From Sipunculus nudus (Eukaryota; Annelida; Sipuncula; Golfingiida; Sipunculidae): a stretch of 64,000 bases of DNA. Location: NCBI GenBank assembly GCA_026874595.1, contig CM049306.1, positions 57,914,019 through 57,978,018 of the forward strand. Direction: 5' to 3'. A model generated the notes under the pieces. The model saw nothing but the letters and a program-made list of their open reading frames with translations. It did not search any database and was not told the DNA's origin. How positions within the stretch are numbered: the stretch's first letter is position 1; each line of letters opens with the position of its first letter. Below, piece by piece: positions 1-64,000 of the stretch. Position numbers and translations under genes: made by a program.

Positions 1-925
1 ATGCTTAAAAAAAATAGGATTATATATAAACTTAAATGCATTATTCCCTTGAAAGTGAAATAAAGGTATTAGTCCATTCTGTCCACTTGCCTGTCCATCT
101 GTAAATTTTCATATGCATCACAGTATCTCAAAATTTTACTGTTTTTCTTCATGACAGTTTTGTCAGAGTATTGGTTTGCAATCATATATTTAGAACTTTA
201 CTATAACAAAGTAGGAGGGCACCGTTCCTCTTAGCTTTTCATATTCTTATATAAATGAAAAACATTACAATAGAATATTTCTACATCCACCTCCGTGCTG
301 CCCTCACTTTTCCCTTCTCAGAACCCCATCCCAAAGTCAGCCTCAGTAAGCAAGAACAAGATGAATCAGATATATTCATACTTTAATATTTTTTATAACT
401 ATACGTCCATAGGTACCTATGTACATGCCAGAAATTATGTCAATATTGTGTAATATGTAGACATAGTGTGCATCACAATAATGTACCTTGTCAAGACTAA
501 AGAGATATTGTGTCATACAGTCACAAATTCATAAATCACTTCATCAGCAAAGTTAATCATAACATCATATCTGTCAAATTGAAAGCTTGCAGACTACCAT
601 ACACTTTAGATCCTTTAACAAATAGCCTTATCATCATTCTACTACTGCTTATTACTGCTGTCATTGCATTCATATTTGCTCAAATATATCACAATTTTCA
701 ACCCCTCCTAAATAAATAAAAAATAAACCACTATATTTGACTCTATTAATCCATCAGTCAGGTAATTTCATTTATCATTTACTCACATATTACATTACAT
801 TCCTTAAAATAGCCCAACATGTCCATGATATTCATAAGCTTTATCGACTCGATATAGTATCACAGTGGAGAAACATTTATAGTACAATCACGATCAGCTG
901 AGCGCCGTGACCCATGGGTCCCTTG
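1..925. repeat. Interspersed repeat, family F, cut by window edge and interrupted
   Basis: Positions 1-275 match 43,660-43,950 closely (shared stretches such as GCATTATTCCCTTGAAAGTG). The shared terminus GCGCCGTGACCCATGGGTCC occurs here at about 902-921 and again near 43,978-43,997. Between about 276 and 890 this copy has some 600 bp absent from the other copy, so it looks interrupted. The same family, with a GGCCCATGGGTCATGACGCT-type end, recurs at 25,949, 29,727 and 57,749. A 69-residue open frame inside (510-719) has no recognisable domain and is not called as a gene. Confidence 0.7.
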
Positions 926-2061
926 TATTGTATATTATTAAGGGCTAAGATGTAAGAGAAAAGGCTATATAGGATACAATTAACGTACACTTTACATGTA
1001 TCCATTGTTGATAAAGGAGTCCAGAGCAGTAGGCACTAATTCTATGGTCGCACACAGTTGTTTTATGTGTAGGCAAGGATTCTATAGTTAGACCAAGAGC
1101 TTACCCCAGTGATAAACACATAAAAAATGGGCTTCCCCCAATGATCAACACAAAAAATGATAAAACTCCCGAATATCTATATGAAAATGATAACTACATT
1201 TGGAGATTTTGTGCTGTGAAAAAAAAACAAACTTGCTTACAAACAGTAAGTGACCCTATAAATTATAATCATTTCTGTAAGCTGTGACTGAGTGATGACA
1301 ATTTTTTTATAAAAGAGTGACTGATGCATGTGATGTCACTTGGGGGGGGTGGAGAGAGGGGTGTGATGTCGATCTGAGCTAGTGCAATTTAATCGGACAC
1401 TATTATTAGGCCCAGCTATATATAGTGTGATATAGCCATATAGTTAAGAGTTTGTACAATATAAGCCATGGTATATGCAACAGATCCATTGCATCTTCTC
1501 TGACTGCCTAATTACTGCCTAAAAACAAGACGCAGGATTACACCATTTTTGTCTTTCATTGGTTTCAGTAGCAACTAAAATTAACCTTGGATCACCATTT
1601 TTAAACATTTACTGATCTTTAAACCAGAGGCATATCAATGAGTTTAGTAGGGACAGAAAAGGAAATTTGTATGGGCAATTAATACCTCACTGGGAGCATG
1701 GCTGACTAAAGTGGGTGACTGAGAGCCAGAATTAGCTATATTTTGTTTAAATGGGCCCACTTTGGAAGAGTGATGCACTGGCACTGGGTAATAGTAACAC
1801 CTGCTGACACCTTTTACAAGGGCATTGGATAGTGTGTAGTCTCTGGCTTATATATTGCAGCGCCTTATAATATTGAGTCCTGTTAAAACATGCTAGACCA
1901 GAGCCTGTCATCCTCCCAGCTCCCTCTCTATTATGAAATTAAGCATACTGGTAAAAAAGTTTGAATGGAGCGGTTGGACTATCCCAGAAAACCACCGAAA
2001 ATTATTGAACAAAAAAAAATTGAAATGACTGTCCTGACTATGTAATTGTTTTGACAGGTAA
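926..2061. other. Non-coding upstream region of the ASB-type gene
   Basis: AT-rich sequence with no domain-bearing open frame. A short G run lies near 1341. No promoter element can be called with confidence. An in-frame stop at 2059-2061 bounds the first coding exon on its 5' side, and an AG at 2079-2080 could be the acceptor of an unseen 5' non-coding exon. Confidence 0.4.
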
Positions 2062-2178
2062 ATATCAAAATTTTACATAGATACCAGCTCATCTAAAGTG
2101 TTATATAAATCAATTCTACAGAGATGCAGGCACGTGAAAAGTGTTATTGGTTTTTACAGAAATACATCATGTGCAGGG

Positions 2179-2403
2179 ATGTCTGTCAACTTCAGGAGCA
2201 GTGCATTGGTCAAGATTCATGAGAAAATCAGTCCTGCAGCTTACCATCTCTTCATAGCACTCAAAACAGGCAGCACTGATGTCCTGAGTAAAGCTCTGAG
2301 GGAATACCCTGGCCAGTTAGATGTCAGAGATGAACATGGCAGCACTTTGCTTGGGAAAGCTTCAGCAGAGGGCAAGCTGGATCTGGTCAAACTACTGATT
2401 GAG
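2179..2403 (+). CDS. ASB-type gene exon 1 (ankyrin units 1-2)
   Basis: Residues 1-75, from MSVNF to KLLIE. The donor is GAG/GTGGGG in phase 0. The frame is open back to a stop at 2059, but 2179 is its first ATG. It holds the first ankyrin unit and most of the second. Confidence 0.85.
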
Positions 2404-5400
2404 GTGGGGACATGTAAAAGTATTTTTATGTCAGCACTGACCAGAGCTTGATGCTGTGCGTTTGGTATATATCTAGGATAAATTTTTTTGTACAAATTAA
2501 AAATAATTTGGCTGATAATGTACAGTATAGTTGTAGTATCATGATTAAAACTTTATGAATGATTCATTGAGAACAAGGATGTGTACCATATGTAGTTCTA
2601 AGTAGAACTTTTAATCAAGAGGATAGAAATGCAATATGGCTTTCTAAAAAAATGGTGTGATTTGTGATGTGATACCTACTGGTACCCCCATCATGTGATG
2701 TTGACTGAATATTCAATATTATTCATTTCTGAAAAAGTTTTAAATTTTGCTCAAAAATAGGTTTGTAAGGTTTAATATTGGTCTTTTACATAGCTGCAGG
2801 GGGCATGAAGAAGGGAGTTAAACATGGATCTTTTGTCCTTATTCTGAACAGGACGGAGCTGAAGTAAACACACCTGACTTGTATGGCCAGAATCCTCTGC
2901 AGTATGCATCAGAATACAGCTACACGGACATTATGAAGGAGCTGATATCAGCAGGTTGGTATATTACTTAAAGACCCCACAAAGTCTTTTAAAAAGCATA
3001 AGGATTCAAAACTTGAGTACTTTAAGGGCATTATTCAAGTTCAGAATTTGTGTTATTACAAGTTATGGCCTCTGGTTATAGGACTTTTTGGACTGTACAT
3101 AAAAGTTGCATGACAAGTCACTGGAGGTCCATGAAGGTCATTGACAATCATAAGAAGAAAATATGTTTGGACAGACTACGCTCCCAAGGCAGCTGAAATC
3201 TTGCGCTTCTAAAGAAGCTACTGATTTCCCCGCTGCCTGCTTTGACTGTTAATGATGCACTTAAACACCAGGTGGTGCACATGGGTCTGTCTGCTGAAAA
3301 AACTGCTGATGTCACGGTGACAACAGCCAACCAAATACCAGTCAACAAACACTTGACAGGCATCAGGCTCCGCCCAGAAACCACGTGTGGGGCAATTCTC
3401 TCTGAGCCTGTGACCTGTTCAAACGGTTGCCGGGGTGATGAGCTGTCACTCAAAATGAAATGAACAACATTGGCTTTGTGTATTCCTCGCTTGCCTGGTA
3501 AACCATTTTGTCTTCAGCACAGGGTCTCAATTGATTGGACCAAAATACAGTGCTCCCCTCTCGTGTAGAGATACAGGATACAAGGTCATAACAAACAGCG
3601 CTTACGATATAGGTATAGTTGGCCTATGGGTAAAGCGCTGTGTAAAGGGCATAGGACAGACAGGTCTTTTTATCCAACACATAATGGTCATTGATAGTCA
3701 CTGAAAATTAAAATTGTATTTAAATCAGGGGAAATTATTTTTTATTATGGGTGACATATATTTTGCTTTTTTTCACCAGGTTTTGCCATGATCTTGTCAG
3801 TCAGTAACAAGATGCCAAAAATATATGAAACTGAGGATGCATGTGCAGGGTGTGAATTTCAGAGGGTGCACAGGTGCACGTTCACATGTACATTTTGTTT
3901 TGTGCAGGTAGAAATTGTACTGAGGGTGCACTCTGTGCATGTATTATAAACCAATGTATTTTTTTTAATGTATCTTATTTTTTTACTATTCATTATCATC
4001 ACAATCATAAATTAGAATTTCTGTTCTCTGTGCAACAGAAACTCCTAAACAAGCAAATTTTCTCACTAGTATTACAAGGTGTATGTTGAAATCTTTAGGT
4101 GCAATGTGCATGTAGGTTTTGTTTCAAGGGTGCACCTGGAGCATGTAAATTTTTTAGCCTAATTCGTACCTTGATGTGTCATGGGTTGTCACATCAGTGA
4201 TCATTCTGGATATTTTTCTTTGAGCTTGTTTGCACCATATACAGAACCATTTCATTTAACAAAATTACACATTTATGCACACCTTTACCCGTAATTTTGC
4301 CTTTTCATAATTTTGAAGACATTTTGTGTGCTGACAATGTTTTACTCATTTTCGTAAAAAATTACATGACACCAATCATTACTTTCTGGTGGATATTGTC
4401 ACTCAGGTGCTGACGTTGACTGGGTGGACACTGGAGGACTCACGGCATTACATATCGTGGCCTGTAAAGGTAAAGCTGACTCAGCAGAAATACTCATCGA
4501 GGCTGGCTGTACTGTGGACGCACAAGACATGTAAGTCAAGCTAACATCTAGCAGCACTGTCTGACATGTAATATCTATCATCTGCTTTTAAATTGACAGA
4601 CAAATTTCATGATCATAAAAAACTGGTCACTGTCTCACCTTGGAAGCTGTGCGAGCTTATGTAAAATGTTAACTTAAGATATGCTTTATTTAAGGTAAAC
4701 TGGGAATTTCTTCACTGGTAGAATTGTGAACTTAAAATTCATCATCTATGTATATTTTAGCAATGTTTTCTGCTAAAACTGATCAGTTAAAGGGACATAA
4801 TCAGGAGCAGTATCATGCCTATTCTTTCACACTTTTAGTTCAGTTTTGCTTGATACAAAAGTTTCCCAGCAAAACCATCCCAGCACACAGTCTCTGTACC
4901 TTGCATACCGCTGTTTAAGACCTTTTTATTGCTCTGCATTTTGGTACACAGTCCATGTCTGTCTGTTTACCATGGCAGGGCTGCATGACTGGAGGTCCAA
5001 TTGTGAGCTGCAAGACAATGTTTCAGCCAGTGGGAACATGAATTACATTTTTTTTGGCAAAGTCAGGGCATCTCCTGATTGACATTGTGTTGTGGTCAGG
5101 CGATACAAGTGCTTTGTTTATGTTAGCGATAAAGTTGTGCAGAATTTATACATACCGGTATATGACATATCACATGCTACAGAACCTGGTCATATCGGCC
5201 TAATGAAGCTTAGTTACGTCATATATGATGGTTACAGGCAGAAAAAATAGATTTCCTGCTTAAAATGGTCTGTTATTTTGGAACAGCATATTCAAGTTTT
5301 TAAAAAACTATTATTTGTCACAAATGTTGCACAAGGTCAATTGTGCTGTTTCTGAAAACATAGGAACAAATTCGTTGCACTATGAAATATGAAGAAATTT

Positions 5401-8400
5401 TCACAGCCCAAATGATTTTGTCGTTTTCATTCTTTTTAAGACACAGACACAGTCTGTGGTGTAAGACACTGTTATGGATACAGTCTGTGGTCTAAGACAC
5501 TGTTATGGACACAGTCTGTGGTCTAAGACACTGTTATGGACACAGTCTGTGGTGTAAGACACTGTCATGGACACAGTCTGTGGTGTAAGACACTGTTATG
5601 GACACAGTCTGTGGTCTAAGACACTGTTATGGACACAGTCTGTGGTCTTAGACACTGTTATGGACACAGTCTGTGGTCTAAGACACTGTTATGGACACAG
5701 TCTGTGGTCTAAGACACTGTTATGGACACAGTCTGTGGTGTAAGACACTGTCATGGACACAGTCTGTGGTCTAAGACACTGTTATGGACACAGTCTGTGG
5801 TCTAAGACACTGTTATGGACACAGTCTTTGGTCTAAGACATTGTCTTGGACACAGTCTTAGGTCTAAGACATTGACTTGGACACAGTCTGTGGTCTAAGA
5901 CACTGTCATGGGACTGCATGTTTCAGACACAAACAAACATCTTGTGTTACAGAAATGATGTATCCAGCTTACACTGTGCTGTGGGCAACAATCATCTAGA
6001 AGTTGTACAGCAGCTGTTGGATGCTGGGGCTGATGTTAACATCACAGAGAAGACTGAGAGAACACCGCTGCATCTAGCGGCTGAGCTCGGTAACAACAAG
6101 GTCATAGAGCTGATGCTGAAATACAAGACCATTAAGCTCAACATGATGGACAATTTTGGTAATTTTTGTCTCTGTATGTTATTATTTATATATGTAATAC
6201 CATAACTCATATATGACATGGAAAACAATATGTTGTAACTTTTCAGTAATTGTGGTAAATGTTTCAGGATAATCTTTGGATATTAGGTATTCATTGTTTC
6301 ATTTTATTTTTAATATTGCAAATACAAACACTCTGGGACCACAGGGTTTCTGAAAGCAAAGAAAGCTCTCCAGGGGGGTTTGACTAATAACTGAAAAGGA
6401 CTGAAAAACACCTAAAAGCACCAAAATTATCACATTATTCTGCTTTCAATCGGTCCTAAATAGTAAGTTTGATTCAATCTTGTACAAATTAGCTTGCAAA
6501 AATGTGCAATCTTAGATTGTCAATATAACTGAAATACTGATAACTGTGATCTGGCTTGTGGTGATTTGGTATGTAAAGTGGCCACCAGGTGTCAGCAGTG
6601 CATAATAGTTACATATGATATGGTGGTGGCAGTTGGCAGATTATTTTGACAATTACATAAATATTTATACCAAATTAAACAAAATATCTACTTTAAGACC
6701 ATTTATAAGTAGAAATAGGTGAGAATATCAAGTGTTTTTGGGTGCTTTTTGGTGCTTTTTGGTCCTTCTGGGTTGTTAGTCTGACCTTCTCCATAGTCTC
6801 CACATTGTGCTACATGAAATTTTTGATTTTATAAAGATAAACAAATTGATTTTATTTATACATTTTGACTTTAAAGCAAGCTTTCTTGGCAGTTAAGGGT
6901 TCTAAATATGATAGTGTAAAGATACACATGAATTTTAAATAGAATTTTTCTATTGCTGACAGTTAACATATTTTATTTTTTTTCATGTATTTTTAGTCAT
7001 TTAATGTAAGATTGCAAGTTTTGTAACATACTGGTAAATCAGCCAATCAGTATTGTGAGAATGTTTTATTCATTCCAATCACAATTTTTTTGTAAGATTT
7101 GCTTTATTTTCAGGCTTGACACCACTGAGTATAGCTGTGATACATAACTGCACAGAGACAGCAAAACTTCTGATAAAAGCTGGTGCCAAAATTAACATTG
7201 CTGATGCTCGTCACAACTTACCAATACACTACACAGCGAGGAACGGAAACCTTGGACTGACACAGCAGCTCCTAGACTTAAGTGAGTCCTTGGCACTCTG
7301 CATGATACATCAGTTTGTATAAGGCCAAAAAAAAAAATAAAAAGAATGGTTCTCAGGCAACACCCATGTCAATTTTACACCCCCACATCAAAAATTTTTG
7401 TTTTGTTTTTCAATGAAAACTTACCAATTTTGAGCTCCAGCCGCTCAGACATTTCTTTTATGAAAATAAACTCATACAATTTTGATAAAAAATTCCTTTG
7501 GTATGTAGTGCTTTTACTTGTTTAGCAAAATAAATCTGTTATTATCATGCTTTTCCCTTGTCATATGACATTTTCAACGAAACCTACAAAAAAATAAAAA
7601 ATAAAAAAAAAGCCAGCCTGCATTGATTTCTGAAAAAAGTGCCTGAGAACCAAACTTTGTTTTAAAACTGTGGATTCTGAAAATTTCTTGGGCTTTTGAT
7701 TAAATCCTGTATTATGTTGTTATTAATATTGAGATTTTGTGAGACATCAAATCCTTAATAAATTAGAAATTGAAAAAAATATGATTAAATGAATTGAAAA
7801 AAAAAAAGCCTGCTAAAGGATTCATTATATTCAGCTTTTTTCATGATTGTTGTGGGGATGTCAGCTTGTTTTGCAGCGTCCTCACCTATATTCAGTTTGA
7901 CATCTGGACAAAAGTGAGAAATACTAGTTCATTTCTAAATTGACTAAGACTTATGAAATAAAATTGGATAAAACATATGTTTATACCTGTATTTCAGGGA
8001 GTCCAGTCAATGTGCTGAACAAATATTTTGAGAGTCCTTTACATCTAGCTGTGAGAATGGGTCATGTGGACATGGTCAGATTGCTTGTAGACAATGGTTA
8101 GTCTCATTGGTTTAAATTAACCATGTACATAGGAACTAGTGGTAGGAATTGGGTTTTAAAATCATAATCTATGATTGAAAAAAAAAAACGACTGATGATC
8201 AATTATTAATCAATTATTTTATGTACTTTCTAAATAACAGTGAAATCTGCTGTATACTAACTAGAACTTGACATATTCAACCCCAGTTAATAGTGTCACA
8301 TGTATATCAGTATTCATAATGAAACATCAATCCACCTTCACCTAACGTTGACTTGCTGTTGGATTATTGTTGGCTGCACAAGGTTTTGTTTTGATGCTGT

Positions 8401-9340
8401 TTGTTACTTTGTGTTCGTATATCGCTGACAGGTTCTTTAGATTCTTTGCATGTACACACATAATAATTATAATGTTTATGTTTATAATCGATTATGCAAA
8501 ATTGCAGTCAATTTAATCAATTTAAAAAGAAAACGACCAATATAGATTTAATGGATTAATTTGCACACCACTAAAGGAACCTCTTTTGTAACAATCAGCT
8601 ATTCAAAATTTATGTACACAAATTAAATAATATATTACTTTATTTATCATCATTATTTAATGCTATGAATATGAAAGAAACCAATATTCATGACTGTATT
8701 GTGTGTATAAGTAAAACACTGGAGGAAACTGTACTTTACAGGGTGTGATGTGAACCTGTGTGAGCCGTTAGGGAACGTGGCGGCGATTCACGTGGCCGTC
8801 AATGTCTACAATGATCCTCAGCACTTTCGGCAGGTGCTTGACCAGCTCGTTAGAGGTGGCTGCTTGCTGAGTTCACGTGCCTTCAGTTCACTCGAGTCTC
8901 CATTGTACAGAGCTGTGGAACTTCAAAAAGCAGGGATGGCTAAAGCTTTGTTAGAACATGGTTCTGACGTTAACGTTGAGTGTCCCTTTGATGTAACAGT
9001 TCTTCACAAAGCATGTCAGAAAGATTTGTTGGAGGTTGTTGATCTCTTGATTCATTGCGGGATTGACTGGAGTAGAGAATCATGGCTCGATCGGGACATA
9101 CATCAGTCAGGAATAAATCCAAAGTTACTGCATGACCATGAGAGGAATATCCCAAGTGCGCTGATTGGTAAGGTGGAACTGTTCTTTGAAATAATGGAGG
9201 CTCGGTGTAATCCACTGACTTTGATGCAAATATGCAGAGTTGTCATTAGAAATCTTCTGCAAGATCGACTCTTGCTGAGCCTTAAGAAACTGTCACTGCC
9301 AAAGAGTATTGAGAATTTCATCATGCTTCAGGAACTTTGA
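2179..9340 (+). CDS. Ankyrin repeat and SOCS box (ASB-type) protein, seven exons, 507 aa
   Basis: Joined exons: 2179-2403, 2852-2954, 4407-4530, 5953-6158, 7114-7281, 7998-8096, 8742-9340 (1524 nt including the stop). All introns are GT-AG and all phases agree (0,1,2,1,1,1). The protein has about 12 ankyrin units, with repeated TPLH, LLI.AGA.VN and similar motifs, over residues ~10-400. The C terminus, about residues 465-507, is a SOCS box: a BC box centred on PLTLMQICRVVIR (Elongin B/C binding) followed by a Cullin-5 box around LSLPKSIENFI. ASB proteins are substrate receptors of Cullin-RING (ECS) E3 ubiquitin ligases; the ankyrin stack binds the target. The length is near that of ASB3-like members, but I do not assign an orthologue. 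The start is the first in-frame ATG of the exon; an upstream coding exon cannot be excluded. Confidence 0.9.
2852..2954 (+). CDS. ASB-type gene exon 2
   Basis: The acceptor is CTGAACAG/GAC and the donor CAG/GTTGGT, phase 0 in and 1 out. It encodes DGAEVNTPD to ELISAG, completing unit 2 and starting unit 3. Confidence 0.88.
4407..4530 (+). CDS. ASB-type gene exon 3
   Basis: The acceptor is ACTCAG/GTG and the donor AT/GTAAGT, phase 1 in and 2 out. It encodes GADVDWVD, then a clear ankyrin helix pair (LTALHIVACKGKADSAEILI). Confidence 0.9.
5449..5913. repeat. 31-bp minisatellite, 15 tandem copies
   Basis: The unit reads approximately ACAGTCTGTGGTCTAAGACA followed by CTGTTATGGAC. Copies 1-12 differ at few positions (GGTGTAAG versus GGTCTAAG versus GGTCTTAG; GTTATGG versus GTCATGG) and the last copies are more diverged. 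It ends about 40 bp before the exon 4 acceptor. Confidence 0.95.
5953..6158 (+). CDS. ASB-type gene exon 4 (ankyrin units 5-6)
   Basis: The acceptor is TTACAG/AAA and the donor TTTG/GTAATT, phase 2 in and 1 out. It encodes two well-formed ankyrin units (VSSLHCAVGNNHLEVVQQLL and TPLHLAAELGNNKVIELML). The 31-bp minisatellite is immediately upstream in the intron. Confidence 0.93.
6356..6805. repeat. Degenerate inverted-repeat element in ASB intron 4
   Basis: The left arm near 6356-6425 (GGTTTGACTAATAACTGAAA, then AAAAGCACCA) is an imperfect inverted match to the right arm near 6735-6800 (GGTGCTTTTTGGTCC, then GTTAGTCTGACC). This resembles an old foldback or terminal-inverted-repeat element of about 450 bp. 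There is no coding content. Confidence 0.5.
7114..7281 (+). CDS. ASB-type gene exon 5 (ankyrin units 7-8)
   Basis: The acceptor is TTTTCAG/GCT and the donor TTAA/GTGAGT, phase 1 in and 1 out. It encodes LTPLSIAVIHNCTETAKLLI, then NLPIHYTARNGNLGLTQQLL. Confidence 0.93.
7347..7651. repeat. Element E: 305-bp non-autonomous element with perfect 12-bp inverted ends
   Basis: The ends are GGTTCTCAGGCA and TGCCTGAGAACC, exact reverse complements. The interior is AT-rich and non-coding. A second, inverted copy of the same element is found split between 11,605-11,672 and ~15,430-15,618. Confidence 0.75.
7998..8096 (+). CDS. ASB-type gene exon 6 (ankyrin unit 9)
   Basis: The acceptor is ATTTCAG/GGA and the donor AATG/GTTAGT, phase 1 in and 1 out; 99 nt. 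It encodes SPLHLAVRMGHVDMVRLLVD, a typical ankyrin unit. Confidence 0.92.
8742..9340 (+). CDS. ASB-type gene exon 7 (ankyrin units 10-12 and SOCS box)
   Basis: The acceptor is TTTACAG/GGT, phase 1 in, ending at a TGA at 9338-9340. It carries the last ankyrin units (VTVLHKACQKDLLEVVDLLI is the last clear one), a linker, and a SOCS box in the final ~43 residues. The box has the conserved Leu-Cys-Arg-like core (LMQICRVVIR) and the LP motif of the Cullin-5 box. Confidence 0.93.
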
Positions 9341-9431
9341 AGGAACTTTTGTAATCACAGAATTTCTTAAGATATGAAAGATATTGTGATATTGGTGATG
9401 AATATTGGGATATGGTACAATATCTTTATGC

Positions 9432-9607
9432 AGTAAAACCTCACCTAGCGACCATCTCTGTTTAATGACCACCTCAAAATTATGTCTACTTTTTCATGGT
9501 TCTGATTCTTTTTTGTTCTTTATAAAAGACCTTGCTTAAACAACCACCTAAAAGTATGACCACTTTATCAAGGTTCCATTTTTGATTTTAATTCAAGGTT
9601 TTACATG
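9432..9607. repeat. Decayed CAGTAAAACCT-type MITE
   Basis: It begins CAGTAAAACCTC and ends with an imperfect inverted counterpart (AAGGTTTTACATG). It resembles the CAGTAGAACCT elements at 21,150, 55,440 and 55,819, and lies in the presumed 3' UTR or downstream flank of the ASB-type gene. Confidence 0.45.
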
Positions 9608-9777
9608 ATAAAAAATTCCAAGTGAATGTTTCTCCTTTCTCTCATAAAATTTATTTCTGAACCCTAGGTAAAACTCAAGTTGTTTCCTATATGTTTCTAA
9701 AAGAAGCAGCATCACTGAAAAAGCCCCTTTTATTGGTTAAATTATTTAGCAATTGTCCATGAATCTTGTATTTCACA

Positions 9778-9783
9778 AATAAA
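9778..9783 (+). promoter_or_regulatory. Candidate polyadenylation signal of the ASB-type gene
   Basis: AATAAA, about 440 bp after the stop codon. The hexamer is common in AT-rich DNA, so this is only a plausible candidate. Confidence 0.3.
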
Positions 9784-9861
9784 ATATCACTTTACAGACC
9801 TTTAATTGTGTTAAGAGACTATGAAGTGTTTGAAATTGTTTTCCATTGTAAGATCAGATGA

Positions 9862-10289
9862 CAGGGCTTGACATTAAAGGTTAACCACTAGCCAAGGGCA
9901 AGTGACTAGTTCCAGAATATTGTGTTAGGGCAACCGAAACTAGGCTCCCACTTGCCACACTTGGCAAGTGGGTATCACATAAATCCTTACACAAAGATCT
10001 GAATTAAACTTAACTTAAATTAGCCAGTTTCTTTCTTGGAGAAATGAAACCAAATGTTTGAAATACCTGATATTTAAAATTTCCTGTATGTCTGTCTGTG
10101 CAAATGCTAAAGAGATATTATTGACGAAAAAACACATGAACCTTTCAATTGTTGCAAAATAATCATGTGGCATACACTTGTTGCAGAAAACACGGATTTT
10201 TGTAAGACTAAAAATTCATGCAAGGCAAATAAAAGGTTTTTGCCTTACTGGGCGAGTACCGGTACTTTCCAGTGTATAGTCAAGCCCTG
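9862..10289. repeat. 428-bp hAT-like non-autonomous element
   Basis: Perfect 11-bp inverted ends, CAGGGCTTGAC and GTCAAGCCCTG, bound a non-coding body. CAGGG-type ends are typical of hAT elements. I did not find an exact 8-bp target-site duplication (flanks TCAGATGA and GATGGGGC), so the superfamily is tentative. Confidence 0.6.
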
Positions 10290-11604
10290 GATGGGGCCAT
10301 TGTATCGAAACAATGTTTGGTGAAACGGCCATCATCTGATCATTACAGCTATGATGAGCATGATTCTCTTAGTTCATACAGCTAGATGTGAATGAGTTTA
10401 AGTGTTCCATTTTTATAACTGCACAACAGTGAGAGAATGAAGCAATTTGCTTGTGCTACTTGACCAGTGTTTAGTTTTCAGATAACTGCATCATATGATG
10501 TGTGGATTGAAGAAGTTTACTGAAGAAGTATTTTTTTACCACCCTCTTTTCATTATCCCAACAACCAACATCCAGTTAAATGATTCCAGCATAGTGTATA
10601 CAGACTTAAGAACATGCCAATCTTGTTGCCATACCTGGTCAATCAGGGATTTCAAATATACTGGTATTTATAGTGCAGCTGCTGTTAATGAGAGAGAACT
10701 TTAGAAATGTAATGATACTCAGAATGATGCAAGGTTAGATTAATGTATGAATTAATCATTACCTTGAATCATATTTAAAAGTTGTACAACATAAATATGA
10801 TTTTGCTTAATGCCATGAGGTTGGTGATGGGGAGGGACTTGTACTCTATATCATGAAGGTTTGAGAGATTATCACAAGGGGGGGGGGGGGAGGGTTAAGA
10901 CAGGAACACCCATCCATTCTATCAAGGTATTTTGAGTATATTTGTGATACAAAAGTTAACCTGAGGTCTGACTACCACACCCTCTGGTGTTGCATCATCA
11001 AAGCATACATGTTTACTAAGGTTGCACAACTGACTTTGCTAGGACGGCAAAGTGATTGTTGTTTTTGAGATTTCTTTTTAAGTGATAACATAACCTTCAG
11101 GTTACTGTGAAGCTAAGAAACTTTTGTGCATGGTTAAATATGTAATAAGACAGTTTTAACACAAAACCTTAAATTATCTCATTTTTGCAAGATGTTCAGT
11201 TTTGAATGGTTAAAAGTCAGTGAATCAAATTGACCATTAAGAGTGATATTAATTGTAGTCTTACTTACAATTGCTATTTAAAGTGAATTCAACTCCACAA
11301 GATGTGATTTATATTTGTATGTCAGCAGATCATCCTGTCTTCTTTGTCTGTAGTAATATAGATTTTTTTTTTCACGGTAGATTTGTGGCGCTTATCAAGA
11401 CTAAATAGGATGTGTATTTCAGGAAATGTTTCTCATTGACGATTACACTACAGATATTTGACTATAAACTTATACCATCATATTCAGATATGATTCCCAG
11501 GAAGAATCTGTAGGATATATAGGTTAACAGTTTGTGATATGTTTCATGTGTTTTATTGGTGCAAAGGGAGAAGGCTGTCAGTGTTAAGGCCTAAAAAAGG
11601 GTAT
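10290..11604. other. Intergenic sequence without recognisable genes
   Basis: AT-rich, with a run of about 12 G near 10,880. The frame at 10,495-10,704 has no motif and is not called. Confidence 0.4.
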
Positions 11605-14600
11605 GGTTCTCAGGCACTTTTTCAGAAATCAGTGCAGGTGGGCAATTTCTTTTTAACCTTATTTTTTAGCGAACCTGTGAGCTTATGCGATGGTGTGGCG
11701 GCGTCCGGCTTCTGTACGTTAACAATACTATCTTGAAAACGGCAAGAGTAAGCATCACGAAATTTAATGCAAAAAATCTATCGGATTTTGCTAATTTTTT
11801 GGCTGACAGCATTTTCTTAGATTTTATTGGGAAAAAGCTAAAAAAAGCTTTAAAATCTTCTCCGACGAAACTGTTCAGCCAAATTGTCCAAAATTTCCCA
11901 GAAATGATTCCTGGAACATTCTTTTTCAAGTTTGTTCGAATTGTTTAAGTTTGGTGATTTTTGGCTGAGTTACAGGAAGTTGAACTTATTCATCTGTCAA
12001 AAAAGCATAGTAAAATTACAATCTCAGAAACAGCTGGAGTTATCATCACCAAATTTTATGCCAATGTTAGTCACATGAGTCATATGTGAAATTGAGGTAT
12101 TGGTGGCGCCTTTTGGCCTTTTTGTACGAGGGTCATCAGTGCCCGTACCATACTGACAGCTTCAAAAAACTTCTTCTCTGAAACCATATGGCCAAATTGT
12201 TTAATATCGCATAGAAATGATCCTAGGGTAGTGCTTTCTGAATTCTGTCCAAATGGTCTCAGTTCAGTGACTTTTGGCTGAGTCATGGTAGGCTGAAATT
12301 AGTCATATGCCATAACATCCCATTTTAGCTAAGTGGCTGCAAAGATCTTCTTCTCAAAAACCACTGGGCCGAATTCTTAAATCTCACACATTAATTATTC
12401 TTAGATGTTGATAATTCAAGTTTGTTCAACTGGTTTTGGTTAATTGATTTTTGGCTGAGTTATGAGAAGCTTAACTTAGCCATTTTGCTGTAGTTTACCA
12501 TATGAGTTATAAACCTGTAAAGCGTTTTTTTTGACTGAGGCAAATTTGTTTAATATTTTACAAGAATAATCCCCTGAATAATTCTTATAATAATTGTCTT
12601 TTATGGTTCCAAAGAATGAATTTAGGCTGAATTTTAAAGATTGAATTGAGGCATTTTACCATATATGTAAGCTGTGTGAAGCAGATACATCTAGCCTGGC
12701 ACCTGTTTATCAGCATCCATAACATCATGCCTCTAGACATTGAGATTTCAGGTTATCTATGGTTAATATTGACAAGAATGTTTTTTAAAAGCTTTTAAAA
12801 AATGTAGATTTATAATTTTAGATATTCCTCATGCCAGGCAATGTTTACAATCACAGGTGTACAGTTCTCTGTGGGTATGTAAAGACGGCTGTACATGGAT
12901 TATAAATAATAGGTTTCCATACTCAACTTAATTCAAGATTTTGCCATCAGTGCAATGTATCTGTATTATAATTTTGCATTCAATATGCATCTGTAGTAAT
13001 TTTTAGTGAACCTTTGAGCTAATGCGATGATGTGGCGGCGACCGCTGTCTGTATCATGAAATTTAATACAAAAAATTAGCTATCTGAAAAACTCTGCATT
13101 TTCTTAGATTTTATAGAAAAAGGTAAAAAAAAAAACCTTTTAAAAATCTTCTCCTAAACGGTAAAGCCAAATTGTTCAATATTTTGAAATAATCTTTTAT
13201 ACCATCTCTCTCAAGTTTGTTTGAATGGTTCAAGTTCGATGAATTTTGGCCGAGTTACAGGAAGTTGAACTTAGTCATCTGTCAAAAAAGCAAACTAAAA
13301 TGACACTCTCAGAAACGGCCGGAGCTATCATCTCCAAATTTTATGCCAGTTTTGGTCACATGAGTCATATTTGAAGCCCAGGTATTGGTGGCATCGCCTG
13401 CATTGACCTTTTTTTTGTATGGGGGTCATTGGTCATCTGTTCATTAACCCATAAATTCTCAGAAATGGCAGGAGCTACCATCCCGTGATTTTATGCAATA
13501 ATCTGTAACATATCAAATGTTGTCGGATAAAGCTAATTTTTTTGCTATCTGCGTTTACTAGATTTTATAGCAAAAAAGTGGAAAAACCTTTAAAATTCTT
13601 CTCCTTGTAAACAGTCCAGCAAAATTGTTTAATATTTTGCAGAAATGATCCCAGAGGCAAGCTCTCTCAAGTTTGTTCAAATGGTTTGCATTTGATGAAT
13701 TTAAGTGGAGTTACATGAATTTGAACAGTCATTTGGCAAAGTAAGCATACTGACATAGCAATCTCAGAAATGTCAGAAGCCAGCATTACCAAGTATTGTG
13801 CAAATGTTGGTCACATAACTCATATTTGAAGTTGCAGATTTTGTGGTGCCACCTACATTGACTGTTTTCTTTTATGGGCAAAAACCTCATAATTTTAGCC
13901 TCTTTCAGCTTAAAATGTTTATGATGTAACTATCAAGTTGAATCGTTATTTTTTTCAAAAAAAAATTATCCTAGGACATGGTTCTTTCAATCATATCAGA
14001 AAAGCTTTCGTTGGTCTTATGGCCGTTATTATGTCTATTTCAAACTGAGGACTGCAAAACTGTTCTACAAAATTATTGTTTCAGTTATAACTTCTGTAAC
14101 ATTACACAAAAAAATTATTCTTAGGTGGCCTTTGTTCAAGTTACTTGAATGATTTTTGGCAGAATTATTGGACCTTTAACAATGAAAGAACTGCATCTTT
14201 TATTTTTCTAGATATTTTGATAAAAAGTTTATGAATATGTCAGCTTGAATAAAAAAAAATTAGCCAAAGTCCTTCAGTATGCCTAAACAGATTCACCAAC
14301 ACTCCAAGATTGTGTCTGTATCTTTAAATAGTTGAAAAACTGCCAACTGTTTCAGATTTGGCAACAGATCAAGAGTTCATTCAGTGCAGCCAGATTTAGG
14401 TCAAGAGTTCAATCAGTGCAGCCAAGCACCATGTGATCACCTCATTGGTGTCATGCCCCTTAGGGCAGGGCCCCTGCATGAGCTTATGCAATGGTGTGGC
14501 TGCTGTTTCAGACTTGGCAACAGACTCGAGGTCAGTCTCGATCTATTTATAGCTTTGGCAGACTGCCAGCAGTATCAGATCAGGCAACAGGTCAAGAGTT

Positions 14601-15618
14601 CACTCAGTGCAGCCAGGTATGGGTCAAGAGTTCACTCAGTGCAGTAGCTGCATTCTATTTATGGTGTTAGCAGACTGCCCACTGCATCAGATTTGGAACC
14701 AAAGTTCAGCCTTGATCTATTTATAGCTTTGGCAGACCGCCAACTGTGTCAGATTATGCAACAAGTCCATAGTTCACTCAGTCTAGCCAGGTGCAGGTCA
14801 TGAGTTCACTCAGTGCAGTAGCCTGAGCCAGCAAATTTGCCACAGTTCACTCGGGGCAACTGCCTTTCTCACCTACGCCTGGTCAGCCCCATGCATCAGA
14901 CTCAAGGTAATTTTGATGTATTGGCCTGATATTTTGACCTGTCTATGTGTCTTTGATGGCTTTCTCGTTAACAAGACAGGTGTCGCCACCTACAATTACT
15001 TTTGCATATTGTATGTGCAAGCTTATTTCTACAGAATAAATTTGATATATCAGCCTGAAATTGGGCATATATATACATATCGAATAGCTTGGTCGTATTC
15101 AAGACTGATGGTGCCACTTACAATAATTTTTGCACAGTGTGTGCCCCTGCTTATTTTCAGGAGGGGTTTGATATATCAGTCTGAAATTGGGCATATGTAT
15201 ATATCTCTGATAGCTTTGTTGTATACAAGACTGGTGGTGCCAGCTACAATCATTTTTGTGTTGTGTGCAACCAGGCCAGAATTTCAGCAGTGATGTTTGT
15301 GCAATTGTTTCTAATTCAAAATGTTTGGTACTTGTATTGTTCATATACATGAGAAGTAATGGTCCAGCATTGAAGCATTATACCTGGTGTATTTCCAAAT
15401 GCACAGGTTCGCATTAGGCCTGTAGGCCTTGTTTATGTTTGGATAAAAATTACATATGATCAGGTAAAAGCATGATAATAACAAAATTGTTTTGCTTAAC
15501 AGGTAAAAGCGCTACATATCAAAGGAAATCTTATAAAAATTGTATTATTTTACCTTCTTGAAAGATTAAAATCAAAATAAAAAATGTTTAAAATTGACGC
15601 AGGCGGTACCTGAGAACC
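11605..15618. repeat. Split, inverted copy of element E
   Basis: The left piece 11,605-11,672 (GGTTCTCAGGCA, then TTTTTCAGAAATCAGTGCAG) and the right piece ~15,430-15,618 (AAGCATGATAATAACA through TACCTGAGAACC) together match the reverse complement of the intact 305-bp copy at 7,347-7,651. The intervening ~3.75 kb is foreign to the element. Confidence 0.7.
11673..15429. repeat. ~3.75-kb repeat-rich insertion inside element E
   Basis: The block opens with GAGCTTATGCGATGGTGTGG, a phrase that returns in altered form near 13,017 and 14,480. A second recurring module contains AGAAACGGCCGGAGCTATCA and a GTCACATGAGTCATAT phrase; it appears near 12,026, 13,310, 13,450 and 13,765. Around 14,380-14,830 there are further tandem phrases (GTCAAGAGTTCA(C/A)TCAGTGC). 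It is non-coding and internally duplicated, probably a composite repeat or decayed transposon. Confidence 0.6.
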
Positions 15619-18600
15619 TTACCTTTTTTATTTTTTCCTCCTTAGTAGTCAGTATTATTCGTAATGGTGTTATGGTTTGAATATTTAGTAGGTAAGTGAA
15701 AATACATCTTTAGCATCATTTCTCAAAATAAATGTATAAAAAGTGGATATGAAATGATATATAAAACACTATATGGTTATAAAAAAAACACTGATCTTGC
15801 TTAATTGGTTTTATATCAAACCTTATAGATATAACTAATATTATAAAGAAATAAAAAAAATGTGTTTGTTCAGGAAAAAGATACAATTAGAAACCAGAAG
15901 CATATTGACAGCGCGTAACACAGTAGGTATTTTTAATGAATTGATAGACTGATACCGATCTCTAGTCAGATATTTTATTATTATGAAAGCGTTGATTTGA
16001 TAACCATGCAGTCTTTATTTTTATACACAGTGCAACTCAAAATTATCGACGCTGGTGGGGTTTATAAAAAATCAATTTCCCCTTTTTTCATGACCAAGCA
16101 TTTATAATGCCTGTCATAGAAAGTTGTCCATAATTATATAGACAAGTGTCAATAATAGAGATGTTTTCATAATAAAAAGAGGTTTCCACGAATCTCCAAC
16201 AGGATTGTTATAGACCTATATTTGTTGTCGTACTATGTGTAGTTGTTATTATTTTAACATATTTGAATAATATGGAAAAATGAAAGCAGATGGTTTCATT
16301 AAATGTTTGTGTGTTGTTCTTGTGTACTTTTGTTTTTGTAACTGCATGTCAATATTAGAGTCACTGAAATTAACATCTTTATTAACACTGCTTGACTTTG
16401 CTAAGTGGTTAACCCTCTATTGTGTAATTCAGCACTTTCCAATAACATAATGCAAGTAAATGCGTTGTCCCATTTCAATGAGATTGAGCTGGTACCTTTG
16501 AGACATTTCATCACAAATAAATATAGCCAACACAGGACGAATTGCAACAGTAATAAAATGGGGGTGTGTTTTTGCTTTTCCAACGTGCTGAATTTCATTT
16601 CAAAAGTATACAGAAATATATTCAGTGGGACAGGATCAAATTACCAAATGTAAATTAACTGTCGATTTGGGGGATTATAATTCTTTCGGTAAATCTACCG
16701 ATAAAAATACCTTTTCTGATGTTGCTAAAAGGTACTCCTATAATGGTTAAAAAGTTTCGGTAATTAAAAATGATAATACATTTATTAAAGTACATATATA
16801 TAGGGTTTTATATCGGTTTCATGTTAGAAACCTTTGGTTTCTTATTAAATACTACCTTTTCAAATTACGAAAAGAATGGGCGGACTTGAAAAGTCGTGTT
16901 TCCGCAATTCTCCCGATTTCTGCATCCATGTAGTCCGGCAGTTCCACATTCTTCACGGGTGGAAATTATAGAAAGTTAGTTTAAATATAACTGAGGTTAT
17001 TAAATCTGTGCTATGAAATATCCAAAAGCCGCTGAATTTTTCAGTGGTGAAAATGTTCTATTTTCATTGATTCTTAAAATCAAAACATGAGTGCCTTGTT
17101 TTGTGAAAGTAGAGGCCTAATTAGCACATACATAACGTGTCATAGAAATATTCTTGTCCGTGGTGTAATGAATTCATTGGAATGCATAGTGTTCGCTTTT
17201 AATTTTACATTGAATTTAAAAAAAGAAATTATTTGAGGTCACAGGGTAAAAGGTCAAGTTCATAGAGCTGCCATCCTCATTTTTACACACAGTATAATTG
17301 CTCCCGTGCGAGGGGATGCTTCGCTTTGCGGTGCCCTTGTCTGATCTTAAAAATAAGCATTGTGAAATATAAAATATAGGAATTTCAAATATTCAAAATC
17401 TTTTCTAATTTAAGTTTGTTTAGAACATTTCTCTAGTTCTATATAGGATTAACTGTACCCATTATGGATCTTATTTCGTCTACATCCTTTCGTAAACCTT
17501 GTATCTAAAAAAATAAGTCGTGACGTCGTGACCATGGACGTTAGTCCTAATACTCCTTTTATCAATCATTATATTATGATATAATATAATTTTCCTGTGC
17601 TAAGTCAATTATAATTGTTTACCAAATTTAGGCCGATTTAAATTATTGTGCATTATACTTTTGACATTTTATCTTCAGGCTCTTTAAATATTTAAATATA
17701 TATGAAAAGGGTTGAAAAATTCCATGTCTATTTTTTAAGTATTACTTTTTAAATTTTAAATTTATATCAACGAGTGTGCCTGATTTAAACGTGCAAAGAA
17801 TTCATAATTGAACCCCCTTAAAATGATCTTGTTTATTTTTCATGTGTGATTATATTGATTTGCTGTTATACTGTTGTTGTACTGTGTTATTGTATTGATT
17901 TAGTGTATTGTAATGTTAGGGTTGTTTTAAGAATAAATTATAGTTATTTGTTAACAAAAAAAAAACTGACTTATTTATTCATTCCCCTAGACATTACACG
18001 CTGCCCAGTGTTACAGAATCTGATTTTTTATCTCCTTGACAAAATTTATGTTCATCGCGCATATCTGTTGATATTAGGTTCCGTAACAATATTTGTCCAG
18101 GAAATGTCAATGTTGAGTTTAAAAGAAGTAACATCAATGTTATAGAATATTACATTTGTGGGAGGCAGCCAACTTGCCCAAGGTTGGCCCAACACCCATT
18201 TCCTTCTTTATTATCCCATAATACCACAATTCTCTTAACCAATATCACACCTCTCTCATTCAGAACTACCACACACCGTAAAAGAAAATAACTTGCTCAG
18301 TCTGACAATATTGCATCAATTTAATAACCTTCACAACAGGCGCATATGAAAACATGTGAATACTCTGGACTTTGTACATAATGTCATACAGAGAGGGCGT
18401 TACAACCAGTGGACAAAAACGCGCGCTTATTTGAGTAAGACTCGATCAAGAAAACTAACAATAACATTTAACGACCAAATTAATGGTGCAAGTCAGGGGT
18501 CAACGAGGATAGGGGCAGCACTGATCAGTGATGACAACATGGAATGATACAAATACACAAAACGTTCCACAAGAACACATGGAAAATATACATATAAAAT

Positions 18601-19650
18601 TAGTTATAATCATAAAAACCCTTTGTAGGGCGAAAATAAACGACCTCATTTCTGATATACTGTCAACAGTAGGTCAAAATATTGTCCGTGTATATATATT
18701 TCTGAGGGTCCCTCAGCGGTCTTCCACATATAAAGACTATTCACTAAATCCGTTTCACAAAAAGGCAAATTGCAACAGAAACAACAATGGGACAATATTT
18801 TAGGAAATACTTTCCAGAATATTTAAGAAATCAAACAAGTATTACTTTCGAGAAAATAAGTCTATTTTTCAACTCCGTTTATCGTTGGCACAACCATGTC
18901 CATGTATTTAACAGCTGCTGAATGGATCAAGTCAAGTATAATCTCTAAAATATAACCACCTTAAACAGAGATTGCTATTCATGCAGGTAGACATTCGCTT
19001 TGTCCTTTCTATTACCAGATCCAAGACCAATGTATAAGTAATCTTTGTATTAAATAATCAAATTCTTACTGCTTCAATTGTCGTTCCCGTGTGAATGTTT
19101 ATCGACTTGTACAAAAATTTAATGCTTTCATGTATGGTTTCCGAGAAATTTCATTCTGAAAATGAAGGCAGCAGAAAGAAACAAAACCTAAAAAAAATAA
19201 CATAATCCTTTAATAGTTTTGTGCATAGAATATGCGGGAATAACTATTATTTGACATCCGGTCAATAACGTTATGGCATGCATGTTATACTTTTAAATAT
19301 CCTCGCCACATATTGTTGTATTTATGGAAATGAATAAATAAAAATGAAAATCGAAACAAATATGTCGCTGCAGGTACCACCCTTAGGTCTCTCTATCGTC
19401 TCTCACAACGTCACTTCGATTTAATAAAGTCTGAAACAACAGTCCCCGTAGCAAAAATCTTGTCACTGTTCTTCATGTCTCAATCCAATTGTATAAAGGA
19501 ATATCATGTTCTTAAATCTTCAGAGACTATTTATGCCTCGGTCTAGTTTCTTCACTTTTAGTTATCTTCGCATGATACATTCCCATCCGCCTTCAGTCCT
19601 TGTTTCGACGAGAGGTTGCGAGATTAAGCATCTGCATTTTGGAGAGACCT
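15619..19650. other. Intergenic region between two convergent genes
   Basis: No exon or domain is recognisable on either strand. It includes the 3' flank of the minus-strand receptor gene, immediately below 19,651. An AATAAA on the minus strand near 18,200-18,210 is a possible but distant polyadenylation signal. Confidence 0.4.
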
Positions 19651-20377
19651 TCAGTACTCCATACATTGATCGTTAAGTACATTATCCTCATTGGTTTGGT
19701 GATCATCTCCAGCTTCACGAGCCAGCTCTAGTCGGATATTATTCGTCTTGTCGCTGTATTTTTCGTACGATCTCTTCCGGTTGGCTTTCTGTGAATGACT
19801 ACATTGTACGTTGATCTCGCCGTGGCCGTACTTCATGGAGGCGATGTTGGAGGGCCGCTCGTAGCTTGAATCAGCGTCGGTTTTCTGCCATAAGTTGGCG
19901 TTGGTGATAATTCCATTGAATCCCTTATCGATCTTGCTCTCGTGGCCTCGAGAGCTGTAAGAATCTGATCCTGTTTGTTGGCTTCTGGGCCTCAGTGTTC
20001 CGTTTCGTGCAAGATCAGCCCAGGCGTTCCTGGCTTCTTTGTAAGTTATACAACGGAACACACAAATGAAGAAACCCTGGAATGTGTTCGCAAAACAGAA
20101 AATATATTCGAACGCTAACTTGGCGTCTTTGATGGCGAACAGTCCAAACACCCAGGTGATGCCAAGAAGAACCATAATTGTAAATGTTCCACGAATTTGC
20201 CCCGTGGTCACGTGTGTCTCTTTTTCTCCGAAACCCGCCATTTTGTCTTTCGGGCGGGGCTGTAAGATCACTCTGGCTACCAGTATAAATATGACAAAAT
20301 TCGCTATCAGAATAATCAACACAGGGAAGAGTATTCCAAAGTAATAAGCCCATGGATTCTGTGGCGAGAAACGGCAC
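19651..20377 (-). CDS. Receptor exon 14: ECL2, TM5-TM7 and cytoplasmic tail
   Basis: Residues 2136-2377. The acceptor is ATTTCAG/GTG, phase 2 in. It encodes the conserved ECL2 cysteine (ECRFSPQNPW), TM5 (ILFPVLIILIANFVIFILVA), TM6 (GTFTIMVLLGITWVFGLFAI) and TM7 (FEYIFCFANTFQGFFICVF), the hallmark adhesion-GPCR signatures. The tail (~130-140 residues) is polar and basic/acidic, ends QCMEY and has no evident PDZ-binding motif. Confidence 0.95.
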
Positions 20378-23300
20378 CTGAAATATTGAAAAACTGATAA
20401 CTAAACACCTCTGTTTTACAACATATATATTTTTTTTGCATTTACGTTGTTGTACCTGGATTAATGAAAAAGGTTTAAATCAAAGACGAAAAAGTATTAA
20501 TTTGTCAGAAAAAAAGTAAAAAAAAAAAAAGAAAATTTAAAGCAATAAAAACTACGCAAGTTTTTGGTTTTACTATGCTTCAATACATGCTTTAGGTATG
20601 ATACTTGCAGACATGTAGCAAGCTACAGCGCTGTTTCCAGTATTACTCATTTCCAGTCATCTTGTAGAAGGGTGATTAGATAGAAATAAAACCTCTGCTC
20701 AACCTTATGCCACTATTATGAATGAATGGCAAAGCAAGTCTTTCATGTCTCAGTCATGTTAGGAAATATGTGGAAACAACTTAAAATCAGTTAAAACCAG
20801 CATCTGGCACATGAAAGTTTGATTAAAGAAATATTATTCATAGTTAACATAAGAAAATAGTCTGAAAACACTACACCAAGTACAAAGTATAATAAAAGTA
20901 TAAGGAATTGCATAAGTAAGAGAGTTGCAGCACCGGAGAACGTGGAGCACTTAAAATTTTGGAGCTTATCGGTGCTTATTCTATGGCAATTTTTTAATCT
21001 ATGAATGAATGACTCAGGTGTAGAGAGAGTAGTGAATATTTGACTTACTCAGCAGAGACGCCTGTGTAATGGTCGACATCAACTCCAAGCATGATGACCA
21101 CCACGACTAATGGTAGCCCTGTAATATAAAAGATCACATGTTTAAAAAACAGTAGAACCTTCTATAAGACCACCTGTCTTATATAAAACCAGCTATGTTA
21201 AGACCATCCTTGAGTGAACCGAAAGCATTCACAATGGTTACAACGTAACCGTTTAATAAGACCATCTGTGAATTATAAGATCACTTTTGTTCAGTCCCAC
21301 GGATGGTCTTATTACACAGGTTTCACTTTAATTACCAAAAAGCTCAATGTATAGTCACTAAATAATACAAATACATCGCACCAATTTAAACATCTTTTCT
21401 TTCGATGTTAGTTTATACGTGACCCCTCCTCCTCTCTGTTAATCTTTAAAGCTTCAATTATTTATTTTTTTTAAAACAATTGTGAAATGTTTCTTATTTA
21501 TTTATTTGGCTATTGCATTTTGTACATATCCCAAAAATTTGCTAAATAATCAAATTTGACAGATGTACCGGGCGGCTTTCACCTGGGATATCTTGTTCGG
21601 TCAATGGCTGTTTAACCAGCTTTCATTTCCGTGGATCGTGATTACAAAAGTTAATAATTTACATGAGGAATTGTATCATTAGATGGTATGAATACTGGCC
21701 CAGTGTGGAAATGCTTCAAGCTACACATTTAGAATACAAACTTTTTGAAATATCAATATTCCATTAAAAGTAAAACGACGGCTTTGTCATTACCACGACA
21801 TAGTTACTTTATGGCGTTAAATCAGTTTAATGACGCAGTGACAGTCTGTGATGAAGATCATTCAGTTGGTTCCTGGCCAGTTATTGGTTATGATTCGAGG
21901 AGGTGGGGAATAATTATAAAGTGCTCATTGAAAACCCTTGCTGTGGCTCTCCGTCAGCACTCACACACAAAAAGAAATAAGTGATCGCGATATGTCCCAT
22001 AGTGCTTGCAGCATTAGTTAATTTGTTAATCGAGTTTTGGGGATGCAATAGTAAATATGGAAAAATAATGTCTTCGTTGTGTATTTTACAGAAATTCAGG
22101 TAATAAATGCTGAAATATGTTATCATGTCTGTTTTCATGCAGACATTACTCGACGCAGTGCTCTAATACCAATGCATAAACTAAAGCCATACAGGTGTGA
22201 TTATTACAGATGACTCGGATATTTCAGTCCAGACTATTAAAGGAACATAAGCTATTAAACTTTTAACTGTCGTCACATTTCCCTAAATCATATTATCCTT
22301 TTAAAAATGGATTTTGACTGTTTCACAATTCCAGAAACATCAAACTTGTGGTAATCCAATGTGTTACCAATTTTCTCTGTATCATCGATGATAAGCAGTC
22401 CTCATTCTGAATTAAAGGTCTCCAGCATTTCATGAAAACAAAATTTTCTAATCAATTCCCAAATAATTATACCAATCTGTTGCCAGTTTGACAATGTATT
22501 TTCTCTCTGCATAAAAGCCATCATGCCAAAAGGGAGATAAAAAGAATATCCACTTTAAAAACAATGAGGCTGGTCATCCAGTAAAAGTACGCTTACTCCG
22601 TGTGGACATCAGCCAAACACATTTTAAGGTAGCGCAATGTTTTAAATTTATAATAGACCATAAATTTTACACGATTTGAACCATTTACAGTGCTTTTTTT
22701 AATGGTATACATATTTTTGAACTATTTATTTTTTTATGATATTTAAATATTTGAAAAAATTAAATTTTTAAAAGGTACGCTACTTCAGGTACCTAGTAAA
22801 AGCAAGCCACTTTTCATTGGACTAGTATTTAACTATATGAGAATATCTCCATAGCCATTTTTCGTTTTTCTTCTGGCATGTATCTATCTTGTTAAAAAAT
22901 GAAATCTTAATTTTTTATTTTCTCAAAATTAAAAATTTCAGTTGTAAGATGGATATCTTTTTTGAGAAAGTGCCATGTAGTTTAAAATTGGTCCACTAAA
23001 ATCGGCTTACAGGTACTGGGTTCTTAAATTAACGTATTGAATTTCTTCATTTTCCACTTGTGTAAGTAGACTGTTTTAGAATGCAATATTGATAGCAACA
23101 ATGATATTGTTTAAAATGATAATTTTGGAGAAAACGCTATACTTCATGTATATCTGACATATCTGATCAGTGAATGGGCCTAATTAAAGAAGGAAGTGAG
23201 CTTTGATAAATTCAAAGAAATTACCCCATGCAATGATGCATCTCTTGAGGAGGAAGTGGGATTCATACGAGATAAAGACGGTCACCAGCATCTGGTAGAG

Positions 23301-26300
23301 ATTGATGGCTTCCAGCAGCATCCAGAGGAAGGACGCCAACAGGAAGTAGTGAAGTAGCGCAGCCACGGCCACACACCCGCCATGAGGGAACAGCCCCGGG
23401 ACTGTGGCCAGGATGTACATCACGTTCAAACACAGCAGAGCGAAACACAGGTTGATCAGTACCCGGCCGCTGCGGTCCCCACGCAGTTTCCTGTAGAAAG
23501 CAGATTCGAAAGAGTACGACTCTGTTGGTTGAGTTTGTGTGCGGGAAAAATATGCCACCCACAATGCACCGGGGCTTCAAAATACACCAGCGGCGTAGGT
23601 ATACACGTAGAGAAAATGGTAATGTAGTCCGTTCAAAAATGTTCGATTAGCATTGTGTCCAGGCAAATTACATAAACATGGGTGTTTTTGTGATAAGGCC
23701 TTTACGGAATAACTAACATTTTGAACATATACGTATGTGAAATGTAAACAGAATTTCTTCCTTTGAAATGTAACAGATTTTGATTTTAAAGTTGATATTA
23801 GAGACAAGGAATCCCGGCCGTTCTACATTGGCAAACAGAAAGAGGTTCGTTTTTGGTAGAAACGACTTCTGGTTGACCAAATAGTACATACGTTGCAAAT
23901 TAGGAAATCAATAGTGATCAAGGGTAACTCATACGTTTCAAATTCCTAACAAAACCAAAGTTCATTTATAATTAATAATTCATTATTGTGTTACATCAAA
24001 TGATTTTCATTTTTACAGACACCACAAGTAGTACTTCATTCAAGGCATGAATTATGTAGTAAAACAGAATTCTACAAGGTAAAAAAAAACATCAGTGTGT
24101 GTCACAGAATATTTAAGATTTAAAATTAAGAAACATTCAATTAATCTAGTACATGTCTATCAGTGAAGCTAACAATTTAATAAGGAAAATCATTGTTAAA
24201 ATACTTCCAAACTAGCCCATAGTCTTTCACTCATGCCATATCAGACGGTCGGTTATTTTGTCATTTCTAAGAGGGTTATTACTATAGCAAGTGACGTACC
24301 TGAACAGTGCGTATGTCAGCAGTGTGATGATTAGTCCAAGGATTGACAATGCACAGCCGACATAGGAAATGACAGACAGGGCAAGCTGGTGACTCTCTGG
24401 GATCTTAGAGCCGGGGTCCGGGTCCTGTAAACGTAAAAACCTTGACTATTTCGTGTGCTCAATTTTCAATTTTAAATATACTTAGTATTCATCCGCGCTG
24501 CGCTGTCTCTCTTCAGCCTAATAATAAAATTAAGCAGCGCCCCGTCTGGAAATCTGGAAAATAGAAAAATAAGCGCATATATACCGAAAAAAAAACTGGA
24601 TTTCATATAAAGATGCTTTTAAAACGACTCCAGATTCTTATTATTCACCAAAGTTTCTACACCATGTGGGTGGGGGGGGGGTGGGGGGTTGGGGTTCAAC
24701 AATGAATTTATATGGTTTGTTTTTAATATAGACGGTCAGTTGTTTAAAAATACGACAGCCAGAACTTACCAGGAGAACAGCAAAGCTTGTCAGATGGTTT
24801 GAAAAACAAGTGGTCCTGTTGCTGTCGCTGTCGTTCAGGGTAACACCACTGCTTGACCATTGTCTTTCTGCAAAGAAACATAGCGTTAAAAAAAGCGCGT
24901 TCTTACCTTTCTCTATAGCTGATTCTCACTACACGTACTTGAGTATGTTTCTCCCTACACAGTATACATTCAAAGGAAAATCTGGCGACGTATAGCTACG
25001 CCACATATAAATAAGGCGAAGGGTTCAAGACAAAACGAAAGTATGGTTCCGTTTTACGTTATCAGAGTGTTCAGCTGTGTTTTAAATTTCAAGGCACGTT
25101 TAAAAATGGAAATGGTTTGAAAATAGCTTTGTATTTTGCATAAATACATTTTCAAGGGGGGGGGGGGTTATTGCTTAGAAATGAGAAAGGGACAATTGAC
25201 AGAAGCCCCCCCCCCCCCTTTCTCCCCTGAGACTATGACTTTATTTTTCCTGCTGATAGTCGGCCCCCGTTATATAATGACAAAGCTCTCTGCCTTAATA
25301 ACCTATTTTTTTATATACTTTTATTGAGCCACATATAATTGAATATGTATTTTCTTTATACAAATATATTTTTAACAGTACATATCACTGATATTTTACA
25401 TTCATTTGATTTTGACAATTAAAGAACATGCGATATGCTAAACATTTTGTTGATTATTACACATTTACTTTAAATTGAATGACGGAAATTATTTTGAAAT
25501 GTTCAAATTATGAGTTTCACTCCATAAAATGTGAGGGGATCAAAAGGCACTTTGTCCACACTCCTAAAAAATGAGGGAACATGTCCGGTTGCCCCCCCCC
25601 CCCCCCCCCCCCCAGTTTCAATCTAATTTATTATGCTGATAATAACACCTGCTACGTATCAAGAATACACAAATTAAGAGCCCATCAACCTATTTCCTCT
25701 GCTTTATTGTTTACTTTACTGCTGAAACCTCAAGGCTTAAAATACAGTTTTACATCACAAATTAAAGAATAAACAAAGCAGTGATAACAATGATGAGTTT
25801 AACTTATAGTGGATAAAAGTAAGTAATGCCCTCACCGCTTGATTTCCAGAAGACACACCGCGTCCGCAGCGCCCCCTGGAAAGATATAACTGTATTATTG
25901 TCCAGTGTTACACACCTTATAAAATTAAGCAGTCCTTCAATAAACAGGTGGCCCATGGGTCATGACGCTCAGCTGAATTTGACAAGTATAACGGTGATGA
26001 ATATATTAATTATTGATGTAATAATCTGGTTAAAAATAATATTTGTTAAGGAACCTTGATCAGTGGGTAGGATGACTTCCAGGTAACAGGCGAAGGTAAC
26101 AGCAGAAAGATTTTACAAAAAATCCCCAGATGCTTAGTGAGAAGTTTCTACGTTAAACTGCTTATACTTATAGCTAGGGTACTCAAATCATGTTGTTTCA
26201 CACAGCTCAATTACTATAGGTCACAGTGACCTTATTTTGGATATCAAAGGAGATATTATAATGATCTACCTTGATAATAAAAGAGGCATTACTAGAGCAA

Positions 26301-29300
26301 ACAGTTAAGATTTGTGACCTGCCAGACTTTCTGGGTGCTCAAAATTAGGTTCTGCTCACAATGACCTTATTTTTGAAATCAAAGGAGACTTGAAAAGACA
26401 TCCCTTGATGTCATATAACGTCTAGGTTTTAGGACTGTCTATGTGCTAATAACCATATTTCTGGCCAGTTGCTTGCAGAATATAGGACACCATGACCTAC
26501 TTTCAGGTTTAAAAGGAAATTTGGTCAGAACCTCCTTGGATGTCGTGTTATAAAATTCTGGGTCTAACAGTTACAATTTGTGTCCTGTCTGACTATCTGG
26601 TTGTACAAATCATGTTTCTGGCCAGTCGCTCGGCGTATACAGGTGTACCATCATAACCTAATTTCAGGTTTAAAAGAAATTTTTCCCTAGACTTCCCTGG
26701 ATATTACAGTAGAAGACTCTAGGCCAAATGGATATAATTTGTGCCATTTATCACTCTGGGTGCTCAAAATCATGTTTTAGGCCAGTAGCTCGCAGAATGT
26801 AGGTCACAATGAATTGATTTAATTTTACGGAGGAGATTCGCCTAGGACTTCCCTGGATGTTTAGTAAGAAGTTTCTAGGTCTTACGGTTACAAATTGTAC
26901 GCTGTTTACGGAAGGACTGCTTCATCTGAAAGTCTCGAAAATAGAGTAAAACTGCGTAAAGAAATTGGAAAAAAATACAAGTTGCGCCACCAGTCTCAAG
27001 AAAATGATGAAACACTGTTTTATCAATATGCATGGAAAGATTCATGGCAATCAATGTATTAGTTATTCAGATAATGGAGCTTTTTATTAAAATTTTTAAA
27101 ATATTTTTGGGTTACTTTTGAGTCTCATAGCTCGGAATATAAAGGTCACAGTGACCTAATTTCAGGTTTTCTAGAATTTTTTGTATGGGCCTCCATTGGT
27201 GTTAAGTTTCTAGGTTTAGCGTGTACGATTTTTGCCCTGTTAACGGACGGACGGACAGACGGACGACAGACAAGGAGTGATCATTATAGCTCAGATGACT
27301 TTCAGTCAGCTTAGCTAGAAATAACAAAATAGCCCAGACAAGCAACAAGCAAATTAGTTAGCTGTCTAAATGCGAGTTTGTGTCACAGTAGTGACTTCAA
27401 AGAAGTTAACTTGGTTGTCATACAATCAGATGGGTCCTGTACTGAGGTCATTCTTTTTCTTTTCTTTTATTTCATCCTCACTGAGGTCAGCTGCAAAACA
27501 ACCACATGTTCGTGTCACAACTTCACAGTTTACACATAACTCAGTTAGATAAAACTTCAATATAACTAACTGACAGTTAGATAAAACTTCATTTTTTATA
27601 GAGACACAAGTGAGATGTAAATGTTGAACATGCATTACTTACTCACCGTCTTCGGAACTATCCTTCAAAGGTGCCCATTCACCTACCCTTCAAAAGAATT
27701 TATTTGACTTCTGGCTTCCTCTGTGTATATATTAATGATCTAAGGGTAACTTTTGTTGAGAAAAGTTCTTATAAGGCCTTCATGAAGGATGTTTATCAAC
27801 AACATGTTTGTAAACACAGCAATGTTGATAAACAGGACAAACATGTAACCTAAGGTGGTAGGTTGCCTATATGCGATGGCAGAAACATCACTTGTTGCAA
27901 ATCGCCATTTTTAAAGCTCAATGCAAGATGCCCTTGTTGAATTTGACATCATTTGGCGAATCACCATATATTATAAACACGTTGAAATAAACAAAACAAC
28001 CAGCCTGTGTGCGGTGATATCCACGTTTTCTGGCCTTTTTTTTTATAAAAGCTCCAACGATTGTTAAGGTCAGTTAGGTGACTTGATCTCTTTCAATTCA
28101 TATATAAAAGGGATTGTTCAACGCGATTAGCAGTAAGAATTAGGAATGCCGGAAATGAAGTAAAGCAGTCATGTTCAGTGGTTTCACTGATGATGTTCAT
28201 TCTTAAGAGGACTTTGAAGAGAAAGTGAAGAAACCATGTTAAAACCATGACCATTTGCGCAGGGATTTCAGAATTATTGCCTGTATTCATACTGCACAGA
28301 CGAGTGTTTCCAACTTGTGTTCATTTAGAGAATTAAACCATTTGTCTGTATGTATTCCATTTACATTCTTAAATAATGCAATGATTGTTGTTTTGTATGC
28401 CTTGCAATACTGCCGGCATAGTCTCCAGGGCTAAATAGCAACAATGTGAAAATTAATGGTTTGGTTAAAAACTACCGCCACAAAGTCGTTCACAAGTGAA
28501 AATGCCACTGATGCCCCCAAGATTTGAACTTAGTTCTTAGTTTTCTGCAGTGTTTTAAACCTAAAATAAATAAATCTGGTCGTTCACTGCTTGTTTTAAC
28601 ATGCTATAGCTTTGGTCGATCGGTTTCCATTAAAATTAATGGTTTATTTTTTTTTTCATCTGAATGATGAACCCCACAGTTTAGTGCACAGTGTGGTATG
28701 TTTATACATCCTGCTTAAAATTAAATTAAAAAATTTATAAGATTTCCTTCTATCATTTATTGTTATATTAACCTGGATATAACCCGGGTTTTTAATTTTG
28801 CGTTTGAGAAGACATATGACGCTATGTGAAATCTACTGGTAATAAAACGGTTTATAATTTTAGTTATGATATCCTGGCGATTTGTATATACCTGCAAATT
28901 TAATTAGCCATGAAAGGGTAACCATGGTAAGGCCGTCGTCTGATAAAAAACCTGTGGATTGTTGTGACATGAAAATGAAAGCAGAAGTCACATTGTATCA
29001 TTCACCTATCAGTCGTGCGTTTACGACAGACACGCAGATGTAATTTTTAATGGAACAATAAGCAAGTATTAACCTAAGAGAATCCGACGGTAGGCGAGTA
29101 CGAATCTCCTTGCGGAGTGATTGATGAATAACAGTTCTAACGCCAAACAGATTGCCTCTTCATACACACCTTGACAATAGTTTATCATTGTCACCTAAAA
29201 TTACATTATCAATATATGTGACCGGCACTTTCCATGCTGGTTTAGATCGAACATGAGAATGAGGCTACGAGAACACGGATAACGGACAAAGCCTTACTAT

Positions 29301-32300
29301 ACTGCTGCTCTAATTAATCGGTGTTGTTTTGTATGAATAAAATGTAAAACTGTATTTGAAACTCCAGAGCTATGTTAAATTTCCTGACAAGATATATAAT
29401 AAGATGCATGTTGTAATCGTATTGTCTTAATTTCCTCCTACGAAAAGGTCAATTTTGATAATGGATTGTAATTCCTGCGCTCCTCAGCAGGTATACACTG
29501 CAGTAGTCCAAGGTTTCTTTTGTTTAAACCGCTGCATGATATAGAAAGATTCTCTACAATACACGACCAGCGTGGGCACAGAGCAAAGCATTATAATCAG
29601 ACCAATGATAGCGTGGTATTGCATTATGAATCCAGCTAAAAATAATAAACATGTGACAGCTGTTCTCGTTTGACTTATTATCGTCCTGGCCAGAACCAGT
29701 GTAAAAAAACGGTTAAAATAGTCACTCCTGGGTCATGACGCTCACCTGAAATTTACATACAGACGATGCATGTATTAATTATTAATGTTATGATCTGATG
29801 AAAAATATTTGTTCAAGAATCCACAATTGGTAGAATGATTTCAAGAGTGCCAAAAGTCATGCGTTTTGCTCATAATCCCTAAAAAATAGGTTACAGCGAC
29901 ACAAATAAGTCAGCAATGACCTAATTTCGGTTTCCAATGAGATATGTTATGGACCTCCCTGAATGTACAGTTTGAAGTTTCTAGATTCAATTAATGGTTA
30001 CAATTTGCTCTCTGTTAACGGACGGAATGCCAGACAGCACGACGGTCGACGGACAAAGGGTTGATCGCTTTGGCTCAGGTGACTCATCTGAGCTAATAAA
30101 TTAGATTAATCATCAATTCGCATTAAGTTAAATTAATGAATTTCATAAAAAAGGTTGCGACGGTTTAAACAAAAGGGGGAAGGGTGGTCAAGACCCCCAG
30201 GATCCCTGATCTGGAACGGCCACGGAAAATAGTACGTTTGAAAATATGAAAAAAATTTTGTTTGTTGACGGCCATGGAGATTTAAGTTGACGCTCACCTT
30301 TGGGTTTGGCAGTGTGTAGGCTACAGGGTCAGATAAGTTGAAGATGTTCGCGTCTCCTATGGCGGCTGATATTACCATTCTATCCATGGCTGAACCGTAA
30401 GAACTGTTCTCCTTCTTCTGCAGGAAGAGCTTGCTGTTGGAATACAGCACGAACCAAACACGGACTTTGCTTTTGTTGGTTTGCTGGCTTGCTCCTTCAC
30501 GCAGGGCTTCAACAGGTATCCGTATCGATGGCAAGACCTGTCATCAGATGAGAAAAGTATTCATCAATTGACAACGGAATCATACGAAAATTGTACAAAA
30601 CTTGTAAAAAGTTAATCACTTCATAATTAATATATACATGTTAATACAATGTCATGAAGCTCATGATCTTATGCTTTATTATTCAGGAAAAACAGGTATA
30701 ACAGTATGGATTTTCATTCTGGCATGTAATAACTTAGCAATGGAGAAAGAAAGAAATACATCATGATTAAGAACATTGATGTGAATGGCTTATACATGTG
30801 ATAAAAGGAAATATATCCCTGTAACATCAAACTTGTTGCCTCTATAACTGTTCCCTAATAAAGAGTCAGGTAATGTATTTTAAATATGAAATCAACGGCA
30901 TTCCTAGATCAAATTCTAAAGGTTTGCAGTTATATTTGACATAAAAAATGTATAAAAGAAATGAATTCAATGTATTGTTTGTGCCTTACTATTCTCCGTA
31001 GAATAATTGTTGGCAGTTGGTTGTAAAGTCAACACAGGAAAAAAGATATCCGGAGAAATCTGAACCGAGCTTTTTAAAGTACAAGACAGGCTTCATTGTC
31101 AATAAATCAACAACCAGTGTTTACACAGGTATATATACCCCTGTGCCCGGGACATCATCCACACGGGATGCAGACAGTCGCTTCATTCCTTTAGGTTCAG
31201 TTTCGTATAACCTGTCCTTCGTGAACCCCTGAATGTCTAGAATATCTGTTTTACGTCAGAGCATGATCCATCAGGACACATTTTGTCCATTAAGCAGCAT
31301 AACTATAGAAAAATCTGCAAAACACTGCAATGAAACATAACACTATTTTAAAAAGCCATCGCATGTTTCATCTGAATGATTAAACGTATTTACTGTTTTA
31401 ACATTCAATGGATTATTCCTTTCCTATTTTTTTTTGGGGGGGGGGGCACGAAAATGACATGAAAATTTCACATTTATTGATTTCAAACCAAATGTGTTCG
31501 CTAAAATACCGTTTTTGGTAATATTTACTTTTGCGCTTTTGTTTAAAGATGTATACAGTTGTTTGAAGTTAGATAAAGTTAAAAGTATTTGATTCAATTT
31601 GAACTGTCAAATTAACAGATTACATCGCAATATTCAGACTATCTAATGTGTACGTGCTCTCGATCTTCTGTAGACACTTTCACTCCCATATAAAGAAGAA
31701 GGAAAGTTAAATTGTTCCTTTACTTGTTAATATTAAGTTATATTTATTGTGATAAAATATTTGCATTTATTTAAAAGAGAGTATGAAATTTATTACTCAA
31801 GTAATAATTGAATCGAGAATTGAATCGAGGGTAAAGAATAGACAATCGAAATCGATTCCAAGGCCTTTTATAATTCATAGGGTTACTGAATGTAATATCT
31901 GGGGATTTATTATATATGGTTTAATAATTCATAAGGAAAATAATACTTGTTCATTAATATGTACAGTTAAATGTATCTGGAAAGTTTGCACATGTGCAGT
32001 TTGCTCACTCCTTCTCATCGGACATTTTACGTGAAACATTACGAGCAAACCAGAAATGTGCTTTCTAAGGAATGCATGAAGCCGCCATACGGGGATGGCC
32101 CATATTGTGGGATACTCCCCAAGCCTTGTTTGTATTAAACTATTCGTCTTCATTCGTGCATACGTGAGTTCTGAACATTTCTGAATATTCCTTTGACGTT
32201 TCTGAATCCGGATTATATTCCAGATCCACACCAAAATCTAATCGATTCTTCATTGACCTATTTCCGAAATGGCATGAGATTTCATAAGATTTTGTTCATG

Positions 32301-33087
32301 ACTGCGTGAGTTATGTTGTGAACAAACACACACAAACACAAGGACGGATATGAACGCATATAACCTTGTGGCGCAACAATATGGAAACTGCGTGAAGATA
32401 AGCCTTTAAAGCGATCCTACATGTAGGAATACATGTTAATGGTGATCTTTAAGGTTAAGCTGCCTAGGCTGGCCCTCGGCTTCTGATTTGCATCTAACTT
32501 CTATGACATGGCCTTTGATGGCCTGGTGTGGTATCCTGCATCAAATTCCCTATCCACCTAAACGCTTTGAACACTTTTCAAAGAGGGAAAAAAACGTAGG
32601 AGAAAAAGCAATTTCCTACAAATAAGCCTTGAAGAGATCTAAATTGGAATGGCGCGACGGTCTGATTGCTACTTTTCTAAATTCCTCATGTCACAGTCGT
32701 GACTACCACAGCTTTGCATCATATTGTTATCAAGGAGACGAAAAATCAATATCAAATTATTTCTTTCTTTCATTTATATAGGATCACAGTATCATAGAAG
32801 CAAACAAAAGTTTCCGTTCCCGGCCGCGTAAATACGTTAACTTTTCTTTTTTAAACACAAAAACCTACAAGGTTATCAGTCATTGAAAACCTCCTATTAA
32901 CCAATCAACGAGAAGCCAACACTGACTTTGGTTAAAAAAGGCAAGTTGTTCTTCTCTGACTGTACTTCTGGCTGAGGCAGATTGATTTGCAATGCAATGT
33001 TTGTTTAATAAATAGATGTCGTTGGAGGTAGCGTTTCTTAATCATCTCATCAACCTGCTTGTTAACCAGCGTGAAATACTTTAATGA

Positions 33088-33131
<44 letters not shown>

Positions 33132-36100
33132 TCTTGATAAATAATTATTATTGTAAGTATTCACGCTTACAAGCAGGTTGGTGAGATGACATGATATTGT
33201 AATATATATATATATATACATATACATGTAAATATATTACATTATTATATGTATAATTTAAATATCTTTTTATTTATATTATACACTGTAGGTATAATCT
33301 ATATATTATATATTATATTATATGTATGTAAAGTATTAATATACGACATGCCTGTTACAAAGGTGTGTACGTAATCTGTTTAGGTGTGTAGAGTTTTTTG
33401 TCAAACTAACATGCTTGCACTACACACTCTGAGGTAAAGTAGTAGGACAAAAGTAGAAAACAATTAACAAAGTAGGAGCACAGTTGGAAACTAAAAGGAC
33501 AAAGTAAAACAAAAGCAGGAAACTAGAAGGAAAAAAGTAGGAGCACAGTAGGAAACTAGGACAAATTAAGAGCACAGTAGGATACTAGAAGGACAAAGTA
33601 GGAGCACAGTAGGAAACTAGAAGAACAAATTAGGAGCACAGTAGGAAACTAGAAGAACAAAGTAGAACAAAGTAGGAAACTAGAAGGACAGTGTAGGAGC
33701 ACTGTAGGAAAATAAATGGCCAAAGGAAAAAAGTAGGACACTAGAACGACAAAGTAAGAGCACAGTAGGAAACTAGAAGGACAATGTAGGAGCACTGTAG
33801 GAAAATAAATGGACAAAGAAAAAAAAGTAGTACACTAGATGGACAAAGAAGGAGCACAGAAGGAAACTTAAAGGACAAGATGAGAAAACAGCAGGAAACT
33901 AAAAGGACAAAGTTGGAGCACAGGAGAGAACTAAAGGACAAAGTAAAATAAAAGCAAGAAACTAGAAGGATAAAATTAGGAACAGAGTGGGAAACTAACA
34001 GGACAAGGTAAGAGAACAGTAGGAAACTAGAAGGACAAAGTAGGAGCACAGTAGGAAACAGTAGAACAAAGAAGTGAAAATAGGAAACTAGAAGGACAAT
34101 GTAGGAGCACTGTAGGAAAATAAATGGACAAAGAAAAAAAAGTAGTACACTAGATGGACAAAGAAGGAGCACAGAAGGAAACTTAAAGGACAAGATGAGA
34201 AAACAGCAGGAAACTAAAAGGACAAAGTTGGAGCACAGAAGAGAACTAAAGGACAAAGTAAAATAAAAGCAAAAAACTAGAAGGATAAAATTAGGAGCAG
34301 AGTGGGAAACTAACAGGACAAGGTAAGAGAACAGTAGGAAACTAGAAGGACAAAGAAGGAGCACAGTAGGATACTTAAATGACAAAGTAAAACAAAAAAA
34401 AGGAAACTAGAAGGATAAAATTAGGAGCAGAGTGGGAAACTAACAGGACAAGGTAAGAGAACAGTAGGAAACTAGAAGGACAAAGAAGGAGCACAGTAGG
34501 ATACTTAAATGACAAAGTAAAACAAAAGTAGGAAACTAGAAGGACAAAGAAGGAGCACAGTAGGAAACTAGAAAGACAAAGTAAAACAAAAGCAGGAAAC
34601 TAGAAGGACAAAGAAGGAGCACAGTAGGATACTTATATGACAAAGTAAAACAAAAGTAGGAAACTAGAAGGACAAAGAAGGAGCACAGTAGGAAACTAGA
34701 AAGACAAAGTAAAACAAAAGCAGGAAACTAGAAGGACAAAGAAGGAGCACAGTAGGAAACTAGAAAGACAAAGTAGATAAAATAAAAGCTAGAAGGACAA
34801 AGTAAGACAAAAGTAGGAAACAAGAAGGACAAAGTAGGTGCACAGTAGGAAACTAGAAGGAAAAAGGACAAAAGCAGAAAATAGAAGGACAAAGTAGGAC
34901 AACAGTAGGAAAATAAAAGGACAAAGTAAAACAAAAGCAGTAAACTCGAAGGACAAAGTAGGAGCACAGTAGGATAAAAGGAGGACAAAGTAGGAAAACA
35001 GCAGGAAAGTAGAAGAACAGAGTACACAGTGATCGCTGGGGGGGGGGGGGAAGTGATCCCTGGGATTTTACGATATAGCTTATTCCAGCAGTGGGCGGAC
35101 ATCGCACAATTTCACCTACTTTAATTGCATATGATAAATGGCCGCTTTTGTAAGATAACCTGACGAGCAATGATAGATTTCCCCCAACTCGGCATATTTT
35201 AAAAGTTTAAATATGCACTAAAACGCATACCTGTTCATTGTGAGTCCCCGAGAATTTCGCTGACCTCTTCGTTTGTTTGTCCACGTCCACCGCTTGAACT
35301 TGAATGTTGCCGGTTCTCATTGTCAGATTGGAACCTCTCAATGGAACCCTGCTCAGGTAGCGGTCAATAGCTGTCGTCAGTCTGAAGAATTATTACGAAA
35401 TGATATATAAGTCAGCTTTAAAAGATATAATTCAATAATAACAAATGTTTAAAAAAATAACAAAAAACTTAATATTTTTTTGTAAATCTAAAGAGCCAAA
35501 ATTATTTTATACGAAGAAGCCACAGCTTAATAATAAATAACAATTAATAAATTATGAAAAATCATTCGGATAAAAAACATTAATTCAAGTAAGAGAAACG
35601 TTGTTTTATTAATTTTTATTTTTATTCGATTTTTATATTTTTAATCTGATTAACAAAAGTAAAATAAAGAAAAAAAATCTTTCTATCAATTTCTTTTTTT
35701 TATGTTAGGCGAATGTAAAGATAAGTTCACATCAGTTATATAAATATTTAAAAGCATTCCAGTGTCTTTTAATATTTTTTACTTTCATTACTATTACTAT
35801 TGTTATTATTATTTCACTGGGTGCAGTCATGTCACACAAACCATCATTTACGTTTTTACATGTTTACGGAAAACAATTAGGTTACGTCATGAAATAAGTA
35901 CAGTAACCAGGTTGTAGTAATTAAACGCGACCTTTACAAAACACCATCATCACTCTAACAATAGATTTTTCCTGCGTATCATTTTCAGATATAACAGACT
36001 GCTATTGTATTTACTGACCTTTCCCCGACAGTTTTGTCTTGTTCAGAACTCTGGATTACAGAGGTGTTGACATCCATTAAATTACTGATGATGTTTATCA

Positions 36101-39100
36101 TGGAAACAGCAAGCTGAAATCAATAAATCACCTTACGTAAATATCATGGACGGTATAAGTAATGACTAGACAATTTTAACATAATACAAGTGGCGCCAGA
36201 CTCGAGCCACAGCGGTCAGTGGGCCCCCTAGATTAAGTATTGGTAACTAGATAAACATTTTAATGACCTACATTTGTCCGAGGAATATTCCTGAAAAAGC
36301 TTAATTTAGAATGATGAATTAGACTCTATATGGACTTGTTAACCCTAATCACCGGGATCACATGGTCGTTATGGCATTATGAAGCATACTTCATCATAAG
36401 GTTTAAAAATAACAGGGTCATATACATGAAAACCTCTACTTTGGCCGAATTTCCATGTATACTGGTACATAGAATTGAAGCCACTGAAACATATTAAACA
36501 AACGCCGCACCATATAGACACGTGATAAAGCTATTGTACTACTGCATTACTAGCCGTGACAACCCGACTCCGTAGGCAATCGGATAATTGGGTGGTAATT
36601 TTAAGCCTACTCGAGTCGTGATACTAGTAATATGGAGGAATGTATCGCAGTGGTCTTGCATCTGGTTGCATTCATATTGTGGTAAACGACCCATAATCTC
36701 AATATAATCCGAAGAATGGTGAATAAACACAGGAGTATATATGTGAGCTCGCAACCCAAACTGAAATACGTCTCCATGGACACGGGTCATTTCCTGTGTC
36801 GCCTGCAACTTGCCTGCGTCGTGTAACCCGTGCGAGCCATGCTTGTGTTCATGCGGTCATAAATTCAACAAACATGCAGAGAGGTTTACCAATGTGCTGG
36901 GTTAAACAGGAACTTTTCTCGTTCATATTTGGTATTATTAGAAAGTACACAAAAATGCTTACAAATGTTCTGGTTTATGTTGTTTGACAGTGTACCTGTA
37001 GCCCATGAAGCGTTGTCAGAAATGTCGAAAATATTTGCATCTTCATAAGGCCTTATAATGCGATCTTCAGACGTAGATGTCATGACACTCTGGCGCCAGT
37101 AATCTGGTCGTAATGCCAGAGACGCTACTGCATTACTTGACCTCATTAGTTCTCTTCAAACTCAGGAATATTCCTCCAAATTTAAGTACTACAGAAATAA
37201 AGTGACCAAAATACAAAGAGATACAGCAAAGCCATGTTGTATATGTAGTAACTAGCAACTACAGCTGCAGTCAGAGCCTTCACAGGAATATTTCTAATGT
37301 TCCTGTGTATACGGAGTGTCAGGGTTTAATTACTGGCTCGGTTCACGGGTTTGCTCTAGAACATAACCAGCCCATAATACCGATATGTGGCCCCACAGCG
37401 GAACAGAATAATTTGAATTAAACACATATTCAATTCATATAAACGCCAACCTTCTTTGCAATTTATGTTATCCATTTAAACTATCTATCTGTCTGTATCT
37501 ATTTATCTTTTGAGGTGATTCAGACTACCTTCAAAATATAATTGATTGGACCACCCACTCACAATCCATACAGAAGCTTTGTGTAATTTTGCTTAAGTAC
37601 ATAGTACCAGGGAAAAATATAATAATTTGTATCTGGTGGGAGGTAAAACTTAAATTATGCATCAGGATGTATAAATTCAGCATTACTCTCAAGGAGTTGG
37701 TAATAAAAACAATTATTAAAGATCGGGGTTCTTATTAGAGAAAACCACTTTACACAGAACCAAGGGCCAAAAGCTCATGTTACCCTTTTCGATTTGACAA
37801 TAATGAAAAAGTTTGCTCATTTCCAACAGAAAAAATATCCATGAAAATTGTTATCAGAGAAGGACTTCTAGATCCTAAAAATCCTAAATGAATCATGAAT
37901 TATGTAGGGGACACCAAAAAAATTACCTTAGGATTAACTTTTCAATAAAGTATTTTTTTTTAACCTTTTCACAGTTGACAGCTCCAGATCATAACCAAAT
38001 TCATGGTGTCAATTGAATTAACATGTGATAAAAGCACACACTCTTTGGATTTATTCCAATTAAAGTCCCCTCCGAACATACTCTTCTTTACACAGTATAT
38101 TATTCACTATATTAACCTTTTCACCAAAATCAAACCAGGGGAAGTTCGGCCAGATGATAAGGCCAATTTCACACGGTGTTAAGGATAAGAGGGTGGCTTG
38201 TGACAAGAAAACACAAGGACCATTAGGCAATTACAGGAATCGAAAATCCTACAAAAGATAAGCTTCCTTACCTTCGGGTCTTTGAGTGTGAAGGAGGCCA
38301 TGTTTTCCACTGTGTTTGCGGCCTTGTTAACATCCTTTGGGGTCAGGGTGGACGAGTTTTCCGTCATGTTTTTGACGGCCTCAGCTTCCTTCGTGGCTTC
38401 AACAGCCGTTATCTGAAATTACCCCGATAACTTACATTAAATGTACGATGATATGTGTATACAAAATGCTTAAAAAGGTAACTAAAGCCATGCAGTTAAA
38501 AGAAGATATCAGAATATTTCACTTGTTAACGCAGTCCTTATATGATGTACAGACTTTATTTAGGAAAAACAGTGGATAATTGGTGACAGAGAAATATTTG
38601 GTGACAGTTTAAATATCTCCTTGAACCCATGCTCTCTACAGTGTACCACCTATATCCCCACAATCTTCTTTTCGGATATCCATCATGTTCATCAGTAAGA
38701 AGTATTGGAGGCTTTTGGTAAGCCAAGACTCCACTTCCATATGAGCATGCGCAGTAAGCTGAGTCACCATTGCGGTTTTGTCAGGCGAAATCATATACAA
38801 AGCATTGCTACGTTGGGAACCTCGGTATGAAAAAAAAAAGTTTTTATTTTTTATATGGAAAAAAAATGATCTTTGTATGTCGATATAATCGAACAGAACA
38901 GTCGGTTGTCACTATGGTGGTAAGGTCTAACAGCTTTCATAGTCATTTTCATTAAACTGTGGGTACATTGAGACATTTTACGGAGTCAACTCTGTTTGAA
39001 ATCCTAAGATCCGGTTAACTCTTTATACAACGACAAACATTCCTATTGATAAAAGTTCATGAACGATATCATAATAAGATTAAAAAAAAAATACGAATGT

Positions 39101-39736
39101 ATAATTCCTGTACAATGATATTGTGTTTATTGTCAATTGAAATAAATGTAATACTAAGATAAAATATTAGGACCTAAAAACAAGGCATAATTTTAAAAGC
39201 ATTTTTATGAAGGTATTCATGCAGAAGCGGATCCCGGGGGGGGGGGGTCCAGGGGGTCCGAACCCCCCCCCCTTTCCATACCTGGGGACCTGTTTTTAGG
39301 GTTTTCATTAGTCCTCCTGAGTTGGAGGTATTCATGCAGAAGCGGATCCCGGGGGGGGGGGGAGGGGGGTCCAGGGGGTCCGAACCCCCCCCCCCTTTCC
39401 ATACCTGGGGACCTTTTTTTAGGGTTTTCATTAGTCCTCCTGAGTTGGACCCCCCTTTTCCCAAATCCTGGATCCGCCCCTGTCATGTAGTTTATTATAC
39501 CGTTTTACCGTTAAATGCACATGTAACATGGGGGTCATAAAGGGGCGTCAATATAGGGGGGATGGGTTTTTAGCAAGGGGGGGGATGGTCAATGTAATCA
39601 TCCCCCCACTTTCAGAGAATAATATTATAAAATTGCAAATAAAATATATTAATAAATAGAATTAAAGACTTTGGTTCAATTTACTAAAAAAATAACTTCT
39701 TTTCTAAAACTTTATAACTATTTGAAATTTGATTTC

Positions 39737-39807
<71 letters not shown>

Positions 39808-42800
39808 GTTGAATGTGTCACTCAGAGACGCTTTAAAAGGTATGTGTGTTTGTGTGTGTGTGTGAAAATGTGTGTACATATATACAATGTCACCCCCCCC
39901 CCCCACCCTGGAAGAAAAATTGACGCCACTGGGATCATATACTTTATAAAAATCAGGCAGTGCATTTTTTTTTATAAATCATACTGATTAGCGTTTAATT
40001 GTAATGAGTCCTGGAGTACGGGTCGGGTAACAGCTGTCGAGTACAAGAGTCTAACATGTGCCACATAACTTGCCTCTTTACAGTTGTCATACACGGGCTG
40101 TTGCCACTTGACTTTTCCGTCAGTTAATTCACACCTGCGGGAAGCGTACGACGGTTTTTCAGGCTCCACGGGGCCGTGAGGACATTCAGTTTCAGCTACC
40201 TGGCCATGAAATGTCTTCTTCCACTTTGCGGTGCCCCAGGACCCTCCAGTCTCCGTGCTGGGGCAGCTGCCTATCATGTGAAACAAAATACGAAGATTAT
40301 ATAACAGTGCTGTCAATGCGATTTTGAAAAGACTTCGGGGGATGCCGGAAATGCTTTCACATGTCAAGCTCATCACTACCTTCTAGAAGTTTTGGTGCTT
40401 TAGTGGTAACGTCAGCTATATCCCTTGGTAAGGTAGTGACAGGGTTTGTATAGAATTACATTACTATGAGCAAGAGTACTGACAACCATTGCTTAGCTAT
40501 GAGCGTCAGTGTACGATTACCTTATCTTGACATATCCACAGTTATTTATAGTTTTTATATATTTCGCTCACATGATAAATGTATCTCTATTACTCGTTGG
40601 ACAGACATTTTGTATGTATATCATAATAATAGTGATCGACTCTTTAAAGGTATTTAGACGTGCCAATGTAAAGATGTCAGTCTGTGACTGAAAAAAATTA
40701 AATGCGTGACTTTTTATCAGTCTAAGGTCACATTGGTGAAGACTGAAAGGCATGCAGCCATAATAAAATTCTGAGAGAGAGGGGGGGGGGGATGTTTTTT
40801 AAGAATAAATCACTTACCCTTGGTTCCACAGTCGACACCAGAATAACCTGGGGGGCATTCGCATTTGAAGTTGTTGATATAATTCACACAAGTTCCACCA
40901 TTCTGACAAGGCAGGGACGTACATTTGTTGATCTCCTCCTCACAATGTTGTCCTGATGAAAATCAGTTTTAAATGGGAATAAAAATAGTTCGTGTAAAAT
41001 GTGTCTAATTTAAAAGTTAACGTATTTCTAGATTCATTTAAAATTTAATTGAACTGATTTTTATCCAATGCTCTTAACTGAGTGGTTCTGATTTCTACTT
41101 TTATTAGCACGATTATGCCGATATCAGTTTCTTAGCAATACATGAATCAAACATCGATTTCTCATGTCAATCTTTTTACATATCTGATACCCCGGAATCT
41201 CGAAGAAATTAATTAAAATGTCACCCGATAATCATACATGCATTGTGAATTCTCGTACTCATCAAAAGTGCCTCCGTGTGAGTACTGTGACATCTTGCGG
41301 CTACATATGCATTTTTGACACTGCACTACATGTAAAAGATATAAATGATATATTAAACATGAACAAGTGAAGGGGAGAACGTACCATCCGTGAAAATTAA
41401 AGGTGAAATAAGTAATCTGCTATCTGTCAGCCTCCCGGGGCAGATTTCTATGTAGCTTACAATCTAGACAAGGGTCTTGAAGTGCGGTCTCGATTCCTGA
41501 AGCGGTCTTGAGTTAGACCACTCTCAAGAGTCCAGACCGTTTCCATATTTTGGTCTTCACTTAAGGCTGCCTTGACCTTTACAGGTGGTGACAAGAAATT
41601 AATAGGGAGCAAAATTGAACCTGTCATTATGTTTTAATTAAAACGTACACCAAAACTATAAGTATTATCTTTGTTTGCAACAAACATTACCGGTGAATAT
41701 AGAGTGTTTCAATCAGGTGTTATTAAAAGTAAACAAATGCCAGTGTTTACCTCATGATCACATTTGACACCGATTGTCCCCGGAAAATATGGATAGTTGG
41801 ATATTTTATGGCCTGTCAATTTCAACGCGTGCGCAGATTCGAATACAGCTAGCTTACAGCAGGCATACTTAGGTAAGGTTAATTATTACTGGAAAATACA
41901 GTATTCTCGTGATTGTCCAGGTATTGTAAAATATTTTTTGATGATCTGGCACTGTATCTCAAGACATCATCAAGACTGCCCGGGACCTGTATTGGGTTAC
42001 GAAAGTATAGCAATCGAATGTTTAACAAGACCGTTCTAAAAACAGTCTTGGAAACTGGAACCCGACTTGACCTCAAGACTGTCTTGAGATTTTTAGCTGA
42101 GCTGACTATAAGTCATCTGAGCTATAGTCGTGGTCCTTTGTCCGTCGTCCGTCCGTTAACAGGGTACATTTTGAAACCTTTGAACCTATGAATCCAAAAT
42201 GATGCATACAGTTAGATGTCCCTAAAATCTCCTACCATACAAAAAACTGGGTCACTAGGACTTCGTTCCTTCGAAATATTAAGGAAAAGCTCCGTTTTCC
42301 ATAAAAACTGTTACACTTCAAGGCTGCCTAATATCGAAACCACTGGTCTGTTTTTGATTATATTTGGTATTCATATTCTTCCATACATTTTCTATTAATG
42401 TACCAAAAAATGGGTCAGTATAATGAGTATTGTTTTGAAGTTAGGGGTCCAAATATAATGCAATTTTTAAAAATCAGGAAATATATTTACTCACTTAACA
42501 TGAGAAATGCTGAAGATGGAGACTTTTTTTCAAGGATAAATCAAGATTCAATTGTTAATCCAAAATTTTGAATTTTGCCAATGTTTTCAGTTATTAGCAT
42601 AAATAAAAAAATTAATACCTTAAATTTTGTCCAACTTTGGCTACGGCACGTTTTTCCCCTGTAGGCACTGTTGATTTAATTTTCACCGCATATATACATA
42701 AGGATTTAATCTTTTAAAATATGAAATTTCAAAGGAATTGATTGAAAAGAGAAGCTTTTATTCAAGTTTTCATTCACCATGTCAGGTGTTGTTTACATCA

Positions 42801-45800
42801 GGCCCACTTTGTAGGACAACCTTCACTTATATTATGTAACCCTCTCCAGGCAGCTTGCCTTGGCTCAGCTTGGCCACTACTAGCAGGCTTCCCCTCTGCT
42901 CTGCACTCCGCCCCCTACCCCAGCTGGTGCATAAAGTAGATGAATGTTATAATTTTTTGTATTTGATTCATTCTTATTCTAGGCTGTGCTACATTTTAGA
43001 TTTTGTATTGTACCACCAGGGTTATAATGATTAAAGTGCACATTTAATTGTGTCCACAATATGGTGTATTGCTATATGAAAGTGTGGATGTTCATCAGAT
43101 AGTAATTCTTTACTTCAGAAGAGTAAAAACCTCACCAGGTGAAGTTTAATTGATTATTAATTCCAGTATAAAAATTATAGCTGAGATAGTAATTAGCACA
43201 ATGATGATGTTTGTCCCTCATTCAACTAACAGTGTGTTTACTTGATTTGAAAAGATGGTTTTATTTTATCAGATTTACTGAATCTTTTATTTCGGTGAAT
43301 TAAATTAAGCATGTATTGAAAGCTCCAATGTACAAAACTTTTCAATAGTGATTCAAAGAATAATTTTGAAGATGCCATGTTGTGGCATTATTTTCTGTTA
43401 AATTCACTTTAAGCATTTGTGATTAAAAAATAAATAAAATATATGTGTATGCATAATATGACCCTACATGAGCTACACTCTGGATAAATAAATAATGACT
43501 GCAACTTAGAATTCTGATATTTTAACTTAAAATTTCAGAATTTTTCTATTACAATTTTTCAAAAACTTGTAAATAAAAAAAATTGAATCTGATAAAAACT
43601 GTTAACTGAAAAAGTGGATATGCTAAAAAAATAGGCTTAAATATAAACTGATGGATATGCTAAAAAATAGACTTAAATACAAACTTAAATGCATTATTCC
43701 CTTGAAAGTGAAATAAAGGTATTAGACCATTCTGTCCACTTGCCTGTCCATCTGTAAATTTTTCATATGCATCACAGTATCTCAAAACGTTTACTGGTTT
43801 TCTTAATGACAGTCTTGTCAGAGTATTAGTTTTGTAATCATATATTTAAAACTTTACTATAACCAAGTAGGAGGGCCCCTTTCCTCTTAGCTTCTCATAT
43901 GCTTGTATATATGAAAAACATTACAATAAAATATTTTGCATATTTTGCATTTGGAAAAATTTCAAACTTCAGCAAAGCGCCGTGACCCATGGGTCCCTTG
44001 TTATTGAAACCCTACAACAATGCCAGTTTATTCATAGTTTCTATACACGTTACGCTCTTGTTCATCGGGCCTGATCTATCTTGTAGCTTTTCTCTTGGGA
44101 ACAAACGTCCACAAACACGCTATTTAAGGTACTATGGCTAATTCTTCTACTTTGCCTGCTGCTCAAATCAGTACCAAGTCACCTCTTTGGGAGTGTGCTC
44201 AAACTCTTGGTAAAACTTGGGCCAGGAGTAAGCGCGGACTGTTCAAATGGGACTAAAACATTACTCTTACGGTCACAAGTCTTGTATCCTGACCATCCAT
44301 TGCACCATCATGCTCCATATTGTAAAATATGTATAGTAAAATGTTGCACTACGACCCTTTTGATTCACAACTAAATTTACTCAGATAAAGAAATAAAAAA
44401 GAAAAACTGGGACACGTGAATCGGAAGTGTGTAGCAATGACCTTTCAATATAAACCTACAATTTTTACTGTTAAAACGAATCATGTGATTGAAATACGAA
44501 ATAAATGGAATGAATCATTTTTATGTCCATTAACAATTTATCTTATTGCACATATCAGGCAGATTCTTGCCTGCCATCATGTAGACATTATGATGATTCC
44601 TCTGTCATGGTATTGATTTTTTTTTTAATTTCAGTACATAACGTTGCAAAAATTATGCATTTCTCTTTAACTGTATTACACTGTTGGTAAATGAGAAATC
44701 AACAGGTAATAGATGTTAAACGGGTGACGGTCTGAAATATTAAAATACATATTAATAATTACTGTCATAGTACAAGTGCCAGGTCAGCAGATATTTCCTT
44801 TTTTCGTGTAGCAAGGTTCTAAAAGAGTCTGCCTTTGCGGATGAGGAGGGGGAAGGGGGGGGGGGGGGGGGGAGGGTTAATTCTGCATAATTATTGACTC
44901 ATATTGTCGCATGCCATATACATTTACCATACAAGTATGTTTTCTTCAAAGGAATTTTACAAGTTAATCTTCATACTGGAATGTATCAAAATAAACAAAT
45001 CAAGACGTTCAAGATGCGGTAAAAAAATGCATATTTTACCTTGACTCCTAGAAACAACATCAAGCAACAAGTATATAACCATGCAGGAACACTGGAGGAA
45101 CAATCATGCATTGAAGGAATATATGTGACGGTGGCAGCGTGTAAAGAGGATTTAGAAACTGCTACCCCACCTGCATGAGAGCTGAAGTATGATTGTTTTG
45201 TACCAACTATAGAAAAAAAACCGATGAACACTGGCTAGTGTAAAAAATACTTTTCTGATGAGTGATTAAATTCCATGTCAAAATGTTTGTGTAAACAATG
45301 TGAAATTACTAACTGAAGGAGTATGGTTTGTAATATCCACCTGAAATTTTGAAAGCATGAAGAAAAAAGTATCTTTTTATGAATGCAAAAATATAAGCCC
45401 TTTTGAGATAGCGTTATCTCTGTTAATTCCGGTATACTTTGTATTCTTTGACGCTCAACTGTCAACCAGGTGGGTATGCAGAAATAAACAGCGTTTGATT
45501 TTGTGATCCATGTGCCGTAGAAGTTTCCATGCGCCCATGGGCCAGGTGCTAGATTGACCGAACGTAATGGTTTTTTTTTTTATTTATTTCTTTTGTCAGT
45601 AAGATAATGTACCTGTATAACCGGCGAGGCAAATACACGTGTACTTTGCAGTCAGGTCAATGCAGTATGCGTTGTTCTTGCATGGAGAGGAAGCACATTC
45701 CTTAATATTGGTCTGGCATCTGTTTCCTGTAAACCCCGCGGGACAGCTGCACGAAAAGCTGTTTATTTGGTCGGTGCACTGCCCTCCGTTAAAACAAGGA

Positions 45801-48800
45801 TTATTGGCGCATTCATTGATATTAATCTCGCATGATGGGCCAGAGAACCCAGGTTTGCACGTGCAAATGTAACCTCCTATGGCATCGTCACAAGAACCTC
45901 CGTTCGCACAAGGATTTGAGTGGCATTCGTTTATTTGGTGCTGACACTGGATGCCGGCGTACCCTCTAGGACACAAACATTCGTAACTATTTAAAGCGTC
46001 CACGCATCTTGCGTTATTTTTGCAAGGTTGAGAGTCACATTCATCTATCTCCAGCTCACAATGTTTCCCTCCGAAACCACTGGGGCATATACACTCATAT
46101 ATGTTAACGTGGTCGACGCACCTGGCATCACCCGCGCAAGGACTGGATTCACATTCATCGATATTTATCTGACAATGTGAACCCGTAAACCCTCGTGCAC
46201 AGAAGCAGCGGTACCCACCCTTCACGTCTACACAGTCACCCGAGTTCTGGCACGGGTTTGACAAACACTCATTGATTTCTTTTTCGCATAATTTGCCAGT
46301 GAAACCATTTTGACAGGTGCAGATGTATCCACCATCTTTCATACTGCAAGATGCCCTGTTCTGACAGGGTTCAGACAGACATTTATCTTCCGGGATCTCA
46401 CAGTTAACTCCCTGATAACCCACAGGACAGGCGCATACGTACAGGTTCTCAAAGTCTACGCAATGTCCTCCGTTTAGACACGGATTGGACGCACACTCGT
46501 CTATAGGCGTCTCGCAAAATTGTCCAGTGTATCCAGGGAAACAGGAACACTTGTAGGCATCAACCAAGTCCTGACAGTTTCCATGCTGGCATCTCACTCC
46601 TTTACATTCATCTACATTTATTTCGCAATTATAGCCGGCAAACCCTCTGAGGCACTGGCAGGAGTAATAGTTTACATGGTCCTTACATGTTGCGCCATTG
46701 TTACATGGATGGGAAGCACACTCATCTACTTCAGTCTCGCACCGCACCCCAGTGTATCCATCCATACAGTTGCACCGGAAGCCATTGACGTGATCTTGAC
46801 AGTAACCTCCGAACATGCACGGATCCGAGGCGCACTCGTTGATATTGACCTGGCAGTATACGCCTGTATAGCCGCCGGCACATTCACAATCGAAGGAATT
46901 AACTTTATCTACGCATTTAGACCCATGGGCGCATGGAGACGAACTACATTCGTTTACATCTATTTCACACGTGACACCGGTAAAGCCTGGCAGACATGCG
47001 CAGTAATACTCGTCCAGTCCATCATGGCATGAACCGCCATTTTGACAAGGTGCTGATGCACATTCATTTATGTTAAATTCACATCGCATTCCATTAAATC
47101 CCGATACACAGTCGCATGTGTACCTGTTCACTTGATCTTTGCAAGAGCCGCCATTAAGACAAGGTCTCGATTCACATTCATTGATATTTTGCTCACATAG
47201 CTTACCTGTGTATCCCAATGGACAGAGACAGCTAAACGAATTCACGTGATCCACACACGTGCCGCCATTGGCACAGGGTCCGACGCCGCATTCGTCAAAG
47301 TTTGTTTCACAGTGAGTGCCTGTAAAACCGGGTCTACATGTGCATCTGTATTCGTTAACTTTATCAACACACGTCGCCGCATTAAGACATGGGTTTGAAG
47401 CACATTCGTTAATGTTCTCTTCACACACTGTACCAGTCCAACCTTCCCTACAGAAACATTGGAAACTGTTTACCAAATCAGAGCAGGTCCCTCCATTCAA
47501 ACACGGGCTCGAATCACATTCAGCTATATTTATTTCACAGTGATCCCCCGTGTACCCAGCAACACAAGTACAAAAGTAGCTGTCCACCTGGTCATTGCAT
47601 ATGCCTTGGTTTTGACATGGGTCAGACGAACACTCGTCTATCTCGCCATCGCAGTATGTCCCGTTAAAACCAGGAGGACACTGACAGTCAAACCTGTTAA
47701 CACCATCAATGCATGTACCCGAGTTGTAGCAAGGGTTCGAGCTGCATTCATCTATGTTAGTCTCACAATGCACCCCAGAGTATCCTGGATAACAGCGACA
47801 GGAGTAAGCGTTGATGTGATCTACGCAGGTCGCCTCATTCTGGCAAGGAGCAGACGAACATTCGTTAATGTTGGTTTCGCAATGGACTCCAGTGAAGCCA
47901 ATCGGACATTTACAACGATATTTGTTTATTTGATCGACACAAGTTGCCCCGTTAACACAGGGATCTGACTCGCATTCATGTATATCGGTTTCACATCGCT
48001 CAGATGTAAACCCCAACATGCAGACACATCGGTATCCATTGATGAGATCCACACATCTGCCGCCATTTCGACATGGGTTTGACAAACACTCGTTTATGTT
48101 TAATTCGCAGTGTTTCCCAGTATAACCCTCACTGCACACGCATACATACCCATTCAGCATATCAAGACACGTGGCACCATGGGCACATGGATTTGATACA
48201 CACTCATCCACATTATTCTCGCAATGAATACCTCCATAACCCTCAGCACACTGACACGTGTATCCATCCACGGAATCCATACACGTTGCACCATGGCGAC
48301 AAGGAGAAGAGCTGCATTCATCCACGTTGACGTCGCACAACCTTCCAATGAATCCTTTCTTGCACTCGCATCTGTAAAAGTTGGACACGCGGGGATACGT
48401 TTCTTCGTCATTTTGGAAAACAACTCGGTCCTTTAAAGCATTCCTATTGAGCGGTTCTGCCGTGTTCGTCAATACACATGTAGCGTCATTCTGGCATGGC
48501 CAAGAGGTGCAAAAATCATAATTTTGACAGTGGCTTCCAGAAAAGTTGCCTTTACACTCACACGTGTAGGTGGTGTTAGTAACGTTGTGGCAGATGGCGT
48601 CATTCAAACACGGACGTTCAATACATGGGTCATAGTTCTGACATCTTTTCCCAAAGAAGCCGCCAGTGCATTCACAATTGAATTCTCCATGTGATGTGTT
48701 GACGCATTTTCCGAAGTGATGGCAAGGCGATCTGATGCATGGGTTATAGAAGGCGCAATTTGACCCGTACCAGCCAGCTTTACAGTGACACTGATACGCT

Positions 48801-51800
48801 CGGCTCGATGTGTTGACGCACTTTCCTTCGTTGAAGCAAACTTCAAGAACACAGGGGTTAAAGAGCTGACAGTTTTTACCATAATACCCACTGTTGCACT
48901 CACAAATGTATTCTGTGTTTGAAATATTTCTACAAACCCCTTCGTGTTCGCATGGTTGGCGAACACACGGGTTAAAACGACCGCAGTTATTGTCATAATA
49001 TCCCTCAGAACACTGACATTTGTAGACGCTGCCAGATATTTTGACACAGGGTGCCCCGTTCTGACAGGGGTCAGATATGCAAGGGTTATAATGTTCACAA
49101 TGGCGCCCCGAGTACCCATGCTCACACTGGCATTCGTAACTGTCCGGGGTTAATCCAGTTTTAGAACATCTGCCGCCATTCATACAAGTTACGAGGGCGC
49201 ATGGATCAAAGTTTTGACAGATGGTACCATAGTACCCTTTTGGACACTCACACAAGAATATGGTACTTGATATATTACGACATGTGGCGCCATTCCTACA
49301 TGGTGCACGCATGCACGGGTCAAAGAACTGGCAAGCGGACCCGTAGTAGCCGTGTTCACAGCTACATTTGTAACTCTCGCTGGAGATGTTAATGCAGACC
49401 CCATGGACACACGGACGGGTGACGCAAGGATTGTAGAGTTCACAATGTTTGCCAAAATGGCCTCGGGCGCATATACATTTATACACCTCATCAGTTTTGT
49501 TTTGGCATATGCCTTCGTTTAAGCAAGGTTTTATGGAACAAGGATTGTAGAGTTCGCAATTAGATCCATAATAACCCTTTTGACATTGACATCTATACCG
49601 TTTATCCTCGTCATGTATGCACTGTCCCTCATTCAAACACGGTGATTTTACACACGGGTTGTATCGCGTGCAGTTTGTTTCGTACCAGCCTTGGCGACAG
49701 GCGCACTCGTACACGTTATCACCACGAGGGTAGCATCCGCCGCCATTTTGACATGGCGAGTACAACAGACATGCGTCCCGGATTTCGCAGTTGTCTCCAC
49801 TGTGACCTGGAAAGAAGAAAACACCATCCTCCTACACCACGAACATGCATCTATCTGAACTATAGATTATAATGATATTACAGGCTACTACTCTACCATA
49901 GATCTTCACATGCCATTGTCCCAGGCCAAGTCGGGCATTGATAGAGGGAACAGATCAAAGTATATATTTACAGTAAAGCACATCAACAGACTCAAGGTTT
50001 ACATCTAAATAGTCAGAACTGTAACATATAAGGCACATTGAGTCAAATATTACTTGCTGATATATCTACACTTACACAAAAGAAACAGGGAAGTTTAAAG
50101 AGAAACCGAATACACATAAGCAGGAATAATTAAATATACCACAGAATTCCATATACATGATCAGCATAGATGTAGCTACCGCTGAACCTATGGCGCTTTT
50201 GTTTACGGATGTTTATGGTACGAAGCTCCACGGGAGTCACACGTGATAAGTCACGTGGTCTTACCCTTTTCAGACAAGTTTTACCATATGACAGAAAACA
50301 AGAAGTTCCCGATGTCTTGCTATTTTACAAGTACATACCTCCCGTAGGAAACATCCAAGGTAATCAACGATGTCAATTTGTTTTAGGAGCTTAACTTCGT
50401 AGTTTTCCTTTGTCAATAGTTCATACGTATCCCCCCTCCGCCTTTTGTATACTTGATATTAATTTTATTCATCAATAAGTATAGCCTTTTATATCCACGG
50501 AAAGTATATATCAGAGATGATGTAATTACACATATATTAATCAGAAGTATATTATTTTGTAAAGCTTATTATGATTGTAAAGAATTGTAATCTTCAGTCA
50601 TGTTTTTATTGCATAACTGAAAGTATATATCGTAGAGCGCCGTTTTTTTTCCAAAAGCGTCGGGGAACAAGCTTTTCTTTCGGAAAAACGAATTTTTGGG
50701 AAATCGGTCAGGGTTCAAGTTCCAAGTTCGTACGACAGTTAATGATTCATTTATCGCCATTTTACTTAGGGAACACCGTGTTTCTTTTCGACCTACGTAA
50801 TTGACATAAACATATTCAATTTATTGCAGAGCTTGATTGGTAAAGATAAGTCTGACCTGGGGCGCCATAACGGCACACGCAACACGAATGAAAGGCAAGA
50901 CTTGAACGATCGTAGAGCCTTCAAATTATTTTAATTTTCAGATCTTACGTATGTTTAAACTTATTGAATACCCTAGCCCACGTCGCATATTAAACTTCCC
51001 TACTTCGTTTTATAAGAATGTTCTCTTCTCTCTATTTTTATTAACATCTAGATAAAGGCAGGCTTGTCATCACGGTTGAGCCGCTCAAGGATTGTCAGAT
51101 AGTCATCAAAGCATAACGACGTCCGTTTTCTCTTCTTCGACTCCATATCTCACAAGTTACAGCAAGACGATTGTGTTTGAGAAGTGTTATTTTTGACAAT
51201 GAAATGATGAATAAGCTTAATAACAGCGAGTTTAAGTAGATGACACAATTCCTCTTGGGAATGAACTGCTCTTTTTTATAGCCAGGCCGCATGCTTTGGC
51301 CTCGCACCTAAGCCTGTTCGAGCACAAGCGATGTATGAATGATACCTCCCCAATGTCCATGCGAGTAAAATGCTCATTTGTATGGCCTGGCATACTAGCC
51401 CAAGCGACGTGCTTCATAACTGATTATTTAAATATATTTGAAGGTGGGTACCTTCAAAGCTTGAGCGAGGATAAGTTATTTCTAATCTTATTTGGTAAAG
51501 CTTTTCCTCTGATAGAGGACACTGAGCACCTTTTATTCATGTATAAACGATCACTGTTTCTAAAAGATCTATTCCCAGTAATATGTGAACTATGGCCTAC
51601 TGAACTTAAGGTTATGATCTCTAGTTAAGAACATCCTTCAAGACATTCACTTTCCTGCAAACAGGATGGTAAATGATGTGCTTTAATGAAATGACATTAT
51701 TTTCATGTACTTCTTCTCACCAACTTTGTTTCACCATTGCAATCCATTGTGTTTGTATTTTCGGTGTATTACCTTTGTATCTCTTCGATCTAAGAGGAAT

Positions 51801-52896
51801 AAAATGATTACTGATAAACTGCTCAGCCGCTTTTTGGGTGTATGCCTAGCGTTGCGGCACCAACTGTAGTTTTCACACCTTTGCCCGGCGATAATATCGG
51901 CCCAGAACTAAATAATTAAGGATCACAACTGTGTTTAAACACCTGAGTGCAGGCCCTTGTGAGTCGTAATTACAAAACATCATTTGAGGAATTTACATGG
52001 TCACAAATGTAAGCCTAAAAGTGGTTAATAAAGCTACCCTCTTAAGAAGATAGAGAGTGGATCCACTGTTACAGTATTGCAAGGTTACAAGTTTCAAGAA
52101 GTTGTGGAAATAAAGACCGTTTTTAACCTTTCACGAACTCTAATGTTATTTTGTGGATTTTGGCGGGAGCTATAATTTGAAATATAGAATGTTTAAAAGG
52201 GAAGAAAACGATTAATTTGAAATAAAGTATACCGCCTACCTCTCGTGCAGTCACAAGTGAATGACTTGGTGGATACATTTATACATGCCCCGCCATTCTG
52301 ACAAGGATCGCTGGCGCACGGGTTTAGGTATTCACACAGATCCCCGTAATATCCAGGGGCACAACTACAGGTGAAGTTCACGTTGGATTCGTTCTTACAG
52401 GTTCCACCGTTCTCACATGGTTTGGTCGAGCAAGGGTTGTACGATTCGCAGTTTTGTCCGTAGAAACCGCTGGGGCAGTCACATCGGTAACTGTTATGGG
52501 AAACATGCTTACACGATGCGCCATTTTGGCAAATGGCGACCGCCGAACACACATTGAAAAACTGACAGGCGTTGCCGTAGTAGCCTGTACGACAGTCACA
52601 TTTGTAAGTATTATGGGATGTATTACGACACATTCCTTCGTTCTGACAAGGGCTTAATGAACAGCGATTGAAGTTGGTACAGTTTCTCCCCCAGAATCCT
52701 TGGGCACACTTGCATTCGTACGTGCCGCTAGAGATGTGATGACATTCGCCGAAGTTCTCGCAGGGATCCATGGAACAAGGGTTGAGGAATTGGCAGTGGT
52801 CTCCATAGTAACCATTTTCACAATCACAGTGGTATCCCGGAAAGTAATTCTGCGACATGCATCCCCCATTTTTACATGGCTTATCAAGACCGCATA
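19651..52896 (-). CDS. Giant adhesion GPCR: 43 EGF repeats, HRM, GAIN/GPS, 7TM (5'-partial, 14 exons)
   Basis: Exons in transcript order: 52896-52240, 49806-45613, 40952-40818, 40270-40074, 38412-38272, 36113-36019, 35381-35231, 30537-30298, 25875-25836, 24867-24770, 24424-24300, 23490-23225, 21118-21049, 20377-19651. The joined frame is uninterrupted: 2377 residues from the first complete codon to a TGA. Residues ~1-710 are 18 EGFs of a non-calcium type; ~711-1660 are 25 EGFs, mostly with the calcium-binding (D/N)(I/V)(D/N)EC start; ~1662-1727 HRM; ~1728-1982 GAIN with GPS; then seven helices and a cytoplasmic tail. It is a class B2 (adhesion) receptor expected at the plasma membrane and predicted to self-cleave and signal through a tethered agonist. 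The signal peptide is not seen, so exons are missing upstream. The ligand is unknown. CELSR and ADGRE also combine EGF with GAIN/7TM, but CELSR has cadherins and ADGRE few EGFs and no HRM. Confidence 0.92.
21049..21118 (-). CDS. Receptor exon 13: TM4
   Basis: 70 nt. The acceptor is ATTACAG/GGC and the donor GA/GTAAGTC, phase 1 in and 2 out. It encodes LPLVVVVIMLGV (TM4) and the start of extracellular loop 2. Confidence 0.92.
21150..21327. repeat. CAGTAGAACCT-type MITE in receptor intron
   Basis: It starts CAGTAGAACCTTCTATAAGA and ends with the inverted counterpart GTCTTATTACACAGGTTTCACT. Length and ends match the MITE family seen at 55,440 and 55,819, though the interior differs. It begins 32 bp from exon 13. 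Confidence 0.6.
21328..23224. other. Receptor intron between exons 12 and 13, remainder
   Basis: AT-rich, with no coding signature recognised. The short open frames here have no domain. Confidence 0.4.
23225..23490 (-). CDS. Receptor exon 12: TM2, TM3, start of TM4
   Basis: 266 nt. The acceptor is TCTACAG/GAA and the donor TGGG/GTAATT, phase 2 in and 1 out. It encodes intracellular loop 1 (RKLRGDRSGR), TM2 (VLINLCFALLCLNVMYILA), the conserved extracellular cysteine (GGCVAVAALLHY) expected to bond with ECL2, and TM3 with the family signature FLLASFLWMLLEAINLYQML. Confidence 0.95.
24300..24424 (-). CDS. Receptor exon 11: TM1
   Basis: 125 nt. The acceptor is TTTACAG/GAC and the donor CAG/GTACGT, phase 0 in and 2 out. 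A short linker (DPDPGSKIPE) leads into TM1 (LALSVISYVGCALSILGLII). Confidence 0.94.
24770..24867 (-). CDS. Receptor exon 10: second half of GPS and tethered agonist
   Basis: 98 nt. The acceptor is CTTTGCAG/AAA and the donor CTG/GTAAGT, phase 1 in and 0 out. It encodes W-S-S-S-G-V, then T-T-C-F-S-N-H-L-T and SFAVLL. The expected cleavage triad H-L/T is intact. The usual W...GC cysteine is valine and the second cysteine of the usual C-x-C is serine. Confidence 0.93.
24788..24796 (-). other. GPS autoproteolysis site (His-Leu/Thr codons)
   Basis: Minus-strand codons CAT CTG ACA (residues 1974-1976). By family knowledge, cleavage falls between Leu and Thr and exposes the tethered-agonist sequence TSFAVLL. 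The catalytic base and nucleophile are both present. Confidence 0.85.
25592..25613. repeat. Homopolymer C run (22 nt)
   Basis: An uninterrupted C run inside the intron between exons 9 and 10, one of many long G/C runs in the receptor introns. Confidence 0.95.
25836..25875 (-). CDS. Receptor exon 9: 40-nt microexon with the GPS CVFW motif
   Basis: The acceptor is TATCTTTCCAG/GGG and the donor AGCG/GTGAGG, phase 0 in and 1 out. It encodes GALRTRCVFWKSS, the canonical first half of the GPS. Joined to its neighbours it gives ...NPK-GALRTRCVFWKSS-ERQW..., the expected spacing. Confidence 0.9.
25949..27320. repeat. Interspersed repeat family F, long copy (about 1.37 kb)
   Basis: It starts TGGCCCATGGGTCATGACGC and ends after a GGACGGACGGACAGACGGAC tail and ATAGCTCAGATGACTTTCAG. 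The body contains several degenerate ~150-200 bp modules with GACCT(T/A)ATTT and CTTCCCTGGATGTT phrases. It is non-coding. Confidence 0.65.
29727..30098. repeat. Interspersed repeat family F, short internally deleted copy
   Basis: It has the same start (GGGTCATGACGCTCACCTGA), the same early phrase (TATTAATTATTAATG) and the same GACGGACAAAGGGTTGAT and GGCTCAGGTGACT end as the 25,949 copy, but only about 370 bp. Confidence 0.65.
30298..30537 (-). CDS. Receptor exon 8: GAIN subdomain B
   Basis: 240 nt, phase 0 in and out. The acceptor is GATGACAG/GTC and the donor AAAG/GTGAGC. It encodes VLPSIRIPVEAL, a strand-rich middle (VRVWFVLYSNSKLF), and DANIFNLSDPVAYTLPNP, the typical GAIN segment just before the GPS. 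Confidence 0.92.
33037..33196. repeat. Inverted repeat flanking a CA/TA microsatellite
   Basis: The left arm (CTCATCAACCTGCTTGTTA, then GCGTGAAATACTTTA) is an imperfect reverse complement of the right arm (GTAAGTATTCACGC, then ACAAGCAGGTTGGTGAGATG). The arms are about 45 bp and enclose (CA)n(TA)n. Confidence 0.75.
33438..35016. repeat. 1.6-kb intronic minisatellite with higher-order repeats
   Basis: The basic unit is about 30 bp (AGGAAACTAGAAGGACAAAG, then TAGGAGCACAGT). Larger blocks are themselves duplicated: the block at about 33,769 recurs at about 34,085 (316-bp step), and a ~122-bp block repeats around 34,363-34,500. On the gene strand each unit reads as a pyrimidine tract ending in AG. 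The long open frames read through it are low-complexity artefacts. Confidence 0.93.
35231..35381 (-). CDS. Receptor exon 7: GAIN
   Basis: 151 nt. The acceptor is TTCTTCAG/ACT and the donor CAG/GTATGC, phase 2 in and 0 out. It encodes LTTAIDRYLSRVPLRGSNL, then a strand (NIQVQAVDVDK) ending THNEQ. Confidence 0.92.
36019..36113 (-). CDS. Receptor exon 6: GAIN helices
   Basis: 95 nt. The acceptor is ATTTCAG/CTT and the donor AAAG/GTCAGT, phase 0 in and 2 out. It encodes LAVSMINIISNLMDVNTSVI, then QSSEQDKTVGE, typical of the helical GAIN subdomain A. Confidence 0.92.
36983..37146 (-). pseudogene. Possible GAIN-exon-like fragment in receptor intron 5
   Basis: An open minus-strand stretch encodes SEDRIIRPYEDANIFDISDN. 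It resembles residues of exon 8 (AMDRMV......DANIFNLSDP): 7 of 9 positions match in the DANIF..SD core. It sits upstream of its putative parent and lacks the rest of the exon. It could be a decayed duplicated exon or a chance match. The neighbouring open frame 36,539-36,808 has no recognisable domain. Confidence 0.3.
38272..38412 (-). CDS. Receptor exon 5: start of GAIN
   Basis: 141 nt, phase 0 in and out. The acceptor is ATTTCAG/ATA and the donor AAG/GTAAGG. It encodes a helical, charged segment (TAVEATKEAEAVKNM to MASFTLKDPK) with a sequon (NSS). Confidence 0.9.
39208..39446. repeat. ~120-bp direct tandem duplication with G/C runs
   Basis: The phrases GGTATTCATGCAGAAGCGGA, GGGGGTCC and TACCTGGGGACC, up to CATTAGTCCTCCTGAGTTGG, occur twice in succession. 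Both copies hold long G and C homopolymers. Glycine/proline-rich open frames here are artefacts. Confidence 0.9.
39739..39804. repeat. (AT)n microsatellite
   Basis: An uninterrupted TA repeat of about 66 bp in receptor intron 4, followed by a short GT-rich stretch (39,846-39,864). Confidence 0.95.
40074..40270 (-). CDS. Receptor exon 4: HRM (hormone-receptor) domain
   Basis: 197 nt, phase 1 in and 0 out. The acceptor is CATGATAG/GCA and the proposed donor AAAGAG/GCAAGT. It encodes SCPSTETGGSWGTAKWKK, then ECPHGP, RRCEL and QQPVYDNCKE: the HRM pattern of a C-P-x(5-7)-G-x-W start, a CP(H)G, and a closing W..P....C. The GC donor is required to keep phase with exon 5, because nearby GT donors give the wrong phase. 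Confidence 0.88.
40818..40952 (-). CDS. Receptor exon 3: last EGF repeat (43)
   Basis: 135 nt, symmetric phase 1-1. The acceptor is TTCATCAG/GAC and the donor AAGG/GTAAGT. It encodes QHCEEE (end of EGF 42) and EGF 43 from INKCTSLPCQNGGTC to SGVDCGTK. The six cysteines are present; the usual Asp/Glu before C1 is Asn-Lys, so calcium binding is less certain. Confidence 0.94.
41974..42080. repeat. Short repeat shared with 61,405-61,520
   Basis: Both places contain a GGACCTGT phrase, TATAGCAATCGAATGTTTA (here) or CATAGCAATCGAATGTTTA (there), and TCAAGACTG. An otherwise unclassified dispersed sequence. Confidence 0.5.
42092..44000. repeat. Interspersed repeat family F, ~1.9-kb copy, inverted relative to 25,949
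   Basis: It begins TTTTAGCTGAGCTGAC, then a TTTGTCCGTCGTCCGTCCGT segment (the reverse complement of the family tail). It ends GCGCCGTGACCCATGGGTCC near 43,997. The right half matches window positions 1-275. It is non-coding. Confidence 0.65.
44001..45612. other. Remainder of receptor intron 2
   Basis: AT-rich, with a run of 18 G at 44,855-44,872. No exon-like feature was recognised. Confidence 0.4.
45613..49806 (-). CDS. Receptor exon 2: single 4.2-kb exon with EGF repeats ~6 (end) to 42
   Basis: 4194 nt, phase 1-1. The acceptor is TCTTTCCAG/GTC and the donor ACAG/GTACAT. EGFs 7-17 are of the type NPC...PC.N.G.C.N.S...Y.C.C..GYYG..C. EGF 18 has an insert of about 27 residues between C3 and C4. 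EGFs 19-42 are calcium-binding type, most opening INEC, IDEC or VDEC and ending GYTG..CE. Many carry the O-fucose consensus C-x4-(S/T)-C (CQNGGTC, CRHGATC) and the O-glucose consensus C-x-S-x-P-C (CSSSPC, CLSNPC). EGF 34 is short (CQHGNC), and EGF 36 opens EDKC instead of DEC. Not a Notch gene: it continues in frame to HRM/GAIN/7TM exons. Confidence 0.95.
49807..52239. other. Receptor intron 1 of the visible gene
   Basis: 2.4 kb, with no further EGF exon found on the minus strand. It contains the possible retroelement fragment at 51,296-51,628 and otherwise nothing recognised. Confidence 0.45.
51296..51628 (+). mobile_element. Possible decayed retrotransposon fragment
   Basis: An open plus-strand stretch contains CFITDYLNIFEGGYLQSL and PLIEDTEHLLFMYKRSLFLK. 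The latter resembles the I-E-D-(E/T)-x-H-x-(L/I)-F segment near the C terminus of LINE-type polyproteins. The cysteines expected there are missing and no reverse-transcriptase core was seen. A weak call. Confidence 0.25.
52240..52896 (-). CDS. Receptor exon 1 of those visible: EGF repeats 1-6
   Basis: 657 nt, phase 1-1. The acceptor is TTTTTTCAG/TAT and the donor AGAG/GTAGGC. It encodes CGLDKPCKNGGC..., then five more EGFs opening NPC, NRC or NVC, the last finishing in the next exon. It enters in phase 1, so at least one coding exon with a signal peptide must lie upstream. The first 41 nt of the exon belong to a tandem repeat unit (see 52,856-53,300). Confidence 0.93.
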
Positions 52897-53300
52897 CTGA
52901 AAAAAATAATACATGCCAGCTATTACATGCATCGTTATTCAGTGCTTTTCAATCCATCTACTTAAACAATATAAAACATGCCAGCCATTTCATGCCTACT
53001 TTTTACATGACCTGTCTAAACCATTCACTAGAGCTAAACAAGTCATGCCAGTCATTACATGCCAAGTATTTACATGAACTGTCGATACCGCACACTTAAA
53101 CAAACCAAGACATATAGCAGGTATTACATGCCTGGTTTATACATTGATTAATTATACCGCCTACTGAAACAAAATAAGGCATTGTAGCTATTAGATGCAT
53201 TACATACCCCGTTATTACAGGATCTAACCAGACACACAATGAAACAAAGAGGACATGGCAACCATTGATGATCACCCACAACCAGTACAAAAACTAAAAA
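52856..53300. repeat. ~68-bp degenerate tandem repeat overlapping a splice acceptor
   Basis: Unit starts (CATGC or GATG) at 52,856, 52,926, 52,991, 53,058, 53,128, 53,194 and 53,267: steps of 70, 65, 67, 70, 66 and 73 bp. Units share TTTACATG, an A(C/T)CGC.(T/A)ACT(G/T)AAA phrase and CATG(C/A)CAG(C/T)(C/T)ATTA. Unit 1 includes the first 41 nt of the EGF exon and its CAG acceptor. The unit at 53,128 keeps an acceptor-like CTGAAAC; others have lost it. A further related unit lies near 53,570-53,640. Confidence 0.75.
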
Positions 53301-55411
53301 TAACAACCAGAATCCTGCAATCGCTAAGAGATCACTGTAAGCGTCTCCCCGAACCCCATATGTGAGCGATAATAGGGAATCGTTAGTGGAGTACACCCCT
53401 TTTGAATGAGGTAAAGGTAAATGATATCAGGTGCAAATTGGTGACATAGGATCAATATTGTTCTCAAATTTCAGCGTTTGCAATCAGCCATAAAACGCAC
53501 ATGGACATTGGCGGAAGACAGAAAAAAATTATATGTTCTGTCCAGGTCACATATTTAATGAGAAAAAGACATGACAGCCATTAATAAACACCCATAACTG
53601 GTACATATACAAAACAATAACAAATACAAATTCGAAAAGAGAACCTAATCATAGAACATTTTACATGGCACTTAATTAATAGTTATGTTTGGCCTAATTT
53701 GACACAAGGTCTATAGGCCTACTACCGATCCTCATTCAACAGGACTTGTTTTAAAGCATTTCAGTCGTACTTATCGAAGTTACACACGATGAACATTTCA
53801 TATGTTTTGGTTCTAATCAACACATAATGCAGAGGGCATATATTTTTGAGAGATCTCAAAGACCTGCGCATACAGCATGACCAGATTTAGAACGAGCTTT
53901 TGCTCTGTAGTATATATACAGAGCCACAAGGCCATGCCTTTATATATCTGGCGGGAAAAGCGTATATAACGTTCTAACCCTGTATATGGGTGCCTGTCCT
54001 AGTGATTGTTTCACCCAGCGGGTATGCATGTTTTACAACATCACTGCTAACCTCCTGGCTCACCCATCAGAAATGTAATACATATACACGGCAGGCTGAA
54101 ACAATCGCGTGTGCAACAAGTGGTCTGTTCACTTGGACAGGCACCCAACACAGAGTTTCAGAACAAGTGCTGCGCAGACCGTTGTATGCGCACCGTCCGC
54201 TAGATAAATGAAGGCAGAGGCCTATGTAGTTGGCCAGCCAAACTCTGAAAAGTCCTCTAGAATTATTTTTTAACGGCATCGCGTGTTAATAGCAGGCATT
54301 CGTGTGGGGTCTGACAGTGATAGAAGGTAAATAAGATGTGGGTGGATGCCATCACGAAATTTGAATTTGAAGGTCATTTTGAAGGTCATCAAGGTCATAA
54401 GGTATAAAATTTCGTTTTTTTTTTCTTGTTTGGTGTAATATAGGCCACTTTTTTCAAATTTAAAATGGATATATCAATTGTTTTGTTGATTGCAAATGAA
54501 AATTTAGTATTACAAACAGATAAACTTGTAATGAATAAAAATGTGCATGATTCAATACATATACTATAGGACTGTGGTTTCACTTAATTTGTAACCCTGT
54601 GTTTGCACTGTACATAGTCTGATCGTCCTGTCCGTTGGTTTGTGTGTTTGTCTCTCACTCACCTCTGAGACGTCTGAATGCAAAACTTAGTCATTTTATC
54701 ATGCATGGGCCACATAGGGATCATTGGCAACTTTGACAAGGCTACGTTTTGTTTTGTAATAGATGTTAGTATGTTCTATGTGTTAACATGTATTGACAAT
54801 TTGACAGCAGTTTCTTAAACAATATTAAGTTGCTTACTCCTTCCACTGCAGTGATATAAACTTTTTATTTATTTCTTTTTGTCACGAAGCAGATCAAGTC
54901 TCAAATAGACGCATTCTGCAAATATTTCATTTATGATAGTGCAAACTGACGCATAATCATTTTTATACTATCTTTTTCCAACTAGTTTTATTTATATTCA
55001 GAGCCTGAGAGAGAATCCTAAAAACACTAGAATGTACATGCTACTTTGACGACTATAGTGTTTGGAATAAAATAATAGTAAAATATCATGACATAATGCG
55101 TATCAATAATAGGAATATCTTTGACTGATTAATCGATTGCACGCATGAATGAAAGTCCCTGCAGGTGTTTGAACCCATTTAAGTCATATGGAAATATTAC
55201 GACAGTTATAGTGACAAAAAACAATAATAACTAGAATACGGGTAGTCGACAAGCGACTACGTGTATCCGCCTAAATCAGAGTGGAACGGGTGAAGTGAGG
55301 CATGGATTAAGTGGCAAGGGGAAATAGAGTGAAGTGTTGCATATTAGCATGGATGTCTGCAGCCAAATTGTGTATGAAGGTTGCCCCCCTACCACAAAAT
55401 CCAGAAATCAG
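53301..55411. other. Upstream non-coding region
   Basis: No exon with a signal peptide or EGF cysteine pattern was recognised on the minus strand. The plus and minus frames near 54,000-54,280 have no domain. Confidence 0.4.
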
Positions 55412-55439
55412 GAGGTATCTGAATATATATATATATGTT

Positions 55440-55616
55440 CAGTAGAACCTTCGAATTACGGACACGAACGGGACCGGACATTTTGTCCGCAGTAGAGAGG
55501 TGGCCTTAGTAAAAAGGTTACAGATTTCGGGACCTACTTTCAAGGGACTGTCCGTAGGTGGCCGTAAATAGGAGGTGCCCTTAGTACAGAAGTGCCCGTC
55601 AGGAGAGGTTGCACTG
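55440..55616. repeat. 177-bp CAGTAGAACCT MITE, copy 1
   Basis: It starts CAGTAGAACCTTCGAATTAC and ends AGGAGAGGTTGCACTG, which are imperfect inverted ends. It is flanked by TATATA on the right. Family resemblance is to TA-targeting Tigger/pogo-type MITEs (CAGT ends); this is tentative. Confidence 0.75.
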
Positions 55617-55641
55617 TTAATATATATATATAGAAAGAAAT

Positions 55642-55758
55642 GATCGAGATAGAAAGTCTGTATACCTGGACGGCCATGCTTGGAAAAGTTTAGTTTAGGC
55701 CATAATGAATTGAAAGCATGAGATAATACATATCCTGTTCTAAATGATTAGGTATCTG

Positions 55759-55759
<1 letters not shown>
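55642..55759. repeat. 118-bp inverted repeat, left arm
   Basis: From GATCGAGATAGAAAGTCTGT to GATTAGGTATCTGA. It is the exact reverse complement of 56,049-56,166 over 118 bp. Confidence 0.95.
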
Positions 55760-55818
<59 letters not shown>

Positions 55819-55995
55819 CAGTAGAACCTTCGAATTACGGACACGAACGGGACCGGACATTTTGTCCGCAGTAGAGAGGTGGCCTTAGTAAAAAGGTTAC
55901 AGATTTCGGGACCTACTTTCAAGGGACTGTCCGTAGGTGGCCGTAAATAGGAGGTGCCCTTATTACAGAAGTGCCCGTCAGGAGAGGTTGCACTG
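55819..55995. repeat. 177-bp CAGTAGAACCT MITE, copy 2
   Basis: Same length as copy 1, with one difference seen (CCTTAGTACAG versus CCTTATTACAG). It is flanked on both sides by long TA runs. Confidence 0.8.
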
Positions 55996-56048
<53 letters not shown>

Positions 56049-56049
<1 letters not shown>

Positions 56050-56166
56050 CAGATACCTAATCATTTAGAACAGGATATGTATTATCTCATGCTTTCAATT
56101 CATTATGGCCTAAACTAAACTTTTCCAAGCATGGCCGTCCAGGTATACAGACTTTCTATCTCGATC
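56049..56166. repeat. 118-bp inverted repeat, right arm
   Basis: A perfect inverted partner of 55,642-55,759. The arms enclose MITE copy 2 and two (TA)n runs. Confidence 0.95.
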
Positions 56167-56992
56167 ACCTGATTAAGCCTAGTTCAATATCTATTATTTA
56201 GCTATTATTTTAAGAATGAAAACAAGAGAAAACTTTTGTCACCTACATATGAAGGTGTAGAGTAACGAATGGCTGATATGTTCATATTTTTATGCGGGGG
56301 GGGGGGGGCATGGCCCCCTGCGACACCCCGCTGGATGCGCCCCTGATGCAGACGTCCAAACTTGGGTAAAGAAGCTCGAAAAAGTAACAAAGTCTTCATT
56401 TAACACCTCCAATCAAAAACTCGAAGCCCCGTATGTTTATTAAAGTGACCTCGCTTAAAGTTGATTTGCATATTTGCATATTAAGGGAAAAGTTCAGGGC
56501 ATATTTGCTGACTCACTTGACTTGATGAAACAATACAAAAAAACTTGATGTCCTTATTTACTCTAAGATGATGTTTGATTGATTATCTAATTTTGATGGC
56601 CTGCAGACTGGCAGGCGAGAGAAGCAACCGAGACTTTCAGGCAAGCATTGCAAGTGAACAGCCTTTTCAAAACACAGTAGAATGTTTCTATCACATGTAC
56701 TGTGAATTCACGACATCTCGTGATCCAGGTCACCACGTAGATTAAAGAAAAAAAATCCTTTATACCTGTTGTGAAATATTGCTAAAAGCTGAGAGTAATA
56801 AAGGTATTCGTTTAATATGAGGTGCATGTGGTCACTTTGAATAAATGCTTATCACTGAGATAGGGGTACTAACCCTAACCCTTGAAAGACGGAAAATCAT
56901 CGCAGATTGTAAAAAAAAATGGATAATGCCATTGATGTATTGATGCCAGGCAAATGGAAGGGTTCCCCCCAGTTTCGATAACAAAGACAAAC

Positions 56993-57077
56993 CTGCGCAT
57001 GCGTGGGACACAATCTTCCTGAAAACTATGATAAAAATTCGAATACGCAAGCAGACAGGCGCAGCAAATAAACGCAT
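56993..57077 (-). CDS. Weak candidate for an upstream coding exon of the receptor
   Basis: A minus-strand ATG opens MRLFAAPVCLRIRIFIIVF, a short hydrophobic N terminus. It ends at GCGCAG/GTTTGT in phase 1, the phase needed by the EGF exon at 52,896. The hydrophobic core is broken by arginines, so it is not a textbook signal peptide, and nothing else supports it. Confidence 0.18.
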
Positions 57078-57748
57078 TAAAAAGGACAAGGCACCATGTC
57101 CAAAACAACTATTTCCTTTTATTTCCTGCAGTTATCGTGCTAATCGAGTCCCATTGTAGCTTATCACAGAGCAGAACATCGTAAACAACACAGCGTGTGA
57201 GGTTTTAAAGCAGACCCTCCAGAGTTCTGACTATTTTTCATCACAGTTTGATATGCATCGCGAACCAAATGATTGTCCTTTGCACGAAAACGACAGTTAT
57301 TAGGTTTTGCGTCGATTTCTTCCTATTATCGGACCAACGACGGATGGTTTTCCTGGAGCTCGGTAAGTTGTGCTTTGTAAATCTCGGCGATTACGCAGGC
57401 CACGATTACTTAGTCGATACTTGGTCTTTGTTGGACTTCCGTTAGGGGTACCACCACAGCAAAAACGACCTGCGTCACAGACTCGTTAACCTGCGCTGAT
57501 GGAGTACTTGCTTCGTTGGCAACGAATATGAACTAGAAGTCCCCCACCCTCGGCCATCATTTCGCCAAAGGTCTGGTCAGAAGGGCCTGCCTTGGCTATT
57601 TAATAAAAAAATAATTTATTTTGAATTCTGTTGAAATTTGGCAATGTAAAAAAAATACATTGGCGAACCAGTCCGGAAAAGTAAGCTGGAATGACGGAAT
57701 GCAAGAGTTTTAGAAATCCGATTGAATCCGTAAATAATAAAGCAATAT

Positions 57749-58049
57749 TTTTAGCTCAGCTGACTTTTTAATCTGGGTTCTCTAAGATTAAGGTCACTGT
57801 GACATACCTTCTCCGAGTTACGGCAGACGCTATGACTCCCTTGAGTTTAAATTCAGCCTGTCAGGTTTCAATAAGGGCCCATGAATGCAACAGGAAAGTA
57901 ATCCGAGGACAGCGTCTATCTGCAGAGAGATTTTTGTGGCAAGGGGACGTGTATTGACAAAGTTCAGAGCTGAGCAACCCTTCCTTTGGCCACAACCTAT
58001 CAAATGATATTAGTATGACAAACTGCTGAGCGTCATGGCCCATGGGCCA
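57749..58049. repeat. Interspersed repeat family F, ~300-bp copy
   Basis: It begins TTTTAGCTCAGCTGACTTTT and ends GAGCGTCATGGCCCATGGGC, the two termini of the family, with most of the body deleted. Confidence 0.6.
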
Positions 58050-59377
58050 ATAAGTTTCACAATGTCTCAACCCGAAAGATAATTGTCCAGGTTATAAATA
58101 ACGATCAGTTAAATGCTGATGATTGTTTGTTTGGTGTCATTATAGAATGCCACTATCAAAGTGAGTTTGGCAATTATGTGAGACAATATGAAATGGAGGC
58201 AACATATTGCAGAACCCAAAAGTCATTAGTGAAAAAATATATATATTTGTTCATATTATTCAGATCGTCAATTGTTTACTTCTGTGATGATTAATTAAGT
58301 ATGAACTTTCAAGACTTAACAATGTCTCGGACTAACGCACTTAAGCAACATACAAAAGCTCGACCAAAGAGTGTTGGCAACATAAGAAGCACGTCTCTTT
58401 TCTTCCCTCTCTTTTGGTTACATATCAATGTGTAAATGTAAGCAACCTATGAATAATTACGCACACTAGGTCTTTTTCACGGACATCTGCATTGCTCGCC
58501 TGCAGTGTTCAGATCTAAATTAACAGGTTAATTGGGATTTTGTCAAGGAAAAGTAAACACAAGCCAATGCCATGTCAAGGGAAAATAATTACAGGGCTAG
58601 GGTAGATTTTTATCATTTAGGATATAGAAAAATATGACTTTTTTGCAACAACATTGTGTATCGAACCCGAACATTTAGTGCCATTCGTCTCCTGCAGGTG
58701 TCACTGGTTAGTGGGAAAAATAAATAGCAGCTCTCCAGCAACCTTACTTTATTGAAAAGTTAGGCCATACCTGTCAAAAGTCGGAATGCATGGGTTCATT
58801 GTACAACTCTCATGATTGATTTTCTATATTTTGATATAAAAGTGTGCATTGATAATTACAGTAATTCCTGAAATATTAAGGTCTTTTACGTATGCAAACC
58901 CATAAACCGACTGCTTTTTTTCAACGAAATGTAATGTACATTTTATATTCTATATTTGATTAAATCAATTCAAACTAATTCAGTATATCAATAAACTAAG
59001 AAACTGAATATTAAATATGATATAAAGCCTACCATTTATTATATTAAATGATTCGCAATTTGTCTCTTATTTTTTCTTGCTTTAAAGAATGCATATGCAT
59101 ATGCATTAATCTTAAATGCCACTTTTTGTGGCATATTTGTAGAAAAGCGTCATGGCAGTTTGACTCAAAGGGAGTATTAAAACACAGGTTGCACCACCAA
59201 ATGCTTATTTTCACATTGGCTATTTGCACAGTATATCTGCAGATTTGGTAAGCGTAGCTTTCAACGAACGGAATAAAACACAGGTAAAATGTATCACATT
59301 TAGTAAAATTGTACATGGCGCATCATGTCTCAGGAATTAAAGGTCTTCAAGAACTCTCTCTCTCTCTCTTAATATAT

Positions 59378-59393
59378 AATTCACAGGAATGGT

Positions 59394-59445
<52 letters not shown>

Positions 59446-59496
59446 CATAAATATAAATATATATATATATATATTCTCCTCTCCCTCTCTTTATAT

Positions 59497-59562
<66 letters not shown>

Positions 59563-59577
59563 CCATTCCTGTGAATT
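59378..59577. repeat. AT-rich palindrome with perfect 18-bp arms
   Basis: AATTCACAGGAATGGTCA at 59,378-59,395 is exactly inverted at 59,560-59,577. Between them lie (TA)n runs with two short interruptions. An apparent Tyr/Ile-rich open frame across it is an artefact. Confidence 0.9.
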
Positions 59578-59599
59578 ATTGAATTATTTGGCTGGACAG

Positions 59600-62388
59600 A
59601 GAAGATGTTTATATTAAGGGACGAAAGAGGCCTAAATCACTAGATTCCCTGGTAAAAATAGGTCGATTCAGGTGACACCACCGAAATTTCAAATATGGGT
59701 AATGAGACAAACATTTGAATATACTTTGGTGATGACAGCGCCTGCAGTTTCTGAGATATTAATGTTAGCATGCCTGATGGACCAAATGAACAAAAGTTCA
59801 GCTTCATGAACAAAAGCAACCAAATGTGATCATTCGATAAAACTTGTCTCTGTGATCATTTTTAAAAGAAATATTAAACAATTTGGCTGAACTAGTTTTT
59901 ATTCAAGAAAAATGAAAGTTGATACAGGTGGCGCCACAAATACTTCAATCCCACAAGGTCTGACATATGACCTGACATATGTTTGTATAAAAGTGATTCT
60001 ATAACTTCTGCCATTCCTGAGAAATATAGCATGGGTCAACGTATGGGTGAAATCACATGTTCTTCTAAAGGACAACACAATTCAATCAAATACCAGTATA
60101 TTTGGTTTCCTTAAAATTGATGTCATAAATGTCATATATACCAGTTGAAAACACTTAAAACTGACAAACTGATTGATATACTCCGGCGGCGCTCGTGTTC
60201 GGATTACGTGTAAAGATTAATGGAAACGTCAATAAAATGTACAGGTTGAGGGGGGGGGGGGGCTAGAATAAAAAAATTGCAATTTGATTTTACTCATTCC
60301 TGTTGGAATATCATTTTAAAGTCATATGGATAAAGTACCTCTTATAAAAAGGACAGATGTGACTCATCACATCAACATTGAAACATGAAAATATAAATAT
60401 AAGGCAAACCGATACCTCTCTATAATCGATTTTATACTCAAATTACTCTGCTGATTTAATAGTTTATCTTTTCATCGTCGGCGAGGACAAATACGTTCAA
60501 CAATGTGTTCCCCTACGAAAATTTGAACGGATATATACAGCCCAAAAGCCTCCCCGCCTTTCTGGATCCGCCACTGCATGCAGACCACGCATATAGAGTA
60601 CGCACTAATGGAAAACCAACTTGACTCGAGACATCCTTGACCTTTACCCTAAATAACAATATACACATCATTTCACATCGCTTGGTTATCCTAATAGCAA
60701 GAAAGACTGATAAAAAAAAAAAAAAAAAAAATAGAGTGTCATTAATTTATACTGATCAGTCACAACAAAACTCATTATATTTGCTACAACAAATATTTTT
60801 CTTTCTATATTGAGCGTGAATAATCATTTTTATAAGTCTATTATTGCAGAGTGACAGAACGTCACAAATATTACACCGATCTTTCCCCTTTAAATGGAAT
60901 TGCAAGATTTGTTGTGCTTGTTAATTTCAAAGCGCGAGAAGTTTAAGCCTTGGTCAAACTGTCACGTATCTCACCACAGAACATCACGGACTGGCTGGTG
61001 ATCTGTTTATAATTCCTAGTGAACCGTAGGGAATCGTAGAGAATCCGTGGCTTTATCCGTCGTCATCCGCCGTGATCCTTGCTGACTGTTTTTGGTCCGT
61101 CAAACTCCACGGAAGTTTTGAAATGTTCAAAACTTCCTTGGTGCTGACACGGATTAGCCCATCCGGGGTAAGACCGCGGAGCTACCGCCATGCATTTGCC
61201 GTAACGCCAACGTGCTTGCCCGTTCATGTGCCTACTACTTCCGTACATGCGTACGTCGTTGGACGGGGTCTTCCTTGGTTGGTCGTGGAGAGCCGGAGTG
61301 CCATACGGACAGGCGGGTCGCGAGAGGATTGCACCATGATCAGTCGTGCTTGGAGAAAACTGTTAAATTACATTATTTTACAGTGTTGTTCATCCATAAC
61401 CCCTTTAGGAAAGACCTGGACCTGTCTTGAGTTACCATAGCAATCGAATGTTTAGCACGACAGTCTGGATACTGAAACGCAACTTTACTTCGTCTTCAAG
61501 ACTGGTTTGAGCACTAGGTTTTTCTTTTAAATCATGCACTCCTGGATCTTGATCTGGTAAAATGCGTTCCTATTTCTCTGCTGTTCTATTTATTTCACCA
61601 CACATTTTTACACACACAAAAAATTATCGATCGACCCTAAACTGCCGTATCCTGCACAAATGTGCATGTATATACACCAAACTTTTATATGGTCAGTCAT
61701 CGGCTACATTATATAAGACCGGAGGGTCCATTTACCCACCATCCGTCTATATAGGCGCAATTGCCTGTAGACGGTGAGACAACTTTACGTGACAAGAAAC
61801 ATAGCAGTCAGGTATCACCACTGTCTCTGTATGGTACTTGTTTAATTATGTTTATATATGTTTTACACTGAATAAGATTTGTGGAACTGTGGAGAAAATT
61901 GTTTTTATAATGAAAATATTATTATTCATTTCCAGGTTTACTATAATGCTATTCCTATCACTGTAGATTGTTTACAGCGTTTGATTCGAGGACGGAGGAT
62001 GTGAGAGATGTAAGGAATTTCTTTAATAAAGTTTGTACTGGAGGTCGGGATGAACCAAAAAAAACTTCAGCATCAATTCCGTGCACCTTACGTGAGAAAT
62101 AGCAGTCAGTAACACCACATATCCTTCGAGCTTAGAGCTGTAAACACCAGTGACCATCTTGGATAAAGAGGAATTGATTATCCCAAAACTCTAAAATAAC
62201 TACTTTAATGGAATTATTATGTGATCATTATTGAGAAATGACAATTCATATGTACTTCTCGACTCAACTGATGCTAGAGACACTAAATATGTTTTTCAAT
62301 ATGGCGTTGGCGGCCATATTAATCATCGGGATCCACCGTAGTTAGCCGTCACTTGTAAGAGGGTCATATATGTCTATTTTCCTCTAAT
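59600..62388. other. Non-coding region with scattered repeats
   Basis: Contains a G run near 60,250, a run of about 20 A at 60,712-60,731, and a somewhat GC-richer stretch at 61,060-61,330 whose open frames on both strands match no family I know. It may be an old transposon remnant. Confidence 0.35.
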
Positions 62389-62781
62389 ATGACCCTTGCT
62401 GTCAAACCCATCATGGAAAAATTGTACAAACAAAGATGTCATATGACCCTACTAAAGTGGTTGAGTGACCTTACTCTATTTATGTCCAATATTTGCTCCT
62501 ATTACTTCAGTGTAATGTCGAATCGAAAACAAATGGAGTCGGGGTTCAAGCTGATCACGTTGACTCCAGCAGACTTAGGACCGCATCAGCTGCCTCACCG
62601 AAGAAGAAAAGTTAGATTCCATGCAGGTATTGGTGAAGCGATGCCTGTATATGAGTATAACAGCTATAGATGCCACTCTAAGGCATCCACGACGCATTTA
62701 CAGAGTAGCTCAAGATCGCCTGATAACGAGGACAAGACGAGAGGTCGCACGAGACAGCAAAGCTGCAGCACCAACGCCTAG
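62389..62781 (+). CDS. Unrecognised open reading frame, 130 codons
   Basis: ATG to stop, encoding a basic protein (PHRRRKVRFHAG near the middle). No domain, signal peptide or repeat is recognised. The local GC is somewhat higher than the flanks. An overlapping frame (62,621-62,905) is equally anonymous. It could be an exon, part of a decayed transposon, or chance. Confidence 0.15.
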   Translation: MTLAVKPIMEKLYKQRCHMTLLKWLSDLTLFMSNICSYYFSVMSNRKQMESGFKLITLTPADLGPHQLPHRRRKVRFHAGIGEAMPVYEYNSYRCHSKASTTHLQSSSRSPDNEDKTRGRTRQQSCSTNA

Positions 62782-62905
62782 TATAAGCGGTGAACGCCTG
62801 AACACCTCAGCCACCAGCATGCAGACAGTTTGGCGCATGACTAGCACCTTTACAACGAAATCTTACAGAGTGATCTTTGTTTTCTTCATAAGCCGTTTAG
62901 TGTAA

Positions 62906-64000
62906 TGTCTGACAGTGAAACGGTCAAATCGTACTGGATCGATGAAATGGAGGCAAGGCTACGAAGACCCATCTAGGCTCTTATCCATTAGGAGATAAGA
63001 AAAAAATTACTATATATAACGACCTCAAAAGAGATGAATAAACTGTCCCTTGAAATAAATATTCTCTTTTTGCATTTGAAAATTAAATATAATCATTACA
63101 GATCTGCAGATCTGTAGTGTACCGTAATAAAAAAAATATACGGCACATTTATCTGTATCTCATTTTGTGCCCAAATACTTGAAGCGCCAAATACAATTAC
63201 TGCAATAAAAAATATATAAATACATTTACGCACGGACGTCGCGGAAGGGACAATGATGAGTTTGATCATCAGTTTCATTGGGGTCATTTGGAACAGGCCT
63301 CGCGGTAACAATAACATTTACTTAATAAATTAGATTCAGACTTTGGCCGGTATCAAATTAGACGCGTCCCTCCAGATACATCAAGAATCAATAGAGTTTC
63401 TCGACTGAATGTAGACGGAAAATAGACGAAACAACCAACTAAATAGAGAAAATACATTTACAGTTTTCTGATTTTAGTAAAATCATCTTATCATCGTTTT
63501 GAGATTTAACACAGTGCTAAAATAGAAGTATATACGTACACACATACGTACTTATACGTAATAAAAAGAACTTTGTAACACACACATATATATATGTGTG
63601 TATTAAATTATCTTTTATATTGCATACATTTTCAGGCACCAACAGCCACGTTTTTACGTTGATAATACTAACAGAAAGTTACCAAAGTTACCGAAGTTCA
63701 CACTCTTCTCCGGAGGAAGGGAGGCTTTTAGGGGTGGTTGAGTTTCGTCAGTATGTGGGTCATCAATTTGTGTGGGTGGACTTCCTCAGGAACCCAAGAG
63801 CGTAAAAACCATCGAATGCATATTTTTCTTATTCTTTCTTGCTTCTATCCGTGTTTGCACCAGATCTCAAATATGGCTGATATAAAAAAACTGATCTTTT
63901 TTCCAACAATATTAATCATAGGTTACAGATTTGCACAGGATATTTATTTTTTGCCTTGAATCTATAAGATCGAACACTCAGAAACTGATTTACCATTATC
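62906..64000. other. Window end, nothing recognised
   Basis: AT-rich, with a short CA/TA microsatellite near 63,580-63,600. The open frames here show no domain. Confidence 0.35.

Follow-up and report, generated by a model that had tools for sequence, protein, structure and literature searches.

Does the minus-strand run of exons that carries 43 EGF repeats and ends in a seven-pass (7TM) domain encode a single receptor or two neighboring genes, and what kind of receptor would it be? The locus lies in a 64,000-nt stretch of Sipunculus nudus DNA (GCA_026874595.1, CM049306.1, positions 57,914,019–57,978,018), hereafter the window, whose numbering we carry on past 64,000 for features beyond its edge.

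A 17-exon gene model

Rebuilding the exons on the minus strand by reading frame and splice signals yields a chain of 17 exons over ≈46 kb, which is quite probably one gene for a large adhesion GPCR with the order signal peptide, two cadherin repeats, FN3, 43 EGF repeats, HRM, GAIN/GPS, 7TM domain, and tail. The joined exon model has a coding chain of 8.1 kb and a predicted protein of 2,700 aa; its sole stop is the last codon, and phase is kept at all 16 junctions from the signal peptide exon to that stop. GT-AG borders flank 15 of the 16 introns. The exception, after the HRM exon, is a GC-AG intron with its donor at 40,073 (AG/GCAAGT, the slash marking the exon border), the only non-GT donor among the 16.

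The initial annotation had proposed that the 14 exons from 52,896 to 19,651 join in one open frame linking 43 EGF repeats to HRM, GAIN/GPS, and 7TM, and all 14 could be rebuilt from the sequence. Both of the junctions that it singled out are exact: splicing at 45,613/40,952 completes EGF 42 (...CLAGYTG/QHCEEE...), and 40,074/38,412 is the GC-AG junction, in phase 0. An open reading frame at 40,455–40,360 was considered as a linker exon between EGF 43 and HRM and was rejected, since any entry into its frame through a phase-1 acceptor runs into a stop.

Two other features of the window were observed. The intron between two of the GAIN exons contains a 32-bp minisatellite of ≈49 copies (33,467–35,024) with a strong AT skew. 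On the plus strand, positions 2,062–9,340 hold the open frames of an ankyrin-rich-looking neighbor gene, the last of which (8,711–9,340) matches Pfam Ank_2 (48.2 bits) and SOCS_box (36.6 bits); given ankyrin repeats and a SOCS box, we take this neighbor to be an ASB-type gene.

The N terminus lies beyond the window

Exon 4 (52,896–52,240; phase 1/1), the first within the window, opens in phase 1 and has neither a start codon nor a signal peptide; the gene therefore starts upstream of 52,896. In the adjoining 30 kb beyond the window edge, where frames of at least 50 aa were listed, we found three further minus-strand exons, linked with one another and with exon 4 by phase-1 junctions. Exon 1 (66,104–66,044) provides a start codon and signal peptide (METLLINICLMVITLPITVK), with a second in-frame ATG nine codons upstream of that start. 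Exon 2 (65,591–64,968) encodes two cadherin repeats (Pfam Cadherin, 64.9 bits, two stretches), and exon 3 (64,509–64,228) encodes FN3 (Pfam fn3, 37.8 bits); on the joined N terminus, the two models score 63.9 and 34.3 bits, respectively. The intron before exon 4 occupies 52,897–64,000 up to the window edge. The receptor had initially been contrasted with those that add cadherin domains, a contrast that falls away, as the receptor itself has two cadherin repeats and FN3 outside the window.

In the PDB, the cadherin exon matches CELSR1 best, at 109 bits for a long chain and 69 for a shorter one, followed by protocadherin gamma B4 at 53 bits (best 60 of 82 rows). No laminin-G match was found by Pfam in the scanned exons of the gene. 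The six introns lying between the signal peptide and HRM exons share phase 1, which makes the front a frame-neutral cassette, and the adhesive front was probably joined to the receptor core by exon shuffling.

Two classes of repeats in the EGF array

By cysteine-pattern count, the array comprises 43 EGF repeats. Exon 4 encodes EGF 1–5 and most of EGF 6 (Pfam EGF, 122.8 bits, five stretches); exon 5 (49,806–45,613; phase 1/1), 4,194 nt long, encodes the end of EGF 6, EGF 7–41, and most of EGF 42 (Pfam EGF, 685.9 bits, 30 stretches). The end of EGF 42 and EGF 43 are assigned by cysteine pattern and splice phase to exon 6 (40,952–40,818; phase 1/1), and the Pfam count of 30 + 5 stretches refers to the two large exons, the exon with EGF 43 lying outside that scan. 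Splicing restores both EGF 6 and EGF 42 exactly, each across one junction. EGF 1 with the N terminus scores 19.0 bits in Pfam, below the cut-off of 21.5, and EGF 18 carries a long insert.

The repeats fall into two blocks, EGF 1–18 and the Notch-like EGF 19–43. Repeats of the first block have leaders such as [FY]NP and carry 13 N-glycosylation sequons in total, as against one in the second. Scored with the usual consensus patterns, a calcium-binding leader is present in none of the 18 outer repeats versus 18 of the 25 inner ones, the O-glucose site in 3 of 18 versus 22 of 25, and the O-fucose site in 4 of 18 versus 14 of 25.

Among the matches listed, the best EGF arrays elsewhere in the genome are found on C16, C13, and C5, at ≈48–57% identity. 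The C13 and C16 arrays resemble EGF 19–25 about as closely as the remaining repeats of the gene do, and the arrays at C13:54.17–54.32 Mb and C16:1.97 Mb are a possible source of the receptor's array. Apart from the receptor's own, no GPS match falls within 1 Mb of the listed EGF matches (best candidates scored). The C13:54.17–54.32 Mb and C16:1.97 Mb arrays are themselves very long and encoded in single frames of 1,357–1,787 aa.

HRM, GAIN, and an altered GPS

HRM is encoded by exon 7 (40,270–40,074), entered in phase 1 and left in phase 0 through the GC-AG intron. The exon is borderline in Pfam (26.0 and 23.1 bits in two scans; cut-off, 26.2) and scores 26.8 bits in a six-frame genome search. 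GAIN is spread over exons 8 (38,412–38,272; phase 0/0), 9 (36,113–36,019; phase 0/2), 10 (35,381–35,231; phase 2/0), and 11 (30,537–30,298; phase 0/0), and its Pfam model scores 24.3 bits, below the cut-off of 26.5. HRM and GAIN taken together align colinearly with ADGRG6 (E = 1e-7).

The first part of the GPS region, with CVFW, is assigned to exon 12 (25,875–25,836; phase 0/1), only 40 bp long; exon 13 (24,867–24,770; phase 1/0) encodes GPS with H-L/T, where the slash marks the cleavage position, and the putative tethered agonist TSFAVLL. Joining exon 12 raises the Pfam GPS score from 38.3 bits for the GPS exon alone to 49.7 bits on the joined core (cut-off, 22.5). Exon 12 is also supported by the distance from the NLS/NLT motif to CVFW, which is 21 residues here and in all five adhesion GPCR paralogs on C16 (counted by eye; CVYW in one). 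The alternative of extending exon 11 through its donor (VSVNLNLHG...) was dropped, since the join to 25,875 gives the 21-residue spacing of the paralogs.

The resulting GPS sequence reads CVFW...SSGV...TTCFS-NHL/TSFAVLL. Read against the conserved residues given in PMC13062082, it keeps the Phe and Gly and has Val in place of the Cys that follows the Gly. Thus H-L-T is retained, as are the conserved Gly and the Phe in CVFW, and two of the four GPS cysteines are lost: Gly-Cys has become Gly-Val, and the last cysteine, just before NHL, has become Ser (CxC to CxS). In an unaltered GPS, these two cysteines pair with each other. The initial prediction that the receptor self-cleaves is borne out as far as H-L-T, the Phe, and the Gly are concerned and is weakened by the replacement of the two cysteines; because of that loss, autoproteolysis at H-L/T appears likely but not certain. 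A GPS without this cysteine bond would allow a direct test of the effect of the bond on cleavage.

The receptor core resembles the ADGRG type

The remaining exons encode TM1 (exon 14, 24,424–24,300; phase 0/2), TM2–TM4 (exon 15, 23,490–23,225; phase 2/1; 7tm_2), TM4–TM5 (exon 16, 21,118–21,049; phase 1/2), and TM5–TM7 with the intracellular tail and stop codon (exon 17, 20,377–19,651; 7tm_2). On the joined core, Pfam 7tm_2 scores 160.4 bits (cut-off, 20.6), and the protein combines this secretin-type 7TM domain with an adjoining GAIN/GPS, the two features of an adhesion GPCR (class B2).

When the whole core is compared with the PDB, ADGRG2 (221 bits) and ADGRG6 (212 bits) rank above ADGRL3 (167 bits) and ADGRD1 (164 bits). 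The segment from GPS through 7TM ranks ADGRG2 (196.4 bits), G6 (175), D1 (162), L3 (140), F1 (109), E5 (98.8), and L4 (90.5) in that order among the best 60 of 97 rows; those 60 rows include no CELSR 7TM structure, and this ranking is thus made without a CELSR comparison. HRM plus GAIN finds ADGRG6 at E = 1e-7, and the other three rows are at 0.22 or weaker. By pairwise score, the HRM-GAIN-7TM core therefore resembles the ADGRG type most closely. As a control, the roughly joined core of one C16 paralog also places G6 (142 bits) and G2 (137.5 bits) on top, which indicates that the G-type leaning is common to the C16 group and not peculiar to the receptor described here. The core is not that of an ADGRE receptor: E5 scores 98.8 bits against 196.4 for G2, and an HRM exon is present, whereas ADGRE receptors are not known to have HRM.

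The order cadherin, EGF, HRM, GAIN, 7TM and the CELSR1 top match of the cadherin exon (best 60 of 82 rows) would also suit a divergent or degenerate CELSR/flamingo-type planar-polarity receptor. We regard this as highly improbable. A separate CELSR-type locus exists at C1:95.0 Mb, with matches to cadherin-9 (89.5 bits), HRM, GPS, and 7TM, and our 7TM query has no match there at E ≤ 0.001 (best candidates scored). The gene described here has two cadherin repeats and no laminin-G match in the scanned exons, and its HRM plus GAIN query found ADGRG6 and missed the CELSR1 chain at E ≤ 1, although that chain reaches into GPS.

Genome searches placed GPS at 22 places and HRM at 16 (E ≤ 0.1), and among these matches HRM, GPS, and 7TM occur together in three regions only: the 17-exon gene, C1:95.0 Mb, and C4:64.4 Mb. 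In each of the five C16 adhesion GPCR genes, a single open frame covers GAIN, GPS, and TM1, and the TM2–4 stretch is 39–47% identical to that of the 17-exon gene; the ≈20 kb examined upstream of every one (for one gene, part of it) showed no EGF pattern. The suggestion of a lineage-specific expansion is not supported by these counts, the genome having one candidate paralog of the same order (described below) and five C16 paralogs without the EGF pattern over ≈20 kb upstream. As a separate observation, clusters of single-frame 7tm_2 receptors with near-equal scores and frame lengths lie at C17:20.25–20.45 Mb and C2:77–80 Mb.

One gene or two

That the locus is a single gene for an adhesion GPCR of uncommon architecture, as first annotated, is supported by the open chain, the phases, and the domains. 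The point at which it might be divided is the intron between EGF 43 and HRM, which is only 547 bp long and cleanly in phase 1. Two neighbors could in principle meet here, one encoding a cadherin-FN3-EGF protein, either secreted or membrane-bound, and the other an HRM-GAIN-7TM receptor with its start at the HRM exon. Such a start is available, as an in-frame ATG (MSLTCES...) followed by a moderately hydrophobic stretch lies in this intron upstream of the HRM exon, and the five C16 paralogs set a precedent with a GAIN-TM1 exon and no EGF array detected in the ≈20 kb read upstream. The hydrophobic core of the alternative start is weaker, however (1.88 vs 2.66 over 11 aa), and the short phase-1 intron, the two junctions that complete EGF repeats, and the lack of any stop in the joined exons before the final codon all count against a division. 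Together with the second locus described below, they lead us to consider two genes decidedly unlikely.

Somewhat less unlikely, though still improbable, is that one locus makes two products, the full receptor and a secreted cadherin-EGF decoy generated by read-through after EGF 43 or by other ends. Read-through past 40,818 would reach a stop after two more codons, and variants in EGF number are described for ADGRE2 and ADGRE5 in PMC8584163. Against this, EGF 43 is followed by a strong donor (GTAAGT), and most of the EGF repeats lie within one 4.2-kb exon, which limits splicing that would alter their number.

Further support for the single-gene model comes from another place in the genome, C1:69.34–69.40 Mb on the plus strand. 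In this second locus, a two-cadherin exon is followed by EGF matches and then by a TM2–4 exon, with order and shared strand as in the 17-exon gene. Used as a genome query, its cadherin exon finds, apart from itself, the 17-exon gene at 2.8e-9 and a single C10 frame at 9.3e-4, with no further match at E ≤ 0.001; its TM2–4 exon finds itself, the 17-exon gene (1.4e-5), and one C16 paralog (3.0e-4), and nothing else. The phases agree as well, the cadherin exon being 1/1 and the TM exon readable as 2/1. In Pfam, the TM exon matches 7tm_2 at 35.4 bits, and the cadherin exon is weak at 20.2 bits (cut-off, 28.8). HRM, GPS, and FN3 were not detected at this locus in the genome searches, the locus itself having been read only in part. 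Because order and strand are kept and both of its end exons find the 17-exon gene first, the second locus argues against two adjacent genes, and we consider it a candidate diverged paralog.

How often such an arrangement would arise by chance was gauged by rotation. Within 100 kb, a same-strand cadherin-EGF-7TM order occurs once besides the 17-exon gene, and none of 5,000 rotations had one; the test is post hoc, as the second locus had been noticed beforehand. It used 32 cadherin, 44 EGF, and 99 7TM places among the matches listed, with nearby rows merged, the rows of the 17-exon gene excluded, and chromosome lengths approximate. In the reverse direction, and to the disadvantage of this reading, the cadherin exon of the 17-exon gene scores marginally nearer to three C10 protocadherin-like frames (7.7e-11, 4.0e-10, and 6.8e-9) than to the second locus (1.2e-8). 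By direct comparison, two of nine fetched cadherin-locus frames, a partial set, are likewise marginally nearer than the second locus. Numerous cadherin matches on C10 each sit in one open frame of ≈900–980 aa and have the look of a large protocadherin expansion.

A possible mechanism and its implications

The most likely way for a single receptor of this build to work would be as follows. The cadherin/FN3 tip would bind a partner on an adjacent cell or in the matrix. The 18 outer EGF repeats would form a looser arm, and the 25 membrane-proximal, Notch-like and mostly calcium-binding repeats a stiff rod; at ≈3 nm per calcium-binding EGF, EGF 19–43 would measure ≈70 nm. Tension or unbinding at GAIN would then uncover or displace the GPS tethered agonist (TSFAVLL...), with G-protein signaling by the 7TM domain as the outcome. 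The force- or adhesion-sensing role proposed at the outset is plausible as a reading of the architecture.

We tentatively suggest, as a possibility that falls somewhat short of even, a broader interpretation. The gene would belong to an undescribed adhesion GPCR subfamily that has two or more diverged members here and in which an ADGRG-type core independently gained a CELSR-like cadherin-EGF front and EGF 19–43 serve as a Notch-style, calcium-stiffened, O-glycosylated tension rod to the tethered agonist. If true, this would be a second, separately evolved cadherin-EGF seven-pass receptor, with a force gating that could be set by calcium and Notch glycosyltransferases. Such a receptor would show that the long cadherin-EGF seven-pass form arose on two separate occasions, on two different cores, and would be a natural test case for the transfer of force by very long adhesive rods to a tethered agonist.

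Comparison with known systems

The receptor is closest to ADGRG6 (GPR126) and ADGRG2 in its 7TM domain, where these are the best matches, and to ADGRG6 also in the colinear HRM plus GAIN. The front of ADGRG6 consists of CUB and pentraxin domains. Here the G-type core, as judged by pairwise score, comes without the CUB/pentraxin front and bears signal peptide-cadherin-FN3-EGF instead. ADGRE/CD97 and ADGRL4 share EGF repeats, GAIN, and 7TM with it, but their 7TM scores are lower than that of G2, and they have few EGF repeats and no known cadherin.

The CELSR1–3/flamingo receptors (ADGRC) have the same five domain types, and the cadherin exon is nearest CELSR1 in the PDB. CELSR receptors have about nine cadherins, few EGF repeats, and laminin-G domains, in contrast to the two cadherins, 43 EGF repeats, and absence of laminin-G in the scanned exons here, on a core nearest ADGRG by score. 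The presence of cadherin repeats, EGF, HRM, GAIN, and 7TM in one receptor is described for flamingo in PMC13197933. A comparably long ectodomain belongs to ADGRG4, whose extracellular part exceeds 2,700 residues and which has been proposed as a mechanical sensor; according to the same source (PMC10687090), it carries a pentraxin-like domain and a mucin-like stalk, unlike the cadherin-FN3-EGF front described here.

Modular fronts are also found in invertebrate and early-branching adhesion GPCRs. Invertebrate latrophilin-like receptors have EGF, Ig, LamG, or FN3 fronts (PMC6422961), a figure legend on sponge receptors names EGF, fn3, and HRM (PMC4302439), and amphioxus receptors have novel domains (PMC2246102); in the accessible parts of these descriptions, the combination cadherin-FN3-EGF(43)-HRM does not appear. 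Our limited search of the open-license PMC literature likewise found no description of the order signal peptide-cadherin-FN3-EGF(43)-HRM-GAIN-7TM. The membrane-proximal repeats have their nearest parallel in Notch and fibropellin arrays, with which EGF 19–43 share Notch-like leaders and O-glucose and O-fucose consensus sites. Unlike arrays of the Notch/fibropellin type, however, that of the 17-exon gene is attached to a GPCR.
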